A stretch of DNA of 64,000 nt from Lachnospiraceae bacterium. GTDB lineage: Bacteria; Bacillota; Clostridia; Lachnospirales; Lachnospiraceae. Shown one piece after another: positions 1 through 64,000 of the stretch (position 1 is the first letter of the stretch; every line of letters begins with the position of its first letter). The notes under the pieces were generated by a model. It was not told the origin of the DNA and did no database searches. It saw only the letters and a program-made list of their open reading frames with translations. Location: assembly GCA_022652545.1 (NCBI GenBank), contig JALCRM010000001.1:372001-436000 (forward strand), in the 5' to 3' direction. A program made the position numbers and the translations under genes.

Positions 1-206
1 CGGTGCGCAATCTGATCCGCGAGGGCAAGTCCCACCAGCTTCCCACCGTGATCCAGACCAACAGACAGATGGGGATGATCACGATGGATGAGGCGCTGAT
101 GGATCTTTTCCGCAAGGGCACCATCACTTCCGACGCGGCCATCCAGTTTGCGCAGGACCCCGATGCTCTTGCCCGCAATATCAAAAACGGCAATTTCGAG
201 ATCTGA
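1..206 (+). CDS. pilT: Type IV pilus retraction ATPase PilT, C-terminal fragment
   Basis: Only the last 68 or so residues are inside the window; the reading frame is open at the left edge, so the start lies upstream. The fragment begins with the sequence VRNLIREGK, followed by a Gln-rich stretch and the pair MGMITMDEAL, which match the C-terminal helical region of PilT family twitching ATPases, where the Ile-Arg-Glu-Gly-Lys element follows the nucleotide-binding core. PilT hydrolyses ATP at the inner face of the membrane to retract type IV pili. The Walker motifs are outside the window, so a related GspE/PilB-type ATPase cannot be fully excluded, but the tail fits PilT better. Proximity to dprA and yifB fits a DNA uptake context. 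Confidence 0.8.
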   Translation, partial: VRNLIREGKSHQLPTVIQTNRQMGMITMDEALMDLFRKGTITSDAAIQFAQDPDALARNIKNGNFEI

Positions 207-388
207 ATCTCTGATAATCTGATTTTTCTTGCAGCATACGGCATTTTTGAAGCTTTTCGGCCGCTTTCTTTTTCTGTATCCATATCGCAGGCATATTGCC
301 GCCGCAGCATTTCCGCGCTGTGACCGCGGCAGATCTTTCAGTCACATCTCCGGCATTCGCCGGCATCCATATTCAGGGAGGCACAGCT
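207..388 (+). other. Leader region of yifB with two GC hairpins
   Basis: A 180-base gap between pilT and yifB. It holds two short perfect hairpins, CCGCG/CGCGG at 313-329 and CCGGC-attc-GCCGG at 350-363, close upstream of the yifB ribosome site. There is no convincing terminator after pilT and no clear promoter. Confidence 0.35.
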
Positions 389-1945
389 ATGTTCAGCAGC
401 ATTACCACAGGTGCCGTTTTCGGCATCGAAAGTTTTCTCATGCAGGTCGAAACAGATATCACAGACGGTCTGCCTTCTTTTTCCATGGTCGGTTTTCTGA
501 GCGGCGAAGTAAAGGAAGCGGGGGAGAGGGTCCGCGTCGCGCTGCGCAATGCAGGTGCCGCGGTGCCGAACGTCCGCATCACCGTGAATTTTTCGCCTGC
601 CGATATCCAGAAACGCGGGATGGTCGTTGACCTTCCGGTGGCTGTCGGCATTCTGGCAGCCATGGACATTCTGCCGCAGCATTCGCTCCGGGGCATACTG
701 TTTGCCGGAGAACTCGGGCTGAACGGGGAAGTCAAGCCCGTGCGCGGCGTGCTGCCGATCGTCAGAAAGGCGGCCGGGAGCGGGATCACGACCTGTGTGC
801 TGCCTTTTGCCAATGCCGGGGAGGGGGCAGTCATACCGAATGTGAAGGTCGTCGGCATCCGGTCTCTGCGTCAGGTCATCCGCTATCTGCTGGAACCGGA
901 GGAGGGAAGGGACAGGCTGATCGAGCCCTCTCACGTCGATATCGATGCGCTTTTCCGGGATGCAGGCAGGGACAGCCGTTTTGACTTTGCGGACATCCAC
1001 GGACAGGACAGCGCGAAACGCGCACTGGAGGTGGCAGCGGCCGGCTTTCACAACACCCTGCTGATAGGCCCTCCTGGAAGCGGCAAGAGCATGCTGGCTA
1101 AACGTATGGCGGGCATCATGCCTCCCTTTACGCCCGAGGAGAGCATGGAAGTCTCTTCCATATACAGCGTGGCCGGTCTGCTGCCTCCGGGGCAGGCGCT
1201 CCTCACGCAGCGCCCGCTGCTTTCCCCGCACCACTCGATCACGCGCACGGCACTGGCGGGCGGGGGAGTCGTGCCGACACCCGGCGTGATCACCCTGGCG
1301 GACCGCGGTGTGCTGTTCCTGGATGAACTGCCGGAGTTCGGCAGGGAAAACCTGAATCTGCTGCGGCAGCCGCTGGAAGAGCGTGAGATCAGGATCTCCC
1401 GTATCAGCGGTACGTTCGTCTACCCGGCCAGATGCCTGGTGCTTGCCGCCATGAACCCCTGCCCGTGCGGCTACTACCCGGACCCGCAGAAATGCCGCTG
1501 CACGCAGGCGGAGATCGACAGGTACCAGTCGCGCATTTCGGGACCCATACTCGACAGGATCGATCTCTGTGCCGAAACGCCCCGCGTAAACGCAGACGCG
1601 CTGCTGCGCGGTAGGGAAGAAGAGCACAGTGCCGCTGTGCGGGAGCGTGTCATGAAAGCCAGGGGAATGCAGGAAGAGCGGTTTCGCGGCACGAACTTCC
1701 GCTACAATTCCGAAATGGACGCAGCAGCCGTGGAGAAATACTGTCCGCTCGGCAAGGAAGCGGCCCGCCTTATGAGGGACGTGTTCGAAAAACTGCAGCT
1801 GTCGGCCAGGGCATACCACAGGACGCTGAAGACGGCGCGTACGATCGCGGATCTGGAAGGCACCGACCGCATTACGGAGGACGATCTGGCGGAGGCGTTC
1901 GGCTACCGCGTAAACGAACACAGCCTGCGGAAGGCAGGTGCCTGA
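389..1945 (+). CDS. yifB: YifB/ComM family Mg-chelatase-like AAA+ ATPase
   Basis: A 518-residue protein of the usual family length. Three parts are visible: an N-terminal ChlI-like domain starting MFSSITTGAVFGIES, a central AAA+ module with Walker A GPPGSGKSML and Walker B GVLFLDELPEF, and the Cys-rich element MNPCPCGYYPDPQ with further cysteines (KCRC) before the SGPILDRID sensor region. Family knowledge: ComM is a hexameric helicase that promotes branch migration during natural transformation. The start at 389 is chosen because GGGAGG lies just upstream; an upstream in-frame start at 296 has no ribosome site. The gene is followed directly by dprA, the usual neighbour in Clostridia. Role in this organism is inferred. 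Confidence 0.93.
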   Translation: MFSSITTGAVFGIESFLMQVETDITDGLPSFSMVGFLSGEVKEAGERVRVALRNAGAAVPNVRITVNFSPADIQKRGMVVDLPVAVGILAAMDILPQHSLRGILFAGELGLNGEVKPVRGVLPIVRKAAGSGITTCVLPFANAGEGAVIPNVKVVGIRSLRQVIRYLLEPEEGRDRLIEPSHVDIDALFRDAGRDSRFDFADIHGQDSAKRALEVAAAGFHNTLLIGPPGSGKSMLAKRMAGIMPPFTPEESMEVSSIYSVAGLLPPGQALLTQRPLLSPHHSITRTALAGGGVVPTPGVITLADRGVLFLDELPEFGRENLNLLRQPLEEREIRISRISGTFVYPARCLVLAAMNPCPCGYYPDPQKCRCTQAEIDRYQSRISGPILDRIDLCAETPRVNADALLRGREEEHSAAVRERVMKARGMQEERFRGTNFRYNSEMDAAAVEKYCPLGKEAARLMRDVFEKLQLSARAYHRTLKTARTIADLEGTDRITEDDLAEAFGYRVNEHSLRKAGA

Positions 1946-2000
1946 AAGGAAGGGAAAAGTTAAAAATGCCGCTGATGCAGCATTTTCAAAACGAAGCGTC

Positions 2001-2020
2001 GGTGCCGATGCACCGGCTGC
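2001..2020 (+). repeat. Intercistronic leader element, copy upstream of dprA (hairpin I only)
   Basis: GGTGC-cgat-GCACC (2001-2014) followed by GGCTGC, 6 bases before the ATGGAGG ribosome site of dprA. The same 20-base module recurs before def (28709) and murD (46201) with U-A to U-G changes in the stem. Confidence 0.6.
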
Positions 2021-2035
2021 ACGATGGAGGTAAAT

Positions 2036-3265
2036 ATGGATATTTATGCATGCTGGCTTTCGCAGGTGCGCGGTCTGGGGAAAGCAACGATCCTTGCACT
2101 GCGGGAGGAGTGGATGACCCGGACGGGAAGAGAGGGAAGAGATTTTGCGGAGGACATACGAAAGATGTCGGAGAGCGAACTACGGGAGCTGTGTGCCTGC
2201 ACTTTCGGAAAAGACGCAGGCGGCGGAGAGGAAGCGGAAACGGCAGCCGGCAGGATATCAGCGGCGGACGAAAAGGACGGAAAGAGCGGAAAGGTATACG
2301 CAATGCTGATGAGCGCCAGAAAGGAGAAGGAAGGGGAAGCCGCTGCCCTTGCAGAAGCCGCAGACGTCCGTTTCCTGTCTTTCGATGACCCGGAGTTTCC
2401 GGACAGACTGCGCAGCATTCCGAGGCCGCCGTACGGACTGTATGTGCGGGGACGGGTACCGGACAGCAGCAGGCCGACATGTGCGGTCATCGGCGCGCGC
2501 ATGGCCTCGGCATACGGCAGGGAGCAGGCGAGGGCTTTCGGAAAGGCCCTCGCCGATGCCGGGATCCCGACAGTGAGCGGAATGGCCCGCGGCGTAGACG
2601 GCATAGCGCAGCGGGCGGCAACGGAAGCGGGAGGATGCTCGTATGCGGTGCTCGGTTGCGGTGCGGATATCTGTTATCCGCAGGAGAACGCTGACCTGTA
2701 TATCGGTCTACTGCGGCATGGCGGGATTCTTTCGGAGTATCCGCCAGGCACTAAAGCGGAAGCCAGGCTCTTTCCGGACCGCAACAGGATCATCTCCGGG
2801 CTGTCGGACACAGTTCTCGTCATTGAAGCCCGGGAACGCAGCGGCACGCTGATCACAGTGGATGCCGCGCTGGAACAGGGCAGGGAGATCGCGGCAGTGC
2901 CGGGCAGGGTCTCCGACGCGCTCAGCTGCGGCTGCAACAGGCTGATCCGGCAGGGAGCGGCCATCGCGACCTGCCCGGACGATGTGATCGAGATGCTGCT
3001 GGGGGTACACAGGCGCAGCCAGGGAGAGGACCGCACTTATACGCGCGGCGAACTGGCTGCCGCGGATCTTCAGGAGCCGGAGCGCACGCTTTATGAGATC
3101 ACAGGGGAGAAGGATTTCTGTGATACCCAGTACCTGCTGGACCGGTTTGAAGAGAAGCGCGGTCATGCACTGCGGGGCGCGGACATCCTACGCTTCATGA
3201 CGATGCTGACAGTCAAAGGACTGGTCGGGGAAGCCGGGACCGGGATCTACAGCCGGATCCTGTAA
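2036..3265 (+). CDS. dprA: DNA-processing protein DprA
   Basis: A 409-residue DprA/Smf protein. It loads RecA onto incoming single-stranded DNA in the cytoplasm. The N-terminal SAM-like region is followed by the Rossmann core with AVIGARMASAYG, TVSGMARGVDGIAQ, AVLGCGADICYP, the FPDRNRIISGLSD block and the ARERSGTLITVDAALEQGR block, all hallmark DprA segments, and a C-terminal winged-helix-like domain that ends at GIYSRIL. The ATG at 2036 is preceded by GGAGG at 2026-2030; an in-frame ATG at 2024 overlaps that ribosome site and is less likely. The gap from yifB contains a weak hairpin (AAAATGC/GCATTTT near 1963-1988) and a leader element shared with other genes. Confidence 0.95.
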   Translation: MDIYACWLSQVRGLGKATILALREEWMTRTGREGRDFAEDIRKMSESELRELCACTFGKDAGGGEEAETAAGRISAADEKDGKSGKVYAMLMSARKEKEGEAAALAEAADVRFLSFDDPEFPDRLRSIPRPPYGLYVRGRVPDSSRPTCAVIGARMASAYGREQARAFGKALADAGIPTVSGMARGVDGIAQRAATEAGGCSYAVLGCGADICYPQENADLYIGLLRHGGILSEYPPGTKAEARLFPDRNRIISGLSDTVLVIEARERSGTLITVDAALEQGREIAAVPGRVSDALSCGCNRLIRQGAAIATCPDDVIEMLLGVHRRSQGEDRTYTRGELAAADLQEPERTLYEITGEKDFCDTQYLLDRFEEKRGHALRGADILRFMTMLTVKGLVGEAGTGIYSRIL

Positions 3266-3300
3266 TACGGCCGGAAGCGCCGGCCGGCGGAAAGGTGTGC

Positions 3301-3330
3301 TTGACAACCGGCTCCGGTTTCCATTATTAT
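3301..3330 (+). promoter_or_regulatory. Promoter of the riboswitch-oad unit
   Basis: TTGACA at 3301-3306 and TATTAT at 3325-3330 with an 18-base spacer (or TTATTA at 17). The predicted start falls a few bases before the riboswitch P1 helix, which supports an independent transcription unit. Confidence 0.75.
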
Positions 3331-3341
3331 TTGAACTATCG

Positions 3342-3485
3342 ATAAAAGGGAGTAGCTGACTGCATGAAAATGCAGTGTCCGGATGCGACATACCCGGTGT
3401 AAAATCACCCGAATCCGGCCAGGAAGGCAACCTGTGGCAAGACTTTTATTACGGCGTCAGGCTGTAATAGAAGTCTTGTTTTTTT
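3342..3485 (+). ncRNA. yybP-ykoY (Mn2+) riboswitch with intrinsic terminator
   Basis: Seen: P1 is ATAAAAG (3342-3348) with CTTTTAT (3443-3449); it is followed by the invariant-looking loop GGAGTAGC and closed by GCAAGA, both identical to the core of known yybP-ykoY aptamers. P2 is ACTGCAT-GAAA-ATGCAGT; P3 is CCGGAT/ATCCGG with an inner loop and GGTG/CACC tip; P4 is CAGG/CCTG. The terminator CAAGACTTTTATTAC (3438-3452) with GTAATAGAAGTCTTG (3464-3478), 15 pairs with one U-G, is followed by seven T. The 3' strand of P1 lies inside the 5' arm of the terminator, so aptamer folding and termination exclude each other: ligand should turn expression on. Family knowledge: this class binds Mn2+. The downstream genes are unusual for it. 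Confidence 0.87.
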
Positions 3486-3496
3486 AGAACCGGAAG

Positions 3497-3536
3497 CAGT
3501 GCCGGAGAACGACTTCGGCCGCACGGTTTACGGAGG
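3497..3536 (+). repeat. Intercistronic leader element, copy upstream of the decarboxylase beta gene
   Basis: GTGCCGGAGAACG...CGGCCGCA followed by CGGAGG. It aligns closely with the leader before hisS (15408-15435), including the shared stretches GTGCCGGAGA and CGGCCGC. It sits between the riboswitch terminator and the start codon. Confidence 0.55.
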
Positions 3537-3542
3537 TGCAAT

Positions 3543-4685
3543 ATGCAGGAACTGAGCAGTCTGTTCGGAAACATAACCAACACGACCTGGCAGATGGCTG
3601 TCATGTGGCTGATCGGCGGCATGATGATCTATCTGGGGATCGAAAAGAAGATGGAGCCCACGCTCCTCATTCCCATGGGGTTCGGCGCCATTCTGGTCAA
3701 TCTGCCGCAGTCGGGCGCAGTGACGCAGACGATCAACAGCGCCGTACAGGAAGGCCCCCTGAATTTTCTTTTCAGGGCCGGCATTTCCAATCAGATCTTT
3801 CTGCTGCTGCTGTTCGTCGGCATCGGCGCAATGATCGATTTTACGCCGCTCCTTGCCGCGCCGCAGATGATGCTCTTCGGAGCCGCGGCGCAGTTCGGTA
3901 TTTTCTTCACGCTGAGTCTTGCCACGCTGTTCGGCTTCAGCCTCCAGGATGCGGCTTCGGTCGGCATTATCGGCGCAGCGGACGGGCCGACATCGATCTT
4001 TGTTGCCAACTACTACAATTCAAAATATCTGGGCGCCATCATTGTGGCGGCATATTCGTACATGGCGCTGGTCCCGATCATTCAGCCGCCTGTTATCCGC
4101 CTCGTCACGACGAAGAAGGAGCGGATGATCCATATGTCCTACAATCCGCGCAGCGTTTCAAAGAAAGCCAAGATCCTGTTCCCCATCCTGATCACCATCG
4201 TGGCCGGCCTTGTGGCTCCCAACAGCGTGGCGCTGGTCGGTTTCCTGATGTTCGGCAACCTGATCCGTGCATGCGGCGTGCTGGATTCTCTGTCGGAGAC
4301 CGCGCAGGGGGCACTGGCCAATCTGATCACTCTGCTGCTCGGCATCACGGTGGCTTCCCAGATGCGTGCGGAAGATTTCCTTACGGCGCGCACGCTGCTG
4401 ATCCTCTGCCTGGGGATGGTCGCATTTATCTTTGACACGGTCGGCGGAGTACTGTTTGCCAAGATCATGAACCTGTTTCTTCCCAAACAGAAAAAGATCA
4501 ATCCCATGATCGGTGCCTGCGGCATTTCTGCTTTTCCGATGTCCGCGCGCGTCATTACGCAGATGGGACTGAAAGAGGACCCTACGAATGTACTGATCAT
4601 GCAGGCGACCGGCGTCAATGTATCCGGACAGATCGCCTCGGTCATCGCCGGCGGGCTGCTGCTCACACTGATTCCGAAGCTTTAA
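3543..4685 (+). CDS. Sodium ion-translocating decarboxylase, beta subunit (OadB/GcdB/MmdB family)
   Basis: A 380-residue, strongly hydrophobic protein with about nine to eleven membrane segments. Diagnostic motifs are GIIGAADGPT (141-150, with Asp147 of the ion and carboxylate site) and NPMIGACGISAFPMSARV (320-337), the second re-entrant element. In the family this subunit decarboxylates carboxybiotin on the partner subunit and exports two Na+ ions. Catalytic residues look intact, so a functional pump is expected. Which acyl substrate is used (oxaloacetate, glutaconyl-CoA, methylmalonyl-CoA) depends on an alpha subunit, and none is encoded here. Start ATG 3543 has GGAGG eight bases upstream. 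Expression is placed under the Mn2+-type riboswitch at 3342-3485. Confidence 0.93.
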   Translation: MQELSSLFGNITNTTWQMAVMWLIGGMMIYLGIEKKMEPTLLIPMGFGAILVNLPQSGAVTQTINSAVQEGPLNFLFRAGISNQIFLLLLFVGIGAMIDFTPLLAAPQMMLFGAAAQFGIFFTLSLATLFGFSLQDAASVGIIGAADGPTSIFVANYYNSKYLGAIIVAAYSYMALVPIIQPPVIRLVTTKKERMIHMSYNPRSVSKKAKILFPILITIVAGLVAPNSVALVGFLMFGNLIRACGVLDSLSETAQGALANLITLLLGITVASQMRAEDFLTARTLLILCLGMVAFIFDTVGGVLFAKIMNLFLPKQKKINPMIGACGISAFPMSARVITQMGLKEDPTNVLIMQATGVNVSGQIASVIAGGLLLTLIPKL

Positions 4686-4758
4686 TGTGTTTTGACGCGT
4701 TCCCGGTGTTTCTGCCGGGACAGAATACGGGGATCACGGATCCCCCGGGGAGGTATAT

Positions 4759-4923
4759 ATGTCAGTATTCATGGAATCGCTCAGAGTCATGGGATTCGGC
4801 ATGCTCGGTATTTTTACCGTTGCGGTCGTGCTGATGCTTATCATGTTTGCGATCACAAAACTTTTTCCGGCCGGCAGGGAAAATGAACAGGCCGGCGGAG
4901 ACAGCTCCGCGGACGACGACTGA
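4759..4923 (+). CDS. Small OadG-like gamma subunit of the decarboxylase pump
   Basis: A 54-residue protein, MSVFMESLRVMGFGMLGIF and on, with one membrane helix (about residues 11-34) and an acidic tail AGGDSSADDD. The sequence GFGMLGIFTVAVVLMLIM resembles the single-span OadG/MmdC gamma chain that ties the carboxyltransferase to the beta subunit. It follows the beta gene after 73 bases and has a GGGGAGG ribosome site. It is shorter than many gamma chains and lacks the long Pro/Ala linker and His-rich end found in enterobacterial OadG. Followed at once by a strong terminator, so the pair is a two-gene unit without alpha or biotin carrier. Confidence 0.72.
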   Translation: MSVFMESLRVMGFGMLGIFTVAVVLMLIMFAITKLFPAGRENEQAGGDSSADDD

Positions 4924-4950
4924 AGCGTCCGCTGTGTTCGGATATCCGGT

Positions 4951-4980
4951 CCCGGGGCCATGCGGCCCCGGGATTTTTTT
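4951..4980 (+). terminator. Intrinsic terminator of the beta-gamma unit
   Basis: Perfect nine-pair GC stem CCCGGGGCC-atgc-GGCCCCGGG (4951-4972), then ATTTTTTT. Confidence 0.92.
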
Positions 4981-5087
4981 GCGGCCGGCGGGCCGGGCAC
5001 CTCTGCGGTGAATAATCTGACTCTGCAGTATTTTAATTAAAGGAGATTTTGTATCGAAAAACAGCCAATGTGAACAGGGCGCACAGA

Positions 5088-5116
5088 TTGAATTGGCATA
5101 GACCTTGTGGTAAATT
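5088..5116 (+). promoter_or_regulatory. Probable ech-hyp operon promoter
   Basis: TTGAAT at 5088-5093, 17-base spacer, TAAATT at 5111-5116 with an extended -10 TGg just before it. A strong AAAGGAG ribosome-like site at 5039-5045 precedes it without a clear gene. Confidence 0.5.
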
Positions 5117-5157
5117 TAAGGCAATCGTTCTTTCCAACTTTGGGAGGGAGTAGTGCT

Positions 5158-7113
5158 ATGCCCATCATTGAGTTCCTTATATTTTTCCCATTCCTTGCTG
5201 CCATCGTTCTGATGTTCATGAAAGAACCTACGGGAAAACGCGCTGCCTTTGCAACCTGCTGCAGTATCGCCATCATGGCGGTATGTATCGTACTGGCTGT
5301 GGAAGTGTGGGGCGGCATGACGCTGCCGGGCGCTGAAGGCAGTGCGAACGTGTTCCTCGTGGATCCGGAACTGTTCAACCTGCTGATCACGGCGGGCGAA
5401 GCTTTTCTGATGTGCCTGGTGATCTATTACGGCATCAGATACAGGAAGTATTACGTCATCCTGCTCTCGGCAGGGCAGACGATCCCGGTGCTGTGGCTCG
5501 ACCTTACAGGCAAAACATCTGCCGCGGCCGCAGGACAGACGTATCTGCGGATCGATAACCTTACGGTGATGATGTGCCTGATCGTCGGTATCGTCGGCGG
5601 ACTGATCTGCATCTATGCCAATGGCTACATCAAGGACTATCACAACCATCATACGGAGTTTCCGAAGCGCTCCAACTGGTTCATGGCCATGCTCTTTGTT
5701 TTTCTGGGTGCCATGTTCGGCCTTCTGTTTTCGGACAACCTCGGCTGGCTCTATTTCTTCTGGGAGATCACGAGCATCTGCTCGTTCCTGCTGATCGGCT
5801 ACAACAAGCTGCCCGTTTCCATCAACAACTCGTTCCGTGCCTTGTGGATGAACCTGCTGGGCGGCTGCGGTTTTGCGGCTGCGATCCTGTATTTGGTGCT
5901 CAATCTGAACATCATCTCGCTTTCCCAGCTCCTGACCTTCAGCGGGGAAAAAGAGATCGTGCTGATCCCCGTCATCCTGCTGGCGTTCGCCGCACTTACC
6001 AAAAGTGCGCAGATGCCTTTCAACGGATGGCTGCTGGGAGCCATGGTCGCGCCCACACCGACTTCCGCACTGCTGCACAGTGCCACGATGGTCAAGGCCG
6101 GCGTCTATCTGCTGATCCGGCTGGCCCCTCTCATGAGCGGCACCCTGGCCGGCCTCATGGTCACTACGGTCGGCGGCTTTACGTTCTTTGCCGCTTCGCT
6201 CATCGCGATCACCCGCAGCGACGGCAAGGGCGTCCTCGCTTATTCGACGATCTCCAACCTGGGACTTATCGCGGCCTGCGCCGGGATCGGCCTGCCTGAA
6301 TCCGTCTGGGCCGGTACGATGCTCATCCTGTTCCATGCCGTTTCAAAATCCCTGATGTTCCTGACCGTCGGCGCCGTGGAAAATGCCACGGGCAGCCGCA
6401 ACATCGAAGATATGACCGGTCTTGTGGTGCGTATGCCCAAGATGGCTGCCGCCATGATCATAGGTATCTGCGGTATGTCTCTGGCACCTTTCGGAATGCT
6501 GGTCGCTAAGTGGGCAGCCCTGAAGTCCTTCGTCGATGCACGCAACGTCCTGATGATCCTGTTCCTGGCGTTCGGCAGTGCCTCCACGACGTTCTACTGG
6601 GTCAAGTGGCTGGGCAAGCTGTTCGCGGTCGTACACCATCAGGATCCTCTGCCGGATACGGTACACCGCGGAGAATGGGCAGCCATTATTCCGCTTTCCG
6701 CACTGGTTGTGGCGATGATGTTCCTTTTCCCTGTCATATCCCAGTATGTCATTATCCCGGTCCTTGCACAGATGTTCGGGGAGAAGATCAGTTCCGTCAT
6801 CAGCCAGGGTGATATGGCCATTATGATCGTCATGCTGGTAATGATTGCGGTGCTGCCGATCGCTCTGCGGCTGGTGAACAAGATCAGGCAGGATGCCAAA
6901 GACAAAGAGACGCTGGTCTACATGAACGGCGCAAACAGCGGTGACGACCGCCATTTCATCAATTCTCTCGGAGAGCAGGAAAGCGATTCCATGAGCAACT
7001 GGTATATGGCGAACTGGTTCTCGGCTGAAAAGATCATGAAGCCCTGCCTGGCAATATCCTCGTTCATGATCATACTTTTCCTGATCTGGGCGATCACAGG
7101 AGGTGCTATCTGA
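5158..7113 (+). CDS. echA: Ech hydrogenase subunit A (NuoL-like ion-pumping subunit)
   Basis: A 651-residue integral membrane protein with about 15 or more helices, in the NuoL/NuoM/MrpA antiporter family. The block NGWLLGAMVAPTPTSALLHS (near residues 303-322) followed by TMVKAGVYLLIRLAP is the classic channel motif, with the Lys of MVKAG and the Lys of ALTKSAQMPF in the predicted ion path. In Ech complexes this subunit carries out ion translocation coupled to ferredoxin-driven H2 formation. The ATG at 5158 is preceded by GGGAGGG; a GTG at 5107 in the same frame lacks a ribosome site. First gene of a six-subunit set; its stop overlaps the echB start by one base. Confidence 0.92.
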   Translation: MPIIEFLIFFPFLAAIVLMFMKEPTGKRAAFATCCSIAIMAVCIVLAVEVWGGMTLPGAEGSANVFLVDPELFNLLITAGEAFLMCLVIYYGIRYRKYYVILLSAGQTIPVLWLDLTGKTSAAAAGQTYLRIDNLTVMMCLIVGIVGGLICIYANGYIKDYHNHHTEFPKRSNWFMAMLFVFLGAMFGLLFSDNLGWLYFFWEITSICSFLLIGYNKLPVSINNSFRALWMNLLGGCGFAAAILYLVLNLNIISLSQLLTFSGEKEIVLIPVILLAFAALTKSAQMPFNGWLLGAMVAPTPTSALLHSATMVKAGVYLLIRLAPLMSGTLAGLMVTTVGGFTFFAASLIAITRSDGKGVLAYSTISNLGLIAACAGIGLPESVWAGTMLILFHAVSKSLMFLTVGAVENATGSRNIEDMTGLVVRMPKMAAAMIIGICGMSLAPFGMLVAKWAALKSFVDARNVLMILFLAFGSASTTFYWVKWLGKLFAVVHHQDPLPDTVHRGEWAAIIPLSALVVAMMFLFPVISQYVIIPVLAQMFGEKISSVISQGDMAIMIVMLVMIAVLPIALRLVNKIRQDAKDKETLVYMNGANSGDDRHFINSLGEQESDSMSNWYMANWFSAEKIMKPCLAISSFMIILFLIWAITGGAI

Positions 7114-7979
7114 TGAATGCATACATACTTGGAGCAGTCTTCATCGTTGCGGCGCCACTCCTCGGCGGCCTGCTGAGCGGCCTGGACCGTGTTTTTGCAG
7201 CCCGCATGCAGGGCAGGCAGGGCCCACCCGTCGTGCAGCCTTTTTATGATCTGAGCAAACTGTTTCAGAAGCGCGCAAATATCGTGAACAGATATCAGGC
7301 GCTGCTGGTGTTCGGACATCTTGTTTTTGCAGCTTTCACAGCCTTCATGATCTTTTCCGGCGGAGATATTCTGCTGACACTGTTCTGCCTGACCCTGAGC
7401 GAGGTCTTCCTCTGCATGACAGCCAGCAGCGCCAACGGCCCCTACAGTTCGATGAGCTCACAGCGCGAACTGATGCAGATCATGTGCGTGGAGCCGATGC
7501 TCCTGCTCATGGCGATCGGATACTATCTGGCGACGGGAAGCTTCATGATCAGCGATTTCCTCAAGGCGGACACACCTGCCATTGTGAAGATGCCCGGATT
7601 CTTTGTCGGTTTCCTTGTCATCCTGATCGTGGAGCTGCGCAAATCGCCGTTTGACATCAGCAGTTCGCACCACGCCCACCAGGAAATGGTCAAAGGTATC
7701 ACGACCGATATTTCCGGAAATATCATGGGCATGTCGGAACTGGCGGAATGGTATGAAGTTGCCATCATGTTTGCCTTTTCCGGTCTGTTTTTCATCGACA
7801 GGCATCCGATCTCCATCCTGTTCGTAGTGCTGGCCGCGCTTGCCGTTTTCTTTTTCGAGAATCTGGTGGACAACGTGTTCCCCAGGGTGAAGTGGGAGAT
7901 CATGTTCCGCGTGTGCTGGGGCGTTTCTTTCGTCGCAGGCGGCGCGAACCTGTTTTTCCTGCTCATGATGCAAAAGTGA
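7113..7979 (+). CDS. echB: Ech hydrogenase subunit B (NuoH-like membrane anchor)
   Basis: A 288-residue membrane protein of the NuoH/HycD/EchB family with about eight helices. The conserved segment near residues 22-50 (DRVFAARMQGRQGPPVVQPF) and the LRKSPFDISSSHHAHQEMV segment with its acidic and His residues correspond to the NuoH quinone-site loops, used in hydrogenases to join the membrane arm to the soluble arm. Translationally coupled to echA through TGATG, with AGGAGG nine bases upstream inside echA. A perfect hairpin lies in the 70-base gap to echC. Confidence 0.93.
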   Translation: MNAYILGAVFIVAAPLLGGLLSGLDRVFAARMQGRQGPPVVQPFYDLSKLFQKRANIVNRYQALLVFGHLVFAAFTAFMIFSGGDILLTLFCLTLSEVFLCMTASSANGPYSSMSSQRELMQIMCVEPMLLLMAIGYYLATGSFMISDFLKADTPAIVKMPGFFVGFLVILIVELRKSPFDISSSHHAHQEMVKGITTDISGNIMGMSELAEWYEVAIMFAFSGLFFIDRHPISILFVVLAALAVFFFENLVDNVFPRVKWEIMFRVCWGVSFVAGGANLFFLLMMQK

Positions 7980-8010
7980 CGCTGACGCGGTTCAAGGCGG
8001 ACTGCATAAA

Positions 8011-8031
8011 CCCTGCGCGTTCAGCGCAGGG
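8011..8031 (+). repeat. Hairpin in the echB-echC gap, just before the echC ribosome site
   Basis: Perfect eight-pair stem CCCTGCGC-gttca-GCGCAGGG with no T-run, two bases before ACGGAGG. It is placed like the leader hairpins before echE, murD and ychF, but has its own sequence. It may protect or segment the operon transcript. Confidence 0.6.
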
Positions 8032-8049
8032 AACGGAGGCTTTACAACT

Positions 8050-8487
8050 ATGAAAATGTCAAAATCTCCCTGGCTGCTGCACTATGACGCATCCAGCTGC
8101 AACGGATGCGATATCGAAGTGCTGGCCAGTACCACACCCGTATACGACGTGGAGCGCTTCGGCGTGATCAATACCGGCAACCCGAAACACGCGGACATCC
8201 TGGTGGTGACGGGCGGCGTGAACTACCAGAACAAGCCGGTGCTGGAACAGCTTTATGCGCAGATGCCGGATCCGAAGGTCGTTGTGGCGGCCGGGATCTG
8301 TGCCTGTGACGGCGGTGTGTTCAAGGATTGCTATAACATTCTCGGCGGTATTGACAAGGTCATTCCGGTAGACGTATACGCACCCGGCTGTGCAGTGCGC
8401 CCCGAGTGCCTGATCGACGCCGTGGTGAAGGCCATCGCGATCCTCGATGAAAAGCGCGCCAGGATGAAGGCGGAAAACAAAGCCTGA
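8050..8487 (+). CDS. echC: Ech hydrogenase small subunit (NuoB-like, proximal 4Fe-4S cluster)
   Basis: A 145-residue protein of the [NiFe]-hydrogenase small subunit / NuoB family. Cluster ligands are visible: Cys17 and Cys20 (SSCNGCDIE), Cys84 (AAGICACDGG) and Cys114 (YAPGCAVRPE). The CxxC spacing is that of group 4 hydrogenases. It carries the single 4Fe-4S cluster next to the NiFe site and passes electrons from the EchF ferredoxin-like subunit to EchE. It is short, with no twin-arginine leader, consistent with a cytoplasm-facing complex. The ATG at 8050 has ACGGAGG upstream. Confidence 0.95.
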   Translation: MKMSKSPWLLHYDASSCNGCDIEVLASTTPVYDVERFGVINTGNPKHADILVVTGGVNYQNKPVLEQLYAQMPDPKVVVAAGICACDGGVFKDCYNILGGIDKVIPVDVYAPGCAVRPECLIDAVVKAIAILDEKRARMKAENKA

Positions 8488-8563
8488 AAGTGCGGCCAGT
8501 ACCCCGCTTTCAGACCGCGGCGGCTACGGCAGCCTGACAGATACACGGAGGTGTAAATTCAGA

Positions 8564-8920
8564 ATGAGACAACCAATACGCGCCGGCGAGATGATGATCT
8601 GTGAGATCGATCCGGACACCCTGCTGGATGAAGTGACAAAACTGAAGTATTCCGAGTGGCGCCTGATGCAGATCTGCGCGACCAAAACAGGAGAAGACAG
8701 TTATGAGGTCCTGTATACGTTCGGACACGGCTACCGCCTGCGCAGTATCCGCCTGAAAATCAGCGGAGAGGCAAAACTTTCCAGCATCACGAGCATATAT
8801 CCGATCGCCTATCTGTATGAAAATGAAATGCACGATCTTTTCGGCATAGAGATCGACATGATCAATATCGATTTCAAAGGCGGACTTTTCCGCACGGGAG
8901 TCAAGGCTCCCTTCAAATAG
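8564..8920 (+). CDS. echD: Ech hydrogenase subunit D (NuoC-like, 30 kDa family)
   Basis: A 118-residue protein of the respiratory-chain 30 kDa subunit family. The end of the domain, with YPIAYLYENEMHDLFGIEIDM, is the family signature (E-x-E-x-x-D-x-F-G). It is a structural partner of the large subunit. The ATG at 8564 lies about 12 bases after GGAGG, slightly long, but no other start fits. A 76-base gap precedes it and a leader element with two hairpins follows it. Confidence 0.9.
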   Translation: MRQPIRAGEMMICEIDPDTLLDEVTKLKYSEWRLMQICATKTGEDSYEVLYTFGHGYRLRSIRLKISGEAKLSSITSIYPIAYLYENEMHDLFGIEIDMINIDFKGGLFRTGVKAPFK

Positions 8921-8935
8921 AGGCTGGCGGGGCGC

Positions 8936-8992
8936 CAGAGAGCGGTTTCGGCCGCCCTATTCGGAGAACCCGAAGGTTCTCCTCACGGAGGA
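8936..8992 (+). repeat. Intercistronic leader element, copy upstream of echE (both hairpins)
   Basis: Hairpin I region GAGAGCGG..GGCCGCC (8938-8956) closely matches the hisS leader. Hairpin II is perfect: GGAGAACC-CGAA-GGTTCTCC at 8963-8982, then TCAC and GGAGG. Hairpin II ends four bases before the ribosome site of echE. Confidence 0.7.
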
Positions 8993-8998
8993 ATCAAT

Positions 8999-10078
8999 AT
9001 GTCAAAAATCAGCGTTGTCCCTTACGGGCCGCAGCACCCGGTGCTGCCGGAACCGGTTCATCTGGACCTGGTCCTGCAGGATGAGAAGATCGTTTCCGCC
9101 ATACCTTCGATCGGCTTCATCCACCGCGGACTGGAAAAACTGGTGGAAAAGCGGGATTACAAGGAAATGGTCTTCGTTGCGGAGCGTATCTGCGGCATCT
9201 GTTCGTTCGGACACGGCATGGGCTACTGCGAAGCGGTCGAAAACGTCATGAAGGTCGAGGTACCGGACCGTGCGAAATATCTGCGCACGATCTTCCAGGA
9301 AATGTCCAGGCTGCACAGCCATACACTGTGGCTGGGACTGGCTGCGGATGCTTTCGGCTATGAGAGTCTTTTCATGCAGACCTGGCGTATCCGTGAAAAG
9401 ATTCTCGACATGCTGGAAATGGCTACCGGCGGACGCGTGATCTTTTCCATTGTGGACGTAGGCGGACTGCGCAAGGATGTGCCGGATGAAATGCTGGCTG
9501 AATTTGCAAAGCGTCTGAAGGACCTGAGGGAGGATTACAACAGGATCACCGCTGCGTTCCTGGAAGACGATGCCGTGAAGAGCAGACTCTGCGGGGTCGG
9601 TGTCCTGACGATCGAACAGGCCAATGACCTGGGCTGCTGCGGCCCCTTCCTGCGCGCCTCCGGCGTACGCAGAGACTCCCGTATGACAGACTATGAAGCC
9701 TATGCAAAACTGGATTTCGAGCCGGTCGTCTCCCATGACGGCGATTCCTATGCGCGCTGCGTAGTGCGTATCAAGGAGATCTATCAGTCGATCGACCTGA
9801 TCGAGCAGGCGATCGCGCAGATCCCGGCGGGAGATGTCTGCACGCCTGTGAAGGGCATGCCGGACGGCGAGTATCTCGCCCGCGTGGAACAGCCGAGGGG
9901 AGAAGCACTTTATTACGTCAAGGGAAACGGCACCAAGAATCTGGAAAGATTCCGTGTCCGCACCCCTACTTTCGCCAATATACCGGGCCTTGTCGAAGTG
10001 CTCAAGGGCCAGGATTTTGCGGATGTCGGGACACTGATCCTGACGATCGATCCGTGCATCAGCTGTACGGAAAGGTGA
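8999..10078 (+). CDS. echE: Ech hydrogenase large subunit (NiFe active site)
   Basis: A 359-residue group 4 [NiFe]-hydrogenase large subunit, related to NuoD. The nickel ligands are both present: Cys65 and Cys68 in RICGICSFGHG, and Cys353 and Cys356 in DPCISCTER. The protein stops right after that last motif at Arg359, with no C-terminal extension. Most other hydrogenases carry a peptide there that a dedicated protease removes after metal insertion; its absence here fits some group 4 enzymes and the lack of a protease gene in this operon. It catalyses reversible proton reduction to H2. Start ATG 8999, GGAGG upstream, preceded by the two-hairpin leader. Confidence 0.96.
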   Translation: MSKISVVPYGPQHPVLPEPVHLDLVLQDEKIVSAIPSIGFIHRGLEKLVEKRDYKEMVFVAERICGICSFGHGMGYCEAVENVMKVEVPDRAKYLRTIFQEMSRLHSHTLWLGLAADAFGYESLFMQTWRIREKILDMLEMATGGRVIFSIVDVGGLRKDVPDEMLAEFAKRLKDLREDYNRITAAFLEDDAVKSRLCGVGVLTIEQANDLGCCGPFLRASGVRRDSRMTDYEAYAKLDFEPVVSHDGDSYARCVVRIKEIYQSIDLIEQAIAQIPAGDVCTPVKGMPDGEYLARVEQPRGEALYYVKGNGTKNLERFRVRTPTFANIPGLVEVLKGQDFADVGTLILTIDPCISCTER

Positions 10079-10088
10079 GGTGCAGACA

Positions 10089-10586
10089 ATGTCGATAGGT
10101 GTATTTACAAAAGAGGTCATTTACAATCTGTTTCACAAGCCAGCGACGGAGAAATACCCGTTCGTAACCAGAGAGTACGGGGAACGTACGCGCGGCCACA
10201 TCGAAAACGACATGAATGCCTGCGTTCTCTGCGGCATGTGCATGATGCGCTGTCCGTCACATGCGATCAAGGTAGACCGCAATGCGTACACCTGGAGCAT
10301 CAACCCGTTCAGCTGTGTGCAGTGCAGCTACTGTGTGGAAGGCTGCCCGAAAAAATGCCTTTCCATGAAAAACACATACACGACTCCGGACACCGCGAAA
10401 AACACCGTTACGCTCAAATACTCCGATGAGAGGATCAGGGCGGAGGAAGAAAAGAAGAAAGAAATGATCGCCAAGGCGATGGCTGCCAAAAAGGCAGCGG
10501 CCGAAAAAGCAGCCGCAGCCGCCAAGACAGCAGCGGAAACGCCGAAGGCTGCGGCCGGTACCGCAGGAACCACAGAAAAAGGCTGA
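10089..10586 (+). CDS. echF: Ech hydrogenase subunit F, 2x[4Fe-4S] ferredoxin-like, with Ala/Lys-rich tail
   Basis: A 165-residue polyferredoxin. Two cluster motifs are seen, Cys45-48-51-55 (CVLCGMCMMRCP) and Cys76-79-82-86 (CVQCSYCVEGCP). It relays electrons from ferredoxin to EchC. Residues from about 118 to 165 are an unusual low-complexity Ala/Lys/Glu extension (KKKEMIAKAMAAKKAAAEK and on) not needed for the fold. The ATG at 10089 is favoured because GAGGTG lies six bases upstream; GTG at 10080 is the alternative and would add three residues. Its stop overlaps the hypF start (TGATG). Confidence 0.93.
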   Translation: MSIGVFTKEVIYNLFHKPATEKYPFVTREYGERTRGHIENDMNACVLCGMCMMRCPSHAIKVDRNAYTWSINPFSCVQCSYCVEGCPKKCLSMKNTYTTPDTAKNTVTLKYSDERIRAEEEKKKEMIAKAMAAKKAAAEKAAAAAKTAAETPKAAAGTAGTTEKG

Positions 10587-12952
10587 TGACTGAGCATATA
10601 AGAGTGACGGGGGCGGTACAGGGAATAGGGTACCGTCCCTTTGCCGTTAAAGAGGCGGTAAAACTGCATATCGGCGGCGAAGTGCGCAACGCCGGCGGCG
10701 TAGTGGAGATCACAGCCACCGGCAAAAAGGCAGCCCTGGATGAATTTGCGCGCAGGCTCAGGGATGAGGCCCCGGAAGGAGCTGCAGTGCTTTCGGTCGT
10801 GCGGACACCGCTGCCTGCACAGACTTTCGACGGCTTCCGCGTGGTGCAGAGCAGCGAGGATGCGGGCACTGCGAAGGAACTTCCGGTCTTTCCTCCGGAT
10901 CTGGCCATGTGTACGGTCTGCGACAGGGAAATGAACGACCCTGCCGATCGCCGGTACCGTTACCCGCTCATCAGCTGTGCTGGCTGCGGCCCGCGTTTCA
11001 GCATCCTGAAAGCGCTGCCGTACGACAGGGAAAACACGACGATGGAAGACTTTGCCATGTGTCCGCAGTGTGCAGCCGACTATGCAGCCGGCAGGCGGCA
11101 CTATGCCCAGACAGTATCTTGTCCTGACTGCGGTCCGCAGATGATCCTGTCACTGCAGGATGGTGCGGCAAGCACAGAAAAACGGGTGCGGTATACCGGT
11201 GAAAAAGCAATGAAACAGGCCTGCGCGCTTCTCAGGGCAGGCGGGATCCTGGCGGTCAAGGGCATCGGAGGCTTCCAGTTTTTCTGTTCGCCCTTTAACG
11301 GGCCGGCGGCCGAACGCCTGCGCCGTATCAAGGGACGAGAGAAGAAGCCCTTTGCGGTTATGTGTGCGGATATGGCGGAGATCCGCAGGATCTGTCCCGT
11401 ATCGGACGAAGAGGAAGCCCTGCTCCGGTCGCCTGCGCGGCCGATCGTTCTTGTCGGCGACGGGCGCGTGTTCCCGTTTTCTCCCGCAGTCTGCGGCGAC
11501 AGCCGTTACGCCGGTCTCTTTCTTCCGTCCTTCGGCGTACAGGAACGCCTTGTGAAAGAATGCGGACCGCTGATCGCGACCAGTGCCAATTTATCGGGAC
11601 AGCCGATCCCGACGGACGAGAAGACTTATTTTGCAGGCATGGACGGCAGAAATGCGGCCGACAGTGAAAACAGCCTGCCGCATCCGGACGGCGTTCTGTA
11701 TCACGGGCGCCGGATACTGCGGCCTCTTGACGATTCAGTGGCTTTTGTTTCGGCCGGGCGCACAGCCATGGTCAGGCGCAGCCGCGGATATGTGCCTACT
11801 CCCGTTTTTCTGCAGGAAAAGACTGCAGAAAACAGCGGCTCCGTTATCTTTGCGGCGGGCGGCGACCTGAAAGCAGCTTTTGCGCTGCGGCGCGGCGGAC
11901 GGGTCATTCTTTCGCAGTATTTCGGAGATCTTGAGGAATACGCGAATCTGCAAAATTACAGAAAAGAAGAGCAGAACTATGAGACGATCTTCGGCGCCGA
12001 GCCCGGGGTGATCGTCTGCGATCTGCATCCGCGCTATTTTTCATCGGCTTTTGCGGCCGACCTTGCCGCAGAGAGAGGACTGCCGCTTGTCAAAGTGCAG
12101 CATCACCATGCGCATATCGCTTCCGTAATGGCCGAGCACGGCCTGGATTCCTGCATCGGGATCGCTTTCGACGGTACCGGCTACGGGAACGACGGTTCGC
12201 TCTGGGGAGGCGAGTTCCTGCTGTGCAGGGGCGCTTCGGCCGAGCGCAGGGCATCGCTGTCGCCGGTTCTTCTGGCAGGCGGAGACGTGGCTTCCGTACA
12301 GGCAAAACAGACCGCAGACTGCTACAGGTATGCGGCAGGTGACAGAAATATCCCGCCGCTTCTTGCAGGACTTCTGGAACACAGGATCTCGACCGCGGAG
12401 AGTACGAGTGCGGGGCGCCTGTTTGACGCCGCTGCATCCCTGCTGGGGCTGCGCGATGAAAACGGGTATGAAGGCGAGTGCGCGATCGCACTGGAAAATG
12501 CCGCAGCAAAGGCTGCGGAGATAAAGACGCCGAAGGAAGTCCTGCGGGAGATGCGTGTCCGCGGCTGGTTCAGGGAAGAAGACCTTGTAAAGAAGGGCAG
12601 CGGACGGATCCTGCTCGACCAGACGGCGTTCGTGCGTGCAATGACGGAAGCACAGGCGCACGGAGCGGACAGCCGGGAAGTAGCCCTGGCATTTCACGCC
12701 GCGCTGGCGTCGTGCTCTGTCTCCGTCTGCGAGGCGATCGCGGAAGAGAGCGGAGAACGCAGGGTCGCGCTCAGCGGAGGCGTTTTCGCCAACCGCATCC
12801 TGCGCGATGAAATGCGGGAAGGCTTGACAGAGCGCGGACTGGACGTGTATTTTAACGAGCAGGTGCCGATGAACGACGGCGGGATCGCTCTGGGACAGGC
12901 GCTGATCGCCGGCAGGGCTTCGGTACCTGCAGATGCGGCGAAAGCAGAGTGA
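10586..12952 (+). CDS. hypF: Carbamoyltransferase HypF, [NiFe]-hydrogenase cyanide ligand synthesis
   Basis: A 788-residue HypF. Domains in order: acylphosphatase-like (residues 1-90, VTGAVQGIGYRPF), two zinc fingers (CTVCDREM..CAGCGP and CPQCAADY..CPDCGP, about 109-182), a YrdC-like domain that makes carbamoyl-AMP (about 205-390), and a Kae1/TobZ-like transferase domain with the VQHHHAHIASVMAEH metal site (about 505). It moves the carbamoyl group onto the C-terminal Cys of HypE, made in the next genes. Full length for the family. Coupled to echF by a one-base overlap. Confidence 0.96.
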   Translation: MTEHIRVTGAVQGIGYRPFAVKEAVKLHIGGEVRNAGGVVEITATGKKAALDEFARRLRDEAPEGAAVLSVVRTPLPAQTFDGFRVVQSSEDAGTAKELPVFPPDLAMCTVCDREMNDPADRRYRYPLISCAGCGPRFSILKALPYDRENTTMEDFAMCPQCAADYAAGRRHYAQTVSCPDCGPQMILSLQDGAASTEKRVRYTGEKAMKQACALLRAGGILAVKGIGGFQFFCSPFNGPAAERLRRIKGREKKPFAVMCADMAEIRRICPVSDEEEALLRSPARPIVLVGDGRVFPFSPAVCGDSRYAGLFLPSFGVQERLVKECGPLIATSANLSGQPIPTDEKTYFAGMDGRNAADSENSLPHPDGVLYHGRRILRPLDDSVAFVSAGRTAMVRRSRGYVPTPVFLQEKTAENSGSVIFAAGGDLKAAFALRRGGRVILSQYFGDLEEYANLQNYRKEEQNYETIFGAEPGVIVCDLHPRYFSSAFAADLAAERGLPLVKVQHHHAHIASVMAEHGLDSCIGIAFDGTGYGNDGSLWGGEFLLCRGASAERRASLSPVLLAGGDVASVQAKQTADCYRYAAGDRNIPPLLAGLLEHRISTAESTSAGRLFDAAASLLGLRDENGYEGECAIALENAAAKAAEIKTPKEVLREMRVRGWFREEDLVKKGSGRILLDQTAFVRAMTEAQAHGADSREVALAFHAALASCSVSVCEAIAEESGERRVALSGGVFANRILRDEMREGLTERGLDVYFNEQVPMNDGGIALGQALIAGRASVPADAAKAE

Positions 12953-13023
12953 TGCCGGATGCGGCAGAAACAGCGTGACCGGTAATGGCGGAAATCAAAA
13001 CAACCGGTCTGCGGAGGTGTTTT

Positions 13024-13257
13024 ATGTGTGTGGCTTATCCGGGTACAGTGATCAGTGTCGGGGAACATACGGCGAAGGTGGATTTTTCGGGTACGCAGGT
13101 GGAAGCGCAGACCGGACTTGAAAAAGTGAAACCGGGTGACAGGGTGCTGGTCCACGCGGGCTGTGTAATGCAGATCCTGACGGAATCGGATGCCGATGCC
13201 ATGGAAGAGCTGTTCGCGGAGATCGCGCAGATGGAGAACGGAGACCGGAATGGATAA
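13024..13257 (+). CDS. hypC: Hydrogenase assembly chaperone HypC
   Basis: A 77-residue protein starting MCVAYPG. In HypC the Cys that follows the initiator Met binds iron and contacts HypD and the large subunit precursor, so the start must be the ATG at 13024, which has GGAGG six bases upstream; the in-frame ATG at 12985 would bury that Cys. The small OB-fold body with VKPGDRVLVHAGCVMQIL follows. It acts with HypD to assemble the Fe(CN)2CO group. The end overlaps hypD by eight bases. Confidence 0.95.
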   Translation: MCVAYPGTVISVGEHTAKVDFSGTQVEAQTGLEKVKPGDRVLVHAGCVMQILTESDADAMEELFAEIAQMENGDRNG

Positions 13258-14305
13258 GCTGGCGGAGATCAGGGACTTTCTGGCTGCTTACGATGGGCCG
13301 CCCGTACATATTATGGAAGTGTGCGGCACACATACGGCGGCAGTGGCGAAGAACGGCATTCCATCGCTCCTTTCTCCGTCAGTACACCTCATCTCGGGGC
13401 CCGGATGCCCGGTCTGCGTGACCGTGACGGACTACATCGACAGACTTGTGGAACTGGCAGAGACGCCGGAAAATGTCGTCGTTTCCTTCGGTGACCTGCT
13501 GCGCGTGAAAGGCAGCGGCAGAAGTCTTGCGGAAGCCAAAGCCCGTGGCGCAGCGGTGGATATGGTCTATGCTCCTTTGCAGATGCTGGATCTGGCGGAG
13601 AAAGATCCCGGGAGAAATTATATTTTCGCGGCCGTGGGTTTTGAAACGACCGCGCCTGTATATGCGCTTCTTCTTGAGGAGGCGGACCGGAGGGGCCTGG
13701 GCAACGTGCAGCTGCTGACGTCTCTCAAGACGATGCCCCGCGTCATAGACTGGGTCTGTACCGATGCACCGGGGCGTGTCGACGGCTTTATTGCACCCGG
13801 GCATGTATGCGCGGTCACGGGATATGAATGTTATGTGCCGCTGGCCGAAAAGTACGGCATTCCCTTTGTGGTTTCCGGCTTTTCGGGAGAGCAGCTGCTT
13901 GCCACGATCTACCGGCTGGTGCGTCTGCGCGGGCAGGCGAAGGTCGAAAATCTGTACCGCCAGGTAGTGAAGCCTGCCGGCAACCCGGCGGCGCTGGCAG
14001 CGATCGAAACATATTTTGAACCGTGTGATGCCGCCTGGCGCGGCATGGGTATGATCCGTGGGTCAGGGCTTGTACTTCGGAGCAGGTTCCGCAGCAGGGA
14101 TGCGGGCAGTTCCGGCCTGGACGGCGACCACGCGGGAGAAGGCTGCTGCTGTGCACAGGTACTGACCGGCAGGATCGCGCCGCCGCAGTGTCCGCTGTTC
14201 GGAAAGGCCTGCACGCCGCAGGATCCGCATGGCGCCTGCATGGTCTCGCAGGAAGGCAGCTGTTACAATTATTTCATTACAGGCAGAGGCGCGGATGCCC
14301 GCTGA
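13250..14305 (+). CDS. hypD: Hydrogenase formation protein HypD
   Basis: A 351-residue HypD. Signature segments are MEVCGTHTAAVAKNGI near the N-terminus, ISGPGCPVCVT, GFETTAP and PGHVCAVTGYE, and the C-terminal Cys cluster (CPLFGKACTPQDPHGACMVS, then GSCYNYF) that holds a 4Fe-4S cluster. HypD is the redox scaffold on which CN and CO ligands are attached to iron. The start at 13250 lies inside the end of hypC, with GGAG upstream, which indicates coupled translation. Confidence 0.95.
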   Translation: MDKLAEIRDFLAAYDGPPVHIMEVCGTHTAAVAKNGIPSLLSPSVHLISGPGCPVCVTVTDYIDRLVELAETPENVVVSFGDLLRVKGSGRSLAEAKARGAAVDMVYAPLQMLDLAEKDPGRNYIFAAVGFETTAPVYALLLEEADRRGLGNVQLLTSLKTMPRVIDWVCTDAPGRVDGFIAPGHVCAVTGYECYVPLAEKYGIPFVVSGFSGEQLLATIYRLVRLRGQAKVENLYRQVVKPAGNPAALAAIETYFEPCDAAWRGMGMIRGSGLVLRSRFRSRDAGSSGLDGDHAGEGCCCAQVLTGRIAPPQCPLFGKACTPQDPHGACMVSQEGSCYNYFITGRGADAR

Positions 14306-14339
14306 CCGGGGATCGGCGGCAGGACCCGCTGGAGGAAGA

Positions 14340-15374
14340 ATGCTCGAAGAAACGATCACAATGGCACACGGAAGCGGTGGAGAGTCCACCGGCAGGCTCA
14401 TTTCAGAGCTGTTTGCAAAGAGTTTTCACAATGCCTACCTGGACAGGCTGACGGATTCCTCCGTCGTGCCGGTGCCGGCAGGCAGCGGTTCGATCGCCAT
14501 GACGACGGACAGTTTTGTCGTTACGCCTTATTTTTACGCGGGCGGGGACATCGGCAGACTTTCGGTCTGCGGCACGGTGAATGATCTGCTCATGAGCGGC
14601 GCAACACCGAAATATCTCACAGCCGGTTTTATTCTGGAGGAAGGACTGCCGTCCGCGGATCTCGGGAAGATCGTGAATTCCATGGCGGCAACCGCTGCAG
14701 AGGCCGGTGTCATGATCGTGACCGGCGATACAAAGGTCGTGGAATCGCGCAGCGGAACAGGCAGGGGCGGATTGATGATCAATACCGCCGGAGTAGGTGT
14801 TTTTGAGGACGGCGTGCCCGATATGGGTCCCGACCGGCTCGAAGCCGGCGATGTACTGTTGCTTTCGGGAACGCTCGGCGAGCACCATGCCACGATCCTG
14901 TCGGCGCGCATGGGTATGGAAAACAGCGGGATCGAAAGCGACAACGCGCCGCTGACGGAGATCGTGAAAAACCTGAAGACATCCGGCGTGCGGGTCCGCG
15001 CGATGCGCGATGTGACACGCGGCGGACTGGCCACGGTGCTGAATGAGTTCGTCTCCGCATCCGGCGTGACGATCACGGTCGAACAGGAGAAGGTGCCGGT
15101 GCGGGAAAGCGTGCGAAGCTTCTGCGGTGTGCTGGGACTTGACCCGCTGTATATGGGAAACGAAGGCAAAATGGCAGTTGCTGTGGCAGGCTGCGATGCG
15201 GATGCCGCGCTGGCGGCCATGAAGCGGAGCCGCTACGGGGCGGATGCCGCAGTCATCGGGAAGGTCTCGGATCCCGGGGAAGGCGGAAAGCCGGTGCTGC
15301 TGCTGTCTACGGGGATAGGCGGCAGAAGGGTGCTGGGGCCGCTGTACGGGGAAGGACTGCCGCGGATCTGCTGA
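14340..15374 (+). CDS. hypE: Hydrogenase maturation protein HypE
   Basis: A 344-residue member of the PurM/AIR synthase-like family. The N-terminal MAHGSGGESTGRLISELF and the C-terminal LPRIC are typical; the last residue Cys344 is the acceptor of the carbamoyl group from HypF, which HypE dehydrates to thiocyanate with ATP. Start ATG 14340 is preceded by GGAGGAAGA. Last gene of the ech-hyp unit. hypA and hypB (nickel delivery) are not in the window. Confidence 0.95.
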   Translation: MLEETITMAHGSGGESTGRLISELFAKSFHNAYLDRLTDSSVVPVPAGSGSIAMTTDSFVVTPYFYAGGDIGRLSVCGTVNDLLMSGATPKYLTAGFILEEGLPSADLGKIVNSMAATAAEAGVMIVTGDTKVVESRSGTGRGGLMINTAGVGVFEDGVPDMGPDRLEAGDVLLLSGTLGEHHATILSARMGMENSGIESDNAPLTEIVKNLKTSGVRVRAMRDVTRGGLATVLNEFVSASGVTITVEQEKVPVRESVRSFCGVLGLDPLYMGNEGKMAVAVAGCDADAALAAMKRSRYGADAAVIGKVSDPGEGGKPVLLLSTGIGGRRVLGPLYGEGLPRIC

Positions 15375-15408
15375 GCGTAGTATACTATTACGGCAAAAGC
15401 CGCTGCAG

Positions 15409-15467
15409 CGGTGCCGGAGAGCGGCACCGGCCGCCTGTTTCGAAGAATCTGACGATTTATTTGGAGG
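15409..15467 (+). repeat. Intercistronic leader element, copy upstream of hisS (both hairpins)
   Basis: Hairpin I is perfect: CGGTGCCG-gagag-CGGCACCG (15409-15429). The linker GCCTGTTTC matches the def leader. Hairpin II is a degenerate GAAGAATC-TGAC-GATTTATT (15442-15461), then TGGAGG. It shares GAGAGCGG and GGCCGCC with the echE leader. Confidence 0.65.
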
Positions 15468-15472
15468 GAAAC

Positions 15473-16774
15473 ATGACACTGATCAAAAAGCCGGTCACCG
15501 GTATGAAGGACATTCTTCCCGCGGAGATGGAGATCCGGGATTACTGTATTTCCGTGATCAGTAAGACGTACGCTGAATTCGGCTTCTGCCGGATCGAAAC
15601 TCCCTGCGTAGAGAGCATTGAAAACCTTACGAGCAAGCAGGGCGGGGATAATGAGAAGCTGATCTTCCGCATTCTGAAAAGGGGCGAGAAACTGAAGCTG
15701 GAGAACGCCTCGTCGGAGGCGGACCTTACGGACCTCGGTCTGCGCTATGATCTTACGGTACCGCTGGTGCGCTACTATTCGGAGCACCAGAGTGAACTGC
15801 CCGTTCCTTTCAAGGCACTGCAGATGGGCAATGTCTGGAGAGCGGACAGGCCGCAGAAGGGCCGTTACCGCCAGTTCATGCAGTGCGACATCGACATCAT
15901 CGGAGAGCCGACTGACCTGGCGGAGATCGAACTGATCCTGGCCACCTCCACAACGCTCGGGAGACTCGGCTTCGGCGGCTTTCAGATCCGCATTAATGAG
16001 CGCCGCATCCTGAAAGCCATGGCGGCATACAGCGGCTTTCCCGCAGAGCGCTTTGATGAAGCGTTTATCATTCTCGACAAGATGGACAAGATCGGGATCG
16101 AAGGCGTGTCGAAGGAGCTGACGGAGAGCGGGTTTTCGGAGGACAGCGCAGCCAGGTACTGCGAACTTTTCCGCGGTCTTGACGCTGCTTCCGCTGCGGC
16201 CGGAGAGACTGCCGGTGCGCGTGCCCGTGCGGAGGCAGAGCTTTCGTATCTGGAAGAAAAGCTGGAAGGTGTGATCGAACCCGATGTCATCCCGAACCTG
16301 CGGGAGATCATGAACACGGTCGAAAAGAGCAAAAAGGCAGACTTCGAAGTCGTCTTTGATGCGACGATCGTTCGCGGGATGTCATACTACACGGGGACGA
16401 TCTTCGAGATCGCCATGCCGGAGCTGGGGATCAGCTGCGGCGGCGGCGGACGCTATGACAGGATGGTCGGCAGATTTACCGGCACCGACGTGCCGGCCTG
16501 CGGTTTTTCCATCGGTTTTGAGCGCATCATTCTGATCCTTATGGAACAGGGTTTTACGATCCCCGGAAAACCTGAGAAAATCTGTTTTCTCCTGGACAAA
16601 AACCTGTCCAGGGAACGCCTTTCGGAGGCGATCGCCAAAGCACAGGCGGAGCGGGAACAGGGAAAACAGGTCCTGGTCGTGCGCATGAACAAGAACAAGA
16701 AATTCCAGAAGGAACAGCTTACGGCGCAGGGATATACTGAATTTCAGGAGTTTTACGCAGAAGCGCTGAAGTAG
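15473..16774 (+). CDS. hisS: Histidyl-tRNA synthetase
   Basis: A 433-residue class II synthetase. Motif 2 region YDLTVPLVRYYSEH with VWRADRPQKGRYRQFMQCDIDI, the His-specific signature RGMSYYTGTIFEI, and motif 3 ACGFSIGFERI are all present, followed by a short anticodon-binding domain. It attaches histidine to tRNA-His. The ATG at 15473 is preceded by TTGGAGG; a TTG within that site is rejected as start. The 3' end overlaps the convergent phosphopantetheinyl transferase gene by 56 bases. Confidence 0.94.
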   Translation: MTLIKKPVTGMKDILPAEMEIRDYCISVISKTYAEFGFCRIETPCVESIENLTSKQGGDNEKLIFRILKRGEKLKLENASSEADLTDLGLRYDLTVPLVRYYSEHQSELPVPFKALQMGNVWRADRPQKGRYRQFMQCDIDIIGEPTDLAEIELILATSTTLGRLGFGGFQIRINERRILKAMAAYSGFPAERFDEAFIILDKMDKIGIEGVSKELTESGFSEDSAARYCELFRGLDAASAAAGETAGARARAEAELSYLEEKLEGVIEPDVIPNLREIMNTVEKSKKADFEVVFDATIVRGMSYYTGTIFEIAMPELGISCGGGGRYDRMVGRFTGTDVPACGFSIGFERIILILMEQGFTIPGKPEKICFLLDKNLSRERLSEAIAKAQAEREQGKQVLVVRMNKNKKFQKEQLTAQGYTEFQEFYAEALK

Positions 16775-17327
16775 GGACCGCGGCGGAAAAGCGGTAGTCC
16801 TTTTCGGGCGCTTCGAGTTCCATATAACAAGCGGACGGAGATCCTTTTTTGGAGAGGATCCGTCCGTTTGTTCTGTCTATGGTAAAACTGTCCATTCCCT
16901 CGGAAAGGCCGCGGCCGGTGTATTTTACGTAAGCTTCGCGTATGGTCCAGAGCCGGAAAAACAGGTCGCGGCGCGCCGTTTCATCAGGGCATGCTGCAAT
17001 GGCGCGGCTTTCGGAAGAGGGAAAGAAACGCTCCGGAAGGCCGCTGCGGAAAGCTGAGATCTTCTGCAGGTCCAGCCCGACGGGCCCCGGGATACAGACG
17101 GCAAGCGCACAGTACTTTCCCGAATGCGTAAAAGAAATGCCGGTATCCGGTGCGTCCTGAAGGTAAGGGCGGCCTGCGCCGTCCCTGAGGCACCGGCAGC
17201 CGGAAGGAAAAGCAGCATCGAGAAGCCGTTTTTCAGCTTCCGATTCAGCCGCTCTTTTGGTTGTCTTCTCAGATATCTCCGTGAGGTAGATCTGAACGGA
17301 CAAAGAAGAAGTGCTTTGCCCCGGCAT
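16719..17327 (-). CDS. 4'-phosphopantetheinyl transferase (Sfp-like)
   Basis: A 202-residue protein. Seen: ISFTHSGKYCALAV (P2-like), VGLDLQKI (P1-like) and FFRLWTIREAYVKYTGRGL (P3, WTxxEAxxK). These identify an Sfp/AcpT-type enzyme that moves phosphopantetheine from CoA to carrier proteins. In the metal site the usual GIDIE reads GLDLQ, so the Asp is kept but the following Glu is Gln. The ATG at 17327 is favoured since GAGGG lies five bases before it; a GTG at 17339 that overlaps the upstream stop is the alternative (206 residues). The 3' end runs antisense into hisS. Probably co-transcribed with the CorC-type gene upstream. Confidence 0.85.
   Translation of the reverse strand: MPGQSTSSLSVQIYLTEISEKTTKRAAESEAEKRLLDAAFPSGCRCLRDGAGRPYLQDAPDTGISFTHSGKYCALAVCIPGPVGLDLQKISAFRSGLPERFFPSSESRAIAACPDETARRDLFFRLWTIREAYVKYTGRGLSEGMDSFTIDRTNGRILSKKGSPSACYMELEAPEKDYRFSAAVPTSALLRKTPEIQYIPAP
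16775..16804 (+). terminator. Weak terminator of hisS
   Basis: GGACCGC (16775-16781) pairs with GCGGTAGTCC (16791-16800) with a bulge, then TTTT. It lies inside the convergent transferase gene. Confidence 0.4.
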
Positions 17328-17335
17328 AAGTTCCC

Positions 17336-18799
17336 TCACTTTGCTGCCCGGGATCCCGGAGCGGGAGAAGAAGGTTTCGCAGGCTTCCCGGCAGATGCAC
17401 CGGGCGTTTCGTCGTTCCGCACGGAGGACATGATCTCATCGGACTCGGCGGGCAGGATCTTTTCAGGCAACTTTTCCGGTTCCGGTTCCGGCTGCGGCGG
17501 CTGCGGCTCCCGTTCAATGGATGCCGGGATCTCGTCCGGCTCCTCCGGCGCGGGTGCCGGGAGATGGACCAGAACATTCATGATGCGGTTCTGGCGTACG
17601 CCCTTGACTTCCAGCCTAATACCGTCCTTGAGATCCACAGTCTGTCCGTCCTTGGGGATCATGTCTTCGGACATTTCGATGAAATATCCGCCGATCGAGT
17701 CGTAGCTGTCGGAGTGGAAGCCGGTGTGGAGACGGTCGTTCACGTCGTCCAGCTTGGCGCTGCCCTGTACACGGTAGGTGAGATCGTCGACCTTGATGAT
17801 CTCATCGTTTATGATATCACCCACGATCTCCTCGACCAGGTCGGAAAGCGTGACCATGCCGACCGTGGCGCCGAACTCATCCACGACAAAGCAGACTTTC
17901 TGGCGCTTGCTCTGCATCTCGTCCAGCAGGTCGGGTACCTTCTTATATTCATAGGTATAACAGGCGCCTGCGCGGATGTCCGACAGGCGGAAGTGCGTCC
18001 TGTCGCCGGAAGCGGCCGCGATGTCCCGCACGCTTACGATCCCGGTGATGCGGTCGGGGTCTTCGCTGTCATAGACGGGAATGCGGGAGAAATGCGTGTT
18101 TTTCAGAAAATCCAGCGTTGCTTCGTAGTCGGCGTCTGACGGAAGGCAGTCCATGTCGGCCCGGGGCGTCATGATGTCCCGCGCGACCGTGTTGCCGAAG
18201 CCGAGTACGTTGTACATGATCTTCATTTCATCGTAATCCAGGACGCCGTCCCGGCGCACCTCACGGATGATGGAAATGAACTCGTCGTTTGAAATATGCG
18301 CTTCCGGGGCTGGCTTCACACGTACAAGCCGCATCAGGCCGTGAGAGAGGAAGGAGACGAGGTTCACCACGGGGGCGAGGACTTTCATCAGGAACCAGAC
18401 GGTGTTTGCGGAGCGCAGGCTGTTGCGGTCGGTCTCCGCCATCGAGATCTCCTTGGGCGTGACTTCTCCGAACAGCATGAGCACCACGGTCAGAAAGACG
18501 GTAGCCCAGGACACGGCGTTGTCGCCGAAGGTGTGGATCGTGAAGGTGGTCATGAGCGTCGTGACGACGATGTTGCAGATGTCATTGCACATGAGGATGG
18601 TGCTGATCATGCGGTTGAACTGGTCGAGGATCTTCAGCACGGTTGCGGCGCGCGGATCATGTTTTGCCAGGCGTTCCATGCGGATGCGGCCGAGGGTGTT
18701 GTTGACGGCGGTAAGAGCCGTTTCTGAACCCGAGAAGAAAGCGGAGCCCATGATGAGCAGAACCATAAAGAATACTTCGATAACCGATGTGACTGTCAA
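17336..18799 (-). CDS. CorC/HlyC family membrane protein (CNNM domain, CBS pair, CorC domain)
   Basis: A 487-residue protein. The N-terminal DUF21/CNNM domain has four membrane segments with SAFFSGSETALTAV and the FGEVTPKEIS loop; a CBS pair follows (MTPRADMDCLP and IPVYDSEDPDRITGIV, then KVCFVVDEFGATVGMVTLSDLVEEIVG), then a small CorC_HlyC domain. Family members are linked to Mg2+ export or homeostasis. The last 70 or so residues are a Pro/Glu-rich tail outside the domain. The start is TTG at 18799, with CTTCGGAGG five bases upstream and no ATG nearby. A strong promoter lies at 18864-18892. Confidence 0.9.
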   Translation of the reverse strand: MTVTSVIEVFFMVLLIMGSAFFSGSETALTAVNNTLGRIRMERLAKHDPRAATVLKILDQFNRMISTILMCNDICNIVVTTLMTTFTIHTFGDNAVSWATVFLTVVLMLFGEVTPKEISMAETDRNSLRSANTVWFLMKVLAPVVNLVSFLSHGLMRLVRVKPAPEAHISNDEFISIIREVRRDGVLDYDEMKIMYNVLGFGNTVARDIMTPRADMDCLPSDADYEATLDFLKNTHFSRIPVYDSEDPDRITGIVSVRDIAAASGDRTHFRLSDIRAGACYTYEYKKVPDLLDEMQSKRQKVCFVVDEFGATVGMVTLSDLVEEIVGDIINDEIIKVDDLTYRVQGSAKLDDVNDRLHTGFHSDSYDSIGGYFIEMSEDMIPKDGQTVDLKDGIRLEVKGVRQNRIMNVLVHLPAPAPEEPDEIPASIEREPQPPQPEPEPEKLPEKILPAESDEIMSSVRNDETPGASAGKPAKPSSPAPGSRAAK

Positions 18800-18863
18800 A
18801 TTTGCCTCCGAAGAGCCGGAAAACGTTAACTTTACTGGCCTGTATACCGGCGGGCCTTATAAA

Positions 18864-18892
18864 ATAATAAAAAAACACGGCGCAACTGTCAA
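18864..18892 (-). promoter_or_regulatory. Promoter of the CorC-type gene
   Basis: On the minus strand TTGACA (18892-18887), 17-base spacer, TATTAT (18869-18864). Near consensus and about 65 bases before the TTG start. Confidence 0.8.
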
Positions 18893-18934
18893 GGAACCCT
18901 TCCGGCAGGCCCCGGCCGGCGCGGCGAAAAATGT

Positions 18935-18962
18935 TTTACATTGCTGTTATCGGTGGTATAAT
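18935..18962 (+). promoter_or_regulatory. Promoter of secDF
   Basis: TTTACA (18935-18940), 16-base spacer, TATAAT (18957-18962). Diverges from the CorC promoter within the same 222-base gap. Confidence 0.72.
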
Positions 18963-19021
18963 GCCTTATGTTCGCGGGCTGATCCCGCATTATATCATCA
19001 GCAATAAGGAGATTTCCGGAT

Positions 19022-21583
19022 ATGAAGAAGAAAACTGCGATAATCGCGCTGGTCGTTACCATTGCTGCCATCATCGGTGCAGGCTATCTTGCACTGATCG
19101 GCATAAACGGCGATGGCACCGGCTCCATTTCCGACGTAAAGCTGGGCCTTGACCTGGCAGGCGGTGTCAGCATCACATATCAGGCGACGGGGAACACCAA
19201 GCCGTCGAGCGACGATATGGACGACACCAAGTACAAACTGCAGAAGCGTGTCGAACAGTACAGCACGGAGGCGCAGGTCTATAAGGAAGGCAATGACCGT
19301 ATTGCCATCGAGATCCCCGGGGTCACCGATGCCAACGCGATCCTCGAGCAGCTCGGCAAACCGGGCTCGCTGTATTTCATCCGTCAGAAGGACGACAGCG
19401 GGACCGAGAACTACACCTATGATTCGGCTACCGGTGCTTATAAACTGAACAACAAGACGATCGACCAGATCGTCCAGAGCGGAGATGCGGTCCTGACAGG
19501 TACGGACGTCAAGGATGCGCAGGCCGGATACCAGAACGACTCCATGAGCAACAAGGAGGTCGTGGTCGAGCTTACCTTTACCGATGACGGCGCAAAGAAA
19601 TTTGCGGATGCGACGACCAAGGCCTATGCGGCCGGAGAGTCGATCGGTATCTATTACGACGGAAAGTTCATCAGCGTACCTACCGTGCAGGCTGCCATCA
19701 CGAACGGACAGGCAGTCATCACAGGGGAAAAGACACTTCAGGAAGCACAGAATCTGGCTTCCATGATCCGTATCGGCGGTCTGAAAGTCGAACTTGAAGA
19801 GATCCAGAGCAACGTGGTAGGCGCCCAGCTCGGCCAGAACGCGATTGACAGCAGCATCAAAGCCGGCATCGTGGGCCTTGTCCTGGTGGTCGTGTTCATG
19901 TGCGCAGTCTACTGGCTGCCGGGCGTGTGCGCCAGCATCGCCCTGATGCTGTACTGCCTGGTCATCATCCTGCTTCTCAATTTCTTCAACGTCACGCTCA
20001 CGCTGCCCGGCATCGCAGGTATCCTGCTTTCGATCGGCATGGCAGTCGATGCGAACGTCATTATCTTCGCCCGTATCAGAGAGGAACTGGGCACAGGCAA
20101 AACAGTGCGCAGCGCCATGGATATCGGCTACAACAAAGCTCTTTCCGCCATCATCGACGGCAATGTGACCACGCTGATCGCCGCAGCTGTCCTGGGACTG
20201 CGCGGTTCCGGAACAGTAAAGGGTTTTGCACAGACCCTGGCTATCGGTATTATTCTGTCGATGTTCACGGCGCTGTTTGTCACCAAGCTGCTCATGAACA
20301 TTGCCTATGCACTGGGACTTAAGGACGAGAAGTTCTACGGCATCGGCAAACAGAGAGAGCCAATCCATTTCATTGAAAAAAGAAAAATGCTTTTCCTGAT
20401 CGCCGCAGCGGTCATCCTGTCCGGCTTTATCGCGATGGGCGTCAATTCCGCGAGAGGGAAGAACATCCTCAATTACAGCCTGGATTTTGTGGGCGGCACA
20501 TCGACCACCGTCACCTTCGGCAGTGACATGGCGCTTTCCGATCTGGATGCGCAGGCAGTCCCGGTGTTCGAATCCGTAACAGGGGACGCCAATGTACAGG
20601 TGTCCAAGGTGTCCGGAGGCAACTCGGTCGTCTTCAAGACCCGTACCCTGACACTGGAAGAACGTGAAAAACTGAATTCCGCCCTGGAGTCCAAGTTCAG
20701 TATTGCGGAAAACGCGATACAGTCCGAGACCATCAGCTCGACGATCAGTTCGGAGATGCGCAACGACGCGGTATGGGCGGTCATCATCGCAATGATTCTG
20801 ATGCTGGTCTATATCTGGTTCCGTTTCCGCGATGCGAGATTCGGTGTATCTTCCGTCCTGGCTCTGGTACACGACTGCCTGATCGTGCTGGCCAGCTATG
20901 CGATCCTGCGTATTCCCGTGGGCGGCACTTTCATTGCCTGCATGCTTACCATCGTAGGTTACTCGATCAACGCGACGATCGTTATTTTCGACCGTATCCG
21001 TGAGAATATCAGCATCGAAGGGCAGAATACCGATCTTGCGGCCCTTGCGGACAAGAGTATCACACAGACGCTGTCCCGAAGCATTTTCACTTCGTTGACA
21101 ACTTTCTTCATGGTCCTTACGCTCTACGTGTTCGGTGTCAGTTCGATCCGTGAGTTTGCGCTTCCGATCGGCGTAGGCATCATCGCCGGTACATACAGTT
21201 CCGTATGCCTGTCTTCTTCGTTCTGGTACCTGATGCGTATGAGCCAGATGAAAAAGGCTGCAGAGCAGAAAGCCATCGCCGGGAACAAGGCCGTAAAAAC
21301 CGGAAAGCAGGCCGCGGTAAAGACGACAGCCGGTACTGCTTCCAAGGCGGCATCTGATGCGGCGCACAAAGCCGCAGCAGACAAAACAGCAGCAAAGGCC
21401 GAGGCAGACAAGGTACAGAAGGCTGCGGAGACCGCTGCACAGAACGCGCAGACAGCAGCACAGGGCGCAGAGACCGAGGCGGCTGCAGCCGCCGGTGCGG
21501 TACAGAAGACTGCCGCTGCGGCTAAGAGCGCGGCAAAGAAGAACTATCCCAAGAAGAAGGGCTCCACGAAGAAGCACCGCTGA
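19022..21583 (+). CDS. secDF: Fused protein translocase subunit SecDF with long Lys/Ala-rich tail
   Basis: An 853-residue SecD-SecF fusion. The SecD half starts with a membrane helix (about 6-28) and has the LGLDLAGGVSITYQ motif, the P1 periplasmic domain and the block GIAGILLSIGMAVDANVIIFARIREEL. The SecF half has YSLDFVGGTSTTVTF and the matching TIVGYSINATIVIFDRIREN block. It pulls exported proteins across the membrane using the proton motive force. Residues 743-853 are a 110-residue low-complexity Ala/Lys/Gln tail ending KKKGSTKKHR, predicted to be cytoplasmic and highly basic, which most SecDF proteins lack. Start ATG 19022 with AAGGAG upstream. Confidence 0.95.
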   Translation: MKKKTAIIALVVTIAAIIGAGYLALIGINGDGTGSISDVKLGLDLAGGVSITYQATGNTKPSSDDMDDTKYKLQKRVEQYSTEAQVYKEGNDRIAIEIPGVTDANAILEQLGKPGSLYFIRQKDDSGTENYTYDSATGAYKLNNKTIDQIVQSGDAVLTGTDVKDAQAGYQNDSMSNKEVVVELTFTDDGAKKFADATTKAYAAGESIGIYYDGKFISVPTVQAAITNGQAVITGEKTLQEAQNLASMIRIGGLKVELEEIQSNVVGAQLGQNAIDSSIKAGIVGLVLVVVFMCAVYWLPGVCASIALMLYCLVIILLLNFFNVTLTLPGIAGILLSIGMAVDANVIIFARIREELGTGKTVRSAMDIGYNKALSAIIDGNVTTLIAAAVLGLRGSGTVKGFAQTLAIGIILSMFTALFVTKLLMNIAYALGLKDEKFYGIGKQREPIHFIEKRKMLFLIAAAVILSGFIAMGVNSARGKNILNYSLDFVGGTSTTVTFGSDMALSDLDAQAVPVFESVTGDANVQVSKVSGGNSVVFKTRTLTLEEREKLNSALESKFSIAENAIQSETISSTISSEMRNDAVWAVIIAMILMLVYIWFRFRDARFGVSSVLALVHDCLIVLASYAILRIPVGGTFIACMLTIVGYSINATIVIFDRIRENISIEGQNTDLAALADKSITQTLSRSIFTSLTTFFMVLTLYVFGVSSIREFALPIGVGIIAGTYSSVCLSSSFWYLMRMSQMKKAAEQKAIAGNKAVKTGKQAAVKTTAGTASKAASDAAHKAAADKTAAKAEADKVQKAAETAAQNAQTAAQGAETEAAAAAGAVQKTAAAAKSAAKKNYPKKKGSTKKHR

Positions 21584-21612
21584 TATTGAGCTTCAGCCGA
21601 GAGATCTATTTG

Positions 21613-21650
21613 CAGGGGATGCAGGAAATTGCTGCATCCCCTGTTTTATT
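21613..21650 (+). terminator. Intrinsic terminator of secDF
   Basis: CAGGGGATGCAG (21613-21624) and CTGCATCCCCTG (21632-21643), 12 perfect pairs, then TTTTATT. Confidence 0.9.
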
Positions 21651-21692
21651 CGAAGAAGCGGGAGAAAGCGGTCGGGAAAGGTGTAAAGTGCA

Positions 21693-23513
21693 ATGGCAAA
21701 ATGGATGGTCGCGGCCAAGAGGGCCGATTTTGATGCGATAGCCGGAGAATGCGGGATCTCACCTGTCCTTGCCAGGCTGATCCGCAACAGGAACGTGATC
21801 GGTGCCGGACAGACCCGGCGCTATCTTTGCGGGACAGTGGAAGACCTGCGGGATCCGTTTCTGCTGCCGGGAATGGACGATGCCGTCCGCATCCTCGGGG
21901 ACAGGATCGCACAGGGAAAGAAGATACGGATCATAGGAGACTACGATGTGGACGGGATCTGCTCGGCATATGTTCTCTGGCGCGGGCTTACGGCACTGGG
22001 GGCGGATGTCGATTCGGTGCTGCCCGACCGCGTGACGGACGGCTACGGCCTCAATGTGCGCATGATCAGACAGGCGGCGGCAGACGGAGTGGATACGATC
22101 GTCACCTGCGACAACGGCATCGCTGCGACGGATGCTCTGCGTGAAGCGGCGATGCTGGGAATGACGGCAGTTGTGACGGACCACCACGAGATCCCGTACC
22201 GCACGCTCGAAGACGGCAGGACGGTCTGCTGCCTTCCGCAGGCGGCGGCCATCGTGGAACCGAAAATGAAAGCTGCGGACACCGGGAAAAACCTGTATCC
22301 GTTTCCGGATCTGTGCGGCGCTGCAGTGGCCTGGAAACTGATCTGCGGCCTGCACAGGGGAAACGCGCAGGACCCGCAGTCCGGCGAAACGGAAAAACAG
22401 CTGCTGGCATTTGTGGCTCTGGCTACCGTGTGCGACGTTATGCCCCTGCAGGATGAAAACCGTATCCTCACCCGCTGCGGTCTGAAAATGATCCGGGAAA
22501 CTGACAACATGGGACTGCGCGCACTGCTCGAGACGACGGGCCTTTCGGGCAGGGAACTGACGGGATATCATGCCGGTTTTATTCTCGGCCCCTGCCTGAA
22601 CGCTTCCGGAAGACTGGACAGCGCGGAACGTGCCCTGCGCCTTTTCAGGGACAGCAGCGGAATGGAAGATGCCATGAGGACCGCGCAGGAACTGAGAGAT
22701 CTGAACGAGAGCAGAAAGGGCCTCACTTCGGAAGGGCTGGACAAAGCCGTTGCCGCGGTAGAGGAAAGCCCTGCGCCGAGGGACAGGATCCTGGTCGTGA
22801 TGCTGCAGGGGTGCAGGGAATCGATCTGCGGCATCATTGCCGGCCGCCTGAGGGAAAAATACTCCCGGCCGGCATTTGTTTTTGCGGACAGTGCGGAAGA
22901 CGGCATGATCAAAGGCTCCGGCCGCTCCGTGGAGCAGTATGACATGTATGAAGGCATGAGCCGCTGCGCGGATCTGTTTGAGCGTTTCGGCGGGCACAGG
23001 ATGGCCGGCGGCATCACCATGAAGGCTGCAAATCTTGACGCATTCAGGAAGAGAGTCAATGCAGACTGCAGACTCTCGGAGGAAGACCTGGAAGAAGTGC
23101 TGCATCTGGATATGGAACTCCCGCCCCGCTGCCTGACCGAAGCACTGACGGAAGAAATGAGTCTGCTGGAGCCCTGCGGCACAGGCAATGAAAAGCCCCT
23201 GTTCGGATGCAGGGACATGAAGATCACACAGATCCGTACACCCGGGACAAAGGGAAATATCGTAAAACTTACAGTGGAAGACGGTGCCGGCGGAAGATGG
23301 CAGGCTGTCCGGTTCACGGATGCGGCCTCTTTCCTTTCCGCCCTGAAAGAAAAAGCCGGAACAGAAACGGTGCGAAGACTCACTGGCGGCATCAGGCAGG
23401 AAAACAGTGCCCTGAAAGCGGATCTCTGCTATTATCCGGAGATCAATACCTGGAACGGCGTAAAGAGCATACAGATGGTGCTCCGTGATATCAGGTGGAA
23501 GGACGCCGGCTGA
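21693..23513 (+). CDS. recJ: Single-stranded-DNA-specific exonuclease RecJ
   Basis: A 606-residue RecJ of the DHH superfamily. Metal motifs are IIGDYDVDGICSAYV (I), TCDNGIAA (II), VVTDHHEIPY (III), and GGHRMAGGITM in the DHHA1 domain; a C-terminal OB-fold region follows. It degrades single-stranded DNA 5' to 3' in recombination and repair. Start ATG 21693 with GGAAAGGTG upstream. It begins about 40 bases after the secDF terminator; no clear promoter was found in that short gap. Confidence 0.93.
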   Translation: MAKWMVAAKRADFDAIAGECGISPVLARLIRNRNVIGAGQTRRYLCGTVEDLRDPFLLPGMDDAVRILGDRIAQGKKIRIIGDYDVDGICSAYVLWRGLTALGADVDSVLPDRVTDGYGLNVRMIRQAAADGVDTIVTCDNGIAATDALREAAMLGMTAVVTDHHEIPYRTLEDGRTVCCLPQAAAIVEPKMKAADTGKNLYPFPDLCGAAVAWKLICGLHRGNAQDPQSGETEKQLLAFVALATVCDVMPLQDENRILTRCGLKMIRETDNMGLRALLETTGLSGRELTGYHAGFILGPCLNASGRLDSAERALRLFRDSSGMEDAMRTAQELRDLNESRKGLTSEGLDKAVAAVEESPAPRDRILVVMLQGCRESICGIIAGRLREKYSRPAFVFADSAEDGMIKGSGRSVEQYDMYEGMSRCADLFERFGGHRMAGGITMKAANLDAFRKRVNADCRLSEEDLEEVLHLDMELPPRCLTEALTEEMSLLEPCGTGNEKPLFGCRDMKITQIRTPGTKGNIVKLTVEDGAGGRWQAVRFTDAASFLSALKEKAGTETVRRLTGGIRQENSALKADLCYYPEINTWNGVKSIQMVLRDIRWKDAG

Positions 23514-23538
23514 GGAAACAGGCTGACCGGAGTCGGTA

Positions 23539-23547
23539 TGCTATAAT
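23539..23547 (+). promoter_or_regulatory. Extended -10 promoter of the PfkB kinase gene
   Basis: TGcTATAAT at 23539-23547, 46 bases before the start codon, with no good -35 hexamer. Confidence 0.5.
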
Positions 23548-23592
23548 GTGGTAAGGCCGCGGAATGACTGCCCGGCTGCCGGAGGTACATAC

Positions 23593-24555
23593 ATGATCGC
23601 TACAGTGACGATGAATCCCGCAATCGATAAAACGATGACCGCCAGGGAACTGATCCCGGGCCGGGTGAACCGCATGACTTCCCTCCGGGAGTATGCGGGA
23701 GGCAAGGGGATCAATGTCACGAAAGTGCTGAGGCAGATGGATGAGCCTGTCATAGGAATGGGACTGCTCGGCGGTTTCACAGGCCAGTTCATCCGGGAAT
23801 ATATGGAGGGGAAGGGCGTGGACTGCCGCTACACGAAGACGGCCGGTCTTACGCGCACCACACTGAACATTCTTTCCGAGGACGGCTATGTGACCGAGAT
23901 CCTGGAACCGGGGGCCGAGGTCTCCCCGGAGGAACTGGACCGGTTTCTGGCCATGTACCGCAGCAGTATAGCCGACTGCAGCACCGTGGTGCTTTCCAGC
24001 AGTCTTCCGGCAGGCGTGCCGAAGGACTTTTATGCGGGGCTCATTGCGATAGCCAAGGAACGGGGAAAGAGGACTGTCCTGGATACCAGCAGGGAAGCGC
24101 TCGTGGAGGGTATAAAAGCCTGCCCGTTTCTGATCAAGCCCAACGTTACCGAACTGGAATATGTGGTCGGCAGGCCGCTGCGCACGGTCACGGAGATCGG
24201 CGGGGCCATAGATGCCCTGCAGAAAGCGGGTATTGCCATTGCCGTGGTCACACGCGGCAGCCGCGGCATGATGACAGTCGTGAACGGAAGGCAGGGCCGT
24301 GAGATCCTCAGTGTTTCAGTGCCCGATGTCCATGTCGTCAACACGGTCGGCAGCGGCGATGTGACCGTGGCTGTTCTTTCCATGGAGCTGGCTGAATTTA
24401 CGGGAGAACTTACGGACAGGCAGATCGAACATGCGCTGCTGCGGGCAGCGGCGGTTTCGGCTGCCAATGTGACGACGATGGAAAGCGGTGTCGTGCCGCA
24501 GGATATGGCGGAGCGTCTGATGGGACAGGTAAAGGCGGAGAGGATCCCGTTCTGA
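23593..24555 (+). CDS. pfkB: 1-phosphofructokinase family sugar-phosphate kinase (PfkB/FruK/LacC)
   Basis: A 320-residue PfkB-fold kinase. Seen: N-terminal TVTMNPAIDKT, GGKGINVTKVLRQ (substrate loop with the Gly-Gly-Lys-Gly-x-Asn signature), IKPNVTELEYVVG, and the anion-hole/base motif NTVGSGDVTVA with catalytic Asp. The pattern is that of 1-phosphofructokinase and tagatose-6-phosphate kinase. There is no fructose PTS gene or regulator beside it, so the substrate is not certain. Start ATG 23593 has GGAGG upstream; an earlier in-frame start at 23548 lies over the promoter and is rejected. Ends in its own terminator, so it is probably monocistronic. Confidence 0.85.
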   Translation: MIATVTMNPAIDKTMTARELIPGRVNRMTSLREYAGGKGINVTKVLRQMDEPVIGMGLLGGFTGQFIREYMEGKGVDCRYTKTAGLTRTTLNILSEDGYVTEILEPGAEVSPEELDRFLAMYRSSIADCSTVVLSSSLPAGVPKDFYAGLIAIAKERGKRTVLDTSREALVEGIKACPFLIKPNVTELEYVVGRPLRTVTEIGGAIDALQKAGIAIAVVTRGSRGMMTVVNGRQGREILSVSVPDVHVVNTVGSGDVTVAVLSMELAEFTGELTDRQIEHALLRAAAVSAANVTTMESGVVPQDMAERLMGQVKAERIPF

Positions 24556-24567
24556 AAACCTCCGTAT

Positions 24568-24610
24568 ACCACGAGAGCACCCGCTTTCGCAGGTGCTCTC
24601 CGTGGTTTCT
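24568..24610 (+). terminator. Intrinsic terminator of the PfkB kinase gene
   Basis: GAGAGCACC (24573-24581) with GGTGCTCTC (24592-24600), extended by CCAC/GTGG after a one-base bulge, then TTTCTT. Confidence 0.75.
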
Positions 24611-24805
24611 TATGAGGGGGAGATAGTGAATTCATCAACTATCTGATTAAGACTATAAAGGCAAATTGTGTCAGCCCTGTGTACGAATCATAACCTTTAT
24701 CTTAAAAAGTTAAAAAAAAAATAAACTTGGCTGCAGAGTGCAGAAAGGCTGCCTGCAGCTGCCGCAAAAGCGGGCAACCGCACCTGCGGCAGAAAGGAAC
24801 AGACG
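24611..24805 (+). promoter_or_regulatory. AT-rich upstream region of murE with a weak promoter
   Basis: An AT-rich stretch unlike its surroundings. A possible promoter is TTGTGT (24666-24671), 17-base spacer, CATAAC (24689-24694). An A-run of ten follows at about 24711. A GC leader with CTGCAG repeats runs to the murE ribosome site. Confidence 0.35.
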
Positions 24806-26365
24806 ATGAAGGAACTTGGCACACTGCTTGAAAAGATCCGCTGCATACTGCGCAGCGCTGACGGGACGGAGATCACGGACAGCGGAAAAAAGGCGAAGGC
24901 ACTGGCCGTTACTGTGACGGAGATCACGAACGATTCGAGGAATATAGTGCCCGGCAGCCTGTTTTTCTGTATCGCAGGCGCGAAGAGTGACGGCCATGAC
25001 TTTGCTTCCGCAGCCATTGCCAGAGGCGCTGCCGTGCTGGTGGTCCAGCATGCCGTGGATCTGAAAAATCCGCCGGAGGGGACGGACGAGGCTGCGTTCC
25101 GCAGGGCAGCGGATGCGGCAGTACTCGTGGAAGTACAGGACAGCAGATACGCGATGGCCTTCATTTCGGCGGCCTGGTACGGAAATCCGGCGGACCGGCT
25201 GCGCGTGATCGGTGTGACCGGGACAAAGGGCAAGACGACCACGACCTATCTTATCAAAGCGATCCTTGAGGAAGCGGGACTCAAAGTCGGACTTGCAGGT
25301 ACGATCGAAACGATCATCGGAGACCGCCATATTCCCGCGTCGAATACGACACCGGAGTCGATCGTATTGCAGAAGACCTTCCGCGAAATGGAGGATGCCG
25401 GTATTTCGATCGTAGTCATGGAAGTGTCGTCGCAGGCTCTCAAGCTCCACCGTACCCAGGGCTTTACCTTTGATACAGGTGTTTTTACGAATATCAGCCC
25501 TGACCACATAGGAGCGAACGAGCACGCGAATTTTGAAGAGTATCTGTACTGCAAGAGCCTGCTGTTCAGGCAGTGCCGGCACGCTTTCGTAAACGGCGAC
25601 GACGGGCACTGCGGCGATATACTGAAGGCCTGCACCTGCCCTGCAGAGATCTTCGGGCTGACAGAAGGCTGCGACCTGCGTGCCGAGGATCTGAAGCTGG
25701 TCAGCAAACCGGGAGAGCTGGGGATCTCCTTCCGCACGGAAGGACACGCCGGCGGACGCACAGCCGCATTTGGCGCAGAGGTGCCCACACCCGGAAAATT
25801 CAGTGTATACAACGCGCTCTGTGCGATCGCGGTGGCCATGCGCTATGGAGCTACGGACGCTCAGATGCAGGATGCGCTCGGAAGAGCCAGAGTGAGAGGC
25901 CGCATTGAAATGGTACACGTGAGCGATGATTTTACGCTGCTCATCGATTATGCGCACAACGCAGTCGCGCTGGAGAGCCTGCTTACGACGCTGCGGGAAT
26001 ACAGACCGCACAGGCTGGTGTGTATGTTCGGCTGCGGCGGCAACCGTTCCAAACTGCGCCGCTACGAAATGGGAGAGATCTCCGGGAAACTTGCGGACTT
26101 TACGATCATCACATCCGACAATCCGCGCGATGAGGAACCGCTGGATATCATTCACGACATAGAGACCGGCATCAAGAAAACGAACGGCAGGTACACGGAG
26201 ATACCGGACCGCAGGGATGCCATACGCTATGCGATCCGGCACGGAGAGCCGGGCGATATCGTGATCCTGGCCGGCAAGGGCCACGAAGACTACCAGGAGA
26301 TCAAAGGCAGAAAATATCCCATGGACGAGCGCGTCATCATCGAAGAGATCCTGCAGGAAGGCTGA
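24806..26365 (+). CDS. murE: UDP-MurNAc-tripeptide synthetase MurE (DAP-adding type)
   Basis: A 519-residue Mur ligase. It has the P-loop GVTGTKGKTTTTYLI, the NTTPES and MEVSSQAL segments, RGRIEMV, and the motif TSDNPRDEEP. The DNPR element is the one that selects meso-diaminopimelate in MurE enzymes, so the peptidoglycan is expected to be DAP type. It acts in the cytoplasm on UDP-MurNAc-L-Ala-D-Glu. The gene stands apart from the mraZ-ftsZ cluster and starts a run with priA, def and fmt. Start ATG 24806. Confidence 0.94.
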   Translation: MKELGTLLEKIRCILRSADGTEITDSGKKAKALAVTVTEITNDSRNIVPGSLFFCIAGAKSDGHDFASAAIARGAAVLVVQHAVDLKNPPEGTDEAAFRRAADAAVLVEVQDSRYAMAFISAAWYGNPADRLRVIGVTGTKGKTTTTYLIKAILEEAGLKVGLAGTIETIIGDRHIPASNTTPESIVLQKTFREMEDAGISIVVMEVSSQALKLHRTQGFTFDTGVFTNISPDHIGANEHANFEEYLYCKSLLFRQCRHAFVNGDDGHCGDILKACTCPAEIFGLTEGCDLRAEDLKLVSKPGELGISFRTEGHAGGRTAAFGAEVPTPGKFSVYNALCAIAVAMRYGATDAQMQDALGRARVRGRIEMVHVSDDFTLLIDYAHNAVALESLLTTLREYRPHRLVCMFGCGGNRSKLRRYEMGEISGKLADFTIITSDNPRDEEPLDIIHDIETGIKKTNGRYTEIPDRRDAIRYAIRHGEPGDIVILAGKGHEDYQEIKGRKYPMDERVIIEEILQEG

Positions 26366-26415
26366 ACGCACGCAACGCAGCCGGTCAGAGCCACAGGGTC
26401 CGCGGAGGTCATTTT

Positions 26416-28689
26416 TTGGATACAAAACCATATGCGTATGCGGAAGTGATCATCGACATCTCGCATGAAAAACTGGATCATCCGTTTACATACAGGATCC
26501 CGGATACGCTGCGCGGCACCCTGAAGCCGGGCGACCGCGTGGAAGTGCCCTTCGGAAAGGGAGATACAGGCAGGCAGGGGTATGTGGTGGGACTTGCGGA
26601 GCACTGTGATCTGCCGGCCGGAAAGGTCAAGGAGATCACGTCCCTGTCAGCAGGCAAAACAGGACCCGGCACGGACGACGGAAGCGAGCGGGCGGTCGAA
26701 CTCGCAGCCTGGATGAAGGAACGTTACGGATCCACGTTTATCACCGCCCTGAAGACGGTGCTGCCCATGCGCCGGGAAGTCAGGCCGCTGCAGCAGAAAA
26801 CGCTGGTCCTGACGGCCGGCGAGGAAGAAGCGCGCGAAAGGCTTGCGCTTTACCGCCAAAAGCATCAGATCGCAAGGGCAAGACTGCTCGAAGGTCTGCT
26901 CGAAGTGCCGGAACAGCCGTACGCACTGGCAACCGATAAACTTCACGTCACGGCTGCCACTGTGAGATCCCTTGAGAACAGCGGCCTGCTGCGCGTGGAA
27001 GTGGAGACATCCCTGCGCAACCCGGTCAGGGAAAGAAACGGGGAGGCAGATACGCTCGAGCTGTCTTCCGGCCAGCAGGACTGCATCCGCGGCGTGCTGG
27101 ATGATTTTGACCGGAAGAAGGCCACTGTGAGTCTGCTGCACGGCATCACAGGGAGCGGGAAGACCGAGGTCTATATCCGGATCGCCGAGGGGATCGTGGC
27201 CCGCGGCCGCCAGGTGATCGTGCTGATTCCCGAGATCGCGCTGACCTACCAGACGCTGCTGCGGTTTTATGCACATTTCGGAGACCGCGTTTCCGTTATG
27301 AATTCCACGCTCTCGGCAGGCGAAAAGCACGACCAGTTCCGGCGTGCCAGGGAAGGCGGGATCGATGTGATCATCGGCCCGCGCAGCGCGCTGTTTACGC
27401 CCTTTCCGAAACTCGGTGCCATTATCATGGACGAGGAGCAGGAGAACAGCTATAAAAACGAGAATATGCCCAAGTACCACGCAAGGGATGTGGCGGTCAG
27501 GATCGCAGCCATGCAGGGTGCCGTGGTGCTGCTGGGCTCCGCCACGCCGTCCCTGGAGTCCTATTACCTTGCTTCGGCAGGCACGTACCGTCTTTACGAG
27601 CTGAACAGCAGGCTCACCGGAGGAACGCTGCCCGCAGCGCATATCGTGGATATGCGGGAGGAACTGAAGGAGGGAAACCGCACCATGTTTTCCTCACAGC
27701 TCCAGTCGCTTATGGAAGACAGGCTCTCGAGGAAGGAACAGACCATCCTCTTCCTGAACCGCAGGGGATATGCTGGTTTTGTATCCTGCCGCGCCTGCGG
27801 ACACGTCATGAAATGCCCCCATTGCAGCGTTTCGCTTTCGGAGCACATGCACGGCAGGCTCGTATGCCATTACTGCGGCTATGAGCAGCCGGCGGTCAGG
27901 GTCTGCCCGGAATGCGGCTCCAGATACATCGCGGGATTCAGGGCGGGGACGGAACAGATCGAGATACAGCTGCAGCGCATGTACCCGCAGGCACGCGTGC
28001 TCCGGATGGACGCCGATACGACAGCCAGGAAAGAGTCCTATGAAAAGATCCTGTCCTCTTTTGCAAACGAAGAGGCGGATATTCTGCTGGGGACCCAGAT
28101 GATCGTCAAGGGCCACGACTTTCCCAATGTGACGCTTGTCGGTGTCCTGATGGCGGATCTGTCGCTGAATGCAGGCGACTATCGTGCATCGGAGCGCACC
28201 TTCCAGCTGCTGACGCAGGCGGCAGGGCGGGCAGGCCGCGGCACGAGGCCGGGGGAAGTCGTGATCCAGACCTACGAACCGGACAACTATGCGGTCAGGG
28301 CAGCTGCGGCGCAGGACTACAGGGCCTTCTACGACGAAGAGATCCGCTACAGGCAGCTCCTTCAGTATCCGCCGGTGTGCCATATGCTTGCCGTGCAGAT
28401 CCAGGACAGGGACGAGGACACTGCGCTCGCCGCCATCGGGGAAGTGCGCGGCATGCTGGAAACGGAGGACGGTGCGGGGGAGAGCATCGTGATCGGCCCG
28501 TCAGCCGCGGCCACCTCCAAACTGCGCGACAGCTATCGCTTCGTCGTCTATATTAAAAATGCAAAGTATGATAAACTTGTGCGGTACAAAGACAGGATCG
28601 AAGAGTACTGGAAGGGCCTTACGGCCGCGGCGTCGCGCTTTTTTGACACACAGCTGCAGTTCGATTTCGATCCCGTGAATCCGTATTGA
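26416..28689 (+). CDS. priA: Primosomal replication restart helicase PriA
   Basis: A 757-residue PriA. The N-terminal DNA-binding domain (YAEVIIDISHEKLDHPFTY) is followed by helicase motif I GITGSGKTEVYI, motif II IIMDEEQENSYK (DEEQ here, where DEEH is common), and the zinc-binding block CRACGHVMKCPHC..CHYCGY..CPECGS. It reloads the replicative helicase at stalled forks. The start is TTG at 26416, eight bases after CGGAGG; no ATG with a ribosome site is nearby. Confidence 0.95.
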   Translation: MDTKPYAYAEVIIDISHEKLDHPFTYRIPDTLRGTLKPGDRVEVPFGKGDTGRQGYVVGLAEHCDLPAGKVKEITSLSAGKTGPGTDDGSERAVELAAWMKERYGSTFITALKTVLPMRREVRPLQQKTLVLTAGEEEARERLALYRQKHQIARARLLEGLLEVPEQPYALATDKLHVTAATVRSLENSGLLRVEVETSLRNPVRERNGEADTLELSSGQQDCIRGVLDDFDRKKATVSLLHGITGSGKTEVYIRIAEGIVARGRQVIVLIPEIALTYQTLLRFYAHFGDRVSVMNSTLSAGEKHDQFRRAREGGIDVIIGPRSALFTPFPKLGAIIMDEEQENSYKNENMPKYHARDVAVRIAAMQGAVVLLGSATPSLESYYLASAGTYRLYELNSRLTGGTLPAAHIVDMREELKEGNRTMFSSQLQSLMEDRLSRKEQTILFLNRRGYAGFVSCRACGHVMKCPHCSVSLSEHMHGRLVCHYCGYEQPAVRVCPECGSRYIAGFRAGTEQIEIQLQRMYPQARVLRMDADTTARKESYEKILSSFANEEADILLGTQMIVKGHDFPNVTLVGVLMADLSLNAGDYRASERTFQLLTQAAGRAGRGTRPGEVVIQTYEPDNYAVRAAAAQDYRAFYDEEIRYRQLLQYPPVCHMLAVQIQDRDEDTALAAIGEVRGMLETEDGAGESIVIGPSAAATSKLRDSYRFVVYIKNAKYDKLVRYKDRIEEYWKGLTAAASRFFDTQLQFDFDPVNPY

Positions 28690-28708
28690 AACATGGGGAA
28701 AACAGATC

Positions 28709-28772
28709 GGTGCCGACGCGCCGGCTGCCTGTTTCAGAGAACAAATTCAAAATCCTTAAAACGGGTTTGAAT
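28709..28772 (+). repeat. Intercistronic leader element, copy upstream of def
   Basis: GGTGC-CGAC-GCGCC-GGCTGC (28709-28728) then CTGTTTCAGAGAAC, nearly identical to the murD leader at 46201. Here hairpin II is replaced by an AT-rich stem ATTCAAA/TTTGAAT (28745-28772). Confidence 0.65.
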
Positions 28773-28801
28773 TATAAGGTTTTCTTCCTAGAGGTGTGAG
28801 A

Positions 28802-29380
28802 ATGGCAATCAGAACGATACGAGAGATCGGGGATCCGGTCCTGACTAAAAAATGCAAGGAAGTTGCGGAAATGACACCGCGGCTGTCCGAACTGATCGAC
28901 GATATGCTGGAAACGATGTACGACGCCAATGGCGTGGGCCTTGCGGCTTCGCAGGTAGGGGTGCTGAAGAACATCGTCGTGATGGATGTTTCGTCCGACA
29001 GGAGCGCACCTCTGGTGCTGGTCAATCCGCGGATCATTGAAAGCAGCGGCGAGCAGACCGGCACGGAGGGCTGCCTTTCGGTGCCCGGCAAGCTGGGCGT
29101 CGTCACGCGTGCGAACTATGTGAAGGTCGCGGCTTTCGACCGCGATATGAAGCCCTTCGAGGCAGAAGGCACGGAGCTGTTTGCCCGCTGCGTGTGCCAT
29201 GAACTGGACCACCTTGTGGGCAGGATGTATGTGGAACTGGTGCAGGGCGACCTCATGGACGTCGAGCCTGCGGACGGGGAAGAGAGCACCGGGAACGAAG
29301 AGGCAGAGGCGGCACCGGCAGTGCAGACGGCCTCCGGTGAGAACGCGGAAGCGGCCGGACAGGGAGAGACGGGACGATGA
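28802..29380 (+). CDS. def: Peptide deformylase
   Basis: A 192-residue deformylase. All three motifs are present: GVGLAASQVG, EGCLSVPG with metal ligand Cys91, and HELDHLVG (His133, Glu134, His137). It removes the formyl group from nascent proteins, the counterpart of the next gene fmt. Residues beyond about 165 form an acidic Glu/Ala tail with no domain. ATG 28802 lies six bases after GAGGTG; the GTG in that site is rejected as start. The stop overlaps fmt (ATGA). Confidence 0.95.
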   Translation: MAIRTIREIGDPVLTKKCKEVAEMTPRLSELIDDMLETMYDANGVGLAASQVGVLKNIVVMDVSSDRSAPLVLVNPRIIESSGEQTGTEGCLSVPGKLGVVTRANYVKVAAFDRDMKPFEAEGTELFARCVCHELDHLVGRMYVELVQGDLMDVEPADGEESTGNEEAEAAPAVQTASGENAEAAGQGETGR

Positions 29381-30330
29381 GGATCATTTTCATGGGGACG
29401 CCTGCGTTTGCCGTACCCGTGCTGGATGCGCTCAGGGAAAACGGGCAGGAGATCTGCCTGGCTGTGACGCAGCCTGACCGCGAGAGCGGGCGGGGAAGGG
29501 AAGTGCAGGCTTCGCCTGTCAAAACATATGCGCAGAAATGGGGCATTCCGGTCTTTCAGCCGGAGAGGGTGAAGCGCCCTGAGGCAGTGGAAAAACTGCG
29601 TGAAGCAGGCGCCGACCTGATCGTTGTGGCGGCCTTCGGACAGCTGCTTTCGCAGGAGATCCTGGATCTGCCGCGCCTAGGCTGCATCAATGTCCACGCG
29701 TCACTCCTTCCGAAATACCGCGGAGCTGCGCCCATCCAGTGGGCGGTCATAGACGGCGTGAAGGAGACAGGCGTCACGATCATGCAGATGGATGCGGGGC
29801 TTGACACCGGAGACATCCTCGCGCAGGAAAGGGTGCCGCTCGAGTCCGGGGAGACGGGCGGTTCCCTTTATGAGAAACTGTCTTCCGTGGGAGGAAAGCT
29901 GCTGGTGCAGGTGCTGCCGGAGATCGAGGCAGGCACGGTGCACCGTGTCAGGCAGGATGAAGCGGCGGCCACCAAAGTCAGCATGCTGCGCAAGGAAATG
30001 GGAGAGATCGACTGGAGCAGGGACGCGGCGTCGATCGAACGACAGATCCGGGGCATGCAGCCCTGGCCGGGTGCCTATACCCTGATGAACGGCAGGAGAC
30101 TCAAAGTTTATGCTGCGGAAGCAGGACCGGACGCGGCGGAGGAACATACGCCGGGCACGGTGCTGGAGGCGGGGCCGGATGCCCTGAAGGTCAGCACGGG
30201 CAAGGGTGTGCTGGGCCTTCTTGAGGTACAGGCAGAAGGCAAAAAACGCATGCCCGTGCGGGAATTTCTGCGCGGCAGCAGCCTTTGCCCGGGCGACAGG
30301 CTCGGCCGGTCTTCCCTTGCGGGAAAGTGA
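29377..30330 (+). CDS. fmt: Methionyl-tRNA formyltransferase
   Basis: A 317-residue enzyme. Seen: N-terminal MRIIFMGTPAFAVPVL, the formyl-transfer signature NVHASLLPKYRGAAPIQWA with catalytic Asn and His, GVTIMQMDAGLDTGD, and a C-terminal tRNA-binding domain. It formylates initiator Met-tRNA with 10-formyl-tetrahydrofolate. Start ATG overlaps the def stop by four bases, a common def-fmt arrangement. Confidence 0.95.
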   Translation: MRIIFMGTPAFAVPVLDALRENGQEICLAVTQPDRESGRGREVQASPVKTYAQKWGIPVFQPERVKRPEAVEKLREAGADLIVVAAFGQLLSQEILDLPRLGCINVHASLLPKYRGAAPIQWAVIDGVKETGVTIMQMDAGLDTGDILAQERVPLESGETGGSLYEKLSSVGGKLLVQVLPEIEAGTVHRVRQDEAAATKVSMLRKEMGEIDWSRDAASIERQIRGMQPWPGAYTLMNGRRLKVYAAEAGPDAAEEHTPGTVLEAGPDALKVSTGKGVLGLLEVQAEGKKRMPVREFLRGSSLCPGDRLGRSSLAGK

Positions 30331-30341
30331 GGTGTTTTGCT

Positions 30342-31061
30342 ATGTTTGATGTTACGTATATCCTGGTCATCATAGGGGCCGTCATCTGTATGATCGCAAG
30401 TGCCCGCGTGAACTCGACCTACAGTAAGTACGCCCGCATACAGAGCAGCGCCGGCATGACCGGTGCGCAGGCTGCCCAGTGCATTCTGGAGCGCAGCGGC
30501 GTGACGGATGTCTCCGTCGGCCATGTCTCGGGAAATCTGACGGACCACTTCGACCCTTCAAAGATGGTCGTGAATCTTTCGGATGCCACCTATGCTTCGA
30601 CTTCGGTTGCTGCGATCGGCGTCGCGGCTCACGAGTGCGGACATGTGATGCAGCACCATACGGGCTATGCACCGCTGGCATTCCGGGCAGCGCTGGTACC
30701 GATCGCCAACATCGGCTCCAACATGGGCCTGCCCATGGTCATACTGGGGCTTATCCTCGGTGTCGGTTATACAAATTCCGGTGCCCTGACATTCGGCGGT
30801 ATCCTCTGCGACATCGGCATCGCTCTTTTCTGTTTCGGCGTTCTTTTTCAGCTGGTCACCCTTCCCGTGGAATTCGATGCATCGAGCAGGGGACTGAAGA
30901 TGCTCGAGCAGTACAACATCCTCAACCAGAATGAGCTGCCGTACAGCCGTGCGGTGCTGCACGCGGCGGCCATGACCTATGTGGCCGCGGCTGCTTCTTC
31001 CATTCTGCAGATGCTGCGGCTGCTTCTGCTCGTCAGCGGCGGAAGGCGCAGAAGTGACTGA
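30342..31061 (+). CDS. yugP: Zinc metallopeptidase of the YugP family
   Basis: A 239-residue membrane protein. It has an N-terminal helix (5-21), the zinc motif HECGH at 97-101 in AIGVAAHECGHVMQHHTGY, and three or four more membrane segments, with the third ligand probably in PVEFDASSRGLKML. This is the YugP (DUF232-like) membrane peptidase family, whose substrate is not established. Start ATG 30342 with GTGAGGTG upstream. It overlaps rsmB by eight bases and lies in the usual def-fmt-yugP-rsmB-rlmN order of Clostridia. Confidence 0.88.
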   Translation: MFDVTYILVIIGAVICMIASARVNSTYSKYARIQSSAGMTGAQAAQCILERSGVTDVSVGHVSGNLTDHFDPSKMVVNLSDATYASTSVAAIGVAAHECGHVMQHHTGYAPLAFRAALVPIANIGSNMGLPMVILGLILGVGYTNSGALTFGGILCDIGIALFCFGVLFQLVTLPVEFDASSRGLKMLEQYNILNQNELPYSRAVLHAAAMTYVAAAASSILQMLRLLLLVSGGRRRSD

Positions 31062-32391
31062 ACGCGGGGTCGTACTGCACATTCTTATGGACGGGGAAAA
31101 GAACGGCGTATCCGGTACTGCCCCGGTCCGCGAACAACTGGACCGCCATGCGGAAATGACAGACGCACAGCGGTCCTTTATTAAACGTCTGGCCGAAGGC
31201 TGCATCGAAGACCGCCTGCGCCTGGATGCCGTCATCGAAAAATTTTCCGGGAGGCCGGCGTCAAAGCAGAGGCCGGCCGTCAGGAACGCCCTGCGTATGG
31301 GGATCTATCAGATCCTTTGGATGGACGGGGTCTCTGACTACGCGGCCTGCAGTGAGAGCGTGGAACTTGTCAAAAAATGCGGGCTCCCCCAGATGGCCGG
31401 TTTCGTAAACGGAGTACTGCGGAATGTGGCACGCCGGAAACAGGCGGTCCTGGAGGAACTTTCCGTCAGTGAATCAGCCGAAGTCCGCTATTCCATCCCG
31501 GCCTGGATCCTGGAAATGTGGACGCAGCAGTACGGTGCGGAACGGGCGGCCGGGATCGCTGCCGCCTCTTCCGGGATCAGGCCGGTCACGATCCGCCTTG
31601 CTGCGCGCGTAAAAGGCGGGCAGAAGGAGGAACTTCTGCGCGGAATGGCGGCGGCAGGCGCAGAGGTCACACCCGCACGCTGGGCACCTGCCGCGTATGA
31701 ACTGCGGCATACAGGCGATATCCGGCGCCTGCCCGGTTTCCGGGAAGGCTTCTGGATCGTGCAGGATGAGAGCTCACAGCTGGCCTGTTCGCTGCTGAAG
31801 ATCACAGGGAAGGAAACGGTCGTGGACGTGTGCGCCGCGCCGGGAGGCAAGGCACTGGCCTGCGCCGAAAGACTTGGCGGAAACGGAAAGGTACGCGCTT
31901 TTGATCTTTATCCTCAGAAGGTGGAGAGGATACGGGAAAATGCGGAACGCATGAAACTGTCGGCGCGTGTGGACGCGGAAGTGCGGGATGCTTCCGTGCC
32001 CCGTCCGGAGGATGCAGACAGTGCGGACGTACTGATCTGTGATCTGCCCTGTTCCGGGCTGGGAGTGATCGGACGCAAGGGTGACATACGGTTCCGTCTG
32101 CAGCCTTCCGATCTGGATGCACTGAGCGCGCTTCAGAAAAAGATCCTGTCTGCTTCGGCCGGCTATCTGCGCAGGGGCGGGGAGCTGCTGTACAGTACCT
32201 GTACCATAGACAGACTGGAGAACGACGGGGTTGCGGATTATATCGAGAAGGAACTTGGTATGGAACCGGTGCGGATCGGGGACAGGCTGCCGGCCGGCTT
32301 TCCCGGAGTCGACGGGAACCGCGTGCAGATGACGCCGGACCTGCAGGGAACGGATGGCTTTTTTGCGGCGCTGTTCCGCAGACAGAAGTGA
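31054..32391 (+). CDS. rsmB: 16S rRNA m5C967 methyltransferase RsmB
   Basis: A 445-residue protein with an N-terminal NusB-like RNA-binding domain (about 1-135) and a Rossmann methyltransferase domain. Motif I is DVCAAPGGKALACAE, motif IV DLPCSGLGVIGRKGD, and motif VI STCTIDRLEND with the catalytic Cys. It methylates C967 of 16S rRNA. The start is GTG 31054 (VTERGVVLHIL), inside the last codons of yugP; the longer frame from 30979 would run through that gene and is rejected. The end overlaps the region of the rlmN start by a few bases. Confidence 0.92.
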   Translation: MTERGVVLHILMDGEKNGVSGTAPVREQLDRHAEMTDAQRSFIKRLAEGCIEDRLRLDAVIEKFSGRPASKQRPAVRNALRMGIYQILWMDGVSDYAACSESVELVKKCGLPQMAGFVNGVLRNVARRKQAVLEELSVSESAEVRYSIPAWILEMWTQQYGAERAAGIAAASSGIRPVTIRLAARVKGGQKEELLRGMAAAGAEVTPARWAPAAYELRHTGDIRRLPGFREGFWIVQDESSQLACSLLKITGKETVVDVCAAPGGKALACAERLGGNGKVRAFDLYPQKVERIRENAERMKLSARVDAEVRDASVPRPEDADSADVLICDLPCSGLGVIGRKGDIRFRLQPSDLDALSALQKKILSASAGYLRRGGELLYSTCTIDRLENDGVADYIEKELGMEPVRIGDRLPAGFPGVDGNRVQMTPDLQGTDGFFAALFRRQK

Positions 32392-32405
32392 GACCGGAGG
32401 GTGTT

Positions 32406-33452
32406 TTGACAGAAAACAGGACAGATATCAAATCGATGACGCTGCCGGAGCTGGAGGAGTATCTTTCAGCTGCCGGTGAGCCGAAATACAGGGCAGCGCA
32501 GCTGTTCCGCTGGATGCACGCCACGCTGGCCGCGGGTCCGGAAGAGATGACGAATCTTCCGAAAACGCTGCTCGCGTATCTGTCGGAAGACTGCACGTTC
32601 AACGTTCCGCACCTCGCGGACAGGCAGATCTCAAAGATCGACGGCACGCAGAAATTCCTTTTTGAGCTCGGCGACGGCGAACTGGTGGAAAGCGTGCTGA
32701 TGGAGTACAAATTCGGGTGTTCCGTCTGCGTCTCCTCCCAGGTGGGCTGCCGTATGGGCTGCCGCTTCTGCGCGTCCACGCTGAACGGCTGGAAACGGAA
32801 CCTCACGGCTTCCGAGATCCTGGAACAGATCTACTCCATAACGCGCATTGCGGGAAAAAGGATCTCCCATGCGGTCGTGATGGGGACCGGGGAGCCTATG
32901 GACAATTATGACAGCGTCGTGCGTTTCATCCGCCTTCTGACGGATCCTGCAGGACAGGGCCTGTCTCAGCGCAACATCACGGTATCGACCTGCGGGATCG
33001 TGCCGGGGATCAGGAAGCTGGCGGAAGAAGATCTTTCGGTCACACTGGCACTCTCGCTGCATGCAGTCACTGACGAAAAGCGCAGACAGATCATGCCGGT
33101 TGCCGAGAAGTGGACGATCGCAGAGTGCCTGGATGCCATGCGCTATTATTTTGACAGGACGGGACGCCAGGTGACGCTGGAATACAGCCTGATCCGCGGC
33201 GTCAACGATTCGGTCAGGGATGCGGCTGCACTCGCGGGGCTGGCCGGCCCGCTGCATGCCCACGTCAATCTGATACCGGTCAACCCGGTGAGGGAGCGGG
33301 ATTGTGCCCAGCCGACGGGAGCAGCTGTAAATGCTTTCCGCGCAAAGCTTGAAAAAAGAAAGATCAATGTTACTATTAGGAGAGAATTGGGCAGGGATAT
33401 TGACGGTGCCTGCGGGCAGCTGCGTCGCAGGCATATTGACACCGATGCCTGA
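32406..33452 (+). CDS. rlmN: Dual-specificity 23S rRNA/tRNA adenine-C2 methyltransferase RlmN
   Basis: A 348-residue radical SAM enzyme. The cluster motif is Cys116-x3-Cys120-x2-Cys123 (GCRMGCRFCAS); the resolving Cys is in the C-terminal DIDGACGQLR. It makes m2A2503 in 23S rRNA and m2A37 in tRNA. The preferred start is TTG 32406, five bases after GGAGGG; a GTG at 32388 that overlaps the rsmB stop would add six residues and would lie upstream of that site. Ends just before the prpC promoter. Confidence 0.94.
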   Translation: MTENRTDIKSMTLPELEEYLSAAGEPKYRAAQLFRWMHATLAAGPEEMTNLPKTLLAYLSEDCTFNVPHLADRQISKIDGTQKFLFELGDGELVESVLMEYKFGCSVCVSSQVGCRMGCRFCASTLNGWKRNLTASEILEQIYSITRIAGKRISHAVVMGTGEPMDNYDSVVRFIRLLTDPAGQGLSQRNITVSTCGIVPGIRKLAEEDLSVTLALSLHAVTDEKRRQIMPVAEKWTIAECLDAMRYYFDRTGRQVTLEYSLIRGVNDSVRDAAALAGLAGPLHAHVNLIPVNPVRERDCAQPTGAAVNAFRAKLEKRKINVTIRRELGRDIDGACGQLRRRHIDTDA

Positions 33453-33455
33453 TTT

Positions 33456-33484
33456 TTGCGTGCTGAAATCATTTGCTGTATAAT
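33456..33484 (+). promoter_or_regulatory. Promoter of prpC-pknB-rsgA
   Basis: TTGCGT (33456-33461), 17-base spacer, TATAAT (33479-33484), starting right after the rlmN stop. Confidence 0.75.
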
Positions 33485-33555
33485 GTCATGGCATTAAGTT
33501 ACCATCTGCCTGCAGCGGGCCGGTGGAATGATCTGACAGGGAAGTGCCCAACAGA

Positions 33556-34293
33556 ATGCTTAAATCGGTCTCGATCACAAACATAGGCCAGCGCCGGAAG
33601 ATGAACCAGGACTGTTATTTTGCCTCCGACATCCAGACGGGGAATCTTCCGAATCTGTATATCGTGGCGGACGGTATGGGCGGACACCGTGCGGGAGATT
33701 ATGCCTCGCGCTATGTGGTCGAACATATCACGCAGATGGTCAGGGATTCCTTTGAACAGAATCCCAAGAAGGTGCTGGACCGTGCCCTGCATCAGGTCAA
33801 CAGGGAACTGCGCACGATCGCGGCTTCCAACGAGAACCTCTATGGCATGGGGACGACCTGCGTCGCCGCTACGATCACGGGCGATTATCTGCAGGTGGCC
33901 AATGTAGGCGACAGCCGCCTGTACCTTCTGCATGGCGGCGTACTGCGGCAGGTAACTGTCGATCATTCGCTCGTGGAGGAAATGATCCTTGCGGGCGGAC
34001 TGAACCAGAAGGACGCGCGGGTACACCCTGACCGCAACATCATCACGCGGGCGATCGGTGCGGAGGACGAACTGAGGATCGACTATTTTGATGAAAAGAC
34101 GGAACCGGGAGATCAGATCCTGATCTGTACGGATGGCCTTACCAATATGGTAGAAGACGAGCGCATCGCCGAAATAGCGTCACAGATGCTTTCCCCCGAT
34201 GAGAAAGCGCGGCTTCTGGTCAATGAGGCCAACCGCAACGGAGGCAAGGACAACATCACCGTGATCCTGATAGATCCGTATTATCAGGTGTGA
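33556..34293 (+). CDS. prpC: PP2C-type Ser/Thr phosphatase (Stp/PrpC)
   Basis: A 245-residue PPM phosphatase. Motifs seen: NIGQRRKMNQDCYF, VADGMGGHRAGDYAS with the metal-binding Asp pair, GTTCVAATI, NVGDSRLYLL, RAIGAEDE, and CTDGLTNMVEDERI then GGKDNITVIL. It removes phosphates placed by the PASTA kinase encoded next. ATG 33556 is chosen because MLKSVSITNIGQ fits the family start; GTG 33544 nearer the AGGGAAG site is the alternative. 64 bases separate it from pknB. Confidence 0.93.
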   Translation: MLKSVSITNIGQRRKMNQDCYFASDIQTGNLPNLYIVADGMGGHRAGDYASRYVVEHITQMVRDSFEQNPKKVLDRALHQVNRELRTIAASNENLYGMGTTCVAATITGDYLQVANVGDSRLYLLHGGVLRQVTVDHSLVEEMILAGGLNQKDARVHPDRNIITRAIGAEDELRIDYFDEKTEPGDQILICTDGLTNMVEDERIAEIASQMLSPDEKARLLVNEANRNGGKDNITVILIDPYYQV

Positions 34294-34357
34294 ATCGGAA
34301 AGGCTGCAGAACTTGTAAGGAAGGCTGCCGTGAAAACGCAACAGCCCGGAGGAAGCC

Positions 34358-36685
34358 ATGGTAAAGATTGGAATGCTGATTGCCGACCGCTATGAGATCG
34401 TTGAAAAGATCGGCGCAGGCGGAATGTCAAATGTATATAAGGCCAAGGATCACAAGCTGAACCGTTTTGTCGCCGTGAAGGTCCTGAAACAGGAATTCTC
34501 GGAAAACGCGAGCTTTGTGTCCAAATTCCGCGTGGAAGCACAGGCTGCGGCAGGCCTGGCGCATCCCAATATCGTGAACGTGTACGATGTGGGCGAGGAA
34601 AGAGGCCTGTACTACATTGTAATGGAACTCGTGGACGGCATTACGCTCAAGAAATATATCGAGAAAAAGGCGCGTCTTTCCGTCAAGGAAGCAGTAAGCA
34701 TTGCGATCCAGGTCTCCATGGGACTTGGCGCGGCACATCGCAACCACGTCATACACAGGGATATCAAGCCGCAGAATATCATTATTTCCAAGGACGGCAA
34801 GGTCAAGGTGACCGATTTCGGTATCGCCAAGGCGGCTACCAGCAATACGATCACTTCCAATGTCATGGGTTCCGTGCACTATACCTCACCGGAACAGGCA
34901 CGCGGCGGCTACAGCGATGAAAAGAGCGACATCTATTCCCTCGGCATAACCCTGTTTGAGATGCTCACAGGGCGGGTCCCGTTCAACGGGGAGACGACGG
35001 TGGCGATCGCGATCAAGCATATCCAGCAGCCCATGCCTTCCCCCTGCGAGTTTGTGCCGGAGATACCCCGCTCCGTCGAACAGATCGTACTGAAATGCTG
35101 TGAGAAAAGTCCGGACAGGCGTTACCAGAATATCGATGAGCTGATCGCGGATCTGAAGGAATCTCTGATCCATCCCGACGACGATTTCGTTAAGCGCGTG
35201 GATCCGGAGCAGGAAGGCGCAACGCGGCTTGCCTCCGACAGGGATTACAGTGAGATACGCAGAAATGCGGATGATGAGCCGATCTATGAAGACGGAGAGC
35301 CGGCAGAGCCGGCCGCTGCCGCAGGCGAGCGCTTTGAGGGACGCGCAGGCGGATACGCCGAGGCCGCACCGCAGGATGCTTACAGAGGCGCGCCGCGGGA
35401 AATATACAGAGAAGACCGGGGCAGCTACAGAAACCCGTCTCCGGCGAGAAACAGGCAGGGCGGGTACGGCGGCGGAAAACAGACCGAAAGGCGAAGGCAG
35501 AATCCTGAACGCCAGATGCGTCTAGAGAGGGACGAGCTGCGCGATTTTGACGGCGGACGTGACGATGATTTTGAAGAAGAAAAGCGCAATCCGGGACTTG
35601 AGAAGCTGACAACGGTGCTTGCCATTCTGGCAGCGCTCGTTCTCGGCGGGATCGTGATCTTCCTTGCCGCCAGGACAATGGGCGTGCTGCCTGACAGTAC
35701 GACGGCGACGACGAGCGGCGCTTCCGCAACCGCGGCCACGACGGCTGCGGTCATGCCCGATGTGGCAGGCCAGGATGCCGTTGCGGTGAAGGAACAGCTG
35801 ACAAAACTCGGTCTTACCGTGCAGGTCGTGTATAACGATTCGGATACAGTGGAATCCGGAAAAGTGATCTCCGCGGATATCAAGGCCGGCCAGAAGCTCA
35901 CAGCCGGCGCTCCGGTGACGCTCACGGTCAGTGCCGGTGAAAACGGCATTGCGGTACCTGATGTGACGGGGAAGACGAAGGCAGAAGCAAAGACGATCCT
36001 GGAGCAGCAGGGCTTCAAGGTCAATCTTCAGGAGCAGGCCAGCAACGACGTGGACGAAGATACGGTCATATCGCAGAGCCCGACTTCCGATGATAAAGCG
36101 CCGACAGGTTCCGTGGTCACGCTGACGATCAGTTCAGGCCCGGATAACTCCGGGAAAGTACAGGTCCCGACGATCACCGGCATGACGGAAGAAGACGCGA
36201 TGGCGGTGCTGACGGAATCAAAGCTGAAACTCGGCAATACGACAGAGGTGACTAATCCCGATGCCAATCTGAAGGGCCTGGTGTGTTCCCAGAGCGAGGA
36301 AGCCGGGACTTACGTGGATGAAGGTACGGCCATAGATATAGAGGTCAGCAAAGGTACGGGGGAGACCACCAGCTATTATTACACTGCCGACATTGAGGCA
36401 CCGACAGCGGCCGAAGACCCGAATTACATGCCGGGGACGCAGGTTTACCTCGTCATCATCGCAGCTGACGGCACCCAGCTTTATGCTTCGACAACGACGA
36501 CGTTCCCTGTCCATGTAAGCTACACCAACCTTTCTGCGGAAACAGGCACGCTGCAGATGACCTATCTTTCCACAACGGATGCAACGGTAACTACGGATCC
36601 TGTTACGGGGCAGACCGTTACGACGCCCGGTACTTCCACGCAGAAGACAGTCACCCGCTCGCTTACCTTTACGGCGGAAAACTGA
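34358..36685 (+). CDS. pknB: Serine/threonine kinase PknB/PrkC with three PASTA domains
   Basis: A 775-residue membrane kinase. The kinase domain (about 8-270) has the GAGGMSNVY loop, Lys41, HRDIKPQN (133-140) and DFG (153-155). A disordered Arg/Gly/Glu juxtamembrane stretch (280-415) leads to one membrane helix (417-440). Outside are PASTA repeats at about 465-527, 531-594 and 601-667 and a beta-rich C-terminal region to 775. The PASTA part senses muropeptides or lipid II; the kinase adjusts growth, division and dormancy exit. Start ATG 34358 with GGAGG upstream. Partner phosphatase prpC is immediately upstream and rsgA immediately downstream. Confidence 0.96.
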   Translation: MVKIGMLIADRYEIVEKIGAGGMSNVYKAKDHKLNRFVAVKVLKQEFSENASFVSKFRVEAQAAAGLAHPNIVNVYDVGEERGLYYIVMELVDGITLKKYIEKKARLSVKEAVSIAIQVSMGLGAAHRNHVIHRDIKPQNIIISKDGKVKVTDFGIAKAATSNTITSNVMGSVHYTSPEQARGGYSDEKSDIYSLGITLFEMLTGRVPFNGETTVAIAIKHIQQPMPSPCEFVPEIPRSVEQIVLKCCEKSPDRRYQNIDELIADLKESLIHPDDDFVKRVDPEQEGATRLASDRDYSEIRRNADDEPIYEDGEPAEPAAAAGERFEGRAGGYAEAAPQDAYRGAPREIYREDRGSYRNPSPARNRQGGYGGGKQTERRRQNPERQMRLERDELRDFDGGRDDDFEEEKRNPGLEKLTTVLAILAALVLGGIVIFLAARTMGVLPDSTTATTSGASATAATTAAVMPDVAGQDAVAVKEQLTKLGLTVQVVYNDSDTVESGKVISADIKAGQKLTAGAPVTLTVSAGENGIAVPDVTGKTKAEAKTILEQQGFKVNLQEQASNDVDEDTVISQSPTSDDKAPTGSVVTLTISSGPDNSGKVQVPTITGMTEEDAMAVLTESKLKLGNTTEVTNPDANLKGLVCSQSEEAGTYVDEGTAIDIEVSKGTGETTSYYYTADIEAPTAAEDPNYMPGTQVYLVIIAADGTQLYASTTTTFPVHVSYTNLSAETGTLQMTYLSTTDATVTTDPVTGQTVTTPGTSTQKTVTRSLTFTAEN

Positions 36686-36688
36686 GGC

Positions 36689-37591
36689 ATGGGGATGGCG
36701 GTCCGGGGAAAGATCATCAAAAGTTTATCCGGTTTCTACGAAGTGCATACAGGTCCCGGATGCTACCGCTGCAGGGCGAGGGGAGTGTTCCGCGCTCTCG
36801 GGATCAAACCGCTCGTAGGCGATGACGTGGAGATAGATATCGTAGATGAGCATTCCGATCCCAGGGAAGGCAGCATAGTCAGCATCCTGCCGCGCAGGAA
36901 TGTGCTGATCCGCCCCAGTGTTGCCAATGTGGACCAGGCAGTGCTTGTTTTTGCGGTTTCACATCCGCTGCCCAGTTTTAATATGCTGGACCGTTTCCTG
37001 ATCACGATGGGGCAGACAGACCTGCCGGCGATACTGGCCTTCAATAAATCCGACATAGCGGCAGCCGGAGAAATGGAAGAACTGCGGAACATCTATGAAC
37101 AGTGCGGCTGCAGGGTGCTTTTCATGAGCACGCGCAGAAACGGCGGCATTGCGGAGCTGCAGCAGCTTCTTTCCGGCAGGACGACGGTGCTTGCGGGCCC
37201 TTCCGGAGCGGGAAAATCCACGCTGATCAACCTGCTTTGTCCGCAGGCGCATATGGAGACCGGGGAGCTCAGCCGCCGTATTGAACGGGGCAAAAACACC
37301 ACCCGCCATATCGAACTCTTTGCGGTTGACAAAGATACCTATGTGATGGACACACCGGGATTCACCTCTCTTTACCTGGAAAACATGAAGGCAGAGGAAC
37401 TGAAGGAGCACTACCCGGAATTTGACGATTATGCGGGCTCCTGCAGGTTCAGCGGATGCATGCATATGGAGGAGCCCGGCTGTGCGGTCAAAAAGGCCGT
37501 TGCGGAGGGAAGGATCCCGAAGATCCGCTATGACAATTACAGGGTACTCTATGCGGAACTGAAGGACAGGAAGCCGGTATATCCGCATTGA
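36689..37591 (+). CDS. rsgA: Ribosome small subunit-dependent GTPase RsgA
   Basis: A 300-residue circularly permuted GTPase. An N-terminal OB-fold is followed by motifs in permuted order: NKSD (G4), GPSGAGKSTL (G1) and DTPGF (G3), then a C-terminal zinc site (CRFSGCMHMEEPGCAV). It checks maturation of the 30S subunit. Starts three bases after the pknB stop (ATG 36689, or ATG 36695). The prpC-pknB-rsgA order is conserved in Firmicutes. Confidence 0.95.
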   Translation: MGMAVRGKIIKSLSGFYEVHTGPGCYRCRARGVFRALGIKPLVGDDVEIDIVDEHSDPREGSIVSILPRRNVLIRPSVANVDQAVLVFAVSHPLPSFNMLDRFLITMGQTDLPAILAFNKSDIAAAGEMEELRNIYEQCGCRVLFMSTRRNGGIAELQQLLSGRTTVLAGPSGAGKSTLINLLCPQAHMETGELSRRIERGKNTTRHIELFAVDKDTYVMDTPGFTSLYLENMKAEELKEHYPEFDDYAGSCRFSGCMHMEEPGCAVKKAVAEGRIPKIRYDNYRVLYAELKDRKPVYPH

Positions 37592-37601
37592 ATTTGAAAT
37601 C

Positions 37602-37621
37602 GGAGAATCTGAAGATTCTTC
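37602..37621 (+). repeat. Intercistronic leader element, copy upstream of ychF (hairpin II only)
   Basis: GGAGAATC-TGAA-GATTCTTC with one G-U, then TCAATAGAGTGGAGG. Compared with the echE and murD copies, the C-G pair next to the loop is replaced by T-A, a compensatory change. Confidence 0.65.
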
Positions 37622-37642
37622 TCAATAGAGTGGAGGAAAGAG

Positions 37643-38746
37643 ATGAAACTTGGTATCGTAGGTCTGCCGAATGTCGGCAAAAGCACACTGTTCAACTCGA
37701 TCACGAAGGCGGGTGCCCCCGCTGAGAATTATCCGTTCTGCACAATAGATCCCAATGTGGGCGTCGTGGCAGTTCCGGACGAGAGAATCAGGCTGCTGGG
37801 AGAGATGTACCACTCGAAGAAGGTCACGCCGGCGGTCATTGAATTCGTGGATATCGCAGGACTCGTGAAGGGCGCGTCCAAGGGAGAAGGCCTGGGCAAC
37901 CAGTTTCTGGCCAATATCCGTGAGTGCGACGCCATCGTGCATGTTGTCAGATGTTTTGAGGATACCAATGTCATCCATGTGGACGGGACAGTCGACCCGA
38001 TGCGCGACATCGAAACGATCAATATGGAGCTGATCTTTGCCGACATGGATGTGGTGGAGAAGAGAATATCCAAGGTGGCCAGGACGGCCCGTATGGACAA
38101 AACGGCGGCTAAGGAACTGGCTCTGCTCCAGTCGATCATGGCGCTGCTGGAGAGCGGCAGGCCGGCTTCCGCACTGGAACTTGCCAAGGACCAGGACGAT
38201 GAGCGGAGAATGCTTTCCGAATATGCGCTGCTGACCTCCAAGCCGGTCATCTATGCCTGCAACGTTTCGGAAGATGACCTTGCGGATGACGGCGCTTCGA
38301 ACGCAGGCGTGACGGCAGTACGCAGCCATGCGGCGGAAACAGGGAGCCAGGCCTTTGTGATCAGTGCCAGGATCGAGGAAGAGATCTCGGAACTGGACGA
38401 AGGCGAAAAGGCAGAGTATTTCGAAACACTGGGCATCACGGAATCAGGGCTGGACAAGCTGATCCGCGCCAGCTATACGACGCTGGGGCTCATGAGCTTC
38501 CTGACCGCAGGAGAGGACGAGACCAGGGCCTGGACGATACGGATCGGAACGAAAGCTCCGCAGGCCGCAGGTAAAGTGCACAGCGACATGGAACGCGGTT
38601 TCATCAAGGCGGAAGTGATCAACTATAAGGATCTTCTGAGAGAAGGCTCTCTTTCCGCAGCGCGTGATAAAGGGCTGGTACGCATGGAAGGCAAGGATTA
38701 CATTGTACAGGACGGGGACGTCTGTCTGTTCCGCTTTAACGTCTGA
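37643..38746 (+). CDS. ychF: Redox-regulated ATPase YchF (Obg family)
   Basis: A 367-residue Obg-family P-loop protein. Seen: [12 protein letters not shown] (G1), [21 protein letters not shown] (G3 and family signature) and the C-terminal TGS domain (about 282-365, [19 protein letters not shown]). YchF binds ribosomes and prefers ATP. Start ATG 37643 with GTGGAGG upstream. Preceded by a leader hairpin and followed by lgt after 23 bases. Confidence 0.95.
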
Positions 38747-38769
38747 CCGCCGGGAGGAGAACTGAGAAT

Positions 38770-40053
38770 ATGCCTGATGTAATGGGTAAAATGGATATTG
38801 CTTTCCCGCACCTCGGGATCTATCTGAAGAATGTGCCGAAGTCCTTTAATATTGGCGGATATACCATCGCCCTTTATGGCTGCATCTTTGCCGCAGCGAT
38901 GCTGGCCGGCATCGTCATGGCTGCGCACATGGCAAAAAAGACGGGGCAGGATCCGGATACCTACTGGGATGCGGCCATCTGGATCATGATCTTTTCGATC
39001 GTCGGCGCGCGCATCTACTATGTGATCTTTTTCTGGGACGCCTATAAGGATGATCTGCTGCAGATCTTCAATATCAGGGGTGGCGGGATCGCCATATACG
39101 GCGGCATCATAGGCGGCGTCCTTACGCTGTACATCTATGCACGCAGGAAAAAGAAGAAGTTCTTCCGGATGATGGATACGCTGGCCTATGGCCTTGTTCT
39201 GGCACAGGTGATCGGACGCTGGGCGAACTTTACGAACAGGGAAGTGTTCGGCAGATATACGGACAGTCTGTTTGCCATGCGCTTACCTGTGGAAATGGTG
39301 CGCCAGAGAGATATCACCGCAGACATCACGGCACATATGGCTGCCGGCACAAACTATATCCAGGTGCATCCTACGTTTCTCTATGAAAGTCTCTGGAATA
39401 TCGGCGTACTTGCTGTCATGCTGATCTTCTGCAGGAAAAAGCGCTACGACGGAGAGATCTCCCTGATCTATTTCGGCGGCTATGGGATCGGCAGGGCCTG
39501 GATCGAAGCGATCCGCACCGACCAGCTCTATCTGATCGGCACGAAGATCCCGGTATCCGAAGTCCTGGGAATCGTCATGTTCGCAGCGTCAGTGGTCATT
39601 GCGGTCATCTCGGCAGGAAAAGTGAAGGAAGGAAAACTGGAAGTGACGGATTATTCCAGGGTCGCCCCGTATACCGGGACCGAAAAGATCGAAAACAAAG
39701 CGTCCGAAGAAGCACAGGATGCTGCAGCGCATGCACCAAAGACTTCTGCGGACACCATTGAGAAAATGGCGGAAGCTGCATGCGGAAAGGCGCAGGCGGA
39801 AGGACAGGAAGCGGAAGGCGGGGAGCAGTGTGGAGAGGCCGGTGGAAGCGGACAGGCCGAAGAAACAGGTTCCAGGCCGCCCGTTGAGGTCACAGTGGAG
39901 GAAAAGGCAGCTGCGGCGGCCGCGGCAGCTGCATTCTTTGAAAAAAGTGGTGAGCGTGCCCGGCAGGACGGCCAGGGCGGCGGCGATGAAAATACAGCAG
40001 CCGGTGCCGGAAGTGCCGGTACGGAAGCTGTTCCGGACGATGACACAGAGTAA
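38770..40053 (+). CDS. lgt: Prolipoprotein diacylglyceryl transferase Lgt with long low-complexity tail
   Basis: A 427-residue protein. The first 285 or so residues form the seven-helix Lgt core with GRWANFTNREVFG (the family GRxxNFxN signature) and VHPTFLYESLWN. It moves diacylglycerol from phosphatidylglycerol to lipoprotein cysteines at the outer face of the membrane. From about 288 to 427 it carries an Ala/Glu/Gly-rich tail with an AAAAAAAAAF stretch and an acidic end, predicted disordered and not part of the family. Start ATG 38770; GGAGG is 11 bases upstream. Confidence 0.93.
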   Translation: MPDVMGKMDIAFPHLGIYLKNVPKSFNIGGYTIALYGCIFAAAMLAGIVMAAHMAKKTGQDPDTYWDAAIWIMIFSIVGARIYYVIFFWDAYKDDLLQIFNIRGGGIAIYGGIIGGVLTLYIYARRKKKKFFRMMDTLAYGLVLAQVIGRWANFTNREVFGRYTDSLFAMRLPVEMVRQRDITADITAHMAAGTNYIQVHPTFLYESLWNIGVLAVMLIFCRKKRYDGEISLIYFGGYGIGRAWIEAIRTDQLYLIGTKIPVSEVLGIVMFAASVVIAVISAGKVKEGKLEVTDYSRVAPYTGTEKIENKASEEAQDAAAHAPKTSADTIEKMAEAACGKAQAEGQEAEGGEQCGEAGGSGQAEETGSRPPVEVTVEEKAAAAAAAAAFFEKSGERARQDGQGGGDENTAAGAGSAGTEAVPDDDTE

Positions 40054-40185
40054 TAAAAAACGAATATTCGAAATATTATAGACGGATAAGAAAGCATTGA
40101 GTCCGCCGTTCCCGTAAGTCTTCCGGGAAACCCAAGATGTTGTACCGGAAAGACAAACAAACACAATATAGAGCGGAAAACATGG

Positions 40186-40224
40186 AAGCAGGCATTCCGA
40201 ACCTTCGGAAAGGCCTGCTTTTTT
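40186..40224 (+). terminator. Terminator before the division cluster
   Basis: AAGCAGGC (40186-40193) with GCCTGCTT (40213-40220), and inside it TTCCGAA-cc-TTCGGAA, then TTTTTT. It closes the lgt unit after an otherwise feature-poor gap from 40054. Confidence 0.85.
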
Positions 40225-40248
40225 GATGCGCACGGGGGAAGAAAAACA

Positions 40249-40277
40249 TTGAAAAAGCACAGTCGGAAGCGTATTAT
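40249..40277 (+). promoter_or_regulatory. Promoter of the mraZ division cluster
   Basis: TTGAAA (40249-40254), 17-base spacer, TATTAT (40272-40277). The start should fall near 40284, at the edge of the MraZ-like boxes. Confidence 0.75.
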
Positions 40278-40286
40278 TCAGGTATG

Positions 40287-40337
40287 TAAGTGGAGCAAAG
40301 TGGTGGTTAAGAGGATATAAGTGCCACGAAATGGTGG
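40287..40337 (+). promoter_or_regulatory. Candidate MraZ operator (repeated AAGTGG boxes)
   Basis: TAAGTGG (40287), AAAGTGG (40297), then imperfect copies ATAAGTG (40317) and AAATGGTGG (40329). The first two are exactly ten bases apart, box plus three bases, as described for AAAGTG-type MraZ boxes in Mollicutes. They lie just after the -10 hexamer, fit for autorepression. Confidence 0.6.
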
Positions 40338-40390
40338 AAAATGTACCGTGCTCCGACGAAACGACGGTTTCGGAAAAGGCGGACGCGCTT

Positions 40391-40840
40391 ATGTTCATGG
40401 GGCAGTTCAGTCATTCCCTGGATGAAAAGGGAAGACTGATCATTCCATCCAAATACAGGGACGAACTCGGCAGGGAATTTGTTGTGGCAGCAGGCTACGA
40501 CACCTGTCTCTATGCATACAGCAAAGCCGAATGGCAGCGCTTTGCAGCAGAAATCGAGGAATTGCCCGAAAAAAGCCGTCTCAACCGTATGAAGCGCAGG
40601 CGTTTCCTGTCCAGCGCGACAGATGTGGAAATGGACCGTCAGGGGCGGGTCCTGATACCGGGGTTTCTCCGGGATGCGGCAAAGATCGACAAGGACATCG
40701 TCATTGCAGGCATCGGAAGGAAACTGGAGATCTGGGACAAAGGACTCTGGGAAGAATCCCTGAACAGCGAAGAGATGGAAGCCATCGCCGGCGGGTATGA
40801 CGAGGAAGATGACGACAGGCCGGACACATCGTCCAGGTAA
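40391..40840 (+). CDS. mraZ: Transcriptional regulator MraZ
   Basis: A 149-residue MraZ with two AbrB-like swapped-hairpin repeats, MGQFSHSLDEKGRLIIPSKY and ATDVEMDRQGRVLIP. It binds repeats upstream of its own cluster and usually represses it. ATG 40391 (MFMGQFSH) is chosen by family start; an in-frame ATG at 40331 would add 20 residues over the operator-like boxes. Neither has a strong ribosome site. The C-terminal end is acidic (YDEEDDDRPD). Confidence 0.92.
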   Translation: MFMGQFSHSLDEKGRLIIPSKYRDELGREFVVAAGYDTCLYAYSKAEWQRFAAEIEELPEKSRLNRMKRRRFLSSATDVEMDRQGRVLIPGFLRDAAKIDKDIVIAGIGRKLEIWDKGLWEESLNSEEMEAIAGGYDEEDDDRPDTSSR

Positions 40841-40870
40841 GCGATCGCGGACCGATCCGGGAGAAGAAAA

Positions 40871-41863
40871 GTGGAATACAAACACGAATCGGTACTGATA
40901 AATGAAGCAACGGAAAATCTGCATATCCGTCCGGACGGGATCTATGTGGACGGGACGCTGGGAGGCGGCGGACATTCCTTCCGGATCTGTTCAATGCTCG
41001 GTGAGGGCGGCCGGCTGATCGGGATCGACGAGGATGAAGATGCGATCGCAGCCGCGCAGAAGCACCTGCGTGTATACAGTGACAGGACGGAACTGGTACA
41101 CGACAATTTTGAAAACATTGCCGGGATCCTGAAAGAACGGAATATCGATAAAGTAAACGGTATCCTTCTGGATCTGGGCGTTTCCTCTTATCAGCTGGAC
41201 AATGTGGAAAGAGGTTTTTCATACAGTCAGGATGCACCTCTGGACATGCGGATGGACAGATCTTCTCCGGTAAGTGCAAAGGAGATCGTGAACAGCTGGC
41301 CCGAAGAAGAACTGGTAAGGATACTTCGGGAATACGGCGAGGAAAGATGCGCCGTGAGCATAGCCAGAAATATCTGCACAGCCAGGGAGAACGGCGAGAT
41401 CGGACGCACATCGCAGCTGGCGGAGATCGTAGGCAGATCGATCCCCTCAAAGATGAGGGAAAAGGGCGGGAACCCGTGCAAGCGGACGTTTCAGGCGATC
41501 AGAATAGCCTGTAACAGAGAACTGGAGGTCCTGCAGAATTCACTGGATACGATGATCGATCTTCTGGCACCGGAAGGCAGGCTCTGCGTCATCACCTTCC
41601 ATTCGCTGGAAGACAGGATCGTAAAGAATGCCATGAGGAAGAATGAAAACCCGTGCATCTGTCCCCCGGAATTCCCGGTATGCGTATGCGGAAGGATCTC
41701 AAAGGGCACAGTGATCACCAGAAAGGCCATTCTTCCCACCGAAGAGGAAAAACAGCAGAACAGGCGTGCGGCAAGTGCAAAGCTGAGAGTATTCGAAAAA
41801 ATAAGTGACGAAGAACGCAGGCGCCTTGAAACGGAAAGACAAAGACAGAGGGGAAAGACCTGA
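40871..41863 (+). CDS. rsmH: 16S rRNA m4C1402 methyltransferase RsmH
   Basis: A 330-residue RsmH (MraW). It has HESVLINEATENL, the SAM loop DGTLGGGGHSF, LLDLGVSSYQLDNVERGFSY, DMRMD, and FHSLEDRIVKN. It methylates N4 of C1402 in the ribosomal P site. The start is GTG 40871 (MEYKHES) with GGGAGAAG upstream. Second gene of the mraZ cluster. Confidence 0.95.
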   Translation: MEYKHESVLINEATENLHIRPDGIYVDGTLGGGGHSFRICSMLGEGGRLIGIDEDEDAIAAAQKHLRVYSDRTELVHDNFENIAGILKERNIDKVNGILLDLGVSSYQLDNVERGFSYSQDAPLDMRMDRSSPVSAKEIVNSWPEEELVRILREYGEERCAVSIARNICTARENGEIGRTSQLAEIVGRSIPSKMREKGGNPCKRTFQAIRIACNRELEVLQNSLDTMIDLLAPEGRLCVITFHSLEDRIVKNAMRKNENPCICPPEFPVCVCGRISKGTVITRKAILPTEEEKQQNRRAASAKLRVFEKISDEERRRLETERQRQRGKT

Positions 41864-41911
41864 TCTGATGACCCGGGAGACCGGCGGTACAGGATCAGAG
41901 GGGGGACCAAA

Positions 41912-42418
41912 GTGAGCAGAGCAGCATACTCCAGGCAGACATACAGAAAAGACAGCGGCACACGGACAGCACAGGCACGCAGATACCGTGACCGCGGCAG
42001 CGCCTATCTTTACGGCTCCGAGGCACCGGAGCTGGCCTACAGGGAGAGAGAACGCCGTGCCGTCAGGCAGCCGCAGAGAACGCGTACGGCAGAACGGGAA
42101 GAGAACAGCCTGTTTTCCGTCATACTGGTTGTCTTCATGCTTGCGGTCCTTACGGCTTCGGTGATCGGCTATGTACAGCTGATGTCGAATGTTTCGGCAA
42201 CCTCGAACAGCATCAGCTCGCTGGAGACGCAGATCAAAAATCTGAAAACGAGCAATGACCAGAAGTACGCTGAGATCACGAGCAGCATCAGCCTGGACAA
42301 GATCAAGGAGATCGCCATCAACGAACTTCATATGAAATACGCAGACGAAAGCCAGATCGTGACATACAGCAATGATACGGGCGACTATGTGAAACAGCTC
42401 CAGGAAGTAGGAAAATAG
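41912..42418 (+). CDS. ftsL: FtsL-like cell division protein
   Basis: A 168-residue bitopic protein with a basic cytoplasmic part (1-64, rich in Arg), one membrane helix (66-88) and a coiled-coil-like segment (about 92-125), then a short tail. Low sequence identity is normal for FtsL; the call rests on topology and position between rsmH and a class B PBP. It should form the FtsL-FtsB-DivIB type complex that activates septal wall synthesis. The cytoplasmic part is longer than in most FtsL. Start GTG 41912 with GGGGGAC upstream. Confidence 0.8.
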   Translation: MSRAAYSRQTYRKDSGTRTAQARRYRDRGSAYLYGSEAPELAYRERERRAVRQPQRTRTAEREENSLFSVILVVFMLAVLTASVIGYVQLMSNVSATSNSISSLETQIKNLKTSNDQKYAEITSSISLDKIKEIAINELHMKYADESQIVTYSNDTGDYVKQLQEVGK

Positions 42419-42477
42419 GGCACGCGGCGACACACAGGTGATTGAGAAAACAGGCGGAACAAAAACATGGCGGATGT

Positions 42478-42496
42478 GAAGCTGCTGCGCAGCTTC
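42478..42496 (+). repeat. Hairpin upstream of the internal ftsI promoter
   Basis: Perfect GAAGCTGC-tgc-GCAGCTTC with no T-run; it overlaps the -35 area of the promoter at 42494-42523, so it may be a transcript end or a binding palindrome. Confidence 0.4.
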
Positions 42497-42523
42497 AACG
42501 TACTGGCTTGATTGTGGTATAAT
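42494..42523 (+). promoter_or_regulatory. Internal promoter ahead of ftsI
   Basis: TTCAAC (42494-42499), 18-base spacer, TATAAT (42518-42523) with an extended -10 TGg (42515-42517). Expected start near 42530. Confidence 0.65.
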
Positions 42524-42546
42524 TTGGCCGACATGGTAACCGCTGC

Positions 42547-42583
42547 AGATGATCGAGCAGGTTTCCTGCTCGATCATCTTTTT
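42547..42583 (+). terminator. Terminator or attenuator immediately before ftsI
   Basis: AGATGATCGAGCAGG-ttt-CCTGCTCGATCATCT (15 pairs, 42547-42579) with TTTTT at 42579-42583. It ends about two bases before the AAAGGTGAT ribosome site and 13 before the TTG start of ftsI, and lies downstream of the internal promoter. Confidence 0.8.
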
Positions 42584-42596
42584 GAAAGGTGATCTA

Positions 42597-45146
42597 TTGA
42601 ACAACCGGGACAGCAGACAACAGCATGAAAAACAGGATACGGAAGTGCAGAACCGGTTCCGTTTCCACAGCTTCCGACATTTCAGCCGCAAGATGCGCCA
42701 CAGGCTGGCGATGCTCTTTACTTTGCTGCTCATCCTGTTTTGCACGCTGATCGTGCGTATCGTAAAGATCAACGCCAACAACGGCGATGCGTACAAACGG
42801 CAGGTACTGCTCCAGCAGGCGTACGATTCTCAGCCGATCCCTTTTAAGCGAGGCACCATCACGGACACCAAAGGAACGGTCCTGGCTACCAGTACGCTGG
42901 TTTACAATGTGGTCGTCGACTCCAAGGAGATCCTGAGTGATGATAAGTATCTCGAGCCCACGCTGAATGCGATCAGCCAGGTATTCGGCACCGACATAAG
43001 CACGCTGCGAACATATATACAGGACCATCCGACCTCCCGCTACTATGTGATCGACAAGAAAGTGGATCCTTCCCTGAAAACAAAGTTCGATGCCCTTGTC
43101 GCGGACCAGGGAAAGGACAGCAGCGGCAGGCAGAACGACAACATACAGGGCGTCTGGTTTGAGGAAGCCTATATCCGCAGTTATCCGAACGATTCCCTGG
43201 CCAGCAACGTGATCGGTTTTACCGGCAGCGACAATACAGGTACGTACGGCCTGGAACAGTACTACAACGATACGCTGAACGGAACGCCCGGGCGCAGCTA
43301 CGGCTACATCGGCGACAACAGTGACATTGAGAAGACGACGATCCCCGCCACGGACGGAGACAGCCTGGTGCTGACCCTGGATTCCAACGTCCAGAGCATC
43401 GTCGAAAAATATCTGCAGAAATACAACGATGAATACAAGGACCAGGTGAGGGACGGCAACGGCGCACGCAATATCGGCTGCATCATCATGGACTGCAAAA
43501 CAGGCGGCATCCTTGCGATGGCCGACTATCCCAGTTATAACCTCAACGATCCGTACAATACCGATCCGCTGGTGGGCATGACAAAACTGGATTTCACCAA
43601 CAACGACTCTCCGATGACGGATGCTTATCTGACGCAGGAAGACGTGGATGCCCTGACGGATGAAGAGAAGGGCAAGTACCTGAACGCCCTCTGGAAAAAC
43701 TTCTGTATATCTGATTTTTACGAACCAGGATCTGTCATTAAGCCGTTTACCGTAGCGGCCGGCCTGGAGTCCGGCAGTTTTTCCCCGACTTCCACCTACG
43801 TCTGTACCGGTTCCTACACGGTGGACGGGCAGACCATCAAGTGCCATAATACTTTCGGTGACGGGACGCTGACAGTCAGTGAGGCCATCGAACGCTCCTG
43901 TAACGTTTCCCTTATGCAGATGGCACTTCAGGAGGGCGTGCAGGTCTTCAGCAAGTTTCAGAATGTTTTCAATTTCGGCCTGAAGACAAATATCGATCTG
44001 GCAAATGAAGCCCGGACGGATTCCATGATCTACAAAGCCGGTGATATGAAGGCAGTGGATCTGGCCACGAATTCCTTTGGCCAGAACTTTGACGTCACCA
44101 TGATCCAGGTGGCCGCGGGATTCTGTTCGCTGGTCAACGGGGGCAACTATTACCAGCCGCACGTGGTGAGCCGTATTACAGGCCCTTCCGGCGCGACCGT
44201 TCAGAACATCGATCCGGAAGTGATCAAGAAGACGGTTTCTCCGGATACCAGCGCATGGATCCGTTCCTTCTGCGAGCAGGTCGTGGAAGGAGAGCACGGA
44301 ACAGGACGGACGGCACGCCCGGCCGGGTACAGGATCGGCGGCAAGACAGGTACTGCAGAGACACTGCCCAGAAGGAACGGACAGTATGTGGTCTCTTTCC
44401 TGGGGTTTGCGCCGGCAGATGATCCGCAGATCGTTTGCTATGTTGTCGTAGATCGTCCCAACACCAGCCCGCAGGACAATGCCAAGCTGGCTACGGTGGT
44501 CTTTCGCAATATCCTGACAGAGGTTCTGCCGTATCTGGGCATACCGATGACGGAATCCCTTTCTGACGAGGAAAAACAGGAACTGCAGCAGCTGCAGGAT
44601 TCCGGTACCATAGCCCTGGGTGCGGATGCGATCGCCAAAATGGATGAAGCCTCTTCGGACGGCTCTTCGGCGGGGACCTCTTCGGGCACCGGCGGATCCT
44701 CTGCAGCCGGCGAGTCCTCCGCGGCAGGTGAGTCTTCCGCGGACGGCGGTTCATCGGCAGCCGGGGAATCCGCGGCGGCAGGCGATTCTTCCGCAGACGG
44801 CGGGTCAGGCACCGGCACAGGTGACAGCGCCGCAGCGGCAGATGAAGCATGGAAATCTTTCCCCGTCGATCCTTCCACGGGGTATCTGATCGATCCGGCC
44901 ACCAATCTCTATGTGGATCCGGATACCGGCCACGAATACGATGTCGGGCCGGCCACGGCCCTCACGCCGGCAGCCGGCGACGGCACTGTGCAGGATGGCG
45001 GAGACGGCACTCCGGCAGCGGTCCCGGGCACCGATACGGGGACGGCAGAAGGAGCAGGCACCGGCACGGGAACAGATACCGGAACGGATACAGGGACAGG
45101 CACCGCAGGTACCGGCACGGGTGACGGTACGGCAGCGGCACAGTAA
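42597..45146 (+). CDS. ftsI: Class B penicillin-binding protein (FtsI/SpoVD type) with Gly/Ser/Thr-rich tail
   Basis: An 849-residue transpeptidase with one membrane helix (about 36-54). Active-site motifs are SVIK (379-382, in YEPGSVIKPF), SCN (434-436) and KTG (583-585, RIGGKTGTAE). It cross-links septal peptidoglycan with FtsW. There is no PASTA domain; instead residues 684-849 form a low-complexity tail, first Ser/Ala/Gly (GESSADGGSSAAG), then a short WKSFPVDPSTGYLIDP segment, then Gly/Thr repeats to the end. The start is TTG 42597 after AAAGGTGAT; the in-frame ATG at 42549 lies inside the terminator stem and is rejected. FtsI versus SpoVD cannot be decided here. Confidence 0.93.
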   Translation: MNNRDSRQQHEKQDTEVQNRFRFHSFRHFSRKMRHRLAMLFTLLLILFCTLIVRIVKINANNGDAYKRQVLLQQAYDSQPIPFKRGTITDTKGTVLATSTLVYNVVVDSKEILSDDKYLEPTLNAISQVFGTDISTLRTYIQDHPTSRYYVIDKKVDPSLKTKFDALVADQGKDSSGRQNDNIQGVWFEEAYIRSYPNDSLASNVIGFTGSDNTGTYGLEQYYNDTLNGTPGRSYGYIGDNSDIEKTTIPATDGDSLVLTLDSNVQSIVEKYLQKYNDEYKDQVRDGNGARNIGCIIMDCKTGGILAMADYPSYNLNDPYNTDPLVGMTKLDFTNNDSPMTDAYLTQEDVDALTDEEKGKYLNALWKNFCISDFYEPGSVIKPFTVAAGLESGSFSPTSTYVCTGSYTVDGQTIKCHNTFGDGTLTVSEAIERSCNVSLMQMALQEGVQVFSKFQNVFNFGLKTNIDLANEARTDSMIYKAGDMKAVDLATNSFGQNFDVTMIQVAAGFCSLVNGGNYYQPHVVSRITGPSGATVQNIDPEVIKKTVSPDTSAWIRSFCEQVVEGEHGTGRTARPAGYRIGGKTGTAETLPRRNGQYVVSFLGFAPADDPQIVCYVVVDRPNTSPQDNAKLATVVFRNILTEVLPYLGIPMTESLSDEEKQELQQLQDSGTIALGADAIAKMDEASSDGSSAGTSSGTGGSSAAGESSAAGESSADGGSSAAGESAAAGDSSADGGSGTGTGDSAAAADEAWKSFPVDPSTGYLIDPATNLYVDPDTGHEYDVGPATALTPAAGDGTVQDGGDGTPAAVPGTDTGTAEGAGTGTGTDTGTDTGTGTAGTGTGDGTAAAQ

Positions 45147-45192
45147 TGACGGACAGCACAGAAACCAATACGAAAGGAACGGTACAAAATAC

Positions 45193-46170
45193 ATGCCAAA
45201 CGGAATGAAATTTGCTGATGAGGTCCTTCCGCTGATTCTGGCCTTCGCGATCTCGGCCGTTACAGGCCATTTCCTGATTCCTTTTCTCCGCAGGATCGGA
45301 GCAAAACAGACAGAACGGGATGACGGTCCCAAAAGTCACCTCGAAAAAACAGGAACGCCCAATATGGGCGGTATCATGATCCTTGCGGCGGTCGTTGCGG
45401 TAGGCATCATTTATTCTTTCCGCTATCCGGAGATCGTACCCGTGCTCATCCTCACCGTCGGTTTCGGCATGGTAGGGTTCGTGGATGATTTTATCAAGGT
45501 CGTGCTCAAGCGTTCCATGGGGCTTCGCGCCTGGCAGAAGATGCTTCTGCAGATCGTGATCGCTCTGATCTTTGCAGCTTATATCGGCACTTTCCATCAT
45601 ATTCCGCTTTCTATGAAACTGCCGTTTGCGGCCGGCTGCTATGCGGATTTCGGGATCTTCAACATCCCCGTATTTCTGTTCATTGCGGTGGCCACGGTGA
45701 ACGGGACCAATTTTACCGACGGTGTCGACGGACTGGCTTCCAGCGTTACGATCGCAACGGCGCTTTTTTTCACTGCCGCCGCCGTGCTGTCCGGTTCCGG
45801 GATCGCCCCGGCCGGAGCGGCGATGATCGGTGCGCTGCTGGGCTTCCTCGTTTTCAACTGCCATCCGGCCAGAGTTTTCATGGGAGATACCGGTTCGCTG
45901 GCGCTGGGAGGTTTTGTGACCGCCATGGCCTATATGCTCCAGCTTCCGCTTTTCATACCGATCGTCGGCTTTATCTATATGCTGGAAGTCATTTCGGTCA
46001 TCATTCAGGTGCTGTATTTCAGATCTACGCACGGAAAGCGGTTTTTCCGCATGGCGCCGATCCACCACCATTTTGAACTGGGAGGCTGGTCGGAAACGAA
46101 AGTGGTAGCCATCTTTACGATCATCACGGTGCTCCTCGGATGTTTTTCTCTGCTGGGGCTCTGGTACTGA
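45193..46170 (+). CDS. mraY: Phospho-N-acetylmuramoyl-pentapeptide transferase MraY
   Basis: A 325-residue protein with about ten membrane helices. Seen: KSHLEKTGTPNMGGIM, FVDDFIKV with the catalytic Asp pair, NGTNFTDGVDGLASS, GDTGSLALGG and the RMAPIHHHFELGGWSE loop. It makes lipid I from UDP-MurNAc-pentapeptide and undecaprenyl phosphate. Start ATG 45193 (MPNGMKF); AAAGGA is 14-15 bases upstream, so ATG 45205 is possible. A longer frame from 44911 runs through the ftsI tail and is rejected. Confidence 0.94.
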   Translation: MPNGMKFADEVLPLILAFAISAVTGHFLIPFLRRIGAKQTERDDGPKSHLEKTGTPNMGGIMILAAVVAVGIIYSFRYPEIVPVLILTVGFGMVGFVDDFIKVVLKRSMGLRAWQKMLLQIVIALIFAAYIGTFHHIPLSMKLPFAAGCYADFGIFNIPVFLFIAVATVNGTNFTDGVDGLASSVTIATALFFTAAAVLSGSGIAPAGAAMIGALLGFLVFNCHPARVFMGDTGSLALGGFVTAMAYMLQLPLFIPIVGFIYMLEVISVIIQVLYFRSTHGKRFFRMAPIHHHFELGGWSETKVVAIFTIITVLLGCFSLLGLWY

Positions 46171-46200
46171 TAAAACAGGAGGAGAAGAAACCGCAGCATC

Positions 46201-46256
46201 GGTGCTGACGCGCCGGCTGCTCATTTCAGAGAACCTGACGGTTCTCTTCATGGAGG
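46201..46256 (+). repeat. Intercistronic leader element, copy upstream of murD (both hairpins)
   Basis: Hairpin I GGTGC-TGAC-GCGCC (46201-46214) then GGCTGC; linker TCATTTC; hairpin II AGAGAACC-TGAC-GGTTCTCT (46228-46247), perfect; then TCATGGAGG. It is the most complete copy in the window. Confidence 0.75.
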
Positions 46257-46261
46257 CAAAA

Positions 46262-47629
46262 ATGCTTGTAATGACAGGAAAAAAGACACTGGTCATCGGA
46301 ACCGGGCTGAGCGGCGCAGGAGCGGTCCGCCTGCTGCATGAACTGGGGGCGGACATCACGGTGCTGGACCAGAACACAAAGATCACGGCGGATGAGATCA
46401 GGGCAAAACTGGACGAAAGAGACAGGGACCGGGTGCACATCGCGATCGGTGAACTGACACAGGAAGAGAAGGACGGCGTGGAACTTGTCGTGCCGTCGCC
46501 TGCAGTGCCGGCGGACAGCCCGCTCGTTTCGGAGCTGAGGAAGAAGGGTGCCGGGATCTGGTCGGAAATTGAACTTGCCTACCGCTGCGCAAAGGGCAGG
46601 CTGGCGGCCATTACGGGAACCAACGGGAAGACCACGACCACCACGCTTGTGGGTGAGATTTTCAAGGCCTGCTACGATTCTGTTTTTGTGGTCGGGAACA
46701 TAGGCTTTTCCTATGCCGGCGTCGCGATGCAGACGACGGAGGAGAGCGTGACGGCGGCGGAGATCAGTTCTTTCCAGCTGGAGCTTACGGAGGAATTTCA
46801 TCCGAATGTCTCCGCGATCCTCAATATCACACCGGATCACATGAACAGACATTATACGATGGACAACTATATCGCCATCAAGGAAATGATCGCACAGAAG
46901 CAGACGAAGGAAGACACCTGCGTACTCAATTACGAAGACCCCGCGCTCCGTACGTTCGGCATGGAAAAATGCAGCGCGAACGTCGTCTGGTTCTCTTCGC
47001 GCGCAAGACTCGAGAACGGATACTATCTCGAGGGAGAAGATATATGTTTTGCCTCGGGCGGCAACTCAAAGAAACTCATGAATATCCATGACATGCATCT
47101 TGTGGGACTGTGCAATGTGGAAAACGTCATGGCTGCCATGGGCATTGCCTCCGCAATGGGCGTTCCGATGGACATCATCCTGAAGGTCATCCGGGATTTT
47201 CCTCCGGTCGAGCACCGGATCGAGTTTGTGGCCACAAAGGGCGGTGTCGATTATTACAACGACTCAAAGGGAACAAATCCCGATGCGGCGATCCAGGGGA
47301 TCCGTGCGATGAAAAAGCCCACGATCCTGATCGGCGGCGGCTTCGACAAGGGCAGCACATACGACGAATGGATCGACGCGTTCGACGGGAAAGTCAGGGA
47401 ACTGGTGCTTATCGGGCAGACCAGGGAAAAGATCGCGGAATGCGCGAGGGCACACGGCTTTACGAATATCACGTTTGCAGACACCTATGAAGAATGCCTG
47501 AAACATTGCACGGAGGTGGCAAAGCCGGGCGATGCCGTACTGCTGAGTCCGGCGTGCGCGAGCTGGGGCATGTTCCCGAATTATGAGGTGCGCGGTGAGC
47601 AGTTCAAAGAATATGTCCGGAGCCTATAA
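46262..47629 (+). CDS. murD: UDP-MurNAc-L-alanine:D-glutamate ligase MurD
   Basis: A 455-residue Mur ligase. It has an N-terminal NAD-like Rossmann part (VIGTGLSGAGAVRLLHELG), the ATP loop ITGTNGKTTTTTLVGEIF, HRIEFVATKGGVDYYNDSKG typical of MurD, and GGGFDKGSTYDEW near the end. It adds D-Glu to UDP-MurNAc-L-Ala. Start ATG 46262 with TGGAGG upstream. The 40-base gap to ftsW holds no regulatory signal. Confidence 0.95.
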   Translation: MLVMTGKKTLVIGTGLSGAGAVRLLHELGADITVLDQNTKITADEIRAKLDERDRDRVHIAIGELTQEEKDGVELVVPSPAVPADSPLVSELRKKGAGIWSEIELAYRCAKGRLAAITGTNGKTTTTTLVGEIFKACYDSVFVVGNIGFSYAGVAMQTTEESVTAAEISSFQLELTEEFHPNVSAILNITPDHMNRHYTMDNYIAIKEMIAQKQTKEDTCVLNYEDPALRTFGMEKCSANVVWFSSRARLENGYYLEGEDICFASGGNSKKLMNIHDMHLVGLCNVENVMAAMGIASAMGVPMDIILKVIRDFPPVEHRIEFVATKGGVDYYNDSKGTNPDAAIQGIRAMKKPTILIGGGFDKGSTYDEWIDAFDGKVRELVLIGQTREKIAECARAHGFTNITFADTYEECLKHCTEVAKPGDAVLLSPACASWGMFPNYEVRGEQFKEYVRSL

Positions 47630-47669
47630 AAGCAGGAACGGAGACGGAAGGCGCATAGGAAATGACGGG

Positions 47670-48812
47670 ATGGCAGTGCAGAAGCCGTATGTCGACTGGT
47701 CGCTGATCATCATCATCATCTACCTGCTTGCCTTCGGCCTGATCATACTTTATTCAGCCAGCTATTATGAAGCTTCGATGAGCAAGGATGACCAGGCATT
47801 TTATCTGAAGAAGCAGCTGATGTGGGATGCGATCGGCGTCGCATGCATGGTCGGCGTTTCCTTTTTTCCGTACCGCTTTTTTAAGAAAACGGCCTTGCCG
47901 CTTTTCCTGATCTCCCTGGCCATGATACCGCTCTGCATGGCTTTTCCGGCGACCAACGGTGCACACCGGTGGATCTACATCGGGAATTACCAGGTACAGC
48001 CTGCCGAGATCGTGAAGATCACGACGATACTGCTCATGGCATCCATGATCTGCAGGATCGGGACGGCCGTGAATGACAGGAAAATAGCCCTGAAGGTGCT
48101 GGCGCTGCCGTTTATCGCTTCCGTCATGCTCTATACGATCACAAACAACCTGAGTTCGGCGATCATCGTTTTCCTGATCGCGGTCGGTATGTTTTTTGTG
48201 GCCCGTCCGGACTACTGGCGCTTCATACTGCTTGCGGTGCTTCTGCTTGTGCTGATCGCGGCGGGCGTCTGGCTGATCATGAACAATACTTCGATTCACG
48301 ACAAGCTGTCCTTCCGTGCAGACCGTATCACCACGTGGCTGAATCCCGAAAAAAGCTCAAGCAGCAGCGGTTTCCAGACGCTGCAGGCGCTGTACGCGAT
48401 CGGCTCAGGCGGCTGGTTCGGCAAGGGACTGGGCAAGAGCATGCAGAAACTGGGGTATATCCCCGAAGTACAGAACGATATGATCTTTTCGATCGTCTGT
48501 GAGGAACTCGGTATCTGCGGCGCGATCGCCATCATCCTGATGTTTATACTGCTCTGCTGGAGGCTGATGTATATCGCGGACAACGCACAGGATGCCTTCG
48601 GATCCTTTATCGTGACAGGGGTGTTTTGCCACATTTCCATCCAGGTGGTACTTAATATTGCAGTCGTTACGAACACGATACCGAACACAGGTGTCACCCT
48701 GCCGTTCATCAGCTACGGGGGCTCGTCAGTCATCTTTACTCTGGCCGAGATCGGTATTGCGCTCAATGTGGCCCGCAGGATCATCAGAACGGATCGGATG
48801 CAGCGTCGATGA
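47670..48812 (+). CDS. ftsW: Septal peptidoglycan polymerase FtsW (SEDS family)
   Basis: A 380-residue SEDS protein with about ten membrane helices. Seen: LYSASYYEAS, the GAHRWIYIGNYQVQPAEIVKI block, GSGGWFGKGLGKSMQKLGYIPE and GVTLPFISYGGSSVI. It polymerises glycan strands from lipid II in partnership with FtsI. ATG 47670 (MAVQKPYVDW) has AGGA about ten bases upstream; in-frame starts at 47583 and 47613 lie inside murD. The stop overlaps the divIB start (ATGA). Confidence 0.93.
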   Translation: MAVQKPYVDWSLIIIIIYLLAFGLIILYSASYYEASMSKDDQAFYLKKQLMWDAIGVACMVGVSFFPYRFFKKTALPLFLISLAMIPLCMAFPATNGAHRWIYIGNYQVQPAEIVKITTILLMASMICRIGTAVNDRKIALKVLALPFIASVMLYTITNNLSSAIIVFLIAVGMFFVARPDYWRFILLAVLLLVLIAAGVWLIMNNTSIHDKLSFRADRITTWLNPEKSSSSSGFQTLQALYAIGSGGWFGKGLGKSMQKLGYIPEVQNDMIFSIVCEELGICGAIAIILMFILLCWRLMYIADNAQDAFGSFIVTGVFCHISIQVVLNIAVVTNTIPNTGVTLPFISYGGSSVIFTLAEIGIALNVARRIIRTDRMQRR

Positions 48813-49918
48813 TATTCAGAAGAGACGGCAAAACATCATACAGCACGGATCTGCCGCCTGATGAACCGGATGCCGGCGATATGGATCAGGACGGCTACGG
48901 GCAGACCGGCGCGGAATACGGTGAGGAAGGCAGCGCAGGTTACGGCGAAGAGCCCGGCGGGGGTTACGGCAGCGAGACCGATGCCGTATACGAAGATGAG
49001 GCCGACAGGGAATACGGCGGCGGGACCGACGCCGGATACGCCGATAAGGACGACTACAGCCCCGAGAGCATAAAGAGGCGTGCGGAAGCTCTGCGCGAAG
49101 AATCGCTGGAGCAGGAAGCGGCGCGGCGCGCTGAGGAAGAGGAATGGCGCAGGGCGAGCAGGGAACGGAAACGCAGGCTCTGGTGGGAGCAGCATCGCAA
49201 GCGGGTCATACTCAACGGGATCCTTTCCGGAGTGCTTCTGATCCTGGTCATCACAGCGCTGACGATCTACCGGCAGCACGAGATCGTGAATATCGAAGTG
49301 ACCGGAAATACGATCTATACCGACGAGCAGATCATCGATACGGTATGCAAAGGGCCCATGGGGCACAATTCTCTTTACCTGGCCCTCAAATACAGGAACA
49401 AAACGGTTGAAAACGTACCGTTTGTCGAAAAAATGACGGTGGACATCCTGTCGGCGGATACCGTACGCATCACTGTCTATGAAAAGGCACTGGCCGGCTA
49501 TGTGGATTACCTGGGCAACTACATGTATTTCACCAGGGACGGCACGATCGTCGAAGCATCGTCCGAGAAAGTGTCGGGCATACCGGAAGTCACGGGACTG
49601 AAGTTCGACTACATTGCGCTGAATGAAAAACTGCCGGTCGAAAACAATGACATATTCCAGCAGATCCTTGACATCACGCAGCTGCTGGATAAATATAAGC
49701 TGTCGGTAGACAGGCTGTACTTCGATTCGTATGACAACGTCTCGCTGTTCAGCGGAGGGGTGCGGGCGGATCTCGGGCAGAACGAGTACATGGAGGAAAA
49801 GATCTCGAATCTTGCACAGATCATACCGAAACTGAGCGGCAAAACGGGAACCATAGACATGACGGGCTACACGCCGGATCAGCAAAATATACTGTTTGTT
49901 GAGAAAAAAGAGAACTAG
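48809..49918 (+). CDS. divIB: Cell division protein DivIB/FtsQ
   Basis: A 369-residue bitopic protein. The N-terminal 80 residues are an unusual cytoplasmic Gly/Tyr/Asp/Glu-rich stretch with repeats such as GYGEE, EYGEE and YGGGTDAGY; then a charged Arg/Glu helix (about 84-131), one membrane helix (133-153), a POTRA domain (about 156-228, IVNIEVTGNTIYTDEQII) and a beta domain. It acts with FtsL in septal activation. Start ATG 48809 overlaps the ftsW stop. Confidence 0.9.
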   Translation: MIFRRDGKTSYSTDLPPDEPDAGDMDQDGYGQTGAEYGEEGSAGYGEEPGGGYGSETDAVYEDEADREYGGGTDAGYADKDDYSPESIKRRAEALREESLEQEAARRAEEEEWRRASRERKRRLWWEQHRKRVILNGILSGVLLILVITALTIYRQHEIVNIEVTGNTIYTDEQIIDTVCKGPMGHNSLYLALKYRNKTVENVPFVEKMTVDILSADTVRITVYEKALAGYVDYLGNYMYFTRDGTIVEASSEKVSGIPEVTGLKFDYIALNEKLPVENNDIFQQILDITQLLDKYKLSVDRLYFDSYDNVSLFSGGVRADLGQNEYMEEKISNLAQIIPKLSGKTGTIDMTGYTPDQQNILFVEKKEN

Positions 49919-49921
49919 TCG

Positions 49922-49950
49922 TTGATTATTGGGGTGAATAATTGTAATAT
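49922..49950 (+). promoter_or_regulatory. Promoter of ftsZ
   Basis: TTGATT (49922-49927), 17-base spacer, TAATAT (49945-49950), in a short AT-rich gap right after the divIB stop. Confidence 0.65.
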
Positions 49951-49980
49951 TATTTAGAACATTTTTAAGGAGGGGCCACC

Positions 49981-51294
49981 GTGATTGAAGTCAGAGAAGA
50001 TAATACGGAATCGGCTTGTAAGATTATCGTAATCGGTGTGGGCGGTGGCGGAAACAATGCCGTCAACCGGATGGTCGAAGAGAGTATAACCGGTGTTACA
50101 TTCATCGGTGTGAATACGGACAGTCAGGCACTGCAGCTTTGCAAAGCACCAAAACTCATCCAGATCGGCGAAAAGACGACCAAGGGACTGGGTGCCGGTG
50201 CCAATCCCGAGAAGGGTGAGAAGGCAGCGGAAGAAAGTACTGAGGAGATCGCACAGGCGATGCAGGGTGCGGACATGGTTTTCGTAACCTGCGGCGAAGG
50301 AGGCGGCACCGGAACAGGCGCTGCTCCCGTTGTGGCAAAGATCGCCAAGGATCAGGGTATTCTTACGGTCGGCGTCGTTACGAAGCCGTTCAATTTCGAA
50401 GGCCCCGGCAGAATGAAAAAAGCCCTCACAGGGATAGAGAAACTGCGCCCCTGTGTGGATACGATGATCGTGATCCCCAACGATAAACTCTACGAGATCA
50501 TTGACCGCAAGACCTCGATACCGGACGCGCTGCGCAAGGCGGATGAAGTCCTGCAGCAGGCAGTGGCGGGGATCACCGATCTGATCAATGTGCCTGCCAT
50601 CATCAACCTGGATTTTGCGGATGTGCAGACAGTTATGAAGGACAAAGGCCTCGCCCATATCGGAATGGGATACGGCAAAGGCGACAAGAAGGCTTCCGAT
50701 GCCGTCAAGATGGCGGTCGACAGTCCGCTGCTGGAAACGACGATCGACGGAGCGACGGATGTCATCATCAACATTTCCGGCGACATTACGCTGGACGATG
50801 CTTACCAGTCGGCTGAATATGTGAGGAACCTGGCCGGAAAAGAAGTAAACATTATCTGGGGTGTCATGTACGACGATTCCAAGAAAGACAGCTGCAATAT
50901 CACGGTCATTGCAACCGGGATCGGAAAAGGCAAGAGCGCGGGCCCGCTTCAGACGAATGCCAATGCTTTCTTTGCTTCCAACCAGCAGGGTCCTGCAATG
51001 CCTCGGCCTGCTTTCTTTGCGCAGAACAGTGCTGCGCAGCCTGCAGCTGCGGCCCAGCCGGGCTTCAGTCAGCCGAAAGCTCCGGAAGCGGCTCCTGCCG
51101 CATCTCCTTCCGGGATCGGTACTTTCACCTATGGCGCTACGCCGAGTGCCCCGGCACCCAGCAAGAATCTTCTGAAGATCGATGTGCCCGGATTTATGGC
51201 CGGCAGCTCACGCTCCGCTTCCTCTTCCCAGGATGACGCCTACGATGACGACGATGACGGCGGTATGGACAGGAGAGGCGGTTTCCGCAGATAA
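49981..51294 (+). CDS. ftsZ: Cell division GTPase FtsZ
   Basis: A 437-residue tubulin-like GTPase. It has [13 protein letters not shown], the [13 protein letters not shown] signature, [13 protein letters not shown], and the T7 loop region [11 protein letters not shown] with the GTPase-activating Asp. A Pro/Ala linker (about 330-400) leads to the C-terminal end with [10 protein letters not shown], the conserved partner-binding peptide, and an Asp-rich, Arg-ending tail. It builds the Z ring. Start GTG 49981 with AAGGAGGGG upstream. Confidence 0.97.
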
Positions 51295-51319
51295 TACCTG
51301 TTAACATGGTATCCTGTGA

Positions 51320-51348
51320 TTGACAAAAGGCCCAAAGTATTGTTTAAT
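51320..51348 (+). promoter_or_regulatory. Promoter of tRNA-Ala
   Basis: TTGACA (51320-51325), 17-base spacer, TTTAAT (51343-51348). Expected start near the hairpin that precedes the tRNA. Confidence 0.65.
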
Positions 51349-51350
51349 AC

Positions 51351-51377
51351 GAAAGCGGCATTTCAGATGCCGCTTTC
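51351..51377 (+). terminator. Hairpin between ftsZ and tRNA-Ala
   Basis: Perfect 11-pair stem GAAAGCGGCAT-ttcag-ATGCCGCTTTC, followed by ATTACG with no real T-run, five bases before the tRNA. It may end ftsZ transcripts weakly or form the 5' leader removed by RNase P. Confidence 0.5.
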
Positions 51378-51382
51378 ATTAC

Positions 51383-51455
51383 GGGGATATAGCTCAGCTG
51401 GGAGAGCGCAGCGTTCGCAACGCTGAGGTCGCGGGTTCGAATCCCGTTGTCTCCA
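51383..51455 (+). tRNA. tRNA-Ala, anticodon CGC
   Basis: A 73-base cloverleaf. Acceptor GGGGATA pairs with TGTCTCC and includes the G3-U70 pair that marks alanine tRNA. D arm GCTC..GAGC, anticodon stem CAGCG/CGCTG with loop TTCGCAA (anticodon CGC, reading GCG), T arm GCGGG-TTCGAAT-CCCGT with one wobble. CCA is not encoded. Lone tRNA gene with its own promoter and terminator. Confidence 0.95.
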
Positions 51456-51456
51456 T

Positions 51457-51496
51457 AGCCGGGAATCCAGTAAAATCAAGGGTTCCCGGCTTTTTT
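51457..51496 (+). terminator. Terminator of tRNA-Ala
   Basis: AGCCGGGAA (51457-51465) with TTCCCGGCT (51483-51491), then TTTTTATT; it starts two bases after the tRNA discriminator base. Confidence 0.9.
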
Positions 51497-51505
51497 ATTG
51501 TTTTG

Positions 51506-51573
51506 AAAAGTTACACGGAAATGCCTCACAAAGGCCGAAATTGCGTTGCAGCAAACTCAAAAGTTACACGGAA
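51506..51573 (+). repeat. Pair of 15-base direct repeats after tRNA-Ala
   Basis: AAAAGTTACACGGAA at 51506-51520 and again at 51559-51573, 53 bases apart start to start, in the leader of the unrecognised membrane protein gene. They are not part of the tRNA, so a standard tRNA attachment site is not supported. Confidence 0.7.
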
Positions 51574-51598
51574 TTATTTCAGAGAGGGAGGTATGGCA

Positions 51599-52147
51599 AT
51601 GCAGAAGATCGTATACGGTACGATTTCCCTGATCCTGTGCTGTGTGTTTTACCTGGTGTGGTGGATACTGGCCTTCCGACCGGACGGAAAGAAGGGGGCC
51701 ACCTGGTTCTGGCTCCTTCCGACGGCAGCCTTTGCGGTTGCCGGGATCCTGCTCTCCGTGGAAGGGATCAACGCGGAAAAGCCCGGGAAGCCCATGCTCG
51801 GCATGCTGCCGGTGCCGGCAGGGATCGCTGTCTATCTGGTCCTGCTTGCCGTTACATCACTGGCCATGCACAGACAGGTCACGACGGAACTGCTCCTGAT
51901 CGTCGGATGGACAGTCCTCAACGTATGCATGCTGGATACGGCGGCATGTTTTGACACCTGGGGAGGTATCCCGCAGACAACAGCCATTGTCTTCATGGTG
52001 CTGTCTCTGGTCACGATGTGCGTGAGCATGGCGGCGTACCTGAAATATTACGATCTGCCTGTCAAAGCCGGCTACATCGACGGTATGATCCCCCTCATTC
52101 TGGTCGGTGCTCAGATGGGGCTGCAGCTGTTCTTTTACAGAAAATAA
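51599..52147 (+). CDS. Unrecognised integral membrane protein
   Basis: A 182-residue protein that I do not recognise. It begins MQKIVYGTISLILCC and shows about six hydrophobic segments: roughly 4-24, 35-52, 65-86, 92-110, 122-145 and 155-175. Loops are short; it contains WWILAFRPDGKKG after the first helix and a CFDTWGGIPQ loop. The start at ATG 51599 has GGGAGG seven bases upstream; ATG 51593 is only two bases from it. An open frame also runs leftward through the tRNA and is not real coding. It stands alone between the tRNA terminator and the nrdD regulatory region, with a direct repeat in its leader. Confidence 0.75.
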   Translation: MQKIVYGTISLILCCVFYLVWWILAFRPDGKKGATWFWLLPTAAFAVAGILLSVEGINAEKPGKPMLGMLPVPAGIAVYLVLLAVTSLAMHRQVTTELLLIVGWTVLNVCMLDTAACFDTWGGIPQTTAIVFMVLSLVTMCVSMAAYLKYYDLPVKAGYIDGMIPLILVGAQMGLQLFFYRK

Positions 52148-52213
52148 CAGGCAGCCAGTAAAGAAGGCACGGATCCATGCCGGCAGGCGGACACTTTCAG
52201 AGAATACGCAAAA

Positions 52214-52260
52214 ACACAAAATATAGGATGGAATTACAGAAATACCGCAATATATTGTAG
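52214..52260 (+). promoter_or_regulatory. Tandem NrdR boxes upstream of nrdDG
   Basis: Box 1 ACACAAAATATAGGA (52214-52228), box 2 CCGCAATATATTGTAG (52245-52260). The cores start 31 bases apart, three helical turns, which is the usual spacing of the two NrdR boxes at ribonucleotide reductase genes. Confidence 0.65.
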
Positions 52261-52278
52261 AAAAATCCATGTTCTGGG

Positions 52279-52307
52279 TTGCTTATCCGCAATGGCTTGT
52301 TTATAAT
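52279..52307 (+). promoter_or_regulatory. Promoter of nrdDG
   Basis: TTGCTT (52279-52284), 17-base spacer, TATAAT (52302-52307). It lies about 20 bases downstream of NrdR box 2. Confidence 0.7.
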
Positions 52308-52388
52308 GCAATAGCGGAAAGAGAGCAGGAAGAAATTCTCTTTCATCGGCTACAGTGATCCGATAAGAAAACAGGTGCGGAGGGCAGC

Positions 52389-54587
52389 ATGAAAATAATC
52401 AAGAGAAACGGTACGGAAGCCGAATTTGATGTACAGAAGATAGAAATCGCCATCGGCAAGGCGAATGATGCAGGCACAGTCAGAGAATTGGAAGAAGGGC
52501 AGATCAGCGCGATCGCGGAAGGAATTGAAAAGAGATGTCAGGAACAGCAGCGCGCGGCTTCCGTCGAAGAGATCCAGGATATGGTGGAGACGGAGATCAT
52601 GAAAGCCGGTGCTTTTGACGTGGCGAGGCGCTATATCCGTTACCGCTATAATCGTACACTTGCGCGTAAGGCAAATACGACGGATGACAGGATCCTTTCT
52701 CTGCTGGAGTGCAGCAACGAAGAGATCAAGCAGGAGAATTCCAATAAAGACCCGGTCGTTAACAGCGTGCAAAGAGATTATATGGCGGGGGAAGTCAGCA
52801 GGGACATTACAGCCCGTCTGCTTTTGCCTGAAGATATCATGAAGGCAGACAGGGAAGGCATCATACACTTCCATGATTCGGATTACTATGCGCAGCACAT
52901 GCATAACTGCGACCTGGTAAATCTCGAGGATATGCTTCAGAACGGAACGGTGATCAGCGAGACATACATTGAGAAGCCCCACAGCTTTTCGACCGCATGT
53001 AATATCGCCACACAGATTATTGCCCAGGTGGCCAGTAACCAGTATGGCGGACAGTCTATTTCGCTCGCACATCTGGCGCCGTTTGTCGATGTGTCCCGAA
53101 AAAAGATCCATGCGGATGTTCTGAAAGAGGCTGAAGCAATGGGGGCGAAGCCGTCAGAAGAAGTGCTGACGGAAATTGTCGAAAAACGGCTCCGTAAAGA
53201 AATCGAAAAAGGTATACAGACGATCCAGTATCAGGTCATCACGCTGATGACGACGAACGGGCAGGCACCTTTCCTGACTGTTTTTATGTATCTGAATGAA
53301 GCCCGTAATTTACAGGAGAAACACGATCTGGCGCTGTGTATTGAGGAAATGCTGCGGCAGAGGATCCGGGGCGTCAAGAATGAAAAGGGAGTATGGATCA
53401 CACCGGCTTTTCCCAAGCTGATCTATGTTCTGGAGGAAGACAATGTCAGAGAGGGGACGGAATATTTCGGCCTGACGGAACTGGCCGCCCGCTGTACTGC
53501 GAAGCGCATGGTCCCCGACTATATCTCCGAAAAGATCATGAAACAGCTGAAGGGGGGAGATGTATATCCCTGTATGGGCTGCCGTTCGTTCCTGACACCG
53601 GACAGGTTTACCGATGCTGGAAAAGGCAATATGGCGGAAGCCGGCAATTATGTTCCGGGAAGGCATAAGTATTACGGGCGATTTAACCAGGGTGTCGTCA
53701 CGATCAATCTGGTGGATGCGGCCTGCAGTTCAGGGAAAGATGAAAATTATTTCTGGAAATTAATGGATGAGCGGCTGGAATTGTGCCACAAAGCCCTGCG
53801 GCTTCGGCATGAACGCCTTCTCGGAACGCCTTCGGATGTGGCACCGATACTCTGGCAGAACGGTGCGCTGGCAAGGCTGAAAAAGGGTGAAGTCATCGAC
53901 CGCCTTCTGTATGACGGATATTCTACGATCTCGCTCGGCTATGCAGGCCTTGCGGAGTGTGTCTACTACATGAAAGGGGTCAGCCACACCAGCGAGGAAG
54001 GCGAAAAGTTCGGCCTGGCGGTCATGCAGGCGCTTAATGATGCGTGTGCAAAATGGAAAAAGGCTGAGAACATTGACTATTCCGTATACGGCACACCCCT
54101 GGAAAGCACAACGTACAAGTTCGCAAAATGTCTGCAGCGGAGATTCGGTGAGATCCCGAATGTCACGGACCATAATTACATCACCAACAGCTATCACATT
54201 TCAGTCCGTGAAAACATTGATGCCTTCAGCAAACTTGAAAAAGAAGCCAGGTTTCAGAAACTGAGTCCCGGAGGCGCGATCAGTTATGTGGAAGTACCCA
54301 ATATGCAGAACAATATCAAGGCGGTATTGGATGTCATGCAGTTTATTTACGATACGATCCTTTACGCGGAATTGAACACCAAGAGCGACTACTGCCAGGT
54401 CTGCGGCTTTGACGGGGAGATCCGCATCGTGGAGAAAGACGGGAAACTGGTGTGGAGATGCCCGAACTGCGGGAATGAAGACCAGAGCAAGATGAACGTG
54501 GCAAGAAGGACCTGCGGATACATTGGGACACAGTTCTGGAATCAGGGGCGTACGCAGGAGATCAGGGACAGGGTGCTGCATCTGTAA
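52389..54587 (+). CDS. nrdD: Anaerobic (class III) ribonucleoside-triphosphate reductase NrdD
   Basis: A 732-residue glycyl radical enzyme. The N-terminal ATP-cone (1-90, MKIIKRNGTEAEFDVQKIE) regulates activity by dATP/ATP. The catalytic barrel follows, and at the end there is a zinc site (CQVCGF and CPNCGN) and the glycyl radical site RRTCGYIG with Gly710. It reduces NTPs to dNTPs without oxygen. Start ATG 52389 with CGGAGGG upstream. The activase nrdG follows after 21 bases. Upstream NrdR boxes imply dATP-sensing repression. Confidence 0.96.
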   Translation: MKIIKRNGTEAEFDVQKIEIAIGKANDAGTVRELEEGQISAIAEGIEKRCQEQQRAASVEEIQDMVETEIMKAGAFDVARRYIRYRYNRTLARKANTTDDRILSLLECSNEEIKQENSNKDPVVNSVQRDYMAGEVSRDITARLLLPEDIMKADREGIIHFHDSDYYAQHMHNCDLVNLEDMLQNGTVISETYIEKPHSFSTACNIATQIIAQVASNQYGGQSISLAHLAPFVDVSRKKIHADVLKEAEAMGAKPSEEVLTEIVEKRLRKEIEKGIQTIQYQVITLMTTNGQAPFLTVFMYLNEARNLQEKHDLALCIEEMLRQRIRGVKNEKGVWITPAFPKLIYVLEEDNVREGTEYFGLTELAARCTAKRMVPDYISEKIMKQLKGGDVYPCMGCRSFLTPDRFTDAGKGNMAEAGNYVPGRHKYYGRFNQGVVTINLVDAACSSGKDENYFWKLMDERLELCHKALRLRHERLLGTPSDVAPILWQNGALARLKKGEVIDRLLYDGYSTISLGYAGLAECVYYMKGVSHTSEEGEKFGLAVMQALNDACAKWKKAENIDYSVYGTPLESTTYKFAKCLQRRFGEIPNVTDHNYITNSYHISVRENIDAFSKLEKEARFQKLSPGGAISYVEVPNMQNNIKAVLDVMQFIYDTILYAELNTKSDYCQVCGFDGEIRIVEKDGKLVWRCPNCGNEDQSKMNVARRTCGYIGTQFWNQGRTQEIRDRVLHL

Positions 54588-54608
54588 ACCTTTCCGGAAG
54601 GGAATGAA

Positions 54609-55166
54609 ATGAATTACGCCACTGTCAAATACTGTGATATTGCGAACGGGGAAGGGGTGCGTGTCAGCCTGTTCGTTTCCGGCTGCACGCATCACTGCAG
54701 GGGCTGTTTTAACGAAGAGGCGTGGCCGTTTGAATACGGAGAACCGTTTACAGGGGAAACGGAGGAACGGCTGCTCGATCTGCTGGACCATTCATATATT
54801 GCCGGACTGTCGCTGCTGGGAGGAGAGCCTTTTGAGCCGGAGAATCAGCAGGGGCTGGTTCCCTTTTTGTACAGGGTGAGGGAACGGTTCCCCCATAAAA
54901 ACGTATGGTGCTATACAGGCTATACCTTTGAAAGCGATCTTCTGGGGCAGGGCGGCCGCAAGAAACCAGCGGGCAGACGTGATCCGCGCAGTAAACTAAC
55001 GGATGAGATGCTTTCCATGACAGACATTCTTGTGGATGGGGAATACCGCGAAGAACTCCGAAATATATCACTGCAGTTCCGCGGCAGCGAGAATCAGCGG
55101 ATCATAGATGTTAAGGCATCCCTGCAAAGCGGACATACGATCCTTGCGGAGCGGTTCATGAATTGA
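54609..55166 (+). CDS. nrdG: Anaerobic ribonucleotide reductase activating protein NrdG
   Basis: A 185-residue radical SAM enzyme. The cluster motif is CTHHCRGC (C-x3-C-x2-C) within LFVSGCTHHCRGCFNEEAW, followed by LLGGEPFEPENQQGL. It makes the glycyl radical on NrdD with SAM and an electron. Start ATG 54609 with AAGGGAATG upstream. Ends before a bidirectional terminator. Confidence 0.95.
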   Translation: MNYATVKYCDIANGEGVRVSLFVSGCTHHCRGCFNEEAWPFEYGEPFTGETEERLLDLLDHSYIAGLSLLGGEPFEPENQQGLVPFLYRVRERFPHKNVWCYTGYTFESDLLGQGGRKKPAGRRDPRSKLTDEMLSMTDILVDGEYREELRNISLQFRGSENQRIIDVKASLQSGHTILAERFMN

Positions 55167-55200
55167 GTACATACTGAAACAATGATGTTTCAGATAAAAC

Positions 55201-55245
55201 AAAAACAGGACGACGGTGATGAGGATCAGCCGTCGTCCTGTTTTT
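55201..55245. terminator. Bidirectional terminator between nrdG and the superoxide reductase gene
   Basis: AAAAACAGGACGACGG and CCGTCGTCCTGTTTTT, 16 pairs, 13-base loop. The A-run and T-run serve both converging genes. Confidence 0.93.
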
Positions 55246-55263
55246 ATCGCTCATTTGAAGGAA

Positions 55264-55647
55264 TCAGATCTCTTTTGCCCACAGACCGTGCAGGTTGCAG
55301 AAGGCATAAGCGGTAAGACCCTTTTCGCCGGGCTGGAGAGTGAATTCGGCAGCCGGTGCGCTGCCGGGCTCCAGATGGCGCAGCATAGTCCCCTTATCGG
55401 TTTCCAGGCAGATCCACATGATATAGTGTTCCGCCAGCATCGGATGGGCGACTGAGCCCACGGCTACCTTTACGGAGGTTCCGCTCACTTCGACAACGGG
55501 AACGTGTTTTTCCTGAGCTGCATCGGTGGTATTGGGCTTCAGCTCCGTCATGGGACGGCCGCAGCAGCTCATGGGCGCGCCGCTGTCATTGACGACGGCC
55601 ACCAGGTTGCCGCATACTTCACATTTGAAGAAACGCACTTTGCTCAT
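55264..55647 (-). CDS. dfx: Desulfoferrodoxin-type superoxide reductase (2Fe-SOR)
   Basis: A 127-residue protein with both iron centres. Center I (desulforedoxin-like) ligands are Cys9, Cys12, Cys28 and Cys29. Center II ligands are His48, His68, His74, His120 and Cys117, with the catalytic Glu46-Lys47 pair in EKHVPV. It reduces superoxide to hydrogen peroxide without releasing oxygen, as usual for strict anaerobes. Start ATG with GAAAGGATC upstream. A perfect 7-1-7 palindrome sits just before that ribosome site. Converges with nrdDG. Confidence 0.96.
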   Translation of the reverse strand: MSKVRFFKCEVCGNLVAVVNDSGAPMSCCGRPMTELKPNTTDAAQEKHVPVVEVSGTSVKVAVGSVAHPMLAEHYIMWICLETDKGTMLRHLEPGSAPAAEFTLQPGEKGLTAYAFCNLHGLWAKEI

Positions 55648-55661
55648 AAAAGATCCTTTCT

Positions 55662-55676
55662 ACCGGAAATTCCGGT
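55662..55676. promoter_or_regulatory. 7-1-7 palindrome in the dfx leader
   Basis: ACCGGAA-A-TTCCGGT, perfect, about 15 bases upstream of the dfx start. It could be a repressor site or an RNA hairpin near the ribosome site. Confidence 0.5.
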
Positions 55677-55869
55677 TCGGCATAAAATTGGTACGGTCGT
55701 AAAAAGAACCTGAAATCAGTATATTATGACCGGAGCGGAAAAGGGAAGTACAAATTTTCCGGCGTGTTTCCGCCGTCGGGTAAGGACTGCCTCCACTGCA
55801 GGGGAGTATAATAGGGAAATACCGGTCCTGCAGAAACGTCGGTGACGGCAAACATAAAGGAAAAACATA

Positions 55870-56793
55870 ATGAAAAATGATAATACTGTAAGTAAAAAGG
55901 CTTTCTTTCGTGTATTTCTGTCAGCGCTCCTGTGGGGTACCTACGGTACTTTCGTCACGCTGCTGGAGAGACTCGGAACAGCCAGTCCGCAGATCGTGGA
56001 GATCCGGCTGGGCACAACTGCCCTGACGGTCGGGATCCTCATCTGCCTTCGCGACAGAAAACTGTTCCGCATCCATGCGGCGGATGCGGGCTGGTTCCTG
56101 GCCAACGGGATCGCCAGTATCTCCTTCTTTACCCTGTGCTATACGGAGGCCATACATGTGACGAAGATCGCGACAGCCGTGGCACTGCTGTATACGGCGC
56201 CTGCGATCGTACTCGTCCTGAGCATACTGTTTTTCCATGAGAAGCTGAATACCGTGAAGGCCGTCTGCATACCGGTTTCGGTCATTGGCTGTGCCCTTGT
56301 TTCCGGCGCGGCAGAAAGCCTGTTCGGACAGACAGGCGGAGGCATATCCGTACGCGGCCTACTGCTCGGTCTCGGAGCCGGGCTGGGCTACGCGCTTTAC
56401 AGCATCTTCAGCAGGATCATCCTGAACCGAGGCTATTCCATGCTCACCTGCGTCTTTTACTCTTTTTTCATAGCGGCGCTATTTGTTCCGGCGTTCACAT
56501 ACACGACGGGAAGCACCGGTACGCTCAGCGTCAGTGTCGGCAGCCTGCTCCTCAATATCGTCTGCGGCGTTGTGACAGGGGCTGCGCCCTATCTGCTGTA
56601 CACCCGCGGCATGCAGGATATGGAAAATTCCAGGGCTTCGCAGATCGCGACCGTGGAACCGGTGGTATCGGCCACGCTGGGCTTCCTCCTGTTCGGACAG
56701 CGGCTTTCCGCGACGGAGCTCTGCGGCATGGCACTGGTCATCGGCGCGGTTCTTGCCATGAACGGCAGGCGGGGCACGGCCGGGAAGCTGTGA
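55870..56793 (+). CDS. EamA/DMT family transporter
   Basis: A 307-residue protein with ten predicted membrane helices in two EamA repeats (about 12-148 and 160-302). Seen: FLSALLWGTYGTFVTLL, ATAVALLYTAPAIVLVLS, RASQIATVEPVVSATLGFLLFGQRLS, typical of the drug/metabolite superfamily. Substrate cannot be told from sequence. Start ATG 55870 with AAAGGAA upstream. A TATAAT at 55807-55812 may be its -10, without a good -35. It diverges from dfx. Confidence 0.88.
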   Translation: MKNDNTVSKKAFFRVFLSALLWGTYGTFVTLLERLGTASPQIVEIRLGTTALTVGILICLRDRKLFRIHAADAGWFLANGIASISFFTLCYTEAIHVTKIATAVALLYTAPAIVLVLSILFFHEKLNTVKAVCIPVSVIGCALVSGAAESLFGQTGGGISVRGLLLGLGAGLGYALYSIFSRIILNRGYSMLTCVFYSFFIAALFVPAFTYTTGSTGTLSVSVGSLLLNIVCGVVTGAAPYLLYTRGMQDMENSRASQIATVEPVVSATLGFLLFGQRLSATELCGMALVIGAVLAMNGRRGTAGKL

Positions 56794-56854
56794 TCGCCGT
56801 TTTCCGGGTCTTCCTGCTCCGCTTAGCGGATGGCCGGAATTTATGTAATTTTAA

Positions 56855-56884
56855 TTGGATTCCGCCATATGAAAGAAGTAGAAT
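56855..56884 (+). promoter_or_regulatory. Probable promoter of the MacAB-like operon
   Basis: TTGGAT (56855-56860), 18-base spacer, TAGAAT (56879-56884). Confidence 0.45.
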
Positions 56885-56964
56885 GCACAATGACAGTGAC
56901 CCGGACAGCCGGAAGACCAACACGGTCAGTCAAAAAATGAACCGGCGTGGGGACAGGACGGAAT

Positions 56965-58683
56965 ATGGCGGAAAACAACACGGCAGGCAGTGAATATCTG
57001 GATGATGATCTCGATGACATTGACCTGCAGAGCAATACGGGTAAGCCCAAAAAGCATCGCGGAAAGAAAAAATGGATTCTGATCGCAGCGGCCGCGGCCG
57101 CTGCCGCAGGCGCATTCTTTTTTCTCCGCAGCCGCGGCAGCACATCCGGATATGAGGAAGATACAGCGCAGGTCCGCAATATCGTTACTTATCACAGCTT
57201 TACGGGAACGATCGAGCCGGTCACGGAACGGAACGTGCTGCCGGATCTGGCCGGCGTGAAGATCACGGCGGTAAACGTGGAAGAGGGGGACAGCGTCAAG
57301 GCAGGCGACATTGTAGCCACCCTGGATTCCACGAATCTGGAAGAGCAGATCAGGGAGCTTGAAGCCACCATGACGGCTGCGGAGAAGCAGAGCGCAGTCT
57401 CTCTCGAACAGGCGCAGACCACCTACAGCGATTACAAGAACAACATCGACAGCGACAGCAACTCGCAGATCCTGAGCGCGGAACAGGCGATCGACAGCGC
57501 CTTTGCGCAGCTTGTTTCGGCACAGCAGAAATACAACGACGAAGTCACCGCAAACAGCCAGAGTCTCTCACAGACCATACTCAGCGCGATCCAGAGCGTG
57601 GATTCCGCATACAGCAGCGTGCGTACGGCCGAGCTGAATGCCAGCCAGGCGAGCAAGTCTCTGGATAAGGCGAGCGACCGCGACGACGGGAGCCTTGCGG
57701 CGGCGGACAGCGTCGATTCAGCCCAGAATTCGGCTGATTCGACAGCACTCAGCCTGGACGAGGCCTGGGTCAGCTATAACGATGCCAAGAAGAATTACGA
57801 CGCGGCCAAACTGAATGAGGAAAGCCAGCTCACGGCAGATTATGACAGCCTTGTGACGGCGCAGACCTCCTATCTGAATGCGCTCGACACCTACAATACG
57901 CAGGTAAAGACCGCCGGACAGCAGCTGAATTCGTACGCCCTGCAGATAGACTCGGCCAAAGCGGGCGCGGATCAGAGCGTAAACTCACTGAAGCTTGCCG
58001 ATCTGAAACGGCAGCTGGATGAGTGTACGGTCCTTGCGCCGATAGACGGCGTGGTGACGGCACTGTCCGCGAAGGAAGGCGACGTGGCGGCGACAGGCAG
58101 CAGCCTGGCGACCATCACAAGTTTTGACAAAATGAAGGTCGAGATCAAGATCAACGAGTATGACATTCAGGGAGTGTCGGAAGGCAAGCCTGTGACGATC
58201 ACGGTGGATGCGCTGACCGACAAGACCTACGAAGGTACGATCAGTAAGATATCGCGCGTCGCCACGGTGGACAACGGCGTATCGTATTTCAAGTCAGAGG
58301 TCGATTTCAACGGAGATGACGATACAAGAAGCGGGATGAGTGTCGAGGTGAAGCTGACGATCAACGACAAAAAGAACATCCTTGCGGTACCCAGCACGGT
58401 CATCGCGACTGATGAGGACGGCACTGCTTATGTGCTGACCTATGCGGATGAAAGCAAAAAGAAGATCGTAAAGAAACAGATCACTGCCGGCGTGACGGAC
58501 GGGACATACACGGAGATCACGGACGGACTGTCGGAAGGCGAGATCGTGCTTTCCAGGAAGCAGACGGATACGATGTCCATGTACATGGATTCAGGTGCAG
58601 CCGGCAGCAATTCGGATACCCGGTCCGGCGCGGGAACGCAGAATGCCGGATCCCAGGCCGGCGATGACGGGACGGCAGGCTGA
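56965..58683 (+). CDS. HlyD/MacA-type membrane fusion protein
   Basis: A 572-residue adaptor. A short acidic then basic N-terminus leads to one membrane helix (about 37-54). A barrel-sandwich half (VKITAVNVEEGDSVKAGDIVATLDS) is followed by a long Ala/Ser/Gln-rich coiled-coil stretch (about 112-350) that is larger than in most Gram-positive MacA-like proteins, then the second lipoyl half (CTVLAPIDGVVTALSAKEGD) and beta-barrel and membrane-proximal parts. The last 30 residues are Gly/Ser/Asp-rich. It links the ABC pump encoded next to the outside. ATG 56965 is chosen over GTG 56947. Confidence 0.88.
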   Translation: MAENNTAGSEYLDDDLDDIDLQSNTGKPKKHRGKKKWILIAAAAAAAAGAFFFLRSRGSTSGYEEDTAQVRNIVTYHSFTGTIEPVTERNVLPDLAGVKITAVNVEEGDSVKAGDIVATLDSTNLEEQIRELEATMTAAEKQSAVSLEQAQTTYSDYKNNIDSDSNSQILSAEQAIDSAFAQLVSAQQKYNDEVTANSQSLSQTILSAIQSVDSAYSSVRTAELNASQASKSLDKASDRDDGSLAAADSVDSAQNSADSTALSLDEAWVSYNDAKKNYDAAKLNEESQLTADYDSLVTAQTSYLNALDTYNTQVKTAGQQLNSYALQIDSAKAGADQSVNSLKLADLKRQLDECTVLAPIDGVVTALSAKEGDVAATGSSLATITSFDKMKVEIKINEYDIQGVSEGKPVTITVDALTDKTYEGTISKISRVATVDNGVSYFKSEVDFNGDDDTRSGMSVEVKLTINDKKNILAVPSTVIATDEDGTAYVLTYADESKKKIVKKQITAGVTDGTYTEITDGLSEGEIVLSRKQTDTMSMYMDSGAAGSNSDTRSGAGTQNAGSQAGDDGTAG

Positions 58684-58684
58684 A

Positions 58685-59456
<772 letters not shown>

Positions 59457-59464
<8 letters not shown>

Positions 59465-60656
59465 TTTCGGTGTCATCCGGCAAAGCTGCAGGATGTCGGT
59501 CACGAACATCCGGTCCAACAAAATGCGTTCATTCCTTACCATGCTGGGGATTATGATCGGCGTGGCGGCTGTGATCGCCCTCATTACGATCATCAAGGGA
59601 GTTACGGATTCCGTAATGAACCGTTTTTCCGGACTCGGAGCGGACACCCTGACGATAAGCGCCCCCGGTACGTCTATGAAAACCGGGCTCACGGACAACG
59701 ACATTGCCCTGCTCGGAGAGGTGGAAGGCGTTTCCGGGATCTCTCCCACAGTTTCGCTGATGACGACGGCGGTCTTTGACGGCACGGCTTACGACAAGGT
59801 TTCGGTCGAAGGGCACAACACCGACTATTTCCGGCACAATGACATCCTGCAGAACGGACGTGTCTTTTCAGAGGCAGACATGACGGGAAATTCCATGGTC
59901 TGCATCGTAGACGGGAACTTTGTAAAAAACATACTGCTCGGGAAGCAGGTGCTCGGGGCAAAGATCCGCCTCAGGGGCTACGAATATACGGTGATCGGCA
60001 TACGCAAGGAATCGGACAGCGTGATGTCGCAGTATACGGACCGGAGCGACCAGGACGGCGCAGTCATCATCCCTTACCGGAATGCGCTGAACATGGCCGG
60101 CAGTTCGAATGTAACGTCGCTGGAAGTCTATGTGGACAGCGCGTATGACAACGCCGACGTGGAAAAGATGCTGCGCAGTGAACTGGATCAGATCTACAAC
60201 AACGCCGACAATGCGTATACCATCATCAATATGGAGAGCCTGCTGAGCATGATCGACCAGGTGCGCACCCTGATGTCCGCCATGATGGGCGGCATAGCGT
60301 CGATCGCTCTTCTCGTGGGCGGGATCGGGATCATGAATATGATGCTTGTATCGGTCTCGGAAAGGACGAAGGAGATCGGACTCAGAAAAGCCCTGGGGGC
60401 GGAGCCACTGAGAATACAGGCGCAGTTTCTGATCGAGTCCATTGTGCTGTCCGTGTTCGGGGGACTGATAGGCATCGTCCTGGGCATTTTCATAGCGTAT
60501 ATTGCATCGATTATCATGAAAACGGTCTTTTCCCTGTCGATGCCCGCTATTGCGCTGGGACTCGGGTTTTCGATCGGCGTGGGCGTGATCTTCGGCTGGG
60601 CGCCCGCAAAGCGCGCGAGCGAGCTCAACCCGATCGACGCACTGCGCAGCGAATAA
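59457..60656 (+). CDS. MacB-like ABC transporter permease
   Basis: A 399-residue permease with the MacB topology: a membrane helix near residues 22-46 (SFLTMLGIMIGVAAVIALITI), a large external domain (about 50-270), and three C-terminal helices in the FtsX domain (GGIGIMNMMLVSVSERTKEIGLR signature). Together with the adaptor and ATPase it forms a tripartite-like mechanotransmission exporter. ATG 59457 has AAGGAG nine bases upstream; GTG 59439 is rejected. Substrate unknown. Confidence 0.92.
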
Positions 60657-60733
60657 AAGGCGGCACCGGCTGCAGCAGCGGCACAAAATGCCGGAGATGT
60701 TCATTACGCAGAATTTTCGGAGGTCATCGTATT

Positions 60734-61396
60734 ATGAAAAGAGGAAACAGAAACAGGACAGCAGCGGCCGCTGCGGCTATGACGGTCCTTCTTACAGGAG
60801 TTCTGGCCCTTGCGCCGGTCTGCAATGCGAAAGCGGGCGCGGCATATGCCTCAAAGTGGACACAGACCAGTACCTGGACGGATACGATCGCCCCGGCACT
60901 TCTGAAAACGACGGACGCAGGCATGGTCTACAGGGAACTGAAGCTGGGCTTTGAATACCAGGTCATGCGCGAAGGGGATGTTTACGAACTCTATAAGGAC
61001 AGGGGTGCAAAGATCCCTGCGGAAGCACTGCAGCGGCTTTATACGGAAGGATGGATATCCGGCTACCTGTACAAGACGCTTACCGGACAGGCGCTGGTCT
61101 CCGGTGATATGTCCGCGGTCTTTGACCCTGCCTTTTATTACGCTTCCAATCCGTGGCTGCAGGGTGTGATCGACCCGAACGACAGGGAAGGCCTGTTTCA
61201 GAACTTTCTTGCGGTGGGCATGCAGGTCGGCGCGGTCGGAAGTCCGGACTTCAATCCGGCCTGTTACAAGGCCAACTACCCGGATCTGGCGCAGGCGTAC
61301 GGCAATAACAACGCAAACTATTATATTCACTATATTCTTTACGGAAAACAGACCGGCATGTCCGGCGACCGCCTGCTGAAGAAAAACCTGAAGTGA
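60734..61396 (+). CDS. Secreted protein with a Clostridial surface-repeat-like C-terminal domain
   Basis: A 220-residue protein. It starts with a signal peptide (basic MKRGNRNR, hydrophobic 9-31, probable cleavage near NAKAGA or AYAS). The middle has a TWTDTIAPALLKTTDAGM and LYKDRGAKIPAEALQRLY region that I do not recognise. Residues about 130-213 (FDPAFYYASNPWLQ, then FNPACYKANYPDLAQAYGNN and YYIHYILYGKQTG) resemble the tandem Asn-Pro-Asp-Leu/His-Tyr repeats found on surface proteins of Lachnospiraceae. There is no sortase motif. It follows the exporter genes after 77 bases with CGGAGG upstream, so it may be a substrate or partner of the pump. Confidence 0.72.
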   Translation: MKRGNRNRTAAAAAAMTVLLTGVLALAPVCNAKAGAAYASKWTQTSTWTDTIAPALLKTTDAGMVYRELKLGFEYQVMREGDVYELYKDRGAKIPAEALQRLYTEGWISGYLYKTLTGQALVSGDMSAVFDPAFYYASNPWLQGVIDPNDREGLFQNFLAVGMQVGAVGSPDFNPACYKANYPDLAQAYGNNNANYYIHYILYGKQTGMSGDRLLKKNLK

Positions 61397-61401
61397 ACCT
61401 C

Positions 61402-62568
61402 TCAGATGCAGATGACGGGACGCTCTTCGTCGTGGACGGCACGTAAGACGCGCAGCCCTGCGTACTTGTTTTGCGCGACTGTCTGGTAGAGGAGCGAGGC
61501 GCGGGCGTCTTCCTGCAGCATGGAGGCAAAACAGGGAGAAAGCGCCGCAGAATCGGAAGCCGGGCGCAGAACGAGCGGCACTCTGGCACTGTGTCCGACC
61601 GCCGACAGCAGCGGTTCGCTGTCCCTGCGGAAGCCCAGTACGTGCGCGTATCCGATCAGGCCTGCGGACTCGTAAGAAGCGACGGCATCCTTGCGGATGC
61701 CCAGCAGAATGTGCAGCAGGGCGCGGGAGATGCGCGTATAGGTGAACCCTTTTGTTTTGAGGAGCAGGCAGAAGGAACTCCAGTTCTCGAAACTGTCTGC
61801 GCAGCGGACGATCCTGTCTGCCAGTTCCCGGGACACATCCTCATAAGGGAGCAGGGCAGCGGCACCGCCTGCGGCGGTCAGCGAACGCAGCGTCCATATG
61901 AGGGGCAGGGAAAGGTCGTCTTCGAACAGCGGACAGGGAGCCGATTCCAAGGAGGCGCCGAGGCGCAGCCGGTCGCGCAGGAGCGTCGCGCCTTCCGCAG
62001 CTATGCGCTTCACCGCATGAGGGATCATTCCGCTGCCTGAGAGGAGCAGGGCCTTGCAGTATTCCGTACCGAGAAGATCGTTCGGGGAAGCCGGCACAGC
62101 AGGCGCTGAGACAGTCTGCAGTGCGCGGCTGCGTGCTGCGGGCCAGGACAGCCCTTCCTTCAGTGCCTCCGAAAAAGCCTGCTGATACTGCGGACTTTCG
62201 CCGGCCAGCGCACCGGCACAGGCAAGCAGGGAAGAAAGGTCCCCGCTTTCGGAACCGAAGACGAGGTCAGTCACGACGCCCAGGGAATCGAGCAGGGAGA
62301 CGGCACCGCGCGCAAACAGGTCGGCGCCTCCGCAGGCAAACGGCAGGGGCAGTTCCACGACGAGGTCGCAGCCGGCGCGCAGGACCTCTTCCGCCCGGCG
62401 GTATTTGTCGGCCACGGCGGGAATGCCGCGCTGTACAAAATCGCCGCTCATGACGGCAACGGTATACTCGGCCCCCGTGACCTGTTTTGACATTTGAAAA
62501 AGGTAGCGGTGCCCTTCGTGGAGGGGATTGCATTCGACAATGATGCCGGCGACCTTTGACTGCTCCAT
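61402..62568 (-). CDS. tmcAL: tRNA(Met) cytidine acetate ligase TmcAL
   Basis: A 388-residue member of the YlbM/DUF795 family. The N-terminal GIIVECNPLHEGHRYLF is the nucleotidyltransferase HxGH-type motif, then MSGDFVQRGIPAVADKYRRAE, LVVELPLPFACGGAD and, later, SPNDLLGTEYCKALL. It makes acetyl-AMP from acetate and ATP and acetylates C34 of elongator tRNA-Met. The ATG at 62568 has GGAGC upstream; the frame extends to 63273 but runs antisense through pta and is rejected. It converges with the secreted protein gene, stops only five bases apart, and diverges from pta. Confidence 0.92.
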   Translation of the reverse strand: MEQSKVAGIIVECNPLHEGHRYLFQMSKQVTGAEYTVAVMSGDFVQRGIPAVADKYRRAEEVLRAGCDLVVELPLPFACGGADLFARGAVSLLDSLGVVTDLVFGSESGDLSSLLACAGALAGESPQYQQAFSEALKEGLSWPAARSRALQTVSAPAVPASPNDLLGTEYCKALLLSGSGMIPHAVKRIAAEGATLLRDRLRLGASLESAPCPLFEDDLSLPLIWTLRSLTAAGGAAALLPYEDVSRELADRIVRCADSFENWSSFCLLLKTKGFTYTRISRALLHILLGIRKDAVASYESAGLIGYAHVLGFRRDSEPLLSAVGHSARVPLVLRPASDSAALSPCFASMLQEDARASLLYQTVAQNKYAGLRVLRAVHDEERPVICI

Positions 62569-62630
62569 GGAATGTGCTCCGAAAATGCGGTAAATGCAGC
62601 TGCGCCGTAAAGTTGTACGCGAAAAGAAAC

Positions 62631-62658
62631 TTGTATACAGGAAACGCGGCGCTATAAT
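62631..62658 (+). promoter_or_regulatory. Promoter of pta
   Basis: TTGTAT (62631-62636), 16-base spacer, TATAAT (62653-62658). Confidence 0.7.
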
Positions 62659-62671
62659 AAACGTGTATACA
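62632..62671. promoter_or_regulatory. Twin TGTATACA palindromes around the pta promoter
   Basis: TGTATACA at 62632-62639 (over the -35) and 62664-62671 (near the start site), 32 bases apart, about three helical turns. The pattern suggests a dimeric regulator that binds both. Confidence 0.55.
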
Positions 62672-62775
62672 TAATAGGACTTCCGTTCGGATTTTACAAT
62701 TCGTATGGCGCCTGTACGGCACCATACCGTGCGGTGGCCCCGGGGAAAATGAGACCAGAAGCGGGGGTAAAACAG

Positions 62776-63777
62776 ATGGCATTTATCGACGGTATCAAGG
62801 AAAAAGCCAAGAAGGACAGGAAGACGATCGTGCTTCCCGAAACAAATGATAAGCGTACGCTGCAGGCAGCGGCGGAGATCATCAAGGAGAAGATCGCAAA
62901 TCTGATCCTTGTCGGGGACGAAGAGAAGATCAGGGTCGGCGCGGAGTGGCTGGATCTCGATCTCCACGGAGTGAAGATCGTCAATCCGGAAACCACGCCC
63001 AAACTGGATACATATGTGAATCTGCTCTATGAATGCAGAAAGAACAAAGGTATGACGCCCGAGAAGGCCCGCGAGATCCTGCTCAGTGATCCGCTCACTT
63101 TCGGCGTCGTAATGGTAAAGAACAACGAGGCTGACGGCATGGTGGCCGGTGCCTGCCACGCCACTGCGGATACGCTGCGTCCCGCGCTGCAGATCCTGCG
63201 CACGGCGCCGGGTGTCAAGCTGGTATCCGGCTTCTTCATCCTGGATGTGCCGAATTGTGAATACGGTCATCACGGCACCTTTATCTTTGCCGATTCCGGC
63301 CTGAACCAGGATCCCACGAGCGAAGAACTTGCGGCGATCGCGGACAGCTCAGCCAGGAGCTTCCAGGATCTGGTCGATGCAAAACCGATCGTGGCCATGC
63401 TTTCTCATTCCACGAAGGGATCCGCACACCATGCGCTGGTCGACAAGGTCGTGGAGGCTGTCAAGATCGCGCATGAACAGTATCCCAATCTGCTGGTGGA
63501 CGGGGAACTGCAGGCAGATGCAGCCATCGTTCCCGAAGTGGCGCGCACCAAGGCACCGGGCAGCCCGGTCGCAGGGCATGCAAATGTACTGATCTTCCCG
63601 AACCTGGACGGCGGGAACAACGCATACAAACTGGTGCAGAGACTGGCCAAGGCGGATGCTTACGGACCCATGCTGCAGGGCATTGCGAGGCCGGTCAACG
63701 ACCTTTCGAGAGGCTGCAGCTGGCAGGATATCGTGGGTGTCGTGGCACTTACCTGCGTACAGGCCATGCAGTTTTGA
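62776..63777 (+). CDS. pta: Phosphate acetyltransferase
   Basis: A 333-residue enzyme of the short Pta type. Seen: AFIDGIKEKAKKDRKTIVLPE, NNEADGMVAGACHATADTLRPAL, GFFILDVPN, FADSGLNQDPTSEELA, MLSHSTKGSAHH, DGELQADAAIVPEVA and ANVLIFPNLDGGNNAYKL. It converts acetyl-CoA and phosphate to acetyl phosphate. ATG 62776 (MAFIDGIK) has GCGGGGG upstream; an in-frame ATG at 62734 is less likely. Unusually, no acetate kinase follows. Confidence 0.95.
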   Translation: MAFIDGIKEKAKKDRKTIVLPETNDKRTLQAAAEIIKEKIANLILVGDEEKIRVGAEWLDLDLHGVKIVNPETTPKLDTYVNLLYECRKNKGMTPEKAREILLSDPLTFGVVMVKNNEADGMVAGACHATADTLRPALQILRTAPGVKLVSGFFILDVPNCEYGHHGTFIFADSGLNQDPTSEELAAIADSSARSFQDLVDAKPIVAMLSHSTKGSAHHALVDKVVEAVKIAHEQYPNLLVDGELQADAAIVPEVARTKAPGSPVAGHANVLIFPNLDGGNNAYKLVQRLAKADAYGPMLQGIARPVNDLSRGCSWQDIVGVVALTCVQAMQF

Positions 63778-63783
63778 AATCTG

Positions 63784-63812
63784 TTGACAAACGAAGGGAG
63801 CGCCGATATAAT
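63784..63812 (+). promoter_or_regulatory. Consensus promoter of rpmF
   Basis: TTGACA (63784-63789), 17-base spacer, TATAAT (63807-63812): exact consensus at both hexamers, starting seven bases after the pta stop. Confidence 0.92.
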
Positions 63813-63920
63813 AACTCTTGCTGTGTAGTTATATGGCGTTAGCTTCAGAGAAACCAAAGCGTTCCCTTCAGGGAACAGAATCATATCCCTTTCCATGGGA
63901 ATGCCAAGGAGGTGTTACCG
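63813..63920 (+). promoter_or_regulatory. 5' leader of rpmF
   Basis: About 100 bases with a perfect short hairpin GTTCCC-ttca-GGGAAC (about 63863-63878) and a weaker CCC/GGG stem around 63895, ending in a very strong AAGGAGGTG ribosome site. It could serve ribosomal protein autoregulation, but no known leader was recognised. Confidence 0.4.
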
Positions 63921-64000
63921 ATGTCCATCTGCCCGAAGAATAAATCTTCCAGAAGCCACAGAGACCAGAGAAGAGCGAACTGGAAAATGTCTGCTCCCAC
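63921..64000 (+). CDS. rpmF: 50S ribosomal protein L32, N-terminal fragment
   Basis: The first 26 codons are inside the window: MSICPKNKSSRSHRDQRR, then ANWKMSAP. This matches the L32 N-terminus of Clostridia. The zinc-finger part lies beyond the right edge. The DUF177 (YceD) gene that usually precedes rpmF is absent. Confidence 0.95.
   Translation, partial: MSICPKNKSSRSHRDQRRANWKMSAP

Follow-up and report, generated by a model that had tools for sequence, protein, structure and literature searches.

REP/REPIN elements, which go with RAYT, are short palindromic intergenic repeats that occur in many copies and pair strongly, and we know of no REP copies that target the Shine-Dalgarno (SD) sequence. 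MITEs and Correia elements are small and highly base-paired as well, with duplicated bases beside the insertion (PMC3049150). BOX elements, found with RUP and SPRITE in Streptococcus pneumoniae and Streptococcus suis, are assembled from boxA, boxB and boxC modules with predicted stem-loops (PMC3049150). The same source reports module numbers that vary in tandem, one copy joined with T-box riboswitches, no informative link to gene function and over-representation between convergent genes (16, versus 70 upstream of coding sequences; P = 0.0017), and regards the elements as parasitic (PMC3049150).

We analysed a group of gene leaders in a 64-kb window and consider it probable, at roughly 0.7, that each is a copy of a mobile-like palindromic repeat, small and built of several hairpins, which has inserted between a host gene's SD and its start codon. 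Compared by description, pneumococcal BOX elements appear to be the nearest analogue found, both being small modular stem-loop repeats with tandem variation and without a link to gene function. Whereas BOX favours convergent gaps, 83 of the 84 copies of the SD-proximal hairpin detected in this genome are sense-oriented before an open reading frame (ORF) start (62 copies, directly) or another unit (21 copies), only C13:29842 preceding neither, and convergent-gene enrichment was not seen. Placement between SD and ATG is absent from the BOX description as far as it was available. The element resembles MITEs and Correia elements in being small and highly paired and in the possibly duplicated bases beside some copies, and differs in its GC-rich stems, its several serial hairpins and the absence of terminal inverted repeats noticed by eye. 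With REP/REPIN it shares the short, many-copy, strongly paired palindromic form; the presence of a Y1 gene, however, does not track the element. Like the Clostridiales-1 RNA (RF01699), it has multiple hairpins, and RF01699 matches lie beside element copies at loci L066 and L223, but the consensus is another one and the matches adjoin or partly overlap a copy, never covering the whole element. The L066 match is under the curated score; across seven loci, only Clostridiales-1 in L223 exceeded the Rfam curated cut-off, off the copy, and across the window only a tRNA did so. Two properties expected of an interspersed palindromic repeat are present, namely many dispersed copies, each 50-200 nt long, within a single genome and empty sites in relatives, the latter at asd, sufB, ychF and murD in other species, not strains. 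Titles and abstract openings of the matches listed from the open-access literature contained no SD-targeted repeat and no repeat of this layout, a weak negative with most subscription journals outside this set.

Layout of the element and copies in the window

The window is the whole stretch of DNA analysed (C1:372001-436000; G+C, 56.5%) and belongs to G000, a 2.67-Mb draft genome of 27 contigs that is 81% complete. In G000, the element is approximately 100 nt long, with the order host SD, hairpin A, hairpin B, linker, hairpin C, SD and ATG. Hairpin A, from copies read by eye, is GTTTGAAAGTGCCGC-TGAT-GCGGCACTTTCAAAC with a stem of 15 bp, and hairpin B is GCAGC-AT-CGGTGC-TGAC-GCACCG-GCTGC. The linker CCATTTC leads to hairpin C (GGAGAACC-TGAC-GGTTCTCC), followed by TCATGGAGG, usually 4-7 nt, and ATG. 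The earlier note on this DNA had described a two-hairpin layout; its hairpins I and II are B and C, and hairpin A, seen in the dprA leader, had been overlooked. It had likewise passed over a possible degenerate copy 5' of the ORF at 8564 (Table 1).

The modular make-up that had been proposed is borne out. Sorted by a mismatch rule, the 84 C copies of G000 comprise 28 A-B-C, 11 B-C, 13 half-B-C and 3 A..C arrangements, 11 copies with a module D located between B and C (2 of them with A) and 18 with C only. Further variants include A2, A' (CATGACG...CGTCATG) and a second hairpin nested inside the C loop in three copies (def, C4:165040 and C5:90547), and tandem units are present at many sites.

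Window matches were scored with two models, R1 for A+B and R2 for C plus SD. Seven leaders had been put forward as related. Those of dprA, murD, echE and ychF hold clear copies, those of hisS and def match the models weakly, and neither model matched the decarboxylase leader at E ≤ 10. Training of R1 included the dprA row, and training of R2 the C rows of echE and murD, so their matches arise partly by construction; ychF lies outside the training sets. By eye, the GGAGA loop of the hisS hairpin B recurs in the G000 copy C16:13174. Single folds were a weaker guide to family membership than the models: the full copy L012 folded at -56 kcal/mol (z = -5.9), followed by murD (z = -2.4), hisS (-1.9), dprA (-1.6), echE (-1.4), the decarboxylase and def leaders (-1.1 each) and ychF (0.02).

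Table 1. Leader features in the window (positions count from its first letter; E-values apply to the 64-kb window)
Feature	Position	Strand	Basis
dprA hairpin A (AGTTAAAAATGCCGC-TGAT-GCAGCATTTTCAAAA)	1958..1991	+	R1 match 1958-2020, E 4.4e-10; row of alignment A1
dprA hairpin B, then ACGATGGAGGTAAATATG; hairpin C absent	1993..2020	+	Inside R1 match 1958-2020
Decarboxylase leader: local hairpin before SD, family membership only claimed	3497..3536	+	No R1 or R2 match at E ≤ 10
Possible degenerate A(-B) copy 5' of ORF at 8564	8482..8533	+	R1 E 0.023
GC-rich stretch 5' of echE, perhaps B remnant	8926..8955	+	By eye; no R1 match at E ≤ 10
echE linker, hairpin C, SD	8956..8991	+	R2 E 2.2e-12; R2 training row
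hisS hairpin B variant (CGGTGCCGGAGAGCGGCACCG)	15370..15434	+	R1 E 0.067 (weak)
hisS linker, hairpin C, SD	15435..15467	+	R2 E 0.04 (weak)
def hairpin B	28701..28728	+	7 mismatches to B consensus; R1 match 28679-28728, E 0.32 (weak)
def hairpin C with nested second hairpin in loop, and SD	28729..28794	+	R2 E 0.71 (weak)
ychF hairpin C alone; SD in use sits further downstream	37602..37624	+	R2 E 1.3e-5
murD hairpin B (GCAGC-AT-CGGTGC-TGAC-GCGCCG-GCTGC)	46193..46220	+	1 mismatch to B consensus; R1 match 46164-46220, E 4.8e-5
murD linker, hairpin C, SD (GGAGG); start codon 46262	46221..46256	+	R2 E 2.1e-14; R2 training row

Copies in the genome and in relatives

The search of the whole genome and of relatives suggested by the earlier note yielded many further copies. 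Using R1 (28 rows, E ≤ 0.01) and R2 (28 rows, E ≤ 0.1), we found 45 A+B matches and 84 C matches in G000. A DNA search with the murD leader gave 46 G000 matches at E ≤ 10, the best four of which, the leader itself aside, were 92-95% identical over 59-65 nt. In a collection of named sequences, an exact module-C pattern hit a single stretch, which belongs to a Lachnospiraceae MAG and agrees with the earlier note's mention of that family. R2 was run over G000 and 20 relatives, and the 20 other genomes returned nothing but one marginal match (E = 0.096); the copies therefore exceed chance.

A third model of A+B, R3, was built from the 86 rows of alignment A4 and applied at E ≤ 0.001. Of 89 sources, 76 were used, leaving out 8 with A' copies and 5 whose copies were partial or weak, and the E limit was lowered from 0.05 to 0.0017. 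R3 matched 24 of 62 genomes of the genus, G000 included, with 0 to 52 matches per genome. Thirteen genomes had at least 6: G043 (52), G000 and G023 (42 each), G006 (35), G054 (28), G046 (26), G067 (23), G068 (12), G070 (10), G060 and G055 (9 each), G005 (8) and G029 (6). The remaining eleven carried 1-3 each, several near the limit. Among 392 genomes sampled evenly across the order, the only ones to match at 1e-5 were G000 and G413, which belongs to another genus of the same family.

The module order A-B-C(-extra hairpin) is constant in G006, G005, G043, G054, G055, G023, G050 and G413, with different stem letters. An inner C close to AAACCGC-NTNC-GCGGATTT, with one bulged A, is the main form in G006, one of the forms in G054 and also occurs in G005, G043, G023, G050 and G413; the inner C of G055, of the other G054 form and of G000 is unlike it. 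Seven G043 copies tie at the top score, and many near-identical copies are as in recent spread. Among the 19 G043 copies listed, six (L314, L315, L317, L318, L319 and L321) have no SD and ATG on the 3' side, which in a draft of about 140 contigs with near-identical repeats may reflect either real truncation or misassembly.

Position at translation starts

All 62 ORFs that start directly after a C copy encode at least 60 amino acids; 59 begin with ATG, and 54 of the starts lie 4-7 nt past the match. The genes, named from their sequence, include asd, sufB, pgi, murD, thrS, argB, clpP, gcvH, oppF, glycosyltransferases, lipoproteins and others, and appear to be unrelated in function. Crude ORF calling was used to find the longest ORF that ends no more than 400 nt upstream of C. 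It shares the strand of the copy in 59 of the 84 cases, lies on the other strand in 23 and is absent in 2. Same-strand ORFs end a median of 64 nt before C.

This arrangement would suit a repeat of mobile origin that was later selected as a stabiliser or insulator, protecting the processed 5' end of a cistron or blocking coupling to upstream ribosomes. The predominance of same-strand upstream ORFs at short distance, the larger number of C than of A+B matches and the stable fold of L012 are consistent with such a role; however, C, as the carrier of the SD, would be retained in any case, and the copies with an other-strand upstream ORF or none fit it poorly, within the limits of the ORF calling. 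We regard this reading as rather unlikely.

Evidence for insertion

Of 17 intact single copies, 13 have an SD-like 5-mer within the 16 nt preceding hairpin A, at a distance of 3-9 nt (binomial P = 1.6e-9 at a background of 12%), and the other 4 have none on the left. Such motifs occur in 9% of random windows and in 10 of 84 upstream windows. C10:82250, a single copy sorted as tandem by the text rule, has GAGAGG on its left. The left-hand motif was also present in all 8 G005 copies with an intact left end and in 4 of 4 G055 copies read. On the right, an identical GAGGTATA recurs in 7 of 9 G005 copies, and therefore the element there seems to bring its own SD.

We compared the spacers that follow the left and right SD, omitting 14 of the 45 R1 matches that had no SD-like motif on the left or right by the rule used. 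Identity over at least 3 nt was observed in 6 of 13 single copies versus 1.1 expected (P = 0.00055), and at 10 of 18 tandem joints versus 3.2 expected, a value that none of 20,000 permutations reached. The identical run was 0 in the other 7 single copies, asd and sufB among them; by eye, the spacers of C2:86844 match over 5 nt and those of dprA and C10:69463 do not match. The unmatched spacers at asd and sufB tell against strict target duplication.

Both of these loci can be read with and without the element. At asd, G000 has AGGAGGAATGAA, the element and then ATG, and in G029 and G050 the SD stands immediately 5' of ATG. At sufB, G000 has GCAGAGGTATAA, the element and ATG, with the start 12 nt past a start-like site inside the element; in G029 and G050 the end of sufC lies right at the sufB start. 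Scanning the leaders of 104 orthologous loci (29 ychF, 17 murD, 29 sufB and 29 asd) with R3, which covers A+B only, we found no intact copy; the loci come from different species, not strains, and some stop at contig ends. One weak leader match, L191 (ychF of G006, E = 0.49), is perhaps a worn hairpin A, and two copies lie off the tested leader, L262 just 3' of sufB in G006 and L264 about 1.4 kb upstream in G043. When the leaders were read, the gene start remained unread in 1 of 30 ychF, 10 of 18 murD, 7 of 30 sufB and 2 of 30 asd loci (sets including G000). The earlier note had named missing stem conservation in orthologous leaders as a result that would count against its reading; those leaders indeed lack the element, which argues for insertion and against a conserved regulatory leader.

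Base pairing and the regulatory reading

Pairing covaries strongly. In alignment A1, 95.6% of cells pair and both sides change in 14 of 26 pairs; in alignment A2, 98.4% pair and both sides change in 4 of 8 pairs, a value reached by 12 of 500 shuffles. In A4, which spans nine species and had been fitted to the tested structure, 94.5% of cells pair and both sides change in 24 of 26 A+B pairs, compared with 14 on average after shuffling and no more than 11 in slid controls. The replacement of C-G by T-A beside the loop of hairpin II, reported earlier, is real, with 17 CG and 7 UA among 24 distinct rows.

Wobble pairing had been taken as a sign that RNA structure is selected. Selected RNA pairing should tolerate G-U and not A-C, yet in A4 we counted 27 G-U and 38 A-C cells. 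Module C of G000 had 14 G-U and 8 A-C across 50 distinct rows, with 23 rows that were not 36 nt long skipped, and the stems of 30 G000 tRNAs had 54 G-U and 0 A-C of 667, although ARAGORN may leave mismatches unbracketed. Given that G-U is not commoner than A-C in A4, wobble gives RNA selection no support, and hairpins maintained at the DNA level explain these data at least equally well. There was a modest sign of extra pairing of the linker with the first G's of the SD: among 79 of the 84 C matches (67 distinct), 212 of 268 cells paired, against a shuffle mean of 203, with 6 of 5000 shuffles as high.

The earlier note had conjectured that the element tunes translation starts, protects processed ends or binds a small RNA or protein. 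The leaders might instead be a cis-regulatory RNA, a riboswitch or protein-binding leader of a regulon, in which the hairpins gate the SD through the 3' arm of C or the linker. Their position at the SD, the strong covariation and the slight excess of linker-SD pairing point in this direction. Against it stand downstream genes with no visible common function, orthologous leaders of four genes that lack intact copies, a G000 form of module C that is missing from 20 other genomes apart from the one marginal match, the wobble counts of A4 and the failure of any Rfam family to reach its curated score on the element. A riboswitch or regulon was rejected as the main reading on account of the unrelated genes and the orthologous leaders, and a regulatory RNA of any of these kinds seems to us distinctly unlikely.

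Candidate mobilisers and carriers

Hairpins with a short target-like motif on the left and a similar motif on the right could fit the general scheme of REP/REPIN elements, in which a Y1 (HUH) transposase recognises single-strand hairpins next to a short target and mobilises them. We hold such a mechanism to be very improbable here: 6 of 14 carriers have PF01797, as do 7 of 14 genomes with no R3 match, and it is absent from G000 (81% complete), G006, G054, G046, G068, G060 (63% complete), G029 and G050. Across these 28 genomes, which are incomplete drafts, PF01797 did not correlate with the element, and a Y1/RAYT mobiliser was rejected; neither a transposase nor any other mobiliser came to light, the Y1 search covering the same genomes. 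Carriage by plasmids or phages was also rejected, as neither 72,556 plasmid records nor 50,697 phage records contained a match to a full copy at E ≤ 0.01. In viral contigs, one exact A pattern gave no match, and a C-core pattern gave one that was taken for chance after reading.

Proposed mechanism and implications

On the preferred reading, the element would insert between the SD and the start codon of a host gene, its 3' end bringing or recreating a GGAGG-type SD a few bases before ATG. The downstream gene would keep its initiation site, with the old SD stranded upstream. Copies also occur in tandem, and many would have lost modules at their 5' side, leaving B-C, half-B-C or only C. We infer both the insertion event and its direction, an enzyme being the probable driver, and the hairpins may serve mainly as DNA for mobility, not as regulatory RNA. 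More tentatively, the element could represent a novel type of mobile DNA directed to the translation-initiation region, recognising the host SD, inserting just after it and rebuilding an SD at its own 3' end.

The earlier observation is partly confirmed and larger than first noted, and its interpretation is partly supported. Its suggestion of a mobile-like intercistronic element holds up, in agreement with the unrelated genes, the tandem arrays, the orthologous loci without an intact leader copy and the tied G043 copies.

Covariation before many genes, even when strong, need not signal a riboswitch. With dozens of copies in a genome and stems compensated across the nine A4 species, the repeat offers a test of whether palindromes are maintained by RNA function, a DNA-hairpin enzyme or template-switch repair. 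If copies insert beside an SD and replace it, a parasitic repeat could enter packed operons without silencing their genes; homing on the SD combined with a rebuilt SD would make insertion inside operons nearly harmless. Such an SD-homing element could radiate into species-specific, compensating hairpin families, and insertions that bring an SD would naturally supply genes with new 5' leaders and SDs.

Tandem copies of the element, and one copy without a start or unit downstream

At L021 in the source draft genome (G000), tandem units of the element carrying A' hairpins (CATGACG...CGTCATG) form a 70-aa in-frame ORF (MTLCADAPIVM...), every unit beginning with an ATG that an SD precedes; this ORF is possibly incidental translation of the repeat. 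A three-unit array (L117) begins directly 3' of a terminator and lies 5' of a thrS-like gene. This terminator resembles a T-box attenuator. L015 is the only G000 copy of hairpin C with neither an ORF start nor a further unit just downstream.

Neighbouring features and other hairpins

Immediately 5' of the decarboxylase gene in the window, a long inverted repeat is followed by a T-run (CAAGACTTTTATTAC...GTAATAGAAGTCTTGTTTTTTT), an arrangement that looks like a terminator. It lies just upstream of the copy claimed by the earlier note, which was not confirmed as a family member. Elsewhere in the window, two 46-nt direct repeats, 72% alike and 53 nt apart start to start, lie just downstream of a tRNA-Ala gene.

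Matches to Clostridiales-1 RNA (RF01699) adjoin element copies in genomes G023 and G050; the L066 match scores under the curated cut-off and overlaps part of a copy.

Features and their positions
Feature	Sequence	Positions
L021 array	G000 C3	2874-3119
L117 array	G000 C2	233000-233340
L015 hairpin C	G000 C13	29842-29877
Inverted repeat and T-run	window	3430-3490
Claimed decarboxylase copy	window	3497
tRNA-Ala gene	window	51383-51455
Direct repeats	window	51506-51604
RF01699 match	L066	2317-2637
RF01699 match	L223	1185-1352

In the closest relatives, G050 (L189) and G029 (L190), a different hairpin at ychF, GGTGTGC...GCACACC, precedes GTTATGGAGG and is perhaps a worn or separate leader repeat. 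A second subfamily in genome G006 (contigs C138, C159, C136 and others; L155, L143, L157) has hairpin A in common, different B and C stems and an extra fourth hairpin (GCCGC...GCGGC), with GGGGTATA coming next in some copies.
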